Below, in pieces: positions 1-64,000 of a stretch of DNA of 64,000 nt. The DNA lies in NCBI GenBank assembly GCA_026419785.1, contig JAODTK010005634.1, forward strand, positions 682,001 through 746,000. The letters run 5' to 3'. Below the pieces are notes generated by a model. That model saw nothing but the letters and a program-made list of their open reading frames with translations. It was not told the origin of the DNA and made no database searches. The position numbers and the translations under genes are program-made. The DNA is from Sclerodactyla briareus (lineage: Eukaryota; Echinodermata; Holothuroidea; Dendrochirotida; Sclerodactylidae). Each line of letters begins with the position of its first letter. The stretch's first letter is position 1.

Positions 1-2815
1 CTTACGCTCCTGCGACGATGATAGTTAGCTTGGATAGTGGTAGTAATGATGATGGTGATGATGGTGATGCATGTGTCTCCGTATAGTTGTCTTTTTTCCC
101 AAATCCATAAAGGCCGTGATTTGATGTGGCGAGGAGGTGCGTTTCTAGGGCCTCCCCAGACACCTCTGTTTCTGCAACTGATGTCCTGCTGCAGGACCCG
201 TTTGTCCTTCCCCTGTTGGTCAGGGTTGCTGTTGTTGTCTGTGCCGATTCCGCTGTCACTGAAAAGTGTCTCCTCGCTGAGGCAAGTGGAAGCACTCTGC
301 GGAGAAGGTGTCTGGTCCTTCAGTTTGTCTTCACAGCTAGGTCATGGGACACAATCACCTCATGATTTAAGGTACCCTTGCCTTTCCCCTGGTGTGATTT
401 TGGTGGCTCAAGGAAAACATGGCTCTGATCCTCCCTGCTATGAGAGGACTTGTCGCTTGGTGATATGCTCATTTCAGATGCTGAACCATCGCCACTTACC
501 CTGGAACCATGTTTGACCTTCTTTTCTTCTTTGGTTTCTCGATTAAGATCTCAGGTCCAGTGATCATCGGCACAGTGTTCAGGAGGAGAGAACTTTTTCT
601 TTCTTTCCGTTTCTTCAGGTAAGGAAGGATACTCAACGTGGTCGTCAGGAATTTCAATGCGTAGAGGAAGCGAAGGTTTTGTAGGTCAAGGGTCATCATC
701 GGAAAGTCATTCTTCTTCATCTTGCTCTTTCGCCCTTTCATCTTCTCTGCCTTCTGCTCCAATTTGGTCTTCTTCAGTGTCTACCCTTCAGCTTTGATTT
801 CAGCTTTGTCTTGGGCTTCCGCTTTGTTGCATGCAACTTCTTCTTTTTCTTGAGGAACTGTGGTGGCAGGAGGAGTTCCGGAGGGAGGTCGAAGGACCCT
901 GGAACGGTGACATGTGTCGTCCCGAGGGGCCCGCCAACCCGGGCAGATCCGACTATTCATGCCAGCGACAGGCGTGACGGGAACCTGGCTTTCAGCATCG
1001 GCTTTGTGTTGCAATAGCCTCCTTTTTTTGGTGGTCTTTTCCCCTTCTCTTTGGCACCTTCGAGAATGTTTGGAGTAGCTCGATTCTTTCTTCCTGGGTC
1101 TCCCACGTTTTCTCACTTTCACTACCTCTCCTATCGAGTTGGTATAGGTGGAAGGTTGGTGGCAGGTTTTATTTTAGGTTTTCTCCCCCTTTTCTTGGGA
1201 ACTACTGATGCCACAGCATTTACACCAGCGTACACCCCTTTCTAATGATGTTACTTCTCTTTTCTCTTCCCCCTTCTCCTCGTGAAGGTCGTTTGCCCAC
1301 TTTAGCTGCATTTCCTGTCAACGAATATTCATATTCTGATTCATAGTTTTGTGTGAAATTTCTGCATAATATTTCGCTTAGAACTCTTCAAATTAGTACT
1401 GTTAGAATTCTCGGCGGTGAATCCTCCTTGCCGATGACAACTGGACTTTCCCCCAGAGCAGAGTTGGGCAATGGGCCACCAGTGAAAGATTTGCCACACT
1501 GGCCAACGAACCCAAGGCTTTTCTTTTCTTCGGTTTTGGGCCTCTCTTGGCGGCGAGTGTGCCATCCTTGTTGTACTTTCGCGGCCTGCCGACCTTGCCT
1601 TTGGGGCTGTCCGCGTCAGGCCCGGTTGAATGCTTTTGGGTACTGGGATGGCTCCTTTGGCTGGTTGTGACCTTGGTTTTCAGAATGTTTTAGCCTAAGG
1701 GTCGGCACAGAGTTTGTCTTTACAGCTGCTGGTTTGATGGAGGTTATTTCTGCAACATTCTTGCCAAGTTTCGGAGTGTTTTTTTCTTTCTTTTGCTCTA
1801 GGGCTGTAGCCAGAGTGTACCGTGTAGTCAGGAGTTGACTTCTTCACTCCCTTGTTCTGCCCATCCGTGTCCTGCTCATCACCTGTGGTGCTCCGGTTTT
1901 TTTTTTGTGTCGGATTCCTTCTCGCTTGGGAGACCATCTGAATCACGTTTTGAAGCATACGAGCGGTACCCGAAGTCTGGTGTTGCCTGGATGACAGATG
2001 GAGATCCCTCTGTGATCTGCACCTCAACCACCATTCCTTCCTCTATTGGGACAGGAGTCTGGGGAGTGATGGCTGGAATCTCTTCTTGGACAACACAAAC
2101 CTCCGTGTCTGTAACAGGCACTGTCAGCACCGGCTCCGCACAAATTTCTTGATCCTCAGATTGCCGAGTGTGGCTCTGTTCCTCGTTTTCTCCAGCAGCC
2201 TCATCTGCAGGTAGCACAGTGGCCGGGGCATCAGTGTCAGTGTTGGTATCTGAGCCAGACCCTGACCGCTGGTACATTCTCCAAGACATTGGGCGTTATG
2301 ACCACAGCCTGTTGTTCTGTGTTACCTTGGGGTTGCCCACCCCCACTGGCCCCAGTAGCACCATTGTTGGCCCTCCGTGTCTGAGAGCTTAAGTCAACTC
2401 CATCAGTTGAAGATTCTGAAGTTCGCGAAGTTTTTCATCTCGATCATGTCGCTCTGCTCCAGGGCCTGGAAGATCTTTTCCTCAAAGAGCATGCTATCCT
2501 GATGGATCAGGCCAGGTAATCCGCGCCATGGGCTGGGGTGCCCCCTTGGTCTGCATGGCTGTAGTTGCCACGAATGCTGCGAATGGCTGTGTCGCGGGCG
2601 GATGTACTGACCTGGAGGTCAGGCCCAAGCCCTCCCTTCTCATCCTCAGAGCTCTGGAGTTGCATCTGGATGGCCCGAATAGCAAGAGAGCTGGTGTCCA
2701 TCCTGGTGACGCCTGCCCGCCTGGCGCTGGCCTCCTTCCGAGCAATCAGTCGACGGATCCGTGAGGGGAGCTGCGGCACCTTGAAGAGTGGAACATCTGT
2801 CTTCTTTTCATTGGT
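1..2815 (-). CDS. ASH1L: ASH1L-like histone methyltransferase, partial large exon (N-terminal AT-hook region), frame-broken
   Basis: ASH1L is a chromatin-bound SET-domain enzyme that methylates H3K36; its long N-terminal half is disordered and carries AT-hooks. Read on the minus strand, this block encodes several AT-hook-like cores: GRPRKY followed by KRGPKPKKRK (about 1545-1605), KKRGRKPK (about 1170-1200) and KRGRPRKK (about 1085-1112). Near 224-266 it encodes SDSGIGTDNNS, preceded by a LKDQTPSP-type stretch. Human ASH1L, as I recall it, has LKEATPSP...SDSGIGTDNNS in the same order, after a GKRRGRKPK hook. The upstream edge is a good acceptor: a pyrimidine tract then CAG at 2816-2818. The catalytic SET, bromo, PHD and BAH parts would lie off the left end. 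The reading frame changes at least eight times, for example near 2507, 2425, 2290, 1900 (poly-T), 1150, 780 and 330. Several changes are at homopolymers, so sequencing error is as likely as a pseudogene. Below about 200 the correct frame is unclear. Confidence 0.68.
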
Positions 2816-2850
2816 CTGAGAGAACGAGACAGGACAGAAGAGACCAATGA
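2816..2850 (-). promoter_or_regulatory. Splice acceptor and pyrimidine tract of the ASH1L-like exon
   Basis: On the minus strand a run rich in C and T (ctgtctcgttctct) ends in CAG directly before an open frame reading TNEKKTDVPLFKVPQLPSR. This sets the 5' edge of the exon at 2815. An ATG-led reading that runs through the tract from 2881 is therefore probably intronic and not the true start. Confidence 0.6.
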
Positions 2851-2939
2851 TAAATAATCGCAAAAAACTGATCATCATCATCTACAATAATTTATAGTGC
2901 AGGGGAATGGGAGGTGGGTTTCTTGGATGAGCAGTGATG

Positions 2940-3190
2940 TCATGGCTGGTGGCACTGGGTACTGAACCCAACCCTCAACTCTGTAATCTTGTCAAATGGT
3001 ACTGGAACCCAATACTTAACCCAGCAGACCCAGCAGACCCCAATTTAGTACTGCACAGCATGACACACAATGGAACACACTACTTCTTCCGTTCATTTTT
3101 TTTTTGTCATCAATGGTGGCCTGACCTGGAATCAAACTCTTTGACCTCCTAGATGCAAGTTGGATGCTTCACCCTCTGATCACACACTGA
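2940..3190 (-). repeat. tRNA-derived SINE-like sequence
   Basis: On the minus strand, 3110-3185 reads like a decayed tRNA head. It has an A-box-like TGATCAGAGGGTG, then GAAGCATCC, an anticodon-arm-like section, and a B-box-like GTTTGATTCC about 45 bases on. A T-run in plus (A-run in minus) and about 170 bp of unrelated body follow, with a short tandem of GGGTCTGCT. Pol III boxes followed by a body and A-rich link are typical of tRNA SINEs. It lies in the intron just upstream of the ASH1L-like exon. A decayed tRNA pseudogene is the alternative. Confidence 0.4.
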
Positions 3191-6100
3191 TTTATGTTAG
3201 CCTTCCAGGACTATAAAAGATGAATGGCACCCTCTTTTTAGGACTAAGCTCTTCATGCTGTGCACTTCAAAATTTGAAAAGGTAATATTACAATCTCACT
3301 CCTCTTTTTAAAATCAACTTCCTGCATCTTATGCATGGACATAACTCAGAAGAAAACAACTTGTTTATTACTAGTTGAAATAAGCAGAATTTTTTTCAAG
3401 CTTTTCCCCGCGTGAAGAATTTACTCATGTTTTACGCCATTTTGTATGAGCAAAATTTCATCTCAAGTTTTTATCAGAAATGGTCTATCAGAGCATGCAT
3501 CACATGATATTGCACTTGACAGAGAGCTTGGTGTAATATTCACTAAACTGAACCACCGAAATGATGGCGCTATGACATAATAACCAAACAGTGGAGGCTC
3601 TATCCGTGTGCAGAAATGGCAGTGGTATTTAATCCAGTGTTTCGAGCAGTCCTGAAAAGCTTTGAATAGCATGATTACCTCTCTAATATGCACTCACTCA
3701 CTGCTTTCAGTTACAAGGCACAACCACATAATGACTGCTCGCATTACACAAAATGTGCTCACGGCTGGACCCCTTTGGGACCTTGTTTTTGCAGTTTTTG
3801 AGTTAATTTGAGTGGCATTGGGAGGACACACCCTAAATATGTGCAATTTGTGTATCATTAAGACACTAAGATAAAGATAACAAAAACAAACTCTTAAAGC
3901 ATATCAGGGGGATGAAGGGGCGTTCACCTATAAATGACACAAATCAGTGACCAAATAGGACTGATTGTTGAATATGTCTACCAACAGGAATACCCAAATT
4001 TTGTGGGGAAAGTTGCATGAACACATTGACCTTGACTTTCCAGCGACCCATCTGCTTAATTAAAAATATCTCAGTTAACTAATGGTTTAGCCTGCACCCA
4101 ACCAACCTTATAGGTTGCAAAATGTATGCCAATGAGATGCAGAAAATGACCTCCAGTGACCCGAATCCATGTAAACCTTTTTTTGGGAATGAAAGTGTGG
4201 GACATCCCCACAAGCAGGCCCGAATAAAAGGTGGAAGGGGCAGGCAATTTTCTGAGGGCAATGTAAAAATTGCCTTCGGTTAACATTCAAAATGGCAGGG
4301 CACCAGGCAATTTAGAAGAATTTTGGAGGGCAGCAAGGCAATCTGAAAAAAGACAAGGGCAAGAAGGCAAAACGTTTGATGTAACCAGTAACTTTCATAT
4401 ACTAGCTAGATAGTAGGCGCGCTAGCTCAGTCAGTACTTGTCGGTTCAGTCAATCTCTCCATTTTGACAATGATTTTTTCAACTCGTAAATAATTTACTC
4501 TAGTATACCAATTTGAGCTCGTTTTTTATAGTTTTCACGAAACAAAAAAATGTAGCTTTTGGCAAGATAATTCATTCACGCGTATCATGTAGAACTACTG
4601 CTATATTGCAATTTATAAATGTGATGTGAAAAGTTTCTTCGTGCGAAGGAGGAACTCAGAGCAAGTACAATCATAACAGTATAACCTCAAACCCCCCCCC
4701 ACACGTACATACGACCGTACAGCATACGTCTCGTAGCGCTAGAGTTGATGCAGTACTGATGATTTGTGGAACCAGTAGGACTCGATGCCTTGGCACCGGT
4801 ATCGGTCAATTTCACGCTCTCCTTGTATACCTCCCTCCTTGCTCTTTTGCACTATTTAAAAATATTCTGTATGAAACTCTAAAAACACTTGTCAGTGTTC
4901 AAATTGTCTTTATTCTACAGTTGTTTCCACAGAGTGTGGAATAATAATTCTACTGTTTACGCTACAGCCCGCGGACCCCACACTCGTATAAGCAATGCAA
5001 TTACCACGTGCCTGCAGGGTCTGATAAATAAAAAGCCTTTATTTCGCCGGGATACGAGTACCTGGTTGTGGTCCCACTGTGACGCTACAAATCTGACCGC
5101 AACTAATCAGAGCATGGTAATTTCATAACATGTTTACAACTACCCAATGACAAAACGCGTCCTTGCACTGCCTGCATGTCGATAGCCATCGAGGTAGCTG
5201 AACGTGATGTATATTTTGCAGAAATTCCCATGTGAGTTGATAGAAAATACAGGTACAGATATAGTGAATGTACAATTATGTGACCTCACATAGGCGCCGC
5301 GCGTGCATTCATACTGCAGTTTTGATTATTATGTAATGTTTGGGACCAGAGAGGGGCGGCCAGGCTGGGTACGTTAATTGTTGCAGTTATCGATTGATTC
5401 CGAAAATGTTGAAAACATGGAACACTGTACAGTAATGGGCCAGATGATTCAACGGAAACTTTAAGAGTTGCTTGTAGGGTACATCAACTAGTTTTGAGAG
5501 GGCGAGGGCAAAAGACGGCACTGAGCAATTAGGGCTGTTAGTCGCTGCCGTCGGTAAAGCTGAAATGTAAGGGCCATCACGCAAATTGGAAGGGCACGAC
5601 GGTGATGCCTGGTGCCGTCGGTTAATTCGAGCCCTGCCCACAAGTTTCATGGAAATGCTACAAACTTGGTATGAATCAAGCAAATTGAACTCATTGAGAC
5701 CTCCAGAGTTTATATTTAAGTTCGTCGGGATGTGAAAATCAATTCAATTATCCAGATATTATTTGTACTAGTGCCGAACGAACTTCACCATACTGTAGGT
5801 CCTACCGTTTGTCTGTAATCTCGCATGTGAAGAGCTCAACAACTGAAAACAGGAAAAAAAGGCTGATAACACCCCAAGTGCATTCCATACCCAAAAATCT
5901 AATCAGATCGTGTTCACTCAACTCATGATGAAAGTGTGAAACAAACACAAACCGCCACAAAAAAACCCAAACACAGATTTGTTCTCAGGTTTTTCGGTTG
6001 GTATGTGAGTCCTCAGAGAAATGGTATTATCAAGTTGAAAGTCTTCGTATACAAATAACTAGGCACCAAATAAACAGGGGAAAAAGTTGTTGGACTCTTC

Positions 6101-7250
6101 CACGCCCTCACAGTGTTAGAGGGTCATTTAAAGGCTTAAGGGCATTTCCATGCAATTAGCCCCGTATTTATGTTCTCGGAGAGAATCTTCGCGAGGTGCA
6201 TTGTCTTGTCGTGTCATATATAGAACAGTACAGTGGCACACAAACACACCACGCCTTTATGATCGCTAGGTCTCTTTCTAAACTCTGTTCCGCTGAGACA
6301 GGAGCAGTTCCTTTACAGGCCAACCAATGCTCAATGAACTGAAAATATCAAAGAATTGTGGATGAGCTATCAAGGCTTATACAACAAGTGAAATTTCACA
6401 ACGGAATGACACAGCAATTTTGCTGACTGCTAAGTAAAGTATATGACCTATATTCAGGTTTGATGCTATTTCTCAAATTGGGAAATCTTGTTTTTTACTA
6501 GGCAGGAATTCCCTACCCCATCCCTTCCCCAGATACACCATCCTTACAACATAAGCCTCTCCCCTCCCAGGATTTATTCCTACTAAAAGTATTCCTGAAA
6601 ACTGCAAGATCATGCTATTATGGGTTTATGTCACATTTCCACCCATACACATTTCTATTTTGGGCAAGTACACTTGTAGATTCTCTGAGTCACCCACAGC
6701 AACTATGCCTAATAGGAGAGGTGGCTCGCAACTGAAACCTAACCCGAGAGCTATTGGGCATAGGTCCTGGTGAAATCTCAGCAGATTACAGAACCGCTGT
6801 GTCACTGGAGGAGGAAGTTCCTGGTTGAAGATTGGCTGGGCAATGAGGGGAACCGCTGACATAATGCGACATTCATTAGCCCACTTTTTTCCTTGTGTCG
6901 TAAGGGTCTACCCCTCTATGATAGTGTTGAATATCACAAACTACAGTGAGGATATCTTTATACACAGATTGACCCTTTTCGACACTGTGTGTAGCGTTGA
7001 TCAGTGGATTAAGGGAATCACCTCAAAATGACTGCCATAAAGCAACACTGCCTATTATACAGCATGTAGTAGGCCTAGCCTGCAGCTAATACTTTAACCA
7101 GACAGTTGATCTTTGACCCAGGCACTTCCTAACCCTCCTGGGATAATGAAGGGATTTCCCACAGGACTGTATATTCGGTTTGATTTGCCCATGCTAAAGA
7201 GATTACTTATTCCATTCAGTTTTCTTGCCACTCTTCCCCAAACTGCCAAG
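3190..7250. other. Non-coding stretch with family C fragments
   Basis: No convincing exon is visible. 3935-4020 matches 38780-38870 closely (aatcagtgaccaa, aggactgat, gtctacca) and is a fragment of family C. 5860-5985 matches the family C 3' section near 58665-58790 (aaatctaatcagatcgtgt). A C-run lies at about 4690. An A-box-like TAGCTCAGTCAG at 4423 has no properly spaced B-box. Confidence 0.4.
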
Positions 7251-7254
7251 ATGG

Positions 7255-7375
7255 TTCAGACTCAGTATTGCAGCCCAGCACGTAAAGATTGCCAGATGTT
7301 CAATGGCATGTGGTGGGGTGCATAGTGCAATATGGGATAAGTTGAGTGAGTGAAATAGATTGTGTAGCTTCGTGG
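7255..7375 (-). repeat. LINE 3' fragment, same family as 59500-59640
   Basis: The plus-strand sequence gcagcccag...taaagattgccagatgt...ggcatg...ggggtgcatagtgcaatatggg...gttgagtgagtgaaatagattgt aligns with 59505-59620. Because the second copy ends in a LINE-like C-terminal frame and a pentamer tail on the minus strand, this one is read in the same orientation. It is short and 5'-truncated. Confidence 0.45.
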
Positions 7376-7399
7376 CTGGAAAGGAGGACATGAAATTGA

Positions 7400-9150
7400 A
7401 GGCTGAAGGGAACTTTAACAAGAATCCAATCCAAAGCAGTCAGGCTCTTTGCACCCGTTTACCGCTAAGCAGAGGAAGTTATAGGGCATGCACTTCGCCA
7501 CCTGTTTACACAAGGTACTGTACTGAACCCACATGGTTTTGAGACAGGCCAAATAAAGCGTCTCTTTTTGCACAATTACAATCACTCCAAATGGGGAAAA
7601 CCAACAGACCAATCAAAACTCACTTAACAGATCATTGAATCAATACAATTAACAGGGTAACCAGCATAACTGTCTTCACAGGCACTGTTACACTCCACAG
7701 GTACTGGTAATTGGAGAAGTGGCTGGAACAGTAATTATACTGGGTACAAAACACGGATGCCAGAACACGGTGACAGGCTCCGGTCCAAATTTAGGAGAAA
7801 CCCTTGAGTGCCTTAGCAAATCAACTATCTTAGGCCAAGTCTGTACCATCAGTAATGCAACAACATATTACATCTGCATGTTTACACCCAATCGGATGCA
7901 AGATGGGTTTGGACAAGTTCTCTCTTTCAGTTCCCCTCTCAATTCTTACGGCCTAACAGGGCAGAGAATACAAAAGGCACATATTCTTGAGATTTGACTA
8001 AAATGATTCTAATGTCATCAATACACACATCAAACAGCACCCTAAATCACACAAGAATCTGCATAATAGCTCTACCCCAATTTGTACACAAACCTCAGTT
8101 CACACAACTGTAAAAATGTGCCATATCCCCTTTAATAGCAACAGTCGTAGCACGCACAGACAAAGTAGCTAAATATGATATAGAATCATTTAATGTGCAA
8201 AATCTGTGATAGACCTATACCAATGGCTATGGCTTAACATTGGATCAGCCAGCTGTGAAGTCCAACCAGGTTTCCATCCTCTTGGATCCATTTGCAGGAT
8301 TTCTTTGCACCTCACAGCTTTCGAGCAGTTTGGTACAATTCAAAATATAATTCAGCTGAGGATTGATTGATAGGTGTGCAAATTGAGGTAGAACAATGCT
8401 ACAATAGTCCACAGCTTTAGTTCACTCGCAAGTATAACAGACAAGAAAACTAGTATTGGCAAGTAAGGGGAAGGGTGGAGAATGGTTCACGACCAAATCG
8501 CAACATAGTTGCCAACATCTGAACAACGATTCGATCCATTCAACTTTGAAACTTGTCAGTTTCATACAAAGTCAAATTTGCTCCCATGCTCTTTCTCCGT
8601 CTAGCTAAATACCCTGGACACAGCGTCATCACATAAAGGCTCTGTAACCCTGACTGTCCCCCTCCAGCGTCGAGCCATGATGGGGGCCCGGCGGGCAAGA
8701 TTCACTCTTTGATGAAGCAATCTATTACCAGACTAAGTGGGGGCCCCGCCTGAAGCCGTAATCATGTCATTCATCCCATCGGCGGATGGTGAACATCGTA
8801 TATCAACAGCTAATGACGATTAGAGGCACATCCTGGTTCAGCCTGCTGATCTCATATACAGGCAGTGAACTGATGAACACCCACTTAGGCCTATATCCCA
8901 GCAGTAGGGTTACTATCTTAAGAATGCGGCAATGCCCACTTATTTAGTCAGGTCCCATGAAAGTGCGGGGGTACAGACCAACCATTGATTGTGCCCTCGG
9001 ACTAGCCATAATTCCACTCAGCCCACTTTGTCACAGATAATGTGGTTGTCACATTCAGCCCAATGATCTGTGAGACATTTAGGTTCCTCGTACACATTGA
9101 ATGATACATTTTCTTATTGTTGGATCACAATAAATCTCCCCTTCCCACCG
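7400..9150. other. No supported feature
   Basis: Short open frames occur on both strands but none has recognisable motifs or paired splice signals. I see no repeat with a second copy in the window. Confidence 0.3.
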
Positions 9151-9153
9151 CAA

Positions 9154-9310
9154 CTATATACTCGTCATCATGCAAACGACACCCGATTGCAGGAAGACAA
9201 GAATCCTCTCCACCTCCACCCAACTGCCCCCCCCCCACTTCAGCACGACCCCCCCACCACTATATACCGTCATCCTCAAACGACACCGATGCAGAAGACA
9301 AGAATCCACC
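9154..9310. repeat. Imperfect 105-bp tandem duplication
   Basis: The phrase actatata(ct)cgtcatc...aaacgacacc...gaagacaagaatcc starts at 9154 and again at 9259, a spacing of 105 bp. The copies differ by small indels and by C-runs between them. A short (TC)n tract follows at about 9367. Confidence 0.55.
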
Positions 9311-9330
9311 TTTGAATACATTGACTGATT

Positions 9331-9789
9331 GTGGCTGTCCCAATAAAATGCACCTCCCCCACACACAGTCTCTCTCTCTCTCTGAAGCTGATTGGTAAAT
9401 CCTGCTTTCTTGGAAAGGATCTAGGTATTATGCTGGCTGGCATGACAGTTTTTTTAGGGGATGATACGTCAAGGTACATTGAAAAACATCCTTCTATAGA
9501 GGAGATACAGGGACGTGTGTGCATTATCTGGACAGTTGCATGTGTGCATACTCACACCATCCATCACATGATTATTACTTCCAGATCAAGTGATATTATT
9601 CACTGGTTCAAATCAGGTGGATCTACACAGGCCGCCATCAAGATTTCTGGACCAAAAAATCCCTCTAAGGTGGTGAGACAGATATTTGACAGAGACCTGA
9701 AAAGTTGCCAGAATTCCATTGCAGGTTATTTCGTGCTGAAAGTATTGTCATATCTTTGCAAAATAATAGTCACAGTGACTGACCCCTAA
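9331..9789 (+). CDS. Uncharacterised 152-codon open frame
   Basis: This is among the longest open frames in the window not explained by a repeat. Its middle part (about residues 25-65, including GMTVFLGDDTSRYIEKHP) is of mixed composition and looks protein-like, but I recognise no domain. It begins in a (TC)n-flanked region, so the first 20 residues are doubtful. No partner exon was found. It may be chance. Confidence 0.18.
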   Translation: MAVPIKCTSPTHSLSLSLKLIGKSCFLGKDLGIMLAGMTVFLGDDTSRYIEKHPSIEEIQGRVCIIWTVACVHTHTIHHMIITSRSSDIIHWFKSGGSTQAAIKISGPKNPSKVVRQIFDRDLKSCQNSIAGYFVLKVLSYLCKIIVTVTDP

Positions 9790-10123
9790 CATTTGTAGAT
9801 GCTTCCACATACGACTCAAGTTATGTTTCACAGAGTGACTTGACAGTGGATCGTCTTGTCTCTGTTGGTCGCAGTTCGGTCGGTGTTGAAATTGCATGTT
9901 GATCCATACTATCGCAGCACTGTAAGAAGTAAATTCCACCATTCAGGTGGACAGGAAATGTTGCACAAGTTCTACATGACCCCCCTCCCACCACAAACAC
10001 ATACTCCAACAAACAAACCTAAGATCCTAATCACCACCAAGCCACTCACTACCAACAGCAGTATGTGCCACATACTAGTAAATGGTACTGAAGTATCCTT
10101 GACAGCTATTCTGAAACACTCAC

Positions 10124-10382
10124 TTATACACCTTGTGTTGTGCTTCCACCGAAGGTGCTTCAGCTGAACTAAGGAAATCCTGAGGCGGAAACTGTAGAGG
10201 CTCCAGTTTTGGGTGTGGAAGGGACACAGGCGAATCTGGCCTGCTCTTTTCGAAGATTGCCCTAATTAACAAGACTTGCCCTGGAATAACAAGACAGGGG
10301 CTATAAATTTCTGCTGCTTCCGGATCAGCATTTACATCCCCTACGATAGACGAGAGTGTAGCTTCACTCATGCGCCACTTTC
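10124..10382 (-). CDS. Candidate internal coding exon, product not recognised
   Basis: On the minus strand a 259-bp block is bounded by strong splice signals. The acceptor is cgctcctttctcatgtag immediately before 10382, and the donor is GTGAGT starting at 10123. The enclosed frame is fully open and reads KWRMSEATLSSIVGDVNAD, then an EIYSPCLVIPGQVLLIRAIF stretch, then a proline-rich segment ending EAQHKVYK. The exon enters in phase 1 and leaves in phase 2. Composition is varied and not low-complexity. I cannot name the family. No other exon of the same gene was identified nearby, so the transcript is unknown. Confidence 0.5.
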
Positions 10383-13300
10383 CTACATGAGAAAGGAGCG
10401 GGTTGAAAGTTGATGTCTGTGACCAAGGTTTGAACAGGGACCTCAGGATTGCAGCGGCCACTCTCACCCCAGGACAGCAACGTCACTTTATAGGATTTTA
10501 TACTATCTCAGACAATGTATTTGTCTGATTGTTATATCCACCAGCCACAATAACCATCCCCTGCCCCAATATTCTCTTCCAAGAATCACGACCCCATCAA
10601 CCACGGAGAATGACATTCATTCCAATTGAAATGTTTATTAGTGGCCCGCTTACATCATATGATCTTTTGTTGGGCTACTCGTGGTCGCCTCAGAATCAAT
10701 TGAGGGACAACAGAGGGGATTATTATATCCATGGGGTTGCCAATGATGGTATTTCAAGTATTAAATAAACCAGTAGCTAAAATAGCTGAGGGCCCTTACA
10801 TAACCACAATAACCCTTCCTCCTCCCCCTCCCCCCCCTCCCCCCCCCCCCAACCGGTAACCTGTGATGTAATCATACCACAGACTGCCTGGAAAGTCAAA
10901 CCAAAATACCACAACCTATTCAAGTTGCTGGAAGGCATAATTGGTTTCCAAAACAAGGTTCTCACATAGCCGCACATGTACAGGCAAATATCCATCTGCA
11001 ACTGCTGTGAGAGCGCTATGAAGTCTCTGTTATCACCAGCTCAGATGGAATCTGGTACCGAGAGGATACATATCCAAAATCGCAAAAATCCTAGGAAATA
11101 TCCTTCTATGAGGTAATGGAGCTGGTTTCAGCCATTTCGTGAGATTTTTTTTCAGTAAAACTGATGAAATTTTGCGAGCCAAAATACTCGTCAAACAAAC
11201 ACTTCATCTGGCAAAATGAGAAAGACAGTTGGGGTGGCCGACCCGGATTTGTGTAATCGCCAGATACTTGTCAGTGTGGTGGGGGGATGCAGGGTTGCTG
11301 ATAAGGGGTGAGTAGATAAATTTGACCTCCGATGATCTCAGAATGACCTGCATTCTTGTCAGGACTGGTTCTAGTCCACATCTGACAAGTTTTATGAGGA
11401 AAAAACATCTTATAAACATGATTTGACCTTAGAGCCAATCTCTACATCTTCCGGGACCAAGTGTCGTTCACCTGCTTGCCAAAATACTAGCAACTGAAAA
11501 ATTGCAGACATTTAAAAATTAGCAGTTTCAGCACAAATATGCCCACTCTCAGTGACAGGTCCAGGCCAGCCAGCCTCCTTCTCCTCCTCCCCTCTCCCTC
11601 TCGTCAATTGCATATGAAACAGTATGCTACAGCTATTTATTTAGTCAGCTATCTGGATTAATACTAAATACTTAATACTACAAACATTACCAATAGATCT
11701 ACCTAGGCCCACTCTCAAACAGGGTTGCCAGATGTATTGTTAGGATAATACATAACTACATCAGCCACCATAAACAGACTTGGACAAACACAGGAGCAGT
11801 ATATAAATAAAAGTAACCAAGCCAACAACTAAACAGTCTGGTTAAATACCACAGCATTCCTGAAGGTCTGGCAAGGTGGCTATTTGGGCCATCCTCCAAT
11901 AGGGATGCCAGTTTGGCTATTTTGGTTAATGCATTGTGATCCAACATGATGTTGAATGACTGTGACAGGAACAATAACCACAGTAGCACACAATGACTGT
12001 AGCCCTATAGCCAACAACAATCAATAAACAAGTGTATGGGGAATAACTGAACACTAAATGGTCTGGCTCAACTAGAGTTGCCCGTTCCCATGTGAACTAA
12101 AACAAATATTGAAACTTGAAACAAGACTAAGCTAGCTACAGACGTGGTTTTAGAAAAGCATTTTTTTGGTCTATTCAATCAAGGTGCAACCATCGGGACG
12201 TGCGAAGCACCCAAGAAAATCTTGGGAGAAGGGCTGTCCTCTTCCCAACTACGGTAATACTGAATATTCACTCTCCATTCAGAGCATTGAACTATTCACA
12301 ATTTTTCTAAATACCTCGGGAATGTTTGAAGACTCAGAATTTTGAGAGAGGGGAGTGGGGGGGGATTTAACATTCCACTCTCATTCATAGACACTGCCTA
12401 GCTCTCCTACCCCCCCCCCTCCCCTCACTGCTTGAACTATGCCTGTTGAGCCATCAAGGAACAGGAAATTATTCACCTCTATTAACATTCACTTTGCCTC
12501 ACAAGTTATGCTACATGGAAGTATATTAATTGCCTACTGTTTTCACTCTTGTCTCACAACATCAGGTAGATTCCTACCAATTTCAAACAACTACCCCTCC
12601 AGAACATGACCTAAATTACCACCAATTCATCCTTTGTGATCCCTTTGTGATTGAAACCTAATCTAATCTTCATCTTGCATCTATAAAGGGAGTGTGGCTA
12701 TTAAAAGTTTAGAGTGCCCCATGCCACATGGTAGTGCACATGTAACAACTGCATACCATACTTTGAGAATGACCCAGAAAGAAATCTGAGGAATGGTAGT
12801 TTAACAGCTCTTTTAAAGGCCCCCAGGATGCATCTGGTATAGGTAGGAAGGGGGGGGGGGGGAGGGAGGGGTTGTTGAGGGGTTTGGGGGAAGTAGCTTG
12901 AGAGGACATAAGATTATGTCCCATAAAAGGGGCACAGTGGTAATTGGACTGAAGGGTAAAACGTGGTTTTCGATTCAAAATTTGGTCATCTTCGGCAGAC
13001 TAGAAAATCTTGCTCCGATTTCTTCAAATGGGTTGTTCTTTTGTGGATGCATTTCTGCTCTGGTTCATTCCACTGGTACAGTGGGGCTATGTCAATGTTC
13101 TCGCTCCGGGGTTTTGCATGTTCCGGAGGGTCGTTTCACAAGCGATGTTTCCCGGGTTCGATGTTCCCAGTATTCGATGTTCCCTGTTCTCCTTAAATAT
13201 TGATTATTATTGAATTTATGATGCCTTGATGATCCCCTTTTCCGTGCTTACGCCTAGCCCACATGGAGGAAAGATTATTTCGTGTTCTTATGCGTCGGAC

Positions 13301-14600
13301 GATTGACTTTTCAAAATGATGAATTCAAGAAGGATTTCAAGATTTCCAAGGCCGTCACGTCGCTGACATTCGATCCTAGAACCCGGCTAGAAAGCGGACA
13401 CACTGATGCAGTACTTAACTGATGTATGCATCCATATGCAGTTCCATACTATCAGCGCTTATCACAAGTTCTGTATATTGCTACGATTTAAAAGTCACTG
13501 TTTCAAAACGAGAGTCTAAATCCCTCATCGGCATTTTGTTTCAAGTCCGGAGTAGTTCCGCAAAAACTGTGCTGTTCGTTGTTGCGAAGTAATGTTCGAA
13601 TCGAGAGGCAGTGTCCGCTTTTTACCCAGGTGTCAGGAACCCAGGTATCTATATGATTACTCCCTTTAACAAATGGCTGCTATTAGACCTCTGCCACTAT
13701 AAAACTGAGTCAGTTAAGGCCTACCCCATAAATTTTAACATATGTTCAGGCTTATTATTCCCTACAAGTGGTCCATTCCACAGTCGCCCTGGTGAATGAG
13801 ATGGTGGCATGACCAATGGCTGTAGGCACAGTAGTTCAATAAAAGTTTATTGGTATTCTGGAAACCACACAAGTCCATTGGCACAAGGAGGGAGTGGCAG
13901 ACAGGGCAATTGCAAATGGAGAGGAAAGAGGGCAGGAATGATATCATCGGCAAGAAACAGGCCAAATTATTTAATCACTTTGACTGTACCCCCGAGAGAT
14001 TGTAATGGGCAAAGGAAGAAAAAAGGGAAAACAGAAAAGGGACAGGCCTAGTGTTCTTTGTTTATGATTCACTTGTGAATGTGTGACACACACCGGCTCA
14101 AGAACTTGTTAATTGCATGGAGCCCCCCTATCGCCCCCAGACCCCAGAAAAAGGTGAGTATCGAAATCAGAGGCAGACCTATAACCCTCACGGATAAACC
14201 ATGACCGGCCACAGTTTTTCGGGGTGTCACCTTCAAATATCAAATATCGAGTTGTGGAAAAATATTGGTGTGTTCAGGCTAAGCTGCTATGTTGACAAAA
14301 ACCAATGCTTTTGTGCTCCAATGAGCTGATACCGATCGCGAAGACAGGGATGTGATCAAATCCTTATTGGGGAGGCAACTCACATGAACGCCGCAAAGTT
14401 TTAGGACCCAAATGGTCTACACGTCTGTACTGTACCCACTGTATGACGGTGCATGGTGGTGTGAACGAACAAACAGGCTTGACAATCCTCCGAAAATGAC
14501 TGCTTGTAAATCTCCTAGTTCGAAAGGCATACTTTTGTCCAGGTTTTCAGAAGAAATTCTCAAGGTTTATGCATTGGAGGTTGGCAGGTATGTGTGAGGA
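10383..14600. other. Non-coding stretch; C-run and a family H fragment
   Basis: 10828-10850 is nearly pure C. 11320-11420 (gacctccgatgatctcagaatgacc, then ggttctagtccacat and aagttttatgagg) matches internal units of the Helitron-like family in minus orientation. Another G-run lies near 12850. Nothing else is supported. Confidence 0.35.
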
Positions 14601-14612
14601 GGGGAGGAGGGA

Positions 14613-14660
14613 GGGGGGGGGGGGGGGGGGGGGGGGAGGGCGGGGGGGGGGGGGGGGAGG
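14613..14660. repeat. Poly-dG tract (24 G, then 16 G)
   Basis: Uninterrupted G from 14613 to 14636, and again from 14642 to 14657, inside a GGA-rich purine tract. The open frame across it is polyglycine and not credible. Confidence 0.85.
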
Positions 14661-16370
14661 GAACTAGGTACAAGGACACATACATCTATGTCTCTCATGA
14701 CGGACCACCCCACAGACTACAGACACTCAAGCGAACAAAGGCGATTATTACGTTGTCCTGTACAAATGAACAATGACTAACAATGCAGATAAACCATCAG
14801 TCATCTCAGGGGATATTGGTCAATATTGAAATTAAGCCACTTTTGTTCGATCTATCAATATGTAAGGATTGGGGGTGGGTGGGAGGGGGACACCAACCTA
14901 TTTTCCCAAATGGCCAGTTCCTAGAAACCAGTCATTGGGCAATTTATCAATATATGAATCGGAAGGACTCCATGAGAGGAAACTTGAAGGGAACTTGAAT
15001 TAAATGTTATACAGACCTGTCTGAAATAATCGGCACGCCCACACCCTCCTTCCTTGACTGCAGGAGATATTATAAAGAGGCTAATGAGAGCTGAAGAGAA
15101 AACTCAAGTGTCAGAACAAAACCCAATGCTCGCGACTTTGCAGTTTGTGCATATGTATTGTGAAAGACTGAAACACATCCCATCATGCAAAAATGAATTG
15201 GTTGTCATTTCGGCACAGCCAGGTGAATAATTCAGCGTTCCCAGTAAAATGTAAATATACGATCATTTCTCTTTGGAATTATTGTATGAGAGGGGATGGT
15301 GTTATTTCACAACATGAAGGCAGAGACAGATGGGCCACACAATATTGAGAGGGGATGTATCTAAATCGCTCCGGAAAGTGAGAGATATGCTACATGAAGT
15401 TGTGCAATGCCGAGCACTTCGGCGTGACCCTAATTAAGATTCTCAGTAATGAGCGGGAAGAGTGTTGCTGAAGCCATGTGGGCATACCCGGTGTGCGATG
15501 CGGTTGACGAGAGAATATGAACGTCCAAAAAATTTCCAAGCCAGTGAGTGGCACTAGCATGAGCTATGTTGTGAATGTCCACTTACAAACTTGTCCAAAA
15601 CATCGACGAGAATGTGGGCTAATGCATAAACAATACTTCAATCCCACATGAATGGCTTGTACCCACATTGGTGTGAACACGTACCAATGCCCTACAGGAC
15701 ATTAAAGCAGATACCATGCATAGCCTTGTGTGCAGGCCTACACTTTGTGCAAACGAGTGTCAGCGTGGCGTTAGCATTTCCGCAACATATTCATTTCCCA
15801 CACTACAATAGGACAATGACACATTGTGAAGTACGAAGGAAATGCTGGCTATAATGTTACTGGATATACATCCTGGGCATTCAATTAGTAGGACAAATAT
15901 GAGGACCTGGTAGGGCCTAACAAGTACAACATACAAGAACTAGAGGCAGGTGATCGTAGGCAATCATTGGTTTAATGCCTCTCGATTAGGCACGAGTGCT
16001 GCACATGAACACTGCCGCATAGTAGTCCATTAAAGAGAGCTTCACTCTAGACACAGCGACGCCCTTGGCAACCAGGGCCATGTACACCCGTCCCTGGGGT
16101 CCATGTGACAAACGAGCAGTGCCCTGTTACCCACTACATTGTCTAGACTTGAGGAGTGGAATGGCGAGGGACGCCTGGTTCAACCTAGAGATTAGGGATG
16201 AGGCTAGTCAGGGAACCTGGACCCGGTCAGGAAACTCAGACCCCCCCCCCCCCATCAATCAATCAAGATCTTGAGTCACCAAACAAAATACTGTTAATCA
16301 TGAACTTTGGCTCTCATTCCCCCTACACTAGATTCAACCCACCCCCACACCCACCACCATGAATAATTAA
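14661..16370. other. No supported feature
   Basis: No exon-like block or internal repeat was recognised. A short hairpin (GCCGA/TCGGC) lies near 15408. A C-run occurs at about 16241. Confidence 0.3.
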
Positions 16371-17160
16371 TCCCCGAACACTGTAAGTGTTCGGGGTATT
16401 TATGGTTTTGGCCGTGTTATCTGTGCCGCCGTCTCCGCCGCGACGGCCCGACGCCGCGCCGCCGGAAACTTTATGCGTTATAGCGCTCATCATCTTTAAC
16501 ACTTTATCGATTTGACCCTAAAACTTGGTACACATTCCGTAAGTAGAGGAAAATCTCGGATAAGTTCGAAAGTGGGGCTATATCGTATATTGTTTGCCCT
16601 CTATTTTGCAGGTTTTTCGCAAAATTTTTCAAGTTTGTGCGATTTACACGAAACGGGTTGTTGTGGGTAGTTGTTGGAGCCGATAAACATGGTTGACATT
16701 TCAAGGTCATCCGGAGTCAAGTTTGCATTTTATTTGGCCAGTAGCCTAATTATAGCAGAATGTACGTGATATTTCAAACTTCATGGATTTCATGAAACTG
16801 GTGATAGGGCCAACTATCAGTGCGATGAATTTCCTAATGGGGCCAGGTCACCAAGGTCATCTGCTGACGAATTTGCCTAATAGTTGGCCCAATTTAGCAA
16901 TAAAGGCAAATTTAGAAACTTCGTGTGATTCTCACGAAACTTGGTGAGTAGGACCTTCTAAAAAACAGTCCCGATAAAGTTATTCAATGGTTCATTGAAA
17001 TCACGGAAATGTCATATGGTGTTGGGTTTTTAATTTACATATTCGTTAGCATAATTGATAATTAATGCAATATTTTCTCAAACTTTTAGGGATTTTGACG
17101 AAACATTGTGAATAGGACCTCACTACCAGTCCTGATAAATCATCAATCGCATCAAGAATC
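16371..17160 (+). mobile_element. Helitron-like family H, copy 1 (5' end and internal units)
   Basis: The copy starts A|TCCCC at 16371 with a perfect hairpin: stem CCCCGAACACT, loop GTA, stem AGTGTTCGGGG. It is followed by tttatggttttgg and a GCC-rich leader. The next section (tttaacactttatcgatttgaccctaaaacttgg..., ccctctattttgcagg) aligns with the same section of the copies ending at 43893 and 50067 (minus) and with 54219. Internal units with tcacgaaacttggtgagtaggacc and AAGGTCA follow. No 3' CTAG end was found; the copy passes into the tandem array. There are no protein domains, so it is non-autonomous. Confidence 0.6.
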
Positions 17161-17229
17161 CAATGAGGGTAAAATTTGTGGGATAATTTGCAATTAGTTT
17201 GTCTGCTCAGTCAAAATGATGAGTTTAAG

Positions 17230-18898
17230 ACTTTTTCGCAATAACATTGGACATGTTCATTGGGAAGGCCAATATGCCTAGGAGTGGATGCATCACATGG
17301 AGTGTAATGTAACAATTTTTATAAAATCCGCATGTCATTAAAGGTCATTAAAGGTCAATTAGGGGGTCAAAAAATATTTTAGTACTTTTTCGGCAATAGC
17401 ACTGGGTGGTTCATCAGTGGAATGCAAAATGCTCCCAGGAGTGGATGTATCACATGGAGAGTAACAATTGCTCATAAAAACTGTCAAATTCATTAAAGGT
17501 CATTCGGGGTCACTAAGGGTCAAAAAAAAAAACTGTGTTTTGGCTAAATCGGAGAATGAATATCTGCACGGCGGGGATGCTCACCATGTGTGATATTAAT
17601 TGTGACCTCAGTGTGGACCTTCTGACCTGAATTTGACCCTATGTCGGGTGTTCATGTGGTTAAAGGTTCGAATTCTGAATTAATGTGCTTATTTACGGAG
17701 TTACGGGCAAAAAAAGTAGCAACTGGTTAATTTTGGATACGTGATAGAACTTTGTGTGCTTTATGGAGGGGAACAACGCCCGCTTCGATCAGACACTTTA
17801 CTTTGGTAGTTACAAGGGAGTCAAAGTTCAACATTTTATACTTTTTCGCAATAACATTGGACATGTTCATGGAATGCAATATGCTTCTAGGAGTGGATGC
17901 ATCACATGGAGTGAACAATTTTCATAAAACCGCCATGTCCATTGACGGTTCATTAAAAGGTCACTTAGGGGTCAAAAACTGTTTTCTGTCCTTTTTTCCG
18001 GCAATTAGCATGGGTGTGTCATCAGAATGCAAATGATCCTAGGAGTGGATGTATCACATGAGAGTACCAATTCTCATAAAACCCTGTCATATCATGAAAG
18101 GTCATTTGGGGTTCACTTCGGGGTCAAAAAAAAACTTTGTTTGGCTATTAATCGGAGAAATTTGAATATCTGCCAAGGCTGGATGGTTCACCATTGTGAT
18201 ATAATTGTTGACCTGCATGTGGTGACCTCTGACCTGAATTTGGACTCTGTCGGGTGGTATGGGGTGAAGGCGATTTGAATAAAGGTGCTTATTTAAGGAG
18301 TTACGGGCAAAAAAAAAAAGAACTGGTTTTAATTTTTGGATATGTGATTGAGCTTTAGATCGTGCTTTATGGAGAGAAACAACTCCCGCGTCGATCGGAC
18401 ACTTACTTTGGTAGTTACAAGGGGTAAAAGTTCAATTTTATACCTTTTTCGCAATAACATTGGAATGTTCATTGGAATGCAATATGCTTCTAGGAGTGGA
18501 GGCTTCCCACATGGAGTGTAACAATTTCATAGAAACTGCCATGTCATGGAGGTCATAAAGGTCACTTAGGGGTCAAAAACTGATGTTAGTACTTTTCGGC
18601 AACTAGCACGGGGTGTGTTCATCAGAATGCAAAATGCTCCTAGGAGGGGATCTATCACATGGAGTGAGTCACAATTTTATTAACAAACTGCCATATCATT
18701 ACAGGTCATTCGAGGTCACTTAGGGAGTCAAAAAACTGTTTTTGCTATAATCGGAAGAATTGAATATCTGCGAAGGCCTGGATGGTTCACCAGTGTGAGA
18801 TAATTGTTTACCTGCATGGGTGTGACCTCTGACCTGATTTGACCTCTGTCGGGTGGCCATGTGGTTAACGGTGGCAATCTTGACTAAATGTGCTAATT
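17230..18898 (+). repeat. Tandem array, about 605-bp unit, 2.7 copies
   Basis: Marker ctttttcgcaataacattgg starts at 17231, 17841 and 18444; marker gttacgggcaaaaaaa is at 17700 and 18300. Each unit also contains an internal duplication about 150-158 bp apart, marked by aggagtggatg(c/t)atcacatgg at 17280/17438, 17889/18041 and 18492/18642. Units carry many AGGTCA half-sites (for example AAAGGTCATTAAAGGTCA). The third unit stops at about 18898. Differences between units are mostly small indels. Short open frames inside are not credible genes. Confidence 0.85.
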
Positions 18899-18899
18899 A

Positions 18900-21190
18900 G
18901 GGACGCCCCTTGTCGGGGCTGTAGGGGTGCCTCATTTACAGTACCAAGGGCATTATGGAAGGACCCAATTTACCAGTACACGTTGTCGCTTCACAAGTTA
19001 TAAAGGTCTTCTTTCCACGAATCCATTGTCCGGTTCATGTTCACCAAATGTCTGGAATAAGAGATGCGGGGGTATATATACGTCTGGAGGTTTACCCGAC
19101 GACATTTTTAGTTTTGAGTGAAGTCTGGGGGTTTCGGATGCTACTCTATGAAGCACTGCAGACTCGTCAATGAAGTAATAGAGGGGGGTACCTAAATACT
19201 ACGTGAGGTCACCTAGCAAAGGCAGCTAGGCTTGCCCATGCCTATTGGTTTGGTGTACTGGGATGAGGGAGAAAAGGAAAAATGAAAGAAAGAGACATGA
19301 GGAACCCGTCTTTAATTGTCCAACATTCGCGGTTACTCGGGTGCAGGGTTTCAATATATAAACAATCTAGGGAAAGCATTGGTAGCAGCACTATGAACTG
19401 TCTGGCCTGATGAAGAGTGGATATTTTTCATGTTCATAAACTAAGTGTGGATGATGGACAATGAAAAGTAAAGTTAAAGGCTTCATTGAAATCATTGACA
19501 GACTTTATGACAGGGGCTCAATTGATTTACCGGAAATGTTCTATGAATTATTGACAGGGCTTTGGTTATTATGACAGTGATTCACTGTTTCATAATATGT
19601 TGAGATTAGTTGTATCCCAGAACTGATACAAACTGGACACACACTTCACAACAGACAATCTCAACCTACCAAGCTGTGTCTCCTCTATACAACTCCTCTA
19701 ATAAATGGACCACATGCCACCGGCAATTATCAACTTAAGGTCACCCACCATCCCATACTGTGTCTTATCTCCCCCACTGCTGGTTTACCATGTTCAGCAC
19801 ACACTCCCTCCCCTCCTCAGGTCCCCCCCCCCCCGACTGAGCTGGAAAACAGAGGGCGTATTGAATTATGCGTAAATAGGCAGGACAATTGGAATCCTCC
19901 CTCTCAAAAACATCAGCTGAATCACGAAAACATTTATCATGATCTGGGAGGCCACTATAACATTCCAACTAAATAAAGGATGGACATGCAGAGACAAATG
20001 GGAAGATAATATTAAAAAAACAGGGGGAGGCCATTATGATCCCTGAGACAAAGAGAGAGAGAGGGAGCTGCGAAAACCTGACAAACAGACCCTATCTATC
20101 AACAATGATTACCAAAATCAAAATATTAGGATTCATCTAATGTAACAGGGAGCGAAGAGTGCAGAGAGGAGCTCTGCAATAACTCCTTGTTAAAAGTTTT
20201 TTTTTTTTTGTTTTTTTGGTGGGGGCCGCTACCCAATCTTTGCTGCATGATGGTGTCAGGTTTCAGAGGGGAAGGTTGTGGATGGAGCTGAAGGTTGTGG
20301 CCCGGGAAGGGAGGGGAAAAGAGCAGGGGCAGAGAAGCTACCAAGGAGGGTTCACTGGTAAGATATAAGAGGCCCATTTAAATATGGCCACTTGCTGTAG
20401 CCCAATTCATATACAAAAGGCACTTAGCAAACGATTGAATGTTTCAGGGATAACCAGTCAAATTTTCACCTCACCCGTGACCCCTCACATGATTAAACCC
20501 CCCCCCCATGTAACTGGACGGAGCCCCTGTTTTACTGGGACGGGAGAGGGGGTGTCTCAAGAAAAAAATCGGGCAGAGGGGGTGGGCTATTGGTAAAAAT
20601 TTCCGTGGAATATCGAAACTCAACCTACATATTAACTATCTTTTCACTGAGAGCTAAATTCCCTGTGACTGGACAATCCTCCCCAGGCAAAACCGGCCTG
20701 GACAATTACCCCTCAGAATTCAAAGCTATGTATAGGGTCTGGAAGGGAACAGGATACGTTTGAGGGGGTAGTTAAACGGATGTTGATTTTAGTGTTGAAG
20801 TAATCTAGAACGACTGGTTGGACAACCATACTGCATTTTCTAAAATCCCCATGCCACAATTCCCAGTCCCCCCCTCTCTGAAAATGTATAACCGAAATAT
20901 CAGTCAGTTACCTAGTTTGTAAATAGTTGACTCACCGGCTCCTCCGCGTGCTTTTAATATGAACGCACGAACCACTGACTAGAATCCCAACATTCACATC
21001 CTCAGGACTCTCAATACCATGCATGTCTACCACCCTTTGTGGAAATGTGACGAAATTGAAATTCTACTGAAATTTATGAGAGTTGGACACATTATTTGAC
21101 CTTCAGTGACCCATTCTCTAAATTCAATATCTTAGGACCCTTGGGTGGGCAAATCCACTTATTTTGCACAACCTCTGCAGCAAGACATCA
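18900..21190. other. No supported feature
   Basis: A short GC hairpin (GCCCC ttgt CGGGGC) lies at about 18905, just after the array. T-runs and C-runs occur near 20198, 19827 and 20500. No coding block is recognised. Confidence 0.3.
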
Positions 21191-21191
21191 A

Positions 21192-21192
<1 letters not shown>

Positions 21193-21227
<35 letters not shown>
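21193..21227. repeat. Poly-dG tract of 35 bases
   Basis: Thirty-five uninterrupted G between atcaac and caagaaac. It is the longest homopolymer in the window. The true length may differ because such runs are hard to sequence. Confidence 0.85.
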
Positions 21228-21229
<2 letters not shown>

Positions 21230-23221
21230 AGAAACTGTAGTAATGATTAGTATGGTGTTGAGGATGGAAGGCAATTTGCTCAGTTTTGTGTCAGTAGTTT
21301 CTGTAATTTTTGCAGGAGTTGAGAAAGAATGGTTCTATGATAGTTAAACATGTCGGACTGTCCCAAGTGTCCCACTCACCTTCATCCTATCATTATCATA
21401 TCATTTACTCCAGCCGTGTACAGGCTATTACATATTTATTTATAATACTTTCTACCAGGAGTAAACGTTTTCTGTCAAGGTTATTAACCTCAGTGTACAT
21501 ATGCATCTAGGTCATGGAAGGATCCTCCTTTATACAAGGTATGTAACTCTCCGGAACCCCTCCCCCGCGCCTACACCATGAATTAGATTGTTTGGTTTCC
21601 AGAACGGCTGACTCGCACCAGGACCGTCAACCAAGGAGCCCCCCACCGAGTGAAGCTACCGATACCGCGGCCAACCCTCCAGGCTGACAAACAATACACG
21701 CAGGCATCCTTATAGCTTATTAGGGGATATCAAACAAAGAGACCAGTCAGCCCCCGCCGCGACACAGCTTCGCATAAACATTGCGAAAAACCTGATTGAT
21801 CGAAACAAATTGCGTTTGAACATTTGGATTACTGTTGTATCAAAGCAATGCATGACTCCCTTCTGTTCCCTGTAACAGGCCTAGGCCTCACAGGATACCT
21901 CCCCGGGTGTGACCTAAGCAATGTGTGCAACTCAACAAAAACAGAAAGCACTGTGGTTTGTGGAATGCATAAACTCGTAAAATCAATACATATAGGAGAA
22001 TATATTATATTACTACCATCTCAGCAATATTGTCATCTCAGCAGTATTTTTCAACAAAGCACAGCAATAATTGTCCAATGATATTTCACATTCTGTTGAC
22101 ATACATACTGGAGTGACAGAACCACAAGCAATTTGTACAAGGACCTGAATAACATTTACCCAAAAATTTTTTACTTTGGGAGTTAGAATTCCGCTTGGTG
22201 CCATTGCAATGCCGTTGCTGTTTCGATTGACACCACAACAAATATTGCTTGTACACGATACGACCAACACAATCATGTTGGCAATGCCTCATAGACTAGT
22301 ATTCCTTATTCTGGTTGGAAGTGTCTTAACTATTATGTAATCATTGCAGAACAAAAGGTCAACGCATTCAATTCAATGAACGTGAGAGCAAAATCCTGGT
22401 ACAAGCTTTCCATTCTGCTCTTGACAAGGAATGAAGTCTGAGAAATTTTATGAAGAGTGCGCTTGTCCGCTACCCTACTATAGGGCTGGTCAAGTGGGGT
22501 TGCCAGTGGCACCTCTGTTTTGTTTTATTTTTTTCCCGCAGATTAGGAGCTGGAACTAGGCATATGTGTACGGTAATGACGACTGCAGTGAATTATATAA
22601 GGACAGTGATATCCTCATATTAAACAATCAAAGCCTGTTTCCTCAATTCCAGTAAGGGATGTTCCAGGCCATCGGGGGTTTATAAAAACCCAAAAAGAGT
22701 TGGCCCTTGTTTGCCTCTTCACCAAAATATAGTGATACTCACATAGTCTAGGACATTCATAGTCATGCCTCCCCCCCCCCATCAGACACTAGTCCTCCCC
22801 ACACCCCCCTCCCTCCCTCCCTCCACCCAAATGACATTCCATATATCAATCATTGAGTGGGGGGAGGGGGCAAGGAACTCACTCCAAGCCACCCCTTAAG
22901 GCGTTCAATCACACTGTCACGATATCGATTAAATTAATCGCTTACGCACAAATCCCCATTGCGCAGGTCCACATCAACTGAGCGATAAAATGGGGGCTGA
23001 TCTGCTGCATAAACTACACTGAAGTTGACTGAACGATGAAACTTTTGAACCATCATGAATTTTAACGTGATGTCAAAGCCTATCCAGCTCCCAGTTACTC
23101 ATACCTGCCATTGTGCTTCTACAGAATGACCGGGGCTTCGCTGCGATTAATCAAATTGTCAACCGTGCCACCAACCTGACATGAGGACGTCACTGCTGTA
23201 CGAACTGCCCTCCGCAACCCC
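21228..23221. other. No supported feature
   Basis: No exon or dispersed repeat was recognised. A (CCCT)n-like pyrimidine patch lies at about 22770-22830, and a region near 22905 (aatcacactgtcacgatatcg) is loosely like the MITE end at 45940. Confidence 0.3.
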
Positions 23222-23521
23222 CTAAAACAAAAAAAAAAAACAAGAAAAAAAAAAAAAAAAAAAAAAGAAACACAAAAAAAAGACAAGAAAAAAAGAAAAA
23301 AAAAAAAAACACAATAAAAAAAGAAAAATGAAAGAAAAAAAAAGAAAAAAAAAAAAAAAAACAAAAGGGTAAAGGGGGGGGGGGAAGGGGGGGAAGGAGG
23401 GGGGGGGGAAGGGAGAATACCCCCGCCACCCACAGGACGGGGGGGGGGGGGGCCGTGGCGCGGGGGGGGGGGGGGGGCCGCCCCCCCCCCGGGGGGCCCG
23501 GGGCCCCCCACCCACCCCCCA
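23222..23521. repeat. Extended homopolymer block (A-runs, then G-runs, then C/G blocks)
   Basis: About 145 bases almost only A with scattered C and G, then about 110 bases mostly G, then alternating C-runs and G-runs. The open frames of 79-141 codons across it are strings of Phe and Pro and are not genes. It looks like unresolved low-quality sequence or a collapsed homopurine tract. Confidence 0.8.
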
Positions 23522-24242
23522 GGTCCTACATACCTGGTAAACACACCTAATGTGTAGAGCTGACTGTTTGGCGTGTCCCCTCAATAGTAAAGGAAGAACC
23601 CAGACACCTGTTCACAGTCACCCTGGTGCTGATGGCTACTGCATGAGATTTGACACGGCCCAAATCTATTAAGACGCAAGCCTGTCTGAGGAGGGCAAGA
23701 ATGATCACACTCCGTGGTACTCCATTTGTCATAATACCACGAAACGGGTTTTGATAGGCCTGCTGTGATGTCCATGCTCTTAAATAGCTGCAAGCTATGG
23801 CTGGGTGTGAGAACATCGATAGTCTAATTACCAACACTCAGGCCCATCCAACACAGAATTGCTTCTCATATGGATAAAATTAGCTCAGGTATTCCCCTGG
23901 ATTTACCGATTTGCTGAGACGGGAGTGGGATTGAAACACCCACCCCCGCACTCTCTCCCCCTCAAGATTATTGTATGCCAGTACAAAGGCGATATAGACC
24001 TGCTGTACAGCGACGTCTCTGTTGCATGCGCTCCCCTAGCGGTTTCAAGAGCGTCACAATATACCGAACAAATCCCCCACCCCGCCCCACTCTTCCGGAG
24101 TGAAGATGATGTATGGGGTGATGCCCACTTGCCCGTATCAAAATTTCACAACACCACCACTTTCCAAGGGCCCTACACCATATTTTCTTTCCCCCCCAAA
24201 AAACATAATTCTTTTGTTGCGTTCGATCCTCTCTCCCCCCAA
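23522..24242. other. No supported feature
   Basis: Unique-looking sequence between the homopolymer block and the minisatellite. The long frames covering 23859-24630 owe their length to the minisatellite. Confidence 0.3.
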
Positions 24243-24612
24243 ATGCCAGCACCTCCCCCCAATTCCACGAGCGGGGGCTCCCCCCATGCCAAGCACTATG
24301 TTGGTACCCCTCCCCACCATGCCAACACCTGGTTGTACCTCCCCCATGCAGCACCTGGTTGTACCCCTCACCCCATGCCTCACCTGTCTGCACTCCTCCC
24401 CCCCATGCCAGCACCGGGTTGCACTCCTCCCGCCCCATGCCAGCACTAGTTTCATCCCTCCCCCCATGCCAGCACCTATTGCACCCCTCTCTCATCCCAG
24501 CACCTGGTTGCCCACCCCTCCCCCCATCCAGCACTGGTTGCAACCCCTCCCTCCATGCCAGCACCTGGTTGCACCCCTATCCCCATGCAGCACCTGGTTG
24601 CACCCCTTTGGG
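24243..24612 (+). repeat. Minisatellite, unit about 31 bp, roughly 12 copies
   Basis: The unit is close to ccccatgccagcacctgg followed by ttgcacccctcc. Copies range from about 28 to 34 bp and differ by substitutions and C-run length. The array ends at tttgggctg. It produces long frames on both strands (up to 198 codons) because stop codons are rare in the unit; these are not genes. Confidence 0.8.
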
Positions 24613-25095
24613 CTGTATTGGATAAATTAGCGAGAGCATCATCAGCTCATTTCACCCGCTTTTCAACAACTATTGCAAAGTCCAACTACCCTTGATATGA
24701 GTCATCAAATCTCATATGACATGTTAAGTTTTTTCCTCCCCCTTCCCCTATTTTACAGAAATGATGGCCTCACATCCACGTCACGGTTTCATTCATAGCT
24801 CCACATTGACACATGATTTAAGAAGCTACTTTCGTTTAGAGCAATACGCCTGAACATGCCTTTGATGCTTGTCTGTTTAACGGATTGTGTGCAATTCAAA
24901 ACCACACTGGTTGAGTTCACTGCAACTTTTGAAGGCGTCATGGACAAATTGAAGTAAGGCCAATACCGCCAATGGAGCTTGACTCCCATGAATCTAAACT
25001 AGATTACAACTATAGCCCACACGGTGACCATGCTATGTTCATTTGATTTTGCAGTACCATGTAGAGTATATTTCTCTGCCAATGCAAGTATCAAC

Positions 25096-26168
25096 TAGTG
25101 TTCAACGATTATCGGTATCGGAAAATCGGCCCGATTATGGCTAATCGGAATAGATCGGAATCGGTAAATTACTCACCTAGTTCCGATCACAGATACGCTT
25201 ACCCATAACACCTGGGCATCAGAAATTTCAACATTTCCGCTCAAAATTGGAACACATGTACGTACACACATTTGGGCACCCCCTCCCCCTCCAACCCCCT
25301 TCCCCGATGAATAAAACTCACAAAACGATCGGTTCATTCCCGTAACATAACTAGGTTAGATGCTGCATCGCGTTATACACTGCACATATGACCTGAGACC
25401 ACTCAAGCTACGAAAGGCATGATGCTACCACATAACCATGCCTCGATTTGGCATTTTAACGAAGCAAGACACGGCCTGGAATTTGATTGGATTGTGCTAA
25501 AATTCATGCGAAAAAAACTAATAATTATCATCGGTGCCCCCAGTGGGGAAATTGAGGAATAAACCATTCATTCATGCATGAGTAAAGTAGGTCTACGCGA
25601 GTAACAGGCCACAGCAACATTTTAGGAATCGGCGACCGCTACAGCTCTGAGTGGTCGTGCTTAACCACAGGGCCAATGGAAAACCCCCCATAGACGTAAG
25701 TTGTGGTGGGAGATGATAGAACGTTTAATGGTACCGCACTACATTGGTACAACATACACATTGTGTTTGTGTACGGTGTATGCCACAAAAAGTATTTTCA
25801 GGCTTCTCGTCAGCTGGCCGCACGTATCGACTTTCGATATTTCACAAGAGTATCGGAGCTTCGAAATCCATTTCGAAAAGCGCATATATTATTTGTGTTC
25901 CGTCACCGGGAACCAAACAGATGCAGGCAATAAAAAAGCTGATCGAGAGGTATTGACTTGAAAATAAAGCTGAATTATGACTACCCCTGTAGGCCTATTG
26001 ATTGGATTTAACTCAGGGAAGGTGCCTTACGTAAGCAATGCATGTGAACGGTGTACTGTTGCTGACTTGAATAATCGGTTATCGGTATCGCGAATCGGAC
26101 AACGATTATGGAAAAAAATAATCGGTAATTCGGTAACATCCGGACATTGACATAATGTTTGAACACTA
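25096..26168. mobile_element. hAT-like non-autonomous DNA transposon
   Basis: The ends are TAGTGTTCAA at 25096 and its inverse TTGAACACTA ending at 26168, ten bases perfect, extended imperfectly around ATTAT. Both sub-terminal regions are crowded with ATCGG or CGATTA motifs (25104-25170 and 26071-26140). hAT elements often have short TIRs and such sub-terminal motif clusters. No transposase frame is present in the 1.07-kb interior. I could not find a matching 8-bp target duplication, so the superfamily is inferred from end sequence and motif layout. Confidence 0.6.
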
Positions 26169-27324
26169 GTTATTTGCTTCACAATCTTGAACACTTCACC
26201 TTTCTCTTCCCCTGAAATACAAGCAAATCCAGGAAGAATTTCGGCCCTACCAAACAAAAAAAACACTCACCAGTATTGCTAGTGTGGTCCTAATAATTTC
26301 CAACGGTAAGGATATTGAGCTCAATGCATATTCCCACGATCTTAACGGAATGCCAATTACATCAAGAATACGCACACATAGCATCCTGACTTGATCAAGT
26401 ACGGGCGCCCTGACAGTCAATGCTACATAAAATCACACAGATAAAAAAACCGCCCATGTGCCAATATGTGTGTGACCCAACACACAAACCAACTTGAAAG
26501 ACCTGAACACTAGCGGGCCCTCTCATGGTGACAACCTTCAAACTAGGAATGACCGACACATGACAGGAGGCAATAACAGCCGGTGTCAAGTTGCACAACT
26601 ACTTGTGTAACAGGAATCCGACAGCCAGAATAGACATTCTCACCTAGCCATGCGGAAAATCCAGCAACTTACAGCAAATATCCTTGGGGGGGGGGGCGCT
26701 GCCATACAGCAGGCTGATTTAACCATCTAAGCACAATCCAATATGCCCTATGACTTCACAAAAAACCACGACACAATTAAACTCCAATAAACATTTCACA
26801 GCAAATCCTGCCCCACTCACAAATATTAGGTTAACTGTCTTGACACTCGCCCAGGGGGAACTGCCCAAACACTCCCCCACAATGGCTTTGGCTAAGAGCC
26901 CATATTCCTTGTAACCCTTGGGTGTTGCCAATCAACAATTATGCATCAGACCAACTCCTTTCTGTGGCGCATCTACATCCAACCAGGCCCTGGAATGTCT
27001 AGCCTTCTGACCTGGATGGCAGGTCTTTTTTGTGTGCTTGTGTTTGCAGGTGGGGTTAGCTATGGTTTCCAATTCCAATAAGGACATGGGTGATCAGGCA
27101 GGCAGGGGTATTCGTGCAAGGTGGAGAGCTGTGCCTAGGAGGTATGTTCCCTTCACCATGGTTGTGAATATTTGTGAATATCTTATTTATGGCCAATAAA
27201 TGTAACCAGGGCAGAGCACGGGAGAGTTGAATGCATCATAGTAACATATGTGGGTCATGACAGCCTGAGTTTGATAGCTGCATTCAAGCAGCTTGACAGT
27301 CACAAGTACATCTCAGGGGAAAGA
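26169..27324. other. No supported feature
   Basis: No conserved frame or second repeat copy was seen. A G-run lies at about 26686. Confidence 0.3.
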
Positions 27325-27342
27325 GGGGGGGGGGGGGGGGGG
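27325..27342. repeat. Poly-dG tract of 18 bases
   Basis: Uninterrupted G flanked by aaga and aggggg. One of six G-runs of 17 bases or more in the window. Confidence 0.8.
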
Positions 27343-27619
27343 AGGGGGTTACCAAAGGTGGCCTACAACTAGTGTCCAAGACCCTGCCAGGGGCGAAAAC
27401 AGATAACGATGATTACCTCAACCCCCTACCCCTATAATGGTAGTCCGGCACCTGCCTTCCGACAATTCCGATTTTGTCCTTCCGCGATTTTGTAATTCTT
27501 TTAACTATGTAGTAACAGCAGAGTGTATGGGTGTGTGGGCTTGGTGTGTTTGTGACGCTCTTTGTGAGCATGATATCTAGAAAAGAAAAAGAATCCATCA
27601 AGTTCAAATTAGATAGGTG

Positions 27620-27960
27620 GTGACAGTTATGAAGGGGAAAGAACCCTGTCATTTTGGGATCAGGACTGAGGTCACCTGAGATCAACAAAGGTCAAAGACT
27701 GAAAAAAGCTGTGAGCAATGATAGCTGTGCAACAAAATAACGTTGTAGGAGCGCTAATATTGTCATAACGGGTTGCCTTGAAGAGTAGATGATCCCTTGG
27801 CTTTGGGATCAGGCCAAAGGTCAACAGAGGTCAAAGTCTGGAGAGCTCAATGTGGCACAATAATGTGCAGCCTGTGGTGGGAGCTCATAATCGCTATGAA
27901 GGGCTCACGATTGGTTGGGGTTCAGGTCAAGGTCACCCAAAATCACAGTCACATTAATAA
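27620..27960 (+). repeat. GGTCA-rich tandem repeat (family F), period about 140 bp
   Basis: The phrase (t)ttgggatcagg..aggtca...aggtcaaag(a/t)ctg occurs at about 27652 and 27802, with a third decayed copy at about 27915 (ggttcaggtcaaggtcaccc). Each copy carries two or three AGGTCA half-sites. It does not share ends with families B or H. Confidence 0.5.
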
Positions 27961-29490
27961 GGGATAAAAACAAATGTTCATTCGCCTGGGGGTAGCACAG
28001 TCAAGGAGTCACTGAGCCCTTGGGTTTTGTTTCGATATTATCTCAGTTTTGTGAATGGTCTCTGTGAATACCTCCCTACCCCCACATGGTGGTGGGAGGA
28101 GGTCGGGAACTCCTGTCAGAAGAGCCAGCCCGAGGATGGCAAAACGGCGGTATTAGGCGGGACTGAGGCCGAACGATATGCTGAACAAATTAATATTATG
28201 CAAACAATTTTTCCCATCGATCAATGTTGGGAGTTGATGAATTATTAGAATGTTGACACAATGAACATGGCACATAGGTAGCGACCCTGCCCTAATTACA
28301 GTATCCAAAGGAGGTTTGAGGGGGTCATGCAATAGAAAGTGCATAATGGCACCAATCCAACTTCATGTATCAGCGAACAAGTTTCAGGTCTGGCCCTCGA
28401 TAAAGTTGTTTCCCAGAAACAAGACGTTGAAAAAGGCTTCCTTGAAAATGTATATGCCGCCACCTCGCTGAAAAAAAAACTATAAAAAAAAATCATCTTT
28501 GGGAGTGGAGTCAAGTGACACAGGCACCCCAATGCCCTTTTAATCAGCAAAGCGGCTATAAAACTCTTGGAAAGGTGATCAAAGCCCATAAAAGGGGCAT
28601 CATGCCAGATTACCCTGGACAAAGGGCTGAGGCCATGGCAGTTGAACAAAGTCCAAACGAAACTCTTTGTAAGGGGACTGGAGGCTTGTACAAATACCAC
28701 AATATCGTAACAATTATTTAAGGGAGGCTATGCTGGATATAACACGCTACTAGAAAGAGGTTAATAACAATGGATGGAGAGTGCCTGCCAACTGGATTAC
28801 ACTCAATGACCTAGATTTGGGCAGTTTGAATGGTTTGGGAGCCAGTTGAACTCTGCCAGGGAATATCCCATTTTGTAGTACTATTTATCCACTGTGAACT
28901 GACCAGCTTGCCTTTTTACTGCTGGAAATGTATACCGTTATCTTTCTGTATACGATCTGGGCGCCTACAGGAAGGGGGAGGGGAGGATGGCTAGTAGATA
29001 AGAACTTGACACACTCTCATGGTGTGAACTCCGTTTAAAGGACTGATATACATGCCACTATCACACCACATAATGATAATGTTTAGCCCCCCTGATATTT
29101 GACTCATTATATCAGTAATCACATCATTCCACACACCATTTAAAGCATTTAACAATTGTTTTTACCCATTGTTTATTTAATTTTTTGTAAAGAAGAAACA
29201 AAGCTGTTGATACCTCTGAATGACCACCGAACAGTACACATTCATAACAACAGTACACTGCGATAGTTATCGATATTGACAATGATATTGCATGACTTGC
29301 ATTGTTGAAAAACTGAGATTAGCACCAATCAGTTACACGTTAAGGGGGGGAGGAGGGGGGTTGAGGTCGGCGGAAATGAAGGAAGTGCACCCGTCATCAA
29401 TAAGTACAATTTACACATGCTGTTGCCAAATATTTGCTAAGGTAACAGCTGCAAATCTATACTGACTAAGAATGCCAAAAGGCTTAGTGG
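27961..29490. other. No supported feature
   Basis: A 134-codon minus frame at 28296-28700 has no recognisable motif and no good splice signals. Nothing else stands out. Confidence 0.3.
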
Positions 29491-30504
29491 TGATTCCTTT
29501 TTTTTTTTTTTTTTTTTTTTTCAAACTCTCCTGACAAATCTATAGGCAGACCACTCAAGGACAAATGGGAGATGTACCAGCTCATCATGGGAAAACATAA
29601 AAGTCTGACAAATGTCCCATTTTCCTGACCAACCAATAGGTTTCCTATACTCTTGAATGATAGATTCCAAGGATTTCAGACTTTGACCGTGGTGACCTCA
29701 AACAAAGGTTCTGTACTCAATCATTAGGACACAATACCAAGTATGACTTTCATCTGTTCAGGTGGGGTCCAGTTATCATGTTCACACGCCCACACAAAAT
29801 GCCAAAATTACTGACTTTTCACAAATTCCCTCTTTTTGACCAACATTATCCCAGGACCTATACCAAAAACAATAGGGTTCCTGCACTACCCATAAGAAAG
29901 CTACACCCAAAATTAGAACAATCAGCCCAATCGTTCTGGACTTATCATGTTCACAAAGTTTTAGACTTTGACCTCTGGTGACCTCAGATGACCTCTGACA
30001 TGACCCCAAAACAATAGGGTTTATGTGTACTCATCCATGGGGAACCACAATACCAAGTATGAGCTTCATCCATCCAGGTGGGGTCAAAATTATCCGTGTT
30101 CACAAGCACAAAATTGGCCAAAGTTCTATTGTGACCAAATTCACCCCCGACTTACACCAAAAACAATTAGTGTTCCTGTACTCACCATAAGAAAGCTACA
30201 ACACAAATTTGAATCCATCAGACCAATTCATTCTGGACTTATTGTGCTCACAGCTTTTCAGCTTTGACCCTGGTGACCTCAGATGACCTCTGACTGACCC
30301 CAAAAATAATAGGGTTCATGTAATTATCATGGGGAAACCCACCTAAAAAGTATGCGCTTCATCCATCCAGGTGGGTCGGGTTATCGTGTTCACAGCCCAG
30401 CGTAACTAAACACATACTACATACAACAAATACACACACCCAAAGATGTAATTGAATGTTTGCCGTGTTTTCTGCATAAATTCCTCTGCTTCGTCAAGGA
30501 ATCA
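29491..30504 (+). mobile_element. Family B element, copy 1: TIR element with internal TGACCT array
   Basis: The left end is TGATTCC at 29491, followed by a 25-T run that replaces part of the repeat. The right end is GTCAAGGAATCA at 30504, the inverse of TGATTCCTTGAC. The preceding aatgccaaaaggcttagtg is shared with copy 3. The interior has three units of about 280-320 bp marked by agactttgacc..., acaatagggtt, tcatggggaa and cttcatccatccaggtggg, starting near 29679, 29961 and 30260. Half-sites are TGACCT spaced by 4 bp. There is no coding capacity. It resembles a MITE with an amplified core. Confidence 0.65.
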
Positions 30505-33175
30505 AAAATCAATTTTAGGGTGGCAAAGATGCATCGATCACTTAGGTCCCATGCGCCACCCCCCCCCCTCCCCGTAGGTACGTTCCCCTGTGAGTTCGTC
30601 ACTGCCTGATCGATCATGTTCACACCATTACAGGGGGACAGTATCTGACGGAATATTGGCCATTTGGCCTAAGATCATCTCAATCGTTTTTGGTATCTAA
30701 TACACTCAGTCACTCATTTACTGTATATAATCCAGCTATGTGGAATAGGGTCAAAAAACTTTAAATGCTTGCCAATATTGTCTGAGGACTGCAATTCAGA
30801 GTCGGTAGCATACTTGCAATTGTATGTAATTTAAATGATGTGGCATTCAGCAATATGTATATATGGCCAAAAGGTTCGTACAGAAATGGGTATGTTGCTT
30901 GTATTATTGTCACGAGGGAAACTATCCCACGGTATACTGGCCAATTCATTGTATTGATAAATTATAGTAACTCTATAGTGTAACTAGTAGTATTTCAAAT
31001 CATCAAGCTGATTTGTTTGTTGATTTGATAATGAAAACTTACTGTGGCTTTTCAACTGATTGTTACTGGACGATCACGCATATCCTCAACCATAATATTA
31101 AAAAACCAGCGTTGCCAGGAACTCGTGTAGCAATTTGGGAAGGAGTTGTAGATAGAAAACTGTAAGAGTTAAAGCTTTGTGTACACAACTGACGTAAATA
31201 AACTTCCCATAGTTGTGTAGCAATTTGATCATTTGTGGAGCATTTCCCGATACAACGCCACTATTTGAAACGTCAACAACCCCCATAACCACTAAGCTAC
31301 ATTCACATTTATCGTTAGCAGCAACACAAGGCGACAGTAAGCAATTCCAAACTTATGTATGCAATATTTTTTGCCCTGGCCTTTGCTGTTGCCATTAGGT
31401 GAATGCCGACCTCAAAAATTTCATGGGTTTCCCGTAATGCAACGTGAAGCCTGTGCAGTGACTATATTAATATTTTGAAGACTGCAAGTAAACAATTTAG
31501 GCTCACAAAAAGACACCAATGTGCGGATATCTCAACAAGAGCAATTGTATACCGGTACAAACTGTTCCAACCTTGTCCTGTATCATAAAAAGAAAAATCA
31601 GAAAGTGCTGTAATTGCATCCTGATCCATCATTCATACTAACCATCATTGGTCATGTGGTCGACTATTCAACGGTGAATTGAGACTATCACGTTAAGGGG
31701 GGACTGATGTATGAAAGGTCTACCCGACCGCATTTCATTGGGTGATACAAGTCACCTGCCGCCTACACAAACATGGCAATTAACACAAATCACAAATCCC
31801 AAGACCGCGTTTACAGCAAACATGATGTTAACGAACGAGAAGGATCCGATGTGAATAGCCAGCAGTTATGAGCGAGTACTGAGAATGAGAATGTTTTGTT
31901 GAATCTAGGATCATTACAACAGAAAATCTTGCTAAGTCATACACTTAGTAATAGTGTGTCACTTGGGTATCATTTCAATGGCCATCATACAATGGAGAAG
32001 TGGAAAATTCAAATGAATCCAACCTAATATACTGTAGGAGTTGGTGGAAATAAACATATTTAGTTGAATGGGAGAGACGATTGTTCAAAGTTCATAGTGA
32101 ACACTATAATTGTAGACTTTGCAGGAAGTGAATTCAACCGAGATTCTGGCAAAAGAGGGGACGATGGGGGTGCCAGTTGAGATAGGGTTCAAATTCGCCA
32201 GGATAAGACTAGTAGGCAAGAATGGGGGGGGGGGGGGGGGATGGTGTAAGTATGGAAAGTTGAGGAGGGTGAAGTGGGCCGTTGTTTTTACCAAAGAATC
32301 GTATTGATAGTCATGACAAGCCAGCCTGTTGCTTCCCATTCACACCTATTTCCTAATTATGCTAGAATTGTCAGATTCGGAGGAAAATGAACACTCTGGA
32401 CGGCTCATTGACTATGCTTCACAACTGGGCTATTCAAGTATCTGTCACTGAGGTGTCAGCGGTAGTGCACAGTTTACCTGATCTGAAAACAAACAAAGAG
32501 AACCAATAGTGTGTAGTGCAGGCCTAACCAATATACCAATGTTTCATTGCAAATTTTCTAAACCAGTTTCATATGTCATGTCAGAGGATGTTGAATTGGC
32601 GTATAAGAACCAAATCACCTATAAATGTACATTTGTAGCTGTATTCTTCTGATCCCCCCCCCCCCTTGTATGTGCTAACAGTCAAGAAGTGGAAGTAAGG
32701 GTACAGCTGCTGAGTAAACTAGAGAACAATGGTTTCAGTAGCTCAACCGAACAAAACGGGTATGATGTGTTTGTGTTATTGGAGTTGTGCAATGATTTCA
32801 GTTATTATGACCTTGGGACACTGAGGAGCATCATGAAGATAGACAACTTCATTTGGGAGAGAAGATACATGAGTTTTTCATCAATGGCCCATTAGGCTCG
32901 TTCAGTGACTGTGGGGGTGGTCAAATGTCACCCAGTAGTCAATTATATTATGTCCAACTCAGGTCATGTCCATCAAGCCTGAGATTTAATGGCATATTAT
33001 AGAGTCACGATTTGAAACCCTTTTAACCCCTTTTATGACCCTCCTATGGGACCATAAGTTACTCCTAGTCAATGAGGGGTCAATAAAACATTGTGACCCA
33101 CGTCTGTCAAGAATCATCGAGCCACATATGAACATTTTTGTGCCCGAAAACGAAAGTTTACAGACGGGATAGATG
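30505..33175. other. Non-coding stretch; poly-G at 32224-32240
   Basis: A 17-base G-run lies at 32224. At 32689-32895 a 68-codon plus frame (VRVQLLSKLENNGF...) follows a ctaacag acceptor-like site after a C-run, but it has no recognised domain. Nothing else is supported. Confidence 0.3.
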
Positions 33176-33247
33176 AAGGATGGATGGATGATGGATGGAT
33201 GGATGGATGGATTGTGATGAATGGATGGATGAATGAATGGATGCATG
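33176..33247 (+). repeat. (GGAT)n microsatellite
   Basis: Interrupted GGAT/GGATGAAT tetramers over about 72 bp. The isoleucine/histidine/proline-rich minus frame over it is an artefact. Confidence 0.85.
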
Positions 33248-33339
33248 GGCGGGATGTGGATAGAAATATGGAAGAAAACAACGCGACCACCACAGCTACA
33301 CCCTAACTTTCAGCTTGATGGACAAGCATTCTGACTTAT

Positions 33340-33894
33340 CCTCTTCACATTTTCAGACTTTTGACCTTGATGACCTCAAATGACCTTCGGACCCTGACCC
33401 CAAAACTACAGAGATCATCATGTACTCAGTATGGTGAACCCACATACAGAGAATGAGCTTCATTCATCCAGTGTGGGTCGGTTATTCTATTCACAAGACT
33501 AAAGTTGCCAGAATTTCAATTGTCAACAACAAAAAATTGCCCCAAAAGGACCCCTGGTTCTTCACCAAAAAAAACAGGGTGCTTGTACTAGCCCATAAGA
33601 AAGGCTACACGCCGACGTCAACTGATTGAACCCAAATTCTAGACTTAGTCATCTTCACATTCACACGATTTCAGACTTTGACCTCAAATGACCTCAGATG
33701 ACCTTTAACCTGACCCCAAAAACAATAGGGACATGTACTCATCATGGGGAACCCACATAACAAGTATGAGCTTCACCAATCCAGGTGGGGTCGGGTTATG
33801 CTTTCACAAGCCTGTATCCACAAACAAACACATACACAAATACATACAACACCACTGCGTGACTGCATAGATTCCCTGATGAAGTCAAAGGAAG
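33340..33894 (+). mobile_element. Family B element, copy 2, 5'-truncated
   Basis: Two core units (ttcagacttttgacc at about 33352; ttcagactttgacc at about 33672) with the same order of markers as copy 1: tcatggggaaccc, aagtatgagcttca, ccaggtgggg. The right end, after cacatacacaaatacatac, is gcatagattccc...gaagtcaaaggaag, a decayed form of the shared end. The left TIR is absent. Confidence 0.6.
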
Positions 33895-36082
33895 AAAATT
33901 ACATGATGACCCGAGATTACCTTTGACCACAAAATCCTGAACATTTGTCAATGATACTAAGAACCAACTTTATAATAATGAAGAGCCCCTGGACCATTTG
34001 TGCATGGACAGGGGGGTATGCCCTCACAGTCACAGCCTGGAGCTACCATGTCTTTAACTGTTAAAACCCTGCCCAACGCTTCCAGAACTACCCCCCAGTA
34101 TTACCATACCATGATGTGTGCCAAAATTCTTCCTAATTGACATGAAGGTTGTTTTCATCGAACTTTTCTGTAATCTCTGTCCAACCTTAAGAAGGTATGC
34201 CCCTAATGCCTAGTAAGGTACACATACTGAATTCAAATCATGTCAGTGAAACACATCTGGTGATATTTGGGGGGGCCCAAAAAAAAAACTAATAAATATA
34301 AAAAAAGAAACTAACCTGCCTGCTTCATCTCTGTCACAGGCGAATGGGGGTTAAAACAATATGATTCCGATCGTTAAAAAGTTCCACATCTGATCCGATT
34401 CAGTGAAAGTGAGCAGACAGCTATCCAGTAATAGTACCACTGTTCACATGGTAATTGTAAGCCTCAGTATTATCTGCACGTTGATTCCTGTCTAAGAGTA
34501 CAGATTTCAACACAATTCATAACACTCTGCACAGTGACACACGCACCCCAGTGTAACAATATCCACGGGCAACGTTACATGTTCGCTCATCCAGTACTAT
34601 AACATCCAGTAATCTCCTGAGGCAAGTGAACCAAGTAACAAACAAGCGTCATTGTGTCACCTCAGTCTGGGATATGGGCTGGCTGATATCAACCCCCATA
34701 CATCAGCCCACTAATTAACTGCCCACACCCGACAAATGGACAGCAAAGTCAACAGTTGCAAAGGGTTAGCTGCTGCTGCCTTGCCCCTCCTTTCGATATT
34801 ATCCGGGGACGGCGGCGTTACGATCCATCTGCCTTCCCCCAGACGAGAGAGTTGATGTGTGTGGCTAATACTGCAGTTAGTTAAACCGCCAAGGGAACGT
34901 AAGGCAAGTACGGTTGCTGCTGCAGGACTCCACACGAGGGTTCAAAATACATTGATACCGATCCACCCTGGTGAGTCAACTGCATCTGATGGTTCCATAA
35001 TTGAATGTCCATGATTTAGCTACAGCTATAATAAACAGCCAAGACCTGCACATAATATGACAGCCCCCCAGAGTACCGATAGGTTACTAGATTTAACATA
35101 AGAATCCATTGAGGGCCACGGGAAGTGCACTGAAGGCATTATAACACACAAACACCTCTCCTGGCTCGAGATCAGCACAGTGCAAGAATCCAAAGCCGAT
35201 CGAAGTTCATTCACCAGGTCCGCAGGGATCCACGGATGCTGTACACATGACTGAGTATACAATCATGTTGCCATACAGGGCTTGTGATAACAACATATCT
35301 TATAGCCACACACTGCTATACGCACACAGCGGCAGTCCACAAGCACCAGCGATGGGCGGGCGGGCTGGCTTGAGGCTGGCTGTCTGGCTGAACCCCTACA
35401 GTGTCAAAATGAGGGGCTCTTCAAATCATACTGGTTGGAAGAGGGACAGGATCTGATTATATCTGGGGCTAAAAGGTTGTTTTTAATGATATGCACTCCT
35501 GGAACGGATAGGTATAGAAATCAGGTGCGAGCCTCCCTGCCTGCTGTGGGGTAACTGGATCGAGGAAATTTGAACGGCGTGAAATCAATTCACTTAGGGT
35601 AGCATTATAGCAGGACAGATAATAAAGGTCAGGAAAAAATGGAGGTTGAAGGAGAAACGGAAATGGATGTTGGTGTGGTATTGGGGGTGGTTGGAAGGGA
35701 AAGGGGGATTTTGGGTGGTTTGTTTAAAAAAAATGCTGCTTCTTATATCAATCTGGATTCAGGACTTGTGATGGAGTGAACTTTTCAGGCTTCAATAGGA
35801 TGGAATCATATATTGGCAAGATTATATATACAATACAAAACTCACTATAAAGCCAAGAATTGATTGCATTGAAGATACAAATGATATAAGATTAGGGTTA
35901 TATAGGTAGTTGGGTACATTACGGTATTTGTGTACATAGGAATTGTGATGCTTTGGAGCGGAGTGTTGCTGGTGTTTCTTTCCTATTCTTTTCGAGGGGG
36001 GGGGAAGATGGGAGGGGTCAGAATTTGGTCTCCCCTGCGTGAATGATCCATACCTTTTCAGTGGCATTGAAAGGAGAACCCA
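33895..36082. other. No supported feature
   Basis: Only short frames are present; none is convincing. A-runs lie at about 34277. Confidence 0.3.
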
Positions 36083-36099
36083 GGGGGGGGGGGGGGGGG
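36083..36099. repeat. Poly-dG tract of 17 bases
   Basis: Uninterrupted G after agaaccca and before ctgttgg. The 101-codon minus frame here is polyproline-led and not credible. Confidence 0.8.
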
Positions 36100-37092
36100 C
36101 TGTTGGCATTCTTCCAGTACACCTCATATCACATTAGACTCTTGCCAGTATATGACCATAAACACAATTTGTTGGAATATAAGTAGTCCTTGACAATCAG
36201 GCAAACAGAAAATATTGTATTAATGGGTATTTATGGAGATGTAAGCCTGCTCTGATTAATTTTATTGGTATGATACCCCTTGACACATGCATATCAGTGG
36301 CTCATTCAGACATTCAGCAGGGTTGAGTTTCACTCTTTTTTTGTGTGTCTCCAACTGGGGTAATTTCCATAAAAACAGCCTGCCAGGAATTCTAAGTTTC
36401 AGCTTCAGGTGACTTCAGCCATTACTGAGTATAGTGTGTATTGTGTGATCTCAAACCCAACCAATCAATGTGGAGGCTTACCATTATCGTCCTCTGGCAA
36501 AGTTCTGCTACTGAAATTCGAAACAGTGTTGTGATGTGAAGGGAGTTTATGTGGACCTTGAATCTCAACTTCCCTTGTGTAGCACACACATGTTCATGCG
36601 ACATCGGACAGCCTTCTGATTTCATTTCATTCCTAAGGTTCAATGGGGCCAATGAAGGCTCATCAAGAAACCCTGGCCGTATTGATCGAGGATGAGCACT
36701 GGCAGTAACTCCCGTCTCTTCTTGAGTGGTCAGTTATCAAGGCAACCAACCCCAACCTGACCACTTTCTCAGACCTGGATGGGCCGAAGATTCACTGCTC
36801 ACAGCTGACAGAACTTACTACAAATAATGTGAAACAACTACAAATCCACAAGTCCACTTGCATTACAGTGGAACCAGGAAATAGAGACAAAGACCTTGTC
36901 AGTCACAATGCAAGTACAGCCACCCAGGGAGAAACACATTGGTGTACGTTGTGACTTGAACTCTTGAACTTGAATGCTAATGCATGCAAAGGGTCACCGC
37001 CGATACAGCCCTGCCACTCTCTACATAATATGGCTACATATCATGTGAATTCTTACTGCACATACTCAGCATATTAGAACCAGGATGCCAGG

Positions 37093-37210
37093 ACACCCCC
37101 TACCTGCATGCTTCACCAAGCAGTAGCCTATACGATAATTCAATTGACCCCCCCCCCCACACCCCCTAACTGCATGCTTCACCAAGCAGCAGCCCATACG
37201 ATAATCCAAT
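37093..37210 (+). repeat. 66-bp tandem duplication
   Basis: acaccccctacctgcatg... at 37093 recurs at 37159 and includes cttcaccaagcag(t/c)agcc(t/c)atacgataat. Two copies differ at about four positions plus a C-run. This is a local recent duplication. Confidence 0.65.
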
Positions 37211-38779
37211 TTACATGAATACACTGAAAGGTTACATGAAGATTATGTAATTCACAGGGAAACTGAAGTGACTAATGATGGCTGCATTGCACATCCAACA
37301 AAATGTGTGAGAGATCAATGCCAATGGGCCATTTGCCAAATATTGTGGTAACCCCTCCCACCATCCCCAATCAACTGATGGCCCATCAACGACTAAAACA
37401 CACATAACTATAAAAGCAAAATCATTTGTATTCTCTATTGTTTTTGTTATTGTTCAAACATAGGCAACTATCACAAAACTTACCTGCAACTTATTCCAAA
37501 AGGCGACTCCGGAAACCTCAATCAATCGAAACACGATCGAATCCAACAGATACACAGAGCTAAATTATTTGAAAATAAAGCATTTCTGAGAATATGTCTT
37601 TATGGAGTAATACAGTAATTCTCCTTCCTGATATAATCCTTGAAGTGTTCCTGAAAGGATTGAGATCAAACCTAGTGTAATCAAGAGTAATATGCTCCAT
37701 TTAACATATTCGAAGCGTTGGAAGTGACTGATCGACTATAACACGATATTCATACTGGCAATCATTGAGTCATCCATCATAACTGGACAGTGTATGCATG
37801 TACAGGGCATATTAACATATAATGTTGCATACACGTAGACGGTATGTACCAGCTTTGAATAATCATTACTGACTGCTAGACGTTCAATGGCCCTGTGCAC
37901 AAGCACCTCTTGCGTTGAGTGTTTATGTATAGTTACCACTCCAGCAGTCAGCAAATATTCACCTGCGACGGAGGTAAAACGCTTACATTTGCACATGATA
38001 TGGATCACACACTCCAAGCAAATTAGGTATGATATATGATCACTAAATGGACTATACAACCACTATGTGTGACCGACCGACATAAAGATCTCGTTTACAA
38101 ACCCGGGAACCGCACAATGGGCATGTTTACACAGTTACGACTGAGACGCAGACGACAGAAATAACCCACGCGTACAATCGCTGACTAACAAGCCTACATA
38201 TATACACAAACAAGACATCAAAGTCCAAAGGTACTAGATAGCTAGGCATCAACAAATTCAAACAGTGTACTTTCGTTTTGATTGCAGGCACATCCATTGG
38301 GATTGCAGCCAGTCACGTTCAGTCACGGTTGAATAGTCCAGGAACAAATACTACAGATCTATTTTATAAGGCAAAAGCATTCTATATTAGACTTTATGAG
38401 AATACATAAGGCCCCCCCCCCCCCCTCCCACCTTAGGGTATTGGGCTGTGTGGAATTTTTGGATATTCTGGCATGTTGTTCTCTTTTCTCACCCGTAATG
38501 CTTCGATGTGCACAAGTGATGAATAGGGATGTGCACAACTAATTTTCACGGTGCAACCTTGCCCAATACAACTCTACTTCGGCACGGCACACCACCACCA
38601 AGTACTGATTTGTGTGTATAGACCACACAACAACTATTACATGAAGAACGTGTGCATAACCAAAACAAGGCGATTGCCCCCAGTGTCTCGCCTGGTGCAC
38701 GATCAGTGGTTTCTTCTATTAGACACCATGCAAACAATCGCGAGACATTCCATGTGTTGCTTTCAGATTTAGCATTTAC
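37211..38779. other. No supported feature
   Basis: A 107-codon minus frame at 37736-38059 has no recognisable motif. A 14-base C-run lies at 38412. Confidence 0.3.
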
Positions 38780-39400
38780 TAATCAGTGACCAATTTCAAA
38801 TTCATAAGGACTGATGATTAACCACGTCTACCAAGGAAGTTAAAGTTTTGCGGAAAAATGAACATTTGCATGAATGAAGCAAATTATACACACTGAAATA
38901 AGGTAGACCATATTCACTAAGTTTCAGGAAATCTGACAAACTTTGAAATTTTGCATAAATCATACGAATTAGAGGATTTAATTAGCATATTTATGCAGTT
39001 CATCTACCTAATATCCTGATCCAATGTGCCAACTGAATCAACACAGCATCTACTGTATATCCGTAATCTTGCTAGTGAACCTAAACAATAAATTACATGA
39101 AATAGGCTAATTATTCCACTCAATCAGTGACTAAATTCATATCCAAAATCCAATCATACTGTGTTTACTCAACCGAATACTACATACAATTTCATCAAAA
39201 TTCTTTCCCGCTACCAGAAGGAATCCTGGCCTAACAAAAAAATAAAACCAGAAAGGGCCACCCACCCCCAAGTGATTACTAAGTCTCTTTCTGAACTTGG
39301 ATCAGGCAGGACAAAAATTGCAATCTACCTAAAAAATCCTTCCATATCAAATGCCGCATCCATACACAACCACAAGCGACAGACGCTCAGTCAAAACTTT
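38780..39400 (+). repeat. Family C dispersed repeat
   Basis: The start (aatcagtgaccaa...aggactgat...gtctaccaa) matches 3935-4020. The end (atccaaaatccaatcatactgtgtttactc) matches 5860-5920 and 58665-58720. The interior has A+T-rich units with ttgcataaat and caaattaggc-type phrases, as at 58200-58480. It has no clear terminal repeats and no coding capacity. Confidence 0.5.
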
Positions 39401-40536
39401 TGTTAGCAACAAAACTGACTCTAATCCTAAAGATGAGGGGCTCAATGACCAGCCTATTGTTTCAACTGATTCTTCGGGCCCAGACATTTGATGTCTACGT
39501 CAACAAGAGTTTTTGCTTCGTTACCTTGGCGATGACATTTCGAAATAGCCAGAGTTGTTTATGACTTACACTGCCTCTGAGGGGATAATTCGCCCAAGCC
39601 TATTCCTGGTAATGACAGGCGCTTGGCAACAAGGCCTGCTGCTGGCTATATCTCGGCACTAAGGATGTTGTGTGAAAACACTCATGTTTGAAAAATTAGG
39701 AGCGTTCAAAGCCGGCTACATATAATCTGGAGAGGGCTTCACGAAAAAGATTTATGTTCTTGGGGAGAACTGAAGCGTATCTTCAGTAATGAGCAACGCT
39801 CCGAACGAAGCCTTTGAGTGGTACACCTCCGAGTGCTTCGGAGGGTGGCTCAAGAGTCACAGCGCTCAGTCAGGCTAATTTATGGGTAAGAAAAATTTAG
39901 ATAATACTCAGTAGCATTATATATAAGGCATATTTGAGCAATGATACGTTGGAGTGATCGGAGAACCTGGGCGAAGGCTTCTATCTCAAACTTGTAAATG
40001 AAATATGTTTGAATTGTAGGTGGCACATCAGGATCTAGTCAGTCTTTTCTTTTTAAGCCGCGCTTACTAGGCACACGGAACGCAGGACGACGGGGTGCAC
40101 TTCTTGAGCATCTGGTACCCCTCCCCTGTTCATTGAGTTTTGTCAAAACTGGACCCCAGTGGATTATGGTTGCATTGCAGCCAGAACATAGCTCATGGGT
40201 TGGCTCAGCTTTGAGGTCACCTCTGGAAAAACATTAAGAAGATGGGGAGGAGACAGGCTCAGCCTCAGTAACACGCTTCAAGGAGGCTGGGAGATACGTA
40301 GTGGCAGATGGATGCGGATAGGTGCTGACTATTGAGTTGACTGGGTGGGGGGGTGTTGGCAGGGCGGTTCCAGGGGATTTCGGTTAGAGGGGACACCCAA
40401 AATTGTCAACAGAATAGAATGGGAGAAGAAATGGGAGCGCAGGAGGCGCAAAGCCCCCAAATCCGAGGGGGAGCGCTGATTCCCCTAGATACTGAACTGC
40501 TTATTTGATTTAAGGGTTTTAACGCACATATCTGAT
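39401..40536. other. Non-coding stretch with one strong hairpin
   Basis: 39826-39844 forms a perfect 7-bp stem (CCTCCGA/TCGGAGG) with a 5-base loop, extendable with one bulge. No other feature is supported. Confidence 0.35.
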
Positions 40537-40740
40537 CAGGGGCGTAGCCAGAGATTTTTTAGTAGGGGTCCATGAGAGTACCGAGGTCTGGGAGTGAGAG
40601 TGAGGAGGGGCCAAGGCATATTAGATTCATCATGTTGACCATCTAAGCGGAGCGCCACCAGAGGTTGGCGCGGAGCACACCAGAAAATTTCTGGTCTAAG
40701 AGACCTCCAGATGCGGGAGGAAACGGATTCTCATGTATTT
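40537..40740 (+). mobile_element. DNA-transposon end fragment (CAGGGGCGTAGCCAG type)
   Basis: CAGGGGCGTAGCCAGAG at 40537, followed by an A/T-rich patch, then gcgccaccagaggttggcgcggagcac and a ccagaaaattt...ggaggaaacggattctc section. This layout is typical of the ends of hAT-type elements in marine invertebrates. No matching right end was found downstream, so it is a partial element. Confidence 0.45.
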
Positions 40741-41121
40741 TGTTGAAAAAAGCGTAACCAAAAAATTCTGAAATGATTGTTTCATGGGTTTCGGAGAACA
40801 CCTGGTGGTCCATTAAGATAGCTCCTGTATTCAACACATTTTAACGTTAGTACTAACGACAATGTTGCAAGTAGTGATCCCAAATATACACATTTTTGGT
40901 GCCGTTGATGGACAAAGTCTTCACAAAGAATTGTTCCACTGCGCGAATGAAATTTGACCCTTTTCATACATACTCCGCAATCATGATGAGTGAAATGAGC
41001 AATTGATTGGGATGGATTTGAAGGTCATCTGAGATCACGAGAGGTCTACCACTTGCACACAACGAGTACAGCATCAATTGCCCAGACCAAGGCTAAATTG
41101 ACGCTGGTAGCGCTTTCTGGA

Positions 41122-41140
41122 GGGGGGGGGGGGGGGGGGG
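41122..41140. repeat. Poly-dG tract of 19 bases
   Basis: Uninterrupted G between tctgga and tacaag. Confidence 0.8.
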
Positions 41141-41952
41141 TACAAGAACTATATTGTATTTGGTATGCGTAAATATCGGTCATTTCGAGAAAAAGAGGAT
41201 TGTGAGAATGTATTTCTCGCCAACATCGGATTAGCCCAGAAGCTTGCCCCGAAACGCCTGATCAAGCTGAAAACCTTTCCTACTGAGTGTAAGGATCCTG
41301 TGATGTATAATGAGGGCAATTCTTAGAGAAAATTATGAAAAAGTTATATTTGTCAATTTTGGTGTATGATAAATCGATAACACGATCCCACAAACATGCC
41401 ATGTATGGTTGGGTCTCTCAATCCCCACAAGCAAAATTGATTGTGGCACAATAGCACAATACTTGCAATACTTACAGGCATGGATACAGCTTCTCCCAAG
41501 AGGGGTGGGGCAATTTTCCGTGATGGACGAGTACAGACACCCAATCCCTATGTGCGCGCATGCAACCGGTGAATCCGTACGAGAATGTCCTCACACAGTA
41601 GCTATCTACGACCGAAGGATCCTCGTGGGACAGTTACCCACGCATGACGACAAAACAATGTAGCTACAAATCTGCCGACCGGAAATGTTTCTTCATCATC
41701 AAAGAGATGTTTGATTCCGCCGCACAACATGCAAAGCGCGTTGCAGCTCCAATGTGGGGAAATCCACCCCGATGTCGTCGCAAATCATTATAGCCCTGGA
41801 CAGCGCACTCAGTCCGTAACTATTAGTAGAGTTTGCCGTGCCTAGATACGCGATCGCTTTGGAGCTAAAAAAAAAAAAAAATTGTGGTGCTTCTTCTGAC
41901 AGTGGGACAGATGGCAGATGGGGCTTGTGTCAACTTTAACTCACAGGCTCAG
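41141..41952. other. No supported feature
   Basis: An 84-codon plus frame (41409-41663) has no recognisable motif. A 15-base A-run lies at 41867. Confidence 0.3.
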
Positions 41953-42033
41953 GCCGGCAAAAAAAAAAAAAATTCTCAAGATTTTTGGGGGGGGCGTGCA
42001 CCGGGTGTGCCCCCCCCCCTGGATCCGCGCCTG
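41953..42033 (-). mobile_element. DNA-transposon end fragment (CAGGCGCGGATCCAG type)
   Basis: Read on the minus strand the end is CAGGCGCGGATCCAG, then a G-run and a second G-run separated by cacacccggtgcacg, then an A/T patch. The form is common at ends of cut-and-paste elements. Its partner end was not found; the 40537 fragment differs in sequence and shares no flanking duplication. Confidence 0.45.
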
Positions 42034-43143
42034 GTTGGTAAGGGCCACATGCATGCCCCTATCATCCTAACAGTCGAGCTTGTTCAAATGATAGCCAGAC
42101 CTAAAATAGCAGATTTGCAACCTATTAGAGGCTGCTACTAGTGTGTCTCAATTTCTAAAAAATTAGAGGCCGATAACGATTATTATCACTGAAGACCATC
42201 TTGTTTAGACCTGGACACACACAGGCACACATTGGATGGAATATTCCCGAATGTTATAATAACAACACAGGGGGCCACCAACCGTCGCGGGAGGAAAACG
42301 TACTGTTAGGAATCACTGCACAACCAGTCAGTCAAGCAGGCCCCTTGCAGCCTCTCGAGAGTGATTACACTCTGGCTCTCTGCCGTAGAGGGCTCGTTGA
42401 CTCATTTAGGAACGGATCACTTCTCTCCTCAAATGATTCATTGCTTCCATAGGAGCAGTGGGTGCTCGTTGTGAGTCACCCTGCTGTTATGACTGCATCA
42501 AACTTGCGCCATACATTGTAATCTCTCAGACAACTCTCCTCTTGAGCACTTTGTTCAAACAAGAACAATGCACGTCTTGCACCTTTTTGTTTCTAACAAA
42601 GAATGATAATGCCCTGAAAAGGCAGCTCACGATTAGTCATCAATAACTTCAAATTTGTTGACCTGATTGTCATTCATAACATATTAACTACACTTGGTAA
42701 TCAGCAAGAAGTTGCACAAATTCTCAACGTTAACCTTATCAATGCCACATTCTTTTTCTTTGGGTGCTTCCTAGTGCTGCAAGCTCCACAATACACTTCA
42801 GATGTCAAAGAAGTTTCTGTACAAGAATAAGGAGCAGTCTATCAGTACTCAGTACACATGATTTGTTTAGAACACAATAAGGTATACCCATCTGCTCCAT
42901 CCCCCCCCCCTCCCCTCAATTTTTCGACAGATGATGGGTTGGCGGAATTACAAATGAAAACCCCATGTCATGTTATATATTGTTAAAGGGATCTTGTTGC
43001 CATCTTCCCAATGGTGGAATGCGGAGTAGTCATGTCGACAATATAGTTACGTTATATGGCAGTTTGCATGGATATGTGGGAAGACACCTATGGTATGGAA
43101 AGGGCTAAATGCTGTCACGGAGCATATCTAAAGCAAATACCAA
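42034..43143. other. No supported feature
   Basis: No coding block or dispersed repeat was recognised. A C-run lies at 42901. Confidence 0.3.
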
Positions 43144-43893
43144 CTAGACATGTGCAGGCGGGTAAACCACCGCTGGTATTTCCCTCACAAATGGCCTTCG
43201 TGGACCTCTGTAGAAGGAAGCACATTAAATTTTCATGTCTATTTGACCTCTGGTGACTTTGAAATGCCCTACCTGTTGTTCAGGACAAAATGTCCAAATT
43301 TCGCTCAATCTGACAGAGTTAGAAAAATCACAAATAAAATGCAAAATTTGACCTCTGGTGACTTTGAAATGCCCTACCTGTTGTTCAGGACAAAATGTCC
43401 AAATTTCGCTCAATCTGACAGAGTTAGAAAAATCACAAATAAAATGCAAAATTTGACCTCTGGTGACCTTGAAATTACTGTCATGTGTTTTTTGGAACCA
43501 ACTTTTGTTCCCACTCACCAAGTTTCATGTAAATTGGACTAACTCTGCATTCTCACCGAAAACCCATGCAAATTTTTACCTCCGATGACCTTGAAATCAA
43601 TGTCATGATTTTGGGACCATTGTTTATCCCACCCACCAAGTAAATCTGACTAACTCTGATTTTCGTGTAAAACCAAACCTGCAAAATAGAAGGCAACAGA
43701 CATGCAGCGATGCCCACTTTCGCACTCATCCGAGGACGGTCATGTGTCCCAAGTTTCAGATTGATCAGATAAAGCGTTAAAGAGTTATGGCGCAACGCCT
43801 TTAAGTTTCCGATTGGCGGCGGCGGTGACAGTGCGGCGAAGATGGCAGCTACACCCGTAAATCCATAAAATCCACTTAAAAGTGTTGCGGGGA
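43144..43893 (-). mobile_element. Helitron-like family H, copy 2 (both ends present)
   Basis: On the minus strand the copy begins A|TCCCCGCAACACTT at 43893 and ends ...GCACATGTCTAG|T at 43144. After the decayed 5' hairpin come ttatgg, a GCC-rich leader, the conserved section ending in tctattttgcagg, and then TGACCT-rich units. Near the 3' end a short hairpin (GCGG/CCGC) sits upstream of CTAG. There is no target duplication, as expected of Helitrons. It contains an exact 105-bp duplication. There is no Rep/helicase coding. Confidence 0.62.
43241..43450. repeat. Exact 105-bp tandem duplication inside family H copy 2
   Basis: atttgacctctggtgac... starts at 43241 and 43346, and a third partial unit starts at 43451. 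By eye the two full units are identical over 105 bp, while the third is diverged. Since 105 is divisible by three, both strands stay open (130 and 98 codons), but this is an effect of the repeat. Confidence 0.85.
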
Positions 43894-44535
43894 TATGATA
43901 ACGTGAACTCTAGTTGACTCTTGTTAGAAGCTTTTCACTTCTTATAACAGATAACACTAAAGCTACAATTAATAAATATGTTAATTTTGAGATCATGGTT
44001 CCTCTACCAACCATGAAAGTTAACGTTGCTTGCACAATCAACCTTTACTCCTTTTGCTAAATTGCGGCAAACCAAGAAAAATCAATGCCTACGAACAATC
44101 ATTTCACCAGATTATTTATTATTGATGAATTAATTATAAAGAGCATAATATTGACCTAACTGGTATCTTATATTTATCCTGTGTCAATTTTGAACTTCAA
44201 TACGTCAGTTTTTTAGAACGTTTCAGGATTTACCAAAACTTGATCAAGTCTGTCCTGCGCCGTCCACAATATGTGTTAATACTTTAACGTACCAACAGAG
44301 ATAACCAGGGCAATGGACAGGGCTCCGATGGTGACTCTCGAAATCTCTTCAAAGATTCACCTGAAGATTAGTGCATAGGAACCATGTGGTAGACCTAAAA
44401 CTGTCAAAGATTTGTTCAGGGTCATCAAGGTTAGAAAACAGTCAAACTACTGGACATCGTTGTATCAAAAATTTTAATTGGGTAAAAATGCTTAAGGTAT
44501 TAATGTTGATACATCCAACTGGACTTAGTATATGG

Positions 44536-45539
44536 CAGGGGAGGCGCCAGGATTTTCCTGACAAAGGGACAGAGTTCAATTTCCCCGATGAAAGTTCAGC
44601 AGTATCGTTCGCCATAGTCCACCTCACCCTACCCTATACAACAAAACTTATATCCCCACTTCGGGGATATTATGGTTTTGGCTTCGTTGTCTCCGCCGCA
44701 TCCGTATCAGCGTCCACATCTGCCGCAATTCTTGTTAGCACAATTACTTCTCCAACACTTTGTCCGTTTGAGCCGAAACTTAGTAGGTGTGGACGATGTT
44801 CGTTCCCGAAAAAAGTGTAATGGGGACATTTTCAGGGTCATCAGAGGTCAAAGTCACGTAATTTACCCGATTTGTGCATTTTTCGCAGTTGGTTGATTTC
44901 ACAAAACTTAGTAGGTGGGGACTATAATTGGTCCTGAAAAAAGTGAAGGTCATTTCAAGGTCACCAGAGGTCAAATTAGCTATCATGCGAAAGTTTGTCA
45001 GATTTCAACGGAACTTCGTAGGTGTGAACGATGTTTGGTCCAGAAAAAAGTGGAGGACATTCCAGGGTCATCAGAGGTCAAAGTCACGCTTACTTGCCCA
45101 GTTGCACATTTTTCGAAAGTTGGTCTGATTTCCACGGAACTGGGTAGCTGGGGACTATAAGTGGTCAAAGAAGTGAAGGTTATTTCAAGGTCACCAGAGG
45201 TAAATTATGCGATATCAAAAGTTTGTTAAATTTCAACGAAACTTGGTAGGTGACCACTTGTAAAGGTGTTAAAGCGCTTTGAGACTTGTGAAAATTGCAC
45301 TATATAAAAGCTAGTCATTATCATTATTATTCAATAATGCCATCCACTTAGCAAACTATATAACAATCTTCACCAACTGATTGCGAGGTGGGGATAATAC
45401 ACATTGGCGGTTTTACCCGCCAGCCATGTGTCTAGTTTTTCATGTTTCCATGGCAAAAAACCGCTTTCCCGCCGGAGGCGTGTGGGGGAATTCCCTTCCC
45501 CCCCGAATTCCCCCCCCCCCCCTGCTGGCGCCGCCCCTG
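44536..45539. mobile_element. hAT MITE with perfect 8-bp target duplication
   Basis: The left TIR is CAGGGGAGGCGCCAG at 44536 and the right TIR is the inverse of CAGGGGCGGCGCCAG ending at 45539, 14 of 15 bases matching. The flanks are GTATATGG at 44528-44535 and GTATATGG at 45540-45547, an exact 8-bp duplication, the size made by hAT transposases. About 117 bp on the left and 200 bp on the right belong to the MITE; the centre is a family H copy. There is no transposase. Confidence 0.85.
44653..45335 (+). mobile_element. Helitron-like family H, copy 3, nested in the hAT MITE, with an atypical tail
   Basis: It starts A|TCCCC with a short CCCC/GGGG hairpin, then atattatggttttggc and a GCC-rich leader. 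Four units alternate A-B-A-B: A has catcagaggtcaaagtcac, B has caccagaggtcaaa. The 3' end is not the usual GCACATGTCTAG. Instead it has ttaaagcgctttgagac...ctatataaaag and (ATT)n, a tail common on LINEs and SINEs. Either a LINE/SINE tail lies next to the copy or the tail was captured. Confidence 0.55.
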
Positions 45540-45547
45540 GTATATGG

Positions 45548-45937
45548 TGTGTACTGAATGGCAAGCTTGGCGATAGCACCCTCGCAACACCTGGCTAGCA
45601 ATTGACAGTGTCATTTGTATGACATTACAACAAAAAACCGTCCCACGATGTTCAAAACTAATATTGTATGGACATATCATAGTGACGATATAGCGTAATT
45701 AATATTGAATTGCACTGGAAATTTGCTGCTCTCACTTCTTCACCATTGGTACTGTTTAGGCAAATGGTCAAAAATTACCCGGAGAGCCTAGGCTCATTGA
45801 TATTAGGTCTGCCTGTTACCAGAGTTAGGATATGCACATAGCGAGAACAGCCACAGTTGTTCTGTCCAGTGTGGATTGTCTTGAGAATTTCCACTTTCTC
45901 TAATCTTCATTTTCTTCTCAAACTTTTCTCTCCAATG
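45548..45937. other. No supported feature
   Basis: Short stretch of apparently unique sequence between two MITEs. Confidence 0.3.
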
Positions 45938-46217
45938 GCCCAGTCACACTGTAACAATAACTATAATGATTAAATTGAAGCAGTCACACCATGGGGATAA
46001 AAGCCCACGCTAACAGCGGTTGGCAGGCAACAATAGGCTGTGGCGTTGAAGTGAAAAGTAAAAATTCTCCCGATAGGTAAACCAACGTTCACGTTCACGG
46101 GATAGTTTATCGCTCACAGATTTGATTTGCATTTCATTGTTACCATTATCGTTTCTGCTGAGTTTGAGTGTGAGTGATAAATTTCAGTGTCATCGTTACA
46201 GTATGTTGTGACACCCC
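45938..46217. mobile_element. Possible MITE with imperfect TIRs
   Basis: Left ggcccagtcacactgtaacaataac and right (inverted) ggtgtcacaacatactgtaacgatgac share GTCACA and TGTAAC(A/G)AT(A/G)AC. Similar phrases occur at 59075-59115 and near 22905. The interior is about 280 bp with no coding. The target duplication is unclear. Confidence 0.3.
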
Positions 46218-48033
46218 CCTTTATAGATGAGTACATTCCTCCTAATGTCTAATCAAGTGTTCGTTTGTGATGCAGCTAATTTGTGAGTGACACATGACCA
46301 TTATGGATACCTCTGATTGGCTGATACAACAATCGTGAATAATCAAATGTTAGGTACATCGTAACAGGGGCTGGCGGCACTGCATTCTCAGTATGGAGCC
46401 AAAAATAGTTTAACACCACTTACATTCAAATGGAAACAAAAAGTGCATAAGGATGCCATATTTGTAGACAAACTTGATGATGAAAATAGGGTGAGCCAAG
46501 CATATACAGCATGAATTACAAACTAAAAAGTGGAGGTTTGGGTTGTTGACTTGATTTGTAAATTGACACTATTTCATAATGCACAGCAAATAACTCAGTG
46601 TGGATCGTAGTTCTAAGGAACTGGTTTAGTGTTTATATAATAATTTATTTCTCTAATCCTGGCGTGCACCGACACCTACTAACCACAGGAATATGGCTGA
46701 GCATATTCCTCAACAATTTAAAATCATCAAAGCTGCCAACTGGGCAACACAGATCATGATGTACCGTGAAACACATCCAGTAACAGTAATGCAAACCTGT
46801 TGAACAAACACGTTCACTCCCGTGGCCATATAGGCTGACGCTTCATTCTTGATCACCTACCAAACGCCCCAACCAAGAGTAATGACCTTACCTCTTCGCT
46901 CCATCCCTAAACAGTTCTTCAATCACAGCAACAGTTATTACGCTCCTGAATTCCCCCTCGGTGATCTAACGTTATGATAATAACACTCTGCTGCCACGCT
47001 GCACATAATCCGTCCGCGCACGCGGCTCGCTCCAACATTTAAAAGATCTAATAATTTCCAGAAACCCGACGGGTGTTAGGACTCTCTATAGCCCCTTTGA
47101 TGAACAACAGGGGAAAGGCCAGAATGCATGGGCTCGCTGACCGCACCGATTACCACCACCGCACATGAAGCAAGATGGCCAAAAGACGATTCACAGCATT
47201 CCGTTCTGGTCGTTAATGTTGCCTCCCACTCCTCCCTGCGGATGAAATCATTCGCCTTCAGAGATGAAGGTGCCTGTGTCCCGTCCTTAGGGGTGCATGA
47301 GAAGAGTTTACAAAGCTATATATTTCAATCCGCATCAGCATATCACAACGATTCCTGTCAGGACAGTCACATACCATCGGGAGATATTGAACGAACCTAT
47401 GTTCCTCCAGGAGATGAGATAAAAAACAAATGCCAGTGCTGCATTAACAAATCTGCCCACGATCTCATCTAGAAACGATACATACAAATCCACTGCATGA
47501 TTTCCCAGTAGAGTAAGAGATGATACAGGGGGTGGTAGTCGTGTGGGAGGATCGCATTACTGTGACAGCCGTGAATATGATTTTGATGAATAAATATGCC
47601 AATAGGATGAGAAAATAAGCGTATGCTTAATTAGGAATAAAGAGCCATCTTGTTTCATTTTAAAACAGGGCAAAGTCACTTTTCTTCCATACTATGCTTT
47701 TGTAATATCATACACAACCACGATCTTCAAATGGATCTTCTTCTCTTGGATGGAGATAACAAGTCAAATCTTTGGCATCGGGCGATAAAGTAAAATATGA
47801 GGCGCAAAAAAAAAATGTTATCACCAACTGTTGATAATGTAGTCAAACATGACTGTAGAATGTCAAAATGGTTCTCCAACTAATTAGAAGCAGACAATGA
47901 GTGCGGTACCTAAAATTTTCACACAAATAACTAAGTTTTTGCACAAATTCCCTCCTCACACATCTGTACACTACAGTAATAATTCATGTGTTACTTCAGA
48001 AATGAGGATTTACCGGGATCCCTATGATTTTAC
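46218..48033. other. No supported feature
   Basis: The longest frame is 114 codons at 47128-47472 on plus, of normal composition but without motifs or evident splice partners. A short CpG-rich patch (cgtccgcgcacgcggctcgc) lies at 47009. Confidence 0.3.
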
Positions 48034-48204
48034 CAACCCAGCCATCGAGCTTCCCAATCCCACTGAGGAGTAATTCAATTCCACAGAGTTTGTCATGTTC
48101 CTGTGGATGATCAGAATCACAGCTTTTCCAACTCCCCTGGCTGGACATGAAAACTTCACAACAATCCAAGATGAAGAGATGCAGAGTACTGATCTTCTGT
48201 CAGA
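48034..48204 (-). CDS. Candidate short coding exon, frame unsettled
   Basis: On the minus strand an acceptor-like tract (cctttatatcacctacag) ends just before 48204. One frame is open for 57 codons from phase 0 to a GTAAAA donor at 48033 (WIVVKFSCPARGVGK...). A second overlapping frame starts at an ATG near 48152, reads MSSQGSWKSCDSDHPQEHD then GIELLLSGIGKLDGWVGKII, and reaches a better donor (GTAAAT) at about 48012. Both look protein-like; I recognise neither. Confidence 0.25.
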
Positions 48205-49103
48205 CTGTAGGTGATATAAAGGGTATAAGTTATATAATCTGTGAAAAGTGTGTCCTGGAGGCAGGCCAAACACAGATTAGGACTACTGATGACATGAGCA
48301 GTCTATCTGCCTCAGGGCCAATGGCACTCCGGTGATAAATACTGTGGTGGTCGGGGCAAGTGATCCCTTAGAGATCCCTTAATCACACTATCAAAAACAG
48401 AGTTGCACCTGAGGAGGGCTGGACACACTTGGATGTATCAGCACGCTGTGAAACCCGTTACAATTGTCAAAACTCGGGTCCCGGAGGTTATCAATCACCA
48501 AGAGAGGAGAGACAAAGATACAGATGATGAAATTTTGAACCATGATCAATGTCCCCTATAAAGCTCCAAAGTCAAACGTACTGCAGCACAGATGAAAAGC
48601 TAGCCTCGTACAAATCCAATACAACCAATGGAAAAGGCAACTGTTTCCGTATGGCAGAAGACCCCTCCAGAAATGCCGAAATTAAATATATTGACAGACG
48701 ATCCCCTGTTAAGTGTTGAGAGTAGGCGCAGGAGAGTCGGCCTGGCAGAGATTCAGAGATTGTGGCATAGAGAGGGGCAACGCAGACGCAGCTGATGCTG
48801 TTGAAAAATGATGAAGGGTAACCGCAAACATGAATTGAGCTTGGAAGGGGGACAACAAGGGCCACAGCGCGAACACTTCTCCTGGCAATAACACCCAATC
48901 ATCCCCAAGACTTAAACTGCCACTCATGTGGCCACTTCACAATGTGATGACCTTATAACAACATCAGAAAGATTGTAGGTAGGTGGATAATGTTTACCGA
49001 CACATCAACAATTTTTATCAGGGACCAAAGTCGAAATATAAGAATAACGAGTATTTCCAAGCAATCACTGAATTTGACCATTAGAGGGGTACACAAAATG
49101 ATG
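48205..49103. other. No supported feature
   Basis: A 108-codon minus frame at 48572-48898 has no recognised motif. It lies downstream of the LINE fragment but does not continue it. Confidence 0.3.
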
Positions 49104-49463
49104 TCATATAAAGATGGGACTTGAGAAGCTCTTAAAGCTGTCTACGGTTTGAAAAGTACTTGATATTGGCAGGCAGGCTGTTCCATACCACAACAGTGAA
49201 AACATGGAACCACTTCTGCTAGATGTGTAATAGGGGTCAGAATGAAATCTCAAAGTACAAGGTGGAAGGCACAGCAGAGTTGCTGACGCACTCAAATATC
49301 CAACACTTGTAGTACACATAAGCGACACTTTGATTGGGATACGTTTAGATATTGGTAACCAGTGCAGCAATTTTAAGAGGAGAGCTAAACTAGCTTCTTC
49401 TTTTTTGAGGCACCGAAGACGATTCATATGTGAAAAGTGCATTGCCGCAGTATAGTGGGACAT
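49104..49463 (-). mobile_element. LINE fragment: reverse-transcriptase C-terminal region (L2/CR1-like type)
   Basis: A 119-codon frame with the familiar end of non-LTR retrotransposon polymerases: LLKLLHWLPISKRIPIKVSL (the LHWLPVxxRIxxK motif, about residues 31-49), then a region with RFHSDPYY, then SLLWYGTACLPIS (counterpart of APxLWNxLPxxI), and a final FQTVDSFKSF (counterpart of SxxxFKxxLK). Catalytic RT and endonuclease parts are missing, as in a 5'-truncated copy. Its truncated edge lies about 10 bp from the CTAG end of family H copy 4. Confidence 0.7.
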
Positions 49464-49473
49464 GACAAATTAA

Positions 49474-50067
49474 CTAGACATGTGCAGGCGTACCCCGAAG
49501 ATGGTTTATCATGGCAGAAGAAAACAGCCTGTGGACCTTCATTGAGAGGAATCACATTTGACCTCCAGTGACTTTGAAATGCCTACCTGTAGTCCACATT
49601 CCCCCGAGTTTTGATTAAATATGACAAATTTAGAAGAATCGCATGAATCATGCATTGAACTGGGACCTTCTGTGACATCAAAAGACATTCATGTGTTCAG
49701 GACTGACAATAGTCCACATTCACCAAGTTTTGTCCAATCCGAGAGTTAGAAAAATCATGAAAAAAAAACACAATTTGACCTCCAGTTGCCCCCTTTCGGG
49801 ACCAACTTTTGTCCCCACCCACCAGTTTTTGGATGGATGAACTCATTAATTTTTGTGTGAAACCCACAAAATAGAGGGCAGCAACATGCAGTGATGCCCA
49901 CTTTCGAACTCACCCGAGATTTCACTAGAGCAGACATGTGTACGAGTTTTCAGTCAATCGGATAAAGCATTGAAGAATTATTGCGCTAACACCTAAGTTC
50001 GGGCGGCGGCGGCAGAGACGGCAGCTACATCCCCAAAACCATAACATCCCGAACACTGTTGTTGGGA
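49474..50067 (-). mobile_element. Helitron-like family H, copy 4 (both ends present)
   Basis: On the minus strand it begins A|TCCC at 50067 with an imperfect hairpin containing AACACTGTTCGGGA-like arms, then gttatggttttgg and a GCC-rich leader. It ends GCACATGTCTAG|T at 49474. The 594-bp body follows copy 2 throughout, lacking its 105-bp duplication. Flanks show no target duplication. Confidence 0.62.
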
Positions 50068-50720
50068 TATAATAATAAACATTGTTTCCAGCTTGGTCAA
50101 CATCGGTCAAGAAACAAACATTTGAGAGCCCAAAATGGAAACGTTTACAGATGGGCGGACAGCCAGACAGATAGATAGGCTCAACCAGCAGAGATGGTTC
50201 AGGCTTAAGGATATTAGGCTTGCTCACTTTAGGGTGGCAACACCGATTGTGCCCGCTGGTAGATGATGGCATATGCATGGAGTTCATATAACAGAGTGAG
50301 CGACAGGTACATACAGGGAGGGCCACAATTTACAGTTTGTTGGGACCAGTACGCACCATGCAGGCAACACACCTGGTATCGGCTGGGGAGACCAAAGAGG
50401 CTGTGGGATCTGAACTTGGCTGACCTCATCCATTCAGTGGAAGAATGTTTAAACATACTGTACCATTTGGCAGGCAGGGGTTCAGGTTGTCCATGAACAG
50501 ACTGCCGTTCTAATCTTATCAAAACATGTGTAAATGTATACAAGTAGCATATTTTACAATGCATCCTGTTATGATTTGGTAGGGGTGGCATGAATCAGTT
50601 ACAAACCACATGATGGGGAAAGGGGATGTCTCTCCCCATACAAGAGTGGTTGGCAAAATTTAGTATAACATTGTAGGTCTACAGAATGCCCAACAGTTTG
50701 AACAAAATGACTGAATTCCC
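50068..50720. other. No supported feature
   Basis: Open frames of 77-133 codons overlap on both strands around 50230-50590, but none has recognised motifs. Possible unique host sequence. Confidence 0.3.
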
Positions 50721-51600
50721 TGTTACAGGACCTTTGACCTCAAATTCAGGGAATTGTATAATTGGCTAGGAAAAATACTGACCAACTTTCATGATCATCT
50801 ATTCTGTAGGAGCAAAAAGGGCTGACTGACAAATGCCAAGATTGACCGCAATTTCATTAACACAAGTATCCTAGTAATGCATTGGTTCATGATAATACTG
50901 ACTAACATTCATGATCATATGATCTGTTTCTGTAGGAGTAGAAGCCGCTTGACCATTCAAACAAGATTGTCAAAATCGACCCCCGAATGACCATTGACCT
51001 CAATATGTACCATTTTTCATATTTTTTTTATGGTAAACTTGCCGAGCGAAGGATCGATCCTATTCAAGGCCCTGCAAGGGTGCAGACCTGATACTGCACC
51101 TAATTGTCAGCTTCACCAGGTACACGGAATAAGGTCAATGAATACTGGCCAATCATCATGATCATCTATTTCAATCTGTGGGGGAAGCATTTTGTCCACA
51201 GAATCCTCAAAATGAATATTTTAGAAATTACCTTCGTGGATCTCATTCAGAGGAAGCACAGGAAGCACAGTATAAAGGTCCATTCGACCTCAAAAATACC
51301 CCAACCCCCTGTTAAAGCAATTTATAAGCGATTTTTTGCACTTACCTTTTACCACAACCTGCAGTATGCCACATACAGCTAGATAGATCTGATTGGCAAG
51401 ATGGTAGGCCCTGAGGTGGCCACCTTTCCCATTCCAAATTATGCCTGCCAAACTCCACAAGCTACTAGATCATAAGAATCTGAATTGACCTACCTGTTAT
51501 TCAGGACCAACTATAGTCCACATTCTCGAAAGTTTTGATGAAGTACAACAAATCGAAAAACCGCATAATTTATGCAAAATTGACCACCTGTGAAATTTTC
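50720..51600. repeat. Mosaic of family D tandem units and a family H fragment
   Basis: Units with actgaccaactttcatgatcat, ctgtaggagtagaag and gaccattgacctcaa occur near 50775, 50910 and 51150, about 130-240 bp apart. At 51230-51300 the phrase accttcgtggatctcattcagaggaagcaca matches the 3' part of family H copies 2 and 5, and 51481-51600 matches H units (ggaccaactatagtccacattctcg). The same D units recur at 57560 and 58910. Confidence 0.5.
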
Positions 51601-52325
51601 TGAAGGCGCTATATGTAAACATACCTCTTTGGAAGCCGCTGTCACAGCTTGGTGCGGAATCTTATCAGAAGTCAAACTGGAAGAAAAAAAAACGTTGGAA
51701 ATAAGGGAGGCATAGTCAAGTACGTTGTTATGTAGAGGCAATTGCGTCGTAGATTTCGACTCAACTTCTGGTAATGCTACTCACTACATTATAGCTTGGA
51801 CCCCAGGATCAGGACCAAATTTCATTGGATCCCAGTGGTCGATAAGGCACAAATCGGCGGGGGTTGTAAAATTAGCCTTGTGACATCATGGGGGGGGGGG
51901 GTTAATCAGAAATGAAGCAAACATCATCCACCAAGTTTGTTGTTTGTGTGTTGGTTGCTAGTTTTGGCGGCCGCGGCAGCGGAGGCCCCCGTCCAGTGTC
52001 GCAAGGATATAAGTTACAGCATGGGAGTGGATACACTACTAAGAACTGTTTTTAACACCTGGCATTGGATATGGGTAATCATGGCTAGTGTGGCCTGCGA
52101 CTGCAGTATACAGTATACCACTTCAAGCACTCTTATTGGCCTAGTGCCACAACAGATTGAACAGAGATACAATTGAACATGTTCCACCAGGCGTGTAAAC
52201 TTCTGGCCCAAAGAAAAACTGAATTGAGCTCCAACACCCTGAGCTCTAAGAAAACCATGTGGCGATTCATCTGAAGAAATTAGTGGAAATAGTGCCAATT
52301 ATAACCAGAAAGCCAAAAGGCTTAG
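51601..52325. other. No supported feature
   Basis: No coding block or known repeat. A 10-base G-run lies at 51891. Confidence 0.3.
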
Positions 52326-53355
52326 TGATTCCTTGACTCTTCCCTGACAATCTATAGCTAGACACGAGACAAAATGGAAGATTGCACCAGTTCATTATGG
52401 GCAACATAACAACTGACAAAATTTCCTGTTTATCCCAACAACCAATAGGGTTTCCTACTCTTGATAAGAAAGCTACCAACTGATTTTGAGACGTTCAGAC
52501 TTTGACCTATAGCGCGACTCAGATGGACCTTGACCTGACCCCAAAACAATAGGGTTCATGTACTCATCATGGGGAAACAACATACACAAATATGAGCTTC
52601 ATCCATCCAGGCAGGGGCGTTATCGTGTTACAAGCCCCAAATTGACCAAAAAATTGACTTCTCACAAATTTCTATTTTTGACCAATATTTTGTTTGCACC
52701 CGACCTATACAAAACAATAGGGTTCCTGTACTCCCCATAAGAAAGCTACCACACCAAATTTCAACCTGTTGAGGACCGACCAACCATTCTGATGGGACTC
52801 ATCTGTTTACAAAGGTTTACCAGACTTTGACCTCTGGGACCTCAGATGACCTCTGACCTGACCGAAAACAATAGGGTTTCATGTTATCACATGGGGAAAT
52901 TTTTTTCTCCTACCAAGGATGAGGCTCATCTGTCCAGGTGGGGTTGACAGTTATCGTGTTTACAAGCCAAATTTAGCCAAATTATTGACTTTTCACAAAA
53001 TTTTCTATTTTGACAAAATTCACCCCCGACCCCCAAACCGAAAACAATAGGGTTACAGTACTACCATAAGAAAGACTACACAACCAAATTTCAACCTGAT
53101 TCAGACCAACCATTCTGGACTATCGTTGGTACACGGTTTTCAGACTTTGACCTCTGGTGCTCAGATGACCTCTGACCTGACCCCAAAACAATAGGGTTCA
53201 TGTACTCATCATGGGGAACACACATACCAAGTATGAGCAGACCTACTCAGACAGATCAAAGAAGTTATCGTGTTACAAAGGGGCGTTCACACACACACAA
53301 CCCACACCACACCACAACGACCTGACTGCAGATTCTCTGACTTCGTCAAGAATCA
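52326..53355 (+). mobile_element. Family B element, copy 3 (both ends)
   Basis: Left TIR TGATTCCTTGAC at 52326, preceded by the shared agccaaaaggcttag; right end GTCAAGAATCA at 53355, one base shorter than the perfect inverse. Three core units start near 52497, 52820 and 53140, each with TGACCT half-sites and the acaatagggtt / tcatggggaa / tatgagc markers. Length is 1030 bp, close to copy 1 (1014 bp). There is no coding capacity. Confidence 0.68.
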
Positions 53356-54218
53356 AAAACATTTTATTTTATACTCATATATTGCATGAAACATGAAGTC
53401 CAAAGAAAATGTTCAAAAGAAGGGATATATCGCCTGGGAGAATCTGGGCTAGAGAAAGGGTTGATAGATAAAAAATGCATTTCTGTGCCAACCATCCATA
53501 CCCACAAAGTGTCAACACCAATTTTGCACCCCGAAAAATAGACAGCCAATGGTTGGAAACAGCCAAATTATTATCGGTCACCATGACAGAAGTCGATAAT
53601 TTCCGTGCTCACCATATAATGTCACATGACCACATGACATCTCCGCCCTCCCCCGATGGACTCTGCTAATTGATCCGGGATGCACAAGAACGCAGGCAGA
53701 TGCCAGCAGATAGGCTCGTCAAACGTTAAGCAGACAGCACAGACGCATGAAGAGCCTATCAGCCCCTAATTATGCATGACTGCGGTGCGGCCAGCAGCCT
53801 TATCAAAGTGCAAGCTGTCATGCAGTCTGGGTTTGCACACAATCACCAATGATTGAATGTTAACATTGAGGTGACAACACTGAGAGTATAGGTGGTAAGG
53901 GGGCGGGTGATCGGTGTTTGATTTCACAGACCGTTCTCTTCCTCTGATTGTATTTTGACTCATCGAGGGCCTTCTAATGATCGGGTATATGAAAAACATG
54001 AATGAGGACCATTGACGAGGAGTTCAAAGTCGAAGGCTACATTCAGATCAACAGCGTGTAGAGGCAACTGTCAATGATTTAAAGACACCCCTTAATACCT
54101 CAGATATGGTCATGCATTGTCAAAATAGCATGCGCACCAAGTGGGTCATTTTTGGATCCAAAGCGACTCCGATGGCATGAAACCCTGACAATAAAGAACT
54201 CTGGGGTGTGTCATTATA
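53356..54218. other. No supported feature
   Basis: No recognised coding or repeat. Confidence 0.3.
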
Positions 54219-54769
54219 TCCCTGCAACACTTCCAAGTGTTCGGAGATATTATGGTGCGGGGGCTGTGTCCCTCGCGGCGTCACAGGTCTCCTCTGCGGT
54301 GTCTCGCCGCCCCGCCCTTCCCGCCATGTCCGCCGCCCACTGGGCGTGTCAGTGCAATAACTTTAAACGCTCACCCGATTGATTTGGGGGCAACTTCATA
54401 CACATTTCTGCGCTGTAAAATATTCAAATGGTGTGAAAGGGGGCATTAGTGCATGCTGCTGCCCTCAATTGCAGGTTACACGAAAATACAGAATAGTCTG
54501 ATACAGAAAAACTTGGTGGACGGGGGACAAACGTTGAGTCCTGAAGAATGTCAGGTAACCAGAGTTCAATCTTTGCGTTTTGTCTTTGCGACTTTGTCAT
54601 GTTCAAACGAAATCAGAGAATGTGGATACAGTGGTCTGTAGGTAGGTCATTTTGAAGTCACCCAAGGTCAAATAGACATGATTTGATATGCTTTTTGTTA
54701 AAATGGGTACAAAGGTAATTTCTGCGTGGATATACACGGTCTCCAGTTCACCCAGCCGGCACATGTTAG
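54219..54769 (+). mobile_element. Helitron-like family H, copy 5 (both ends, decayed 3')
   Basis: It starts A|TCCCTGCAACACTT and the hairpin partner AAGTGTTCGGAGA at 54219, then tattatgg and a GCC-rich leader. The section ending in gccctcaattgcagg matches the other copies. It ends GGCACATGTTAG|T at 54769, equal to GCACATGTCTAG with one base lost. A late AAGGTCA remains at about 54663. Confidence 0.55.
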
Positions 54770-56553
54770 TTTACTCCTCGACAAATGGCTGGATACATAG
54801 ATCACCATGAACAGGTTGGGGGAAAGTGGTAAACAGGTTGCATAACAAGTTTAACAATAAAGGAAGGACAAAAAGGAGGGATCGAACATGGGTAAAACTA
54901 AGACAAACGTTCTAATGCCAGAATCAGATATAGAATAGTGGAAACAGTTAAAGAACAGTGGCGGAATCATCACTGAAACTGAACTTCAGTCAGCTTTCTC
55001 TCTTTCCGCCCAGGATTAGAAACCAGACAATGAAAGTATACAAGCCCCAGTCCTCAGTAAATGAAAAAAAACAATTTGGGAAAAACACACTTTTCATGGT
55101 TTTTGGAGGTTTGCTTTGGGTTCTTCGGGAGGAGAATGAGGTGGCTAGTTGGTGGTGTGGTAGAATCTCACATGGGAATGAGACACATTGCTAAATACGC
55201 AGGCCATTTTAAACTACACAGATAGAAGAATATGGTACGTGACTACCCTCATGTTTAACACCCCTACCATCCCTCAGAGGGTAAAGGCCCCAAACCATTC
55301 AATCCAGTGCCATATTACCTCTTCTAATTTGGAGGGTACTCCTCTAAAGAAGATATATTGATACATCATCCAGAAATGATCCACATTAACTTTCTGCAAG
55401 GCCCTATCAGCGACATGCCTACTGAAACCCTTGTGTGTACACACGTCATGAAAAGGGCAGGCCATTGAGAATAACAGGAAGCTTGTGACTGGCTCCATAC
55501 GGATGGTGGCATAATAAAACTGAGCAACAGTCAAAGGTTTCGTATTCATGGGAACATGTCCTCCTGAAATGTAACTCCCCTGACAACAGACTAGAGAGGT
55601 TCACCGGGAGAGCGGATGCCTGGTGCTGGTTCACGCAGGTGACATCCAAGGCAATTTCCCCGAAAACATCAAAGTGAAAACATTATGGGGCGGAATTTAT
55701 GGAACATGAGTCATGCGAGGGTTCTGTAATGTGTTTCGCATCTGTGGCATGTTACATAAATAAACAATTCCAGGTATGCTATTGTAGTCATCATAGAGTT
55801 GTGTTTGGAGATATGAATAAAATAATTTGGTATTTAGGGCTCGGCTAAAGACCACCAAGTGGGTCGCCAATCATCCATTTTGTTGAAAACTGTGTACAAA
55901 GACATGGGGAGAGAAGATAGATGGTACACGACAAAGATTTTGCAAGAAACACTATGACGTCAGTGGGACATACCGAATACCAGAAGGATGCAGCCCTCTA
56001 CCCACTGCCTCCCAGGATATCCTGTCCCCTTTCCTAGCTGGCCTCAAGCTGATGTGTGCAATCCGCATGTGATCAACTAACCGAAGGTCAAGAATGGTCT
56101 ACTTATATCTATATATTACCCAAAAAAACTTGCTAGAGAAATTGTTGGTATACATTCAAGAAATATTCTCCAATCGGTAGAATGAAAGAAGGTTAAAGTT
56201 AATAAATTCAGCAAATGACACTCAGAAGTAAGTCATGGATTGACAAGATAAAGGGAGAACACACATAAGAATCAATTTGTTTTTCTACAATGACCCACAT
56301 TTGGTATCAGGGCTGCCTCATGCAATTGACAAGTGCATGTAGTGAAACACAACTTTGTCTTGAATGGTTCTTGTACTAACAATTTGTGAAGAATATTACT
56401 TTGTTGGCTATGATATAATCTAGTACAGAAATTGAAGGATTGTAGAGCCTTCAAGGGAAGTTAACATTATTTTTAGATAATGATTCAAGACAACTATAAC
56501 AAGAAGCAAGAGGCACAGCAGCTCATCCATCAATTTGCAGCAGTCAGGACATA
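54770..56553. other. No supported feature
   Basis: Frames of 91 codons or less; none recognised. Confidence 0.3.
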
Positions 56554-57500
56554 CTAGACATGGCACGGTGGTTTTAAAATTTCCATGTATATATCTCGTA
56601 AACATACCTTCGTGGACTTGTTTAGAGAAAGCACATTGAATTATGTTCCAAGTGAATTCGGTGACTTGGGAAATGAACCTACCGTATTCATTTGCCTAAG
56701 GCCCATCTCCCGTAAGCGCCCACCCAACTTTTTGGAGAACTCTTGTAAATCAATATGTACGGCTGAAAGGCCTGAAAAATATTTTGTTTGCTGCCAGGCA
56801 GAACACAGCACTATTGCTGATTCCTTGCAGTGCATAAAGCCATACACCATACACGAAACGTGTAATAAAAACCGAATCCCTCCGCGATAACGATGTTGTG
56901 GCTGTGACGCGTTGCGACCTATACGGTACTCAATTCCATGAATGAATGGAGTGATCCAACAATTCTTGCTATCCAGGCCGTGTCTCGCTTCAGTATACAT
57001 GCGATCGAGGCAATGGTTAGGTGACATGCAGTATGTGTCCGTTCGCCTGTATTACCATAGCCCAAACGTAGTTTGAGGGAGTATAATGTATAGCGCAGAT
57101 GCTAGCCTATGCCCTTGTTATGTTACAGTGAATGAACAATCGTTCGTGAGTTTTATTCATCGGGAAGGGCAGGTGGGGAGGGGGAGGAAACATGCTTAGG
57201 AATAGCAAGGCAGTGTTTGCTTCAACCGGTCAAGTTTGAAGGGTTTATACTTGTACACAGGTGTCAGTCCCGCGAAAATACACCCAGAACGCTGTAAAGT
57301 TATACTCTCATACGCCACATTCTGAAACTTTGCAAGCGCGGGGGCGCTTTAGGCGGAATGGAATACGGTACTGTTCTTCAGAACCCAACTGTAGTCCACA
57401 TTCTTCAAGTTTGTATTAATTTGACAAAGTTAGGAAAAATCACACAAAGTTGTGACAATTTGAACCTCCGTGACCTTGAAAGACCTTCACAAAAATACCA
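56554..57500 (-). mobile_element. Helitron-like family H, copy 6, split by a mariner-like MITE
   Basis: The 3' end (plus strand A|CTAGACATGGCACGGTGG) is at 56554, followed by accttcgtggacttgtttagagaaagcac as in copies 2 and 4. The family sequence stops at 56681 and resumes at 57369 with ctgttcttcagaaccc...tagtccacattcttcaag. Removing the MITE gives a junction matching copy 2 (cctacctgttgttcaggac). The 5' end was not identified; family D-like units follow. Confidence 0.6.
56682..57368. mobile_element. Tc1/mariner-like MITE with TA target duplication
   Basis: The ends are CCGTATTC at 56682 and GAATACGG ending at 57368, flanked by TA on both sides. The TIR continues imperfectly with a gcctaa and gcgccc section (left cctaaggcccatctcccgtaagcgccc; right inverse cctaaagcgccccc). 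It is 687 bp long and lacks a transposase. The TACCGTATT start is a widespread MITE type in marine animals. Confidence 0.7.
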
Positions 57501-57529
57501 AATGTGACCCACTACCTGACCTCAAAATT

Positions 57530-59040
57530 CCTTGTGACAATGTTTACCATTGGGAAATTGATAAGCTGACGACTTTCATGATCATCAGATTGATTCTGTA
57601 GGAGTAGAAGTGCTTGACTGTTCAAACAAGGCAATCGCCGAAAAGTGTTCGCCTGCTTGTGCAATCGGTGGTTTCTATTTATTCCCTACACCTACAACCA
57701 ATAGTTCAGCAGACCTCGTATGTCACAACGAAACATCACATATTTTCACAATATAACACATAGAAATTTGTAAGACTTCTAAAATAACTGACCAATAAGT
57801 TTTGACTCCTAATACAAAGTGCCATAATGTTTTTCTTCTCATGCCCCCCCCACTCTCCCCAATGATACCAAATGTAATAAAAGTTTTATCGCTCAGTCAA
57901 CTTCACTGCTTTGACCCAAAATCCAACTTGAAATGTTCTAAATCCGCTTAACAGCCCGGGATTTATTGCCTTCAAAATCAAAATTCCCTCCATTCTCATT
58001 GCCTTTGGAAATAAATTATGAAAGTAGGACATACAAGGAGCTATATAACAGCAGTAAAATCTTCACAGGAGCTATGGTTACTCGTTCCTCAGTGCTTTAT
58101 TTAACAGAAGCTATATATGATGGAATTCAACAAATTCATAACATCAAACACATCAGATCCAGGAAATGTTAACAGACATACCTAGTGCGTTTGGCAAAAT
58201 TCTGACTAAGTTGGAAATTGGAATAAATTATGCAAATTAGGCACATACAATGACCTCTTACTGACCCCAGCTGTACCATTAAAATGATCAGGATCAAAGG
58301 TGGTGAGATGCACATCTACCAGTTTCGTGGAAAATCAACAAACTTTCACACAATGCATAAATTAGGCAAATAGACACATTGAAGGAAATCCAGTGAACAC
58401 GACTTCACTTTTATCGGAACTATGGTAGGACCACATCACCAAGTTTCGAGGAATCCGACAACTGAAAAAAAATTTGCAAATTTAGCAAATAGACCACTTA
58501 ATAGCATTAATCTTAGGCTGAAATTAACCAGTTCATCCACATTAATCCAGGTCCTACATGCCAATCGACATCACTGTAGCACATAGGGTTCTTGCGTAAT
58601 CGTGCTAACGAGCTTTAACAAATAAATACATAATACAGTAGGCTAATTACCAAATAATATGACTTTGCGCCCAAAATCTGATCAGATCGTGTACACCCAA
58701 ACCCGTGCTACACACAAAAGTTTCCATCATAATCGGCCTCACGGGTGTAAAAACCTGCTAACAAGAAAAGTGTGACACACACACACAACACGCCATAGTG
58801 ACCACTATTCCTTCCGAATTTCATTCAGGAGAGACAACGAAATAGCCAAACTTGACCCCTAGAGGTCCTTGACCTCCAATTCCTGATCACCCCCCCCTAT
58901 GTACTATTAGTCAATGATTATACTGACCAACTGTCATGATCATCCAACCTGAACTAGGAGAGGCATTTTGCATATATTCACAAAACCGCCAAAACTGATC
59001 CCTAGATGACCTTTTGACCTCAACTTTAGGTTACATGCAG
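57530..59040. repeat. Mixed array: family D units flanking a family C copy
   Basis: Family D phrases (catgatcatc..., ctgtaggagtagaag, gtgcttgactgttcaaacaa) lie at about 57570-57635 and 58930-59030. Between them, 58180-58800 has family C units (aaattatgcaaattaggc, caccaagtttcg..gaatccgac) and the C 3' section (aatctgatcagatcgtgt). A short (CA)n lies at 58773. Confidence 0.5.
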
Positions 59041-59190
59041 CTGAGTACCTGGACTGACCGTCATTCCCGTAAGTGCCTGGTCATACTGTTCTGGCCAATC
59101 AATAACGATAACGATTGGCCCAGTGAAACCAAGCTCCCGTTATCCAACAATAATGCACCTACACTGAATAAATAAGAAGGACGATAGGGT

Positions 59191-59236
59191 TAGAATAGAA
59201 TAGAATAGAATAGAATAGAATAGAATAGAATAGAAA
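59191..59236 (+). repeat. (TAGAA)n microsatellite, nine units
   Basis: Nine perfect TAGAA pentamers. On the minus strand they form the 3' tail of the LINE fragment that follows. Confidence 0.9.
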
Positions 59237-59640
59237 ACTTTATGCGCCATGAATGGAAATTGTGACACTCACACATGAAAGTGAAAACAAAAATGAAACG
59301 TATTAAAATACATTTGTATAAATATAAAAAATATATGCTATTATGTAGGAAGACGCTAAGAGAGATAAGAGGGTAAAGAGTATAGAATAGGGTGAAAAGT
59401 AAAAAAAAAAAAGGGGGGGACCACCCAAGACGAGAGTCACACCCAAATCTAACGAAATAACCCATCGTTAAAAAGCTTCATTGCACGGGGTAAGAAAAAA
59501 TTCCTGTTGCCAGCCCAGACTACTTAAAGATGCCCAGATGTCACATGGCATGAGAATGGGGTGCGAAGTACAATATGGGTTAAGTTGAGTATGTGAAATA
59601 GATTGTAGCCACTGGAGATGAATAATATGTCATGTTCTCG
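59237..59640 (-). mobile_element. LINE 3' end fragment with pentamer tail
   Basis: On the minus strand the distal part encodes a broken frame with phrases like NFFLPRAMKLFND, a common form near the C-terminus of non-LTR polymerases, followed by about 300 bp of A/T-rich 3' UTR and then (TTCTA)n. The 5' part matches 7255-7375. Only the last few hundred bases of the element remain. Confidence 0.5.
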
Positions 59641-59797
59641 CTACGTCTATGTGCGAGGATGACAAAAAAAAAAAACCAACTTTCTGCATCAGCCGTCCGA
59701 CCTATAGCCTAGACAAAAAAAAAGTCCCCCGTATCCATGTTGGAAGGGGGGGGGGGACCAATGCATGCACTCCTTGCGTGAATGCTAAAGACCAAAT

Positions 59798-59855
59798 ATT
59801 TTCGCTTTGCGCCTTCCTGGAGAGGCGCTATATACATACATGCTATCATTATTAT
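59798..59855 (+). repeat. LINE/SINE-type 3' tail
   Basis: The sequence gctttgcgccttcctggagaggcgctatata...tgctatcattattat has the stem-forming GCGC arms, the CTATATA and the ATT tail seen on many LINEs and SINEs of aquatic animals. It resembles the tail of family H copy 3 at 45270-45335. It is preceded by a 9-base G-run and unassigned sequence. Confidence 0.45.
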
Positions 59856-62800
59856 ATCTCATACACCTACTGATACCTCTCCTATCTATTTTGCTCCACT
59901 TAAAATTTTCTTCGCTGCTTCGCTGCAATTTAAAGTTGGGTAATGAAAACTGTATGTTGTTGATTCAATGTTACAAGTACAAATGCTCGTTGTCAAGTTG
60001 TAACTTTCGGAGGGGCCCTTTCTGCCCCCCCCTCAAATAGTTATATAGTCATATTTCTTGCCTTTCATTGCCTCTCCAGTTAATATAATTAGCTCCAGGT
60101 AAAACACATACAGTAGCACTGTACTCTGATAAGCCTAAGTTAAATAATTGAGGCTACAGGAGCTACCTTGTGTTTTCTGTTCTGCTTAGGATTTTATTAC
60201 CTGATACATGGCATAATACAAACTCCCAGGTAAACATTTCTTGGAACAGTGCTTCAGCATAAATGGACTCTATTTGAGGATATTTGGACTGACGGTGTAG
60301 GCCAGGTCGGGCCAGGAACGTGAAATTAGAGGTGTTTCCCCCCTCCGTCCCCCCTCCAGCTTCAAAAGAAATGCCAGTCCTGGGTGGCACAAAATTGTTC
60401 TATGAGCAGTGCACCCACCCCGTCAGATAGTAGCATGCATAGAAGGCGACCAATGTTGGTGAACCCAGAGTATGGTAGGACCTGTAACATGCGGATCTCT
60501 ATGTGGCAACTTGCCTCAGGAAGACCAGAAAAGTAGGGGGAAGCACTAATACCACCGACAAAAACTCCTTGTCAGTCCCAACGAGTACACACCCTCCATG
60601 AAAAAATGGGGATATACGCCTCTGGGCTAAGGCATACACAACGTTTGGTCCATGGATCAAAAGTTGGCTAGAGATGATTATGTCCCTGGCCTGCCTAATG
60701 CTTCCATAGGAGTGGAACTACTGTTTTATAAATATTCTCATTTCCACTTGCCCATAGCAAGGTCATGAAGAGCACATCCAGCCTTGGATTGAAAAGCTTG
60801 CCCAACCTTGTGACATGAGTTGGCTGAAAAGTCAATTGCTATGAAAATCACTGACAGAATTCAGCAGTAATTACTAGTATTAAATCGGGAAGGTCTGGAT
60901 ATACAGTAGGCCTTTCTAGTGAGCCCCTTGTGCATGGCACTCAGCTCCCATTGTACCACTAATTACCACCCAGGTAAATAACTGGGGGACCTGTGAAATA
61001 AAGGACGGAGGCACTATGATTTGACTATATCAAAGTGATTTTAGCAGGTATGGGGCAGTCCTGCTAATACTCGTTTTTTTGGATTTGATGTTTCTCTGTG
61101 CCACTTCAATTGTTAGCATAATGCTCACTTTGCCATTGTGCTACACTTGTTATGTGTCTATCAAAATGTCTGTTGATGATGAATATGCATTCCTTACATA
61201 ATATGGTTAGAGGGTCAATCACATACACCAAAGAGTGACTACACAGGGTCAATATACGACAGATGTAAGTAACTAAACTAGACCAGGTACAGTATATATG
61301 GGGGGATTTAACATGGATGGCTTTCATCAGATGAAGCAGGATGGAGAGTATTTCAAGACAGTTTTGCTCGTGAGTAACCACTGATATATATATAGGTGTC
61401 TATAACACCCTAAGGATGGTTGACGTAGTCCTGAAAGACTAGTGTAGGACAGGTATGTCGGCCATGTCATATCAGTGGGGCCATACAGTGGATCATGCTC
61501 TCACTAATGCTGAAAATGAGGAGAAATCATGCTGCTATTAAAGATGAACCCCCGTCAACAGTGGATCATACAATCATTCTTTACATTGTGCACACCTCAA
61601 CTATACCAATTCCTGAAAAAAAATGCACCAAACTTTCTAGCTAGCTTGGTCAATCATGTTTTGTTTTGTAAAAAAAAAAACAAATTTTTTATTTCAGAGT
61701 ATACTGATGCCAGGTCAGAATTGTGGGTAAACAATTCTGGAAAAGTGACGCCTATTATTCACATTGGAACTTTACTAATGAGAAACTGTGCACTCATATA
61801 TGGCCCTACCTGCAGCAAGCAGGCGTTTGTGTTTTTTTTTTTTATGATTATGTATATATTTTTACATAGAAGAACAGGAAAATGCGGGAGCCAGCTTCTC
61901 TCAAGACACCCTTTTCCCCAGGGTGCAGGAGCCATTGCAAATTCCACCCATAAATTGTCCAATTACCGATTCCAGGAATGTAATGAAGGTAGCCAAGTTG
62001 CTAATAATTTCTTGGGCCTGAGTGAGCAGAGGGGTCATGCAGGGTTAAGCCAGAGGTAGAGGACTACAGGGAAAACACATAAGTGTTGACCCTAGGCCAA
62101 GATGCCATGCCACAATGGCAATATTATCAGGCTGCCAAATTGGGCAAAAATTGGTTCAAATTGGCAGAATGATTGGATTGAGATGTTCTTGTTTGCCTTG
62201 TGGGGTATGGTATGTGTGGTGGGTAAATGAGGGGAGGGGGCTATAGCCCTTTTGTTGGCTGTCAATGAGTAAAACGGAATACATTGGCGAGATTCTTTAC
62301 TATGTTTTTAAACTGAGAAAAAATTGCTGTCCCAGCAATGCTGTGAGAGTTTGGCAGATGTTGTGTTCAAGGCATGCTACGTGCCAAGACTTTCACCCAG
62401 TTGGTCGATGGACTACGTGATAATGAACCACAACATGCCTACAGAGAGAGAAAATTACACATCAGTAGTACATTATAAAATATTAATCTACAGCTCAATA
62501 GAGAAAATCGTCAACAAGTGACATCGATTTCTCTCCGATGAGGCTATGATGTTTTATGGAATTGTTACATGAAGCACCAATGACACTGCTTGCGGCCATA
62601 ACTCCACTTAATCCCACTATTCATGCCAGGTCGGGGTTTTTCTTCTGAGTGATGCCTCGCAGAGATTCGGGAGTCACCCGAATCCCACGCCAATACATTA
62701 ATATCGTCTCTGCTTACGTCCCTGTCCATTGACCCAATCAAGTGGCATGCATTAAAGTTCACTCCCGAAGCGGTGCTAAATAAAAATATCGGCTGCCTTG

Positions 62801-62989
62801 GAACAACTCCCTGAAGAGGCGAACACTTCTGAAAAACAGTAACACCCGGGATGAGATTGAAGATTGAAGATGGGAGGGATTTCCAGGTTTAGGCTGCCGT
62901 CTCACACGGTCAAGGAGATAAGGAGAGAGCGATATCATGACAAAGGTGACAGTTGTCCCATTAGGTAGGTGACTTGGTATTCTGTCAAT
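59856..62989. other. Mostly unassigned; one 176-codon plus frame at 61529-62059
   Basis: The frame at 61529-62059 has A-runs and T-runs inside it. Its middle follows an acceptor-like ttttttatttcag at about 61697 and reads EYTDARSELWVNNSGKVTP. I recognise no domain and cannot tell an exon from chance. No other feature stands out. Confidence 0.25.
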
Positions 62990-63250
62990 ATGTTACAGAA
63001 CATGGTCAAGGTCAGATCCATCATCCTCGGAGGTCAAAGGAGGTACAGGCTTGTTGAAATTGTGGACTTCATATATATTCACGGGGGTTTTTCTGACTTT
63101 GACCTCTGTTGCCTCAGCAATCCTCACCTATCCAAATATTAGGTACTATCATGTGATCCTCCTCATGGGAAACATGAATAACAAGTGTGGGCTTGATTCT
63201 TCTGAGCATAGCCAAGTTTCATGTTTAGGAGCACACACACATAAATCTAT
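62990..63250 (+). repeat. Diverged family B core fragment
   Basis: ctgactttgacctctgttgcctcag, then tcctcatgggaaacatgaataacaagtgtgggcttgattctt follow the family B core order (tttgacctctggtgacctcag ... tcatggggaac ... aagtatgagcttcatcc). No TIR is present. Upstream (63003-63045) there are further GGTCA sites. Confidence 0.45.
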
Positions 63251-64000
63251 GTTTGGTTTCAGGCACCAACGACAGGGTCCTAATTGTTTCACATCATTCT
63301 GCATGAATGAATTTCTCTCTTTTTGAACAGGTTAAAAAAAAAAAACCCTATAACAAGATAGAGAGGAATTCCCCCTCTGTTGGATATTAGACAGTCAGAA
63401 TATAAAACGCCCTATAAAAGCTCAAATATTTGTGGCAGCAGTATTCCACACTAAAATGTCTAGCATCAAATTCAGCAAAGACATCACATGTGAGCAGCAG
63501 GATAAGATATCCAAATTGACATTGACGCAAGCACAAAACTGAGCGGGTAGCATCATTCCGCTTGTTTATAGCTGGGTTTAAACAATATCCTCTTCATATG
63601 ATGCATGGTCACAACAAGATTCATAGAGCCTGTGGCGTCAAGTAAGAAGATGATTTGCATCAAAATAGATCAAAGAAGGGCAGAAATTATTCTGAAATCA
63701 TTTAGATACCAACTGTAGAGAATCACAAATGAAGAAGGTTTATTCATTTTACAGAAATGATAATTGTTAGTCCAACCATTAAATGCCCACCCATTGATCT
63801 CCAAAATAATTAGGTCCCAACTGTGAGAAAACCAATGGGAATGTTTATTATTATTCATTTTACAGTTATCATATTCACGCGACAGGGGTGTATGGGGCTA
63901 TCGTATAGGGCCTAAATGTATTCCCTTAATCCTGCCATATTCATAAGGGGGTGCTATTTGGAGTAACACAAATACAATCACACAGTAAGTCTAGTGGCCA
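63251..64000. other. No supported feature
   Basis: Only short frames are present; nothing recognised up to the window edge. Confidence 0.3.

Follow-up and report, generated by a model that had tools for sequence, protein, structure and literature searches.

Identity of the repeat

The 64,000-nt stretch of the Sclerodactyla briareus genome analysed here (the window) carries several copies of a GGTCA-bearing repeat led by a hairpin. Are these copies canonical Helitrons, as was originally predicted from the sequence, or transposons of another kind? The evidence below argues strongly that the family consists of non-autonomous rolling-circle elements of the Helentron/Helitron2 type (HINEs). The family's class is ordinary, and its ends and target vary modestly.

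Extent and ends of the family

Pattern searches across the 319 Mb genome recovered a repeat family with constant ends. The strict 5'-end pattern had 760 matches and the strict 3'-end pattern 286, against none for either reversed control; the family is thus not a product of chance. Its copy number is rough. Since the strict patterns recovered few of the ends that profiles detect when loci are fetched by their opposite end (1 of 18 for the 5' pattern, 2 of 27 for the 3' pattern), the family probably numbers in the thousands. Two array units were sought with a 42-base pattern, which had no genome matches at three or fewer mismatches, so arrays like that of copy L055 are uncounted.

Full copies are delimited by 5'-TTATATCCCC(GC/ACTT) and CTAG-3'. 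The 5' terminus, TTATATCCCC, lies 4-5 bases outside the A|TCCC boundary given originally, which therefore cuts through the terminal repeat. In end profiles, the signal drops to background beyond (TNA)TTATATCCC (54 distinct 5' ends) and beyond CTAG|TT (74 distinct 3' ends), where the fetching patterns themselves impose ATATCCC at one end and, in loci fetched via the strict 3' pattern, the first T after CTAG. The profile of 54 ends replaced a first version that mixed both strands of the palindromic hairpin. By these profiles CTAG is a true terminus, as proposed, and TC is not.

Both ends are sharply defined and were found together in 30 full copies, two of 32 candidates (L006 and L044) having been dropped for want of a recognisable 5' start. 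Full-copy length is 393-920 nt in 29 of the 30; the thirtieth (L054) measured 1299 nt, and a closer 3' end gives 645. The predicted GGTCA motif occurs in every full copy, at 3.6 per copy versus 1.4 in shuffles, and its reverse complement averages 0.33 per copy.

Copies in the window

The five 5' ends originally proposed all match the profile of 30 copies (3 of them window copies), with starts corrected to 16367, 44648, 54214, 43898 and 50072 (Table 1). The proposed 3' ends at 43144, 49474 and 54769 match the end profile as well, and the last is indeed one base short, the C of CTAG having been lost. The remaining one, at 56554, is degenerate: the 62-nt end profile misses it, and it was detected, at E 1.4e-7, by a profile built from 22 full copies located outside the window. 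A further 3' end at 45435, overlooked earlier, closes the copy starting at 44648. A search for the 3' end of the copy at 16367 found none; related internal repeats extend downstream of this copy to about 18735. No recognisable 5' end was seen in the degenerate copy. Internal tandem units of the DINE/HINE kind were borne out.

Table 1. Family copies and fragments in the window
Feature	Positions	Strand	Details
Complete copy, 755 nt	43144..43898	-	5' TCATATCCCCGC, 3' CTGCACATGTCTAG; empty site located elsewhere in the genome
GGTCA-bearing internal tandem units of the 755-nt copy	43241..43475	-	Period 105, 2.2 near-identical units, 99% matches
Complete copy, 599 nt	49474..50072	-	5' TTATATCCCAAC, 3' CTGCACATGTCTAG; joined flanks searched, no empty site among the matches listed
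Complete copy, 556 nt	54214..54769	+	5' TTATATCCCTGC, 3' CACATGTTAG, CTAG minus its C
Complete copy, 788 nt, short-hairpin (A-type) subfamily	44648..45435	+	TTATATCCCCACTTCGGGGATATTATGG; 3' end CCCGCCAGCCATGTGTCTAG; internal tandem units of about 230 nt, 2.1 copies
5' part of copy	16367..17116	+	Start TTAATCCCCGAACAC, 5' hairpin present
Degenerate copy	56554..57487	-	3' end ...GTGCCATGTCTAG at 56684-56554; internal units 57487-57371
Internal family fragments	51223..51593	-	51593-51479 and 51317-51223; full-copy profile
Internal family fragment	58284..58483	-	Full-copy profile
Internal family fragment	11314..11469	-	Full-copy profile
Weak internal fragment	38914..38975	-	Full-copy profile, E 6e-5

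A search of both window strands against Rfam gave no match at the gathering threshold, so no curated ribozyme or RNA family explains the hairpin. Of five window ORFs compared with Pfam at E 0.01, none had a match.

Terminal repeats and two subfamilies

The 5' terminal repeat folds into a hairpin with the stem ATATCCCCG...CGGGGATAT. An inverted copy of the 5' terminal sequence (the pair TATATCCCCGC / GCGGGGATATA) lies subterminally on the 3' side alone, directly upstream of a second hairpin and about 34 nt short of the end. This 3' hairpin, GGCGG-TTTAC-CCGCC, is followed by TGCACATGTCTAG and finishes 13 nt before the end; its GGCGG/CCGCC stem folds in four of the six copies folded, being shorter in L079 and absent in L022. 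In published descriptions, a 5' hairpin with an asymmetric inverted 3' copy marks Helitron2/Helentron, and Helitron1 is without it (PMC3627910; PMC4067079). The 5' hairpin, which the original prediction called unusual together with the GCC-rich leader, is therefore what this class should have.

The family has two subfamilies, whose difference at one copy of the terminal repeat is mirrored at the other. A 5' CCCCG is matched by a 3' CGGGG in 18 copies and a 5' CCCCA by a 3' TGGGG in eight, against mixed repeats in four and two copies (Fisher p 0.0015); this count sets aside 22 of 58 copies without a readable letter and four with other letters. For 57 of 58 end pairs (one was dropped), the energy of the copies' own 5'/3' duplexes was equalled or exceeded by 5 of 5000 partner permutations. 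The score of A-type 5' ends is -12.0 when they are paired with A-type 3' ends and -7.8 with the rest, where G-type stands for every non-A-type copy (48 versus 9 A-type). Within types, own pairing was no better than permuted (2413 of 5000). The co-change lies wholly between the two subfamilies and may therefore rest on very few events. The C that is bulged in the 5' hairpin is paired in the terminal-repeat duplex. Covariation within the 5' hairpin is modest. Double changes number 11, where shuffles average 5.3 and 15 of 2000 get as high; for the percentage paired, 80 of 2000 do so. These figures come from 68 distinct hairpins of the 100 listed, with the short-loop subfamily and a few more left aside.

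Search for an autonomous partner

The original prediction had called for a Rep/helicase-bearing element that shares the family's ends. Searches with Helitron_like_N, PIF1 and Rep fragments, combined with end profiles, found no such autonomous element. Helitron_like_N (PF14214) had three genome matches at two places, PIF1 (PF05970) had one, and the Rep-fragment protein search led to two places, with no family end found by profile in 18 kb around each. A loose pattern had a single 5' match near a Rep place, at C2926:124716, that looks like chance. The sole Rep fragments found read RGSPHAH and *GSPHIH. Their GSPH is the Helentron signature printed by Thomas et al., who give an S between G and P in Rep as the mark of Helentrons (PMC4067079).

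Empty sites and competing explanations

Paralogous empty sites were recovered for at least six of 26 completely joined copies, including the window copy 43898-43144; this is a minimum, with 40 candidates scored in each search, of 511, 94 and 101. The set left out L090, L091, most of the L094 5' flank and the window copy at 54214 (L001). The absence of target duplication, already claimed, holds at all six sites, save for an indistinguishable T or TT, and the target reads approximately TNRTT. The flanks sum exactly to the empty sequence in four of the six; L015 deviates by one base from the favoured boundary, and L064 can be fitted only by assuming that two bases were lost at the copy start. With the element start taken as TT, the junction is A|T at two sites, G|T at two, T|T at one and ambiguous at one. 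T-rich/TT insertion without duplication is expected of a HINE, and the T/TT ambiguity recurs in printed HINE cases.

Could the family still belong to the canonical (Helitron1) type, as a non-autonomous Helitron that starts with TC, ends with CTRR and inserts at A|T? The CTAG end and its GC hairpin do provide the Helitron1 arrangement of a 3' CTRR preceded, about 11 nt upstream, by a hairpin, and with a TT start, A or G stands left of the junction and T follows in four of six empty sites; these traits are also Helitron1-like. However, the terminus is TTATATCCC, with TC internal, and the 5' hairpin and inverted terminal repeat found here are both given as absent from Helitron1 (PMC3627910). The Rep fragments are likewise of the Helentron type in print (PMC4067079). 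We therefore regard a canonical Helitron as improbable: the dispersed, non-autonomous rolling-circle element with CTAG ends, a member of the Helitron superfamily, stands, with a 5' end of TT(ATATCCCC) instead of TC. Still less probable is that the seeming Helitron features are really the palindromic ends of a cut-and-paste DNA transposon, such as a MITE. Inverted terminal sequence does exist, and a TT duplication would be indistinguishable from element-borne Ts in some sites, but the inverted copy is one-sided, duplication goes no further than that ambiguity at any of the six empty sites, and two of three copies with a 3' flank starting TC keep their 5' TT (L079 and L090). A third idea, that the family is a dispersed satellite or a SINE-like repeat lacking its own transposition ends, draws on the internal tandem units, the GGTCA enrichment and the fact that no coding capacity was seen; it is scarcely credible given sharp ends co-occurring in 30 full copies, the empty sites and no poly-A tail at any of the 30 full-copy 3' ends displayed.

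Relation to known elements

Transposons of the Helentron kind are already known and occur widely among invertebrates, with the 5' hairpin as a hallmark. The present family has the hairpin-forming 5' repeat, the inverted 3' copy and the duplication-free TT insertion of Helentron/Helitron2 elements. With HINEs/DINE-1, as described by Thomas et al. (2014; PMC4067079), it shares a 5' palindrome, a 3' stem-loop, internal tandem repeats, an unmodified T-rich/TT target, a variable number of terminal Ts, and subterminal inverted repeats (11-15 bp), set in by a few bases at the 5' end and by tens of bases at the 3' end. The 3' repeat lies about 34 nt from the end here versus 38-60 in mite HINE families, and the CTAG end is given there for the Phytophthora proto-Helentron (5' TT, 3' CTAG, A|T insertion), not for HINEs. 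Helitron2 (Bao and Jurka, 2013; PMC3627910) likewise has a 5' terminal repeat that makes the 5' hairpin, a 3' copy adjoining the 3' hairpin on its upstream side, a 5' T and mostly no duplication; the target in Chlamydomonas is TTTT|T/C, compared with approximately TNRTT here. FoHeli1/2 of Fusarium oxysporum (PMC5148889) are similar in having asymmetric terminal repeats, a hairpin at each end and insertion after TNAT, followed by T (figure legend) or A (text). Unlike the present family, they start with TCAG, end with ATTTT, are about 5-6 kb, code for protein and are fungal. Cg_HINE of Crassostrea gigas (PMC7492417) also has HINE ends around satellite-like tandem units, a TT target without duplication and empty sites recovered via joined flanks. 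It has Cg170-type units and GTCY-like microsatellites, whereas the family here has GGTCA-bearing units of 105 or 230 nt (two window copies) and a GCC-rich leader.

How would such elements move? By extension from established models for such elements, the nick at one end would be made by a Helentron Rep/helicase provided in trans, and one strand would be peeled off via rolling-circle replication, with the 3' hairpin and CTAG as the putative stop signal. The 5' terminal repeat may pair with its inverted 3' copy in competition with the 5' hairpin and so set the end of replication, as Bao and Jurka (2013; PMC3627910) proposed. Finally, the single strand would be inserted at a target that contains TT. 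The GGTCA tandem units are putative passengers, with no demonstrated role in movement.

Significance

A bolder reading, possible but on balance doubtful, sees in the family a link that has survived between proto-Helentrons and HINEs, in its subfamilies a record of one switch in two ways and in TNAT an ancestral target. Such a link would join proto-Helentrons, with 5' TT, 3' CTAG and an A|T site, to HINEs, with hairpin-bearing terminal repeats and a TT site. Under the switch, the 5' terminus would alternate between its own hairpin and pairing with the subterminal 3' copy, and the bases dispensable for the hairpin (the bulged C, or the ACTT loop) would stay complementary to the 3' copy in each subfamily. 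TNAT, printed for a Fusarium Helitron2 too, would on this view be a target rule that the clade inherited from its ancestor, in fungi and animals alike.

The class and boundaries of an abundant repeat are corrected here, and empty sites are supplied. Recognition of the 5' end in Helentron transposition is only hypothesised in the publications cited here, and two subfamilies with co-changed terminal repeats offer a natural experiment on it. If the TNAT target proves general, it would help to annotate the ends of Helitron2/Helentron elements, which lack the simple TC...CTRR rule.

The repeat is a new family of an already known kind of transposon. The original prediction of a canonical Helitron holds for its rolling-circle nature and fails for its type, since canonical Helitrons are described as lacking a 5' hairpin (PMC3627910) and start with TC, whereas this family has such a hairpin and starts with TTATATCCC.

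Ends of the Element

Across 54 distinct 5' ends with orientation fixed, conservation extends out to TTATATCCC; thus A|TCCC, previously taken as the 5' boundary, lies within the terminal repeat. Weaker conservation reaches a T three bases farther out (reading inward: T 0.76, a position without G, A 0.80, T 0.81 and T 0.94, followed by ATATCCC). TNATT makes up the five bases ending at the second T in 21 of 30 full copies. The 3' flank is at background past CTAG|TT (74 distinct 3' ends); it began with TT in 26, TC in three and GA in one of the 30 full copies, nine of which came from loci fetched by a pattern imposing the first T after CTAG.

Empty Sites and Target

Flanks of full copies (70 + 70 bases) were joined and searched against the genome, and 40 candidates were scored in each search. 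Among these, junction-spanning paralogues were found for 6 of 26 complete joins: 3/10 in one search (copies L015, L016, and L043), 2/9 in another (L064 and the window copy 43898-43144) and 1/7 in a third (L080). With an element of TTATATCCC...CTAG, the empty site was the exact sum of the flanks in L016, L043 (judged against the commonest paralogue form), L080 and the window copy (judged against paralogue L129), with junctions A|TT or G|TT. The window copy aligned as GTTCACGTTA[TCATATCCCC...CTAG]TTGGTATTTGC against the empty GTTCACGTTATTGGTATTTGC in L129; locus L128 has ATGG where L129 has TTGG. L064 best fits CAT|TCC, assuming a loss of two bases from the beginning of its copy; the L015 junction is off by one base. 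A duplication longer than TT was required in none of the six aligned empty sites. In these sites one or two terminal Ts cannot be assigned to element or target, an ambiguity likewise reported for HINEs, the non-autonomous Helentrons, by Thomas et al. (PMC4067079). The unoccupied junction carried TNRTT in five of six sites (L016 excepted; 3/5 paralogues in L015), which suggests that TNRTT is preferred as a target and is not the element end alone, six sites being few. The elements L030 and L043, inserted at the same junction, match in both flanks and apparently represent an old local duplication that carried the insertion.

Hairpins and Terminal Repeats

DNA folding parameters were applied to six individual copies. 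In the G-type subfamily (5' ends such as TTATATCCCCGCAACACTGTAAGTGTTCGGGGATAT), the 5' hairpin spans up to 9 + 6 bp and leaves a single C bulged, with -9.9 to -14.0 kcal/mol in four copies; in the A-type subfamily (TTATATCCCCACTTCGGGGATAT) it has 8 bp (-6.7 kcal/mol, two copies). A second pairing partner of the 5' terminus is GCGGGGATATA or AAGTGGGGATATA, located ~34 nt before the 3' end. This duplex, at -11.7 to -15.2 kcal/mol, includes the bulged C and the A-type loop ACTT, both unpaired in the hairpin. A 3' GGCGG/CCGCC stem was predicted in four of the six copies; it was shorter in L079 and absent on folding of L022.

Among 58 two-ended copies, the 5' and 3' letters paired as G with C in 18, A with T in 8, G/T in 4 and A/C in 2, excluding 4 copies that carry different letters and 22 in which no letter could be read. 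Mean duplex energy with the own partner was -9.76 vs. -9.11 permuted, a value reached by 5 of 5000 permutations (57 copies). A-type 5' ends scored -11.97 with A-type 3' ends vs. -7.78 with all others; for G-type 5' ends the scores were -9.34 with 3' ends of their own type and -8.66 with A-type ones. Within type there was no own-partner effect (2413/5000 permutations). The matching is thus a co-change between subfamilies, which may have involved few events. Within the 5' hairpin, covariation is modest.

Occurrence in the Genome

In the 319 Mb genome, where the window occupies bases 682001-746000 of contig C2877, the strict patterns ATATCCCN{4,30}GGGATATTATGG (5' end) and CYTGCACATGTCTAGT (3' end) matched 760 and 286 times; both reversed-pattern controls matched 0 times. 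Within the window, six copies and several fragments were recovered by a profile built from 22 full copies outside it. The predicted 3' ends were confirmed, as were the five 5' ends within a few bases. Median pairwise identity of the 22 copies (~0.72 over aligned columns) suggests that most are old. Internal GGTCA units occur in 30/30 full copies (3.6 per copy vs. 1.4 in shuffles). Oyster HINEs carry satellite-like tandem units inside in the same way (PMC7492417).

Features of the family and of neighboring sequence
Feature	Location	Strand	Observation
Complete copy	window 43898-43144	minus	empty site in L129
Copy	window 44648-45435		3' end missed by the original prediction
Predicted 3' ends	window 43144, 49474, 54769, 56554		positions confirmed
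Shared repeat	window 25282-25480 and ~56972-57187		~82% over 104 bases, 81% over 54; second lies within degenerate copy 56554-57487
Tandem array	window 24278-24607		~29/60-bp units (CTCCCCCCATGCAGCACCTGGTTGCACCC); no family-profile match
L030 and L043 elements	G000:C219, ~107-113 kb		~5 kb apart; flanks match at 73-81% identity
L055 array	G000:C385:15086-18101, 6-1687		~70 degenerate head-to-tail copies, 22-23 bp unit (TATAGTTACCCGCCTGCACATG)
L040 termini	G000:C77:57417-60432, ~1390-1516		two tandem 3' termini ~100 bp apart, joined CTAG|TTTAATGTGCTTCC
Loose-pattern 5' match	C2926:124716		chance-like; the one match near the Rep places
NS1-like frame (L074)	G000:C2926:121131 onward		~6 kb from Helentron-like Rep fragment

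The L055 unit resembles the element's last ~20 bases plus TT, and the array is perhaps a small satellite grown from a transposon 3' end. The L040 arrangement would fit a duplication of the 3' end right at the terminus itself. The nine paralogues L107-L115 show a HINE-like 3' end (resembling CCCGCCAGGCGATGTSTAG), then a similar TTTATGGTTGACTTTAGTC... stretch and, if the sequence extends that far, a (TG)-rich run; this is perhaps read-through beyond the 3' end. The L043 element is located at this junction.

Autonomous Partner

Hardly any Rep/helicase is detectable in the genome: PF14214 matched three times at two places and PF05970 once. The Rep fragments read RIEFQQRGSPHAHI and RVEFQQ*GSPHIHML, and Pfam confirms both pieces at the C2413 place. 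An S between G and P marks Helentrons, with L in Helitrons (Thomas et al., PMC4067079); a Helentron lineage therefore seems to have been present once. By profile, no family ends were found within the 18 kb examined near either Rep place, so the link to Helentrons is one of structure and not of an autonomous copy with shared ends. The open frame in L074 resembles a parvovirus NS1-type helicase by eye.

Proposed Mechanism and Relatives

The family has fixed ends, a target context, no duplication beyond T/TT, both hairpins, and terminal repeats with subfamily-specific pairing potential. A Helentron Rep-helicase may have moved it in trans through a single-strand intermediate, for which the 3' hairpin and CTAG would be the termination point. 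The end of replication would be marked by the 5' hairpin switching to a terminal-repeat duplex, as Bao and Jurka propose (PMC3627910). The GGTCA units have no shown role in movement.

The printed proto-Helentron has the same TT...CTAG ends (PMC4067079). The preferred target is near that of Fusarium FoHeli1/2 of the Helitron2 group, printed as insertion after TNAT, with legend and text differing on the next base (PMC5148889). Three points are of modest interest: this family joins TT...CTAG ends to full HINE hairpins, it shares the TNAT context with a fungal Helitron2, and its two subfamilies have co-changed terminal repeats.
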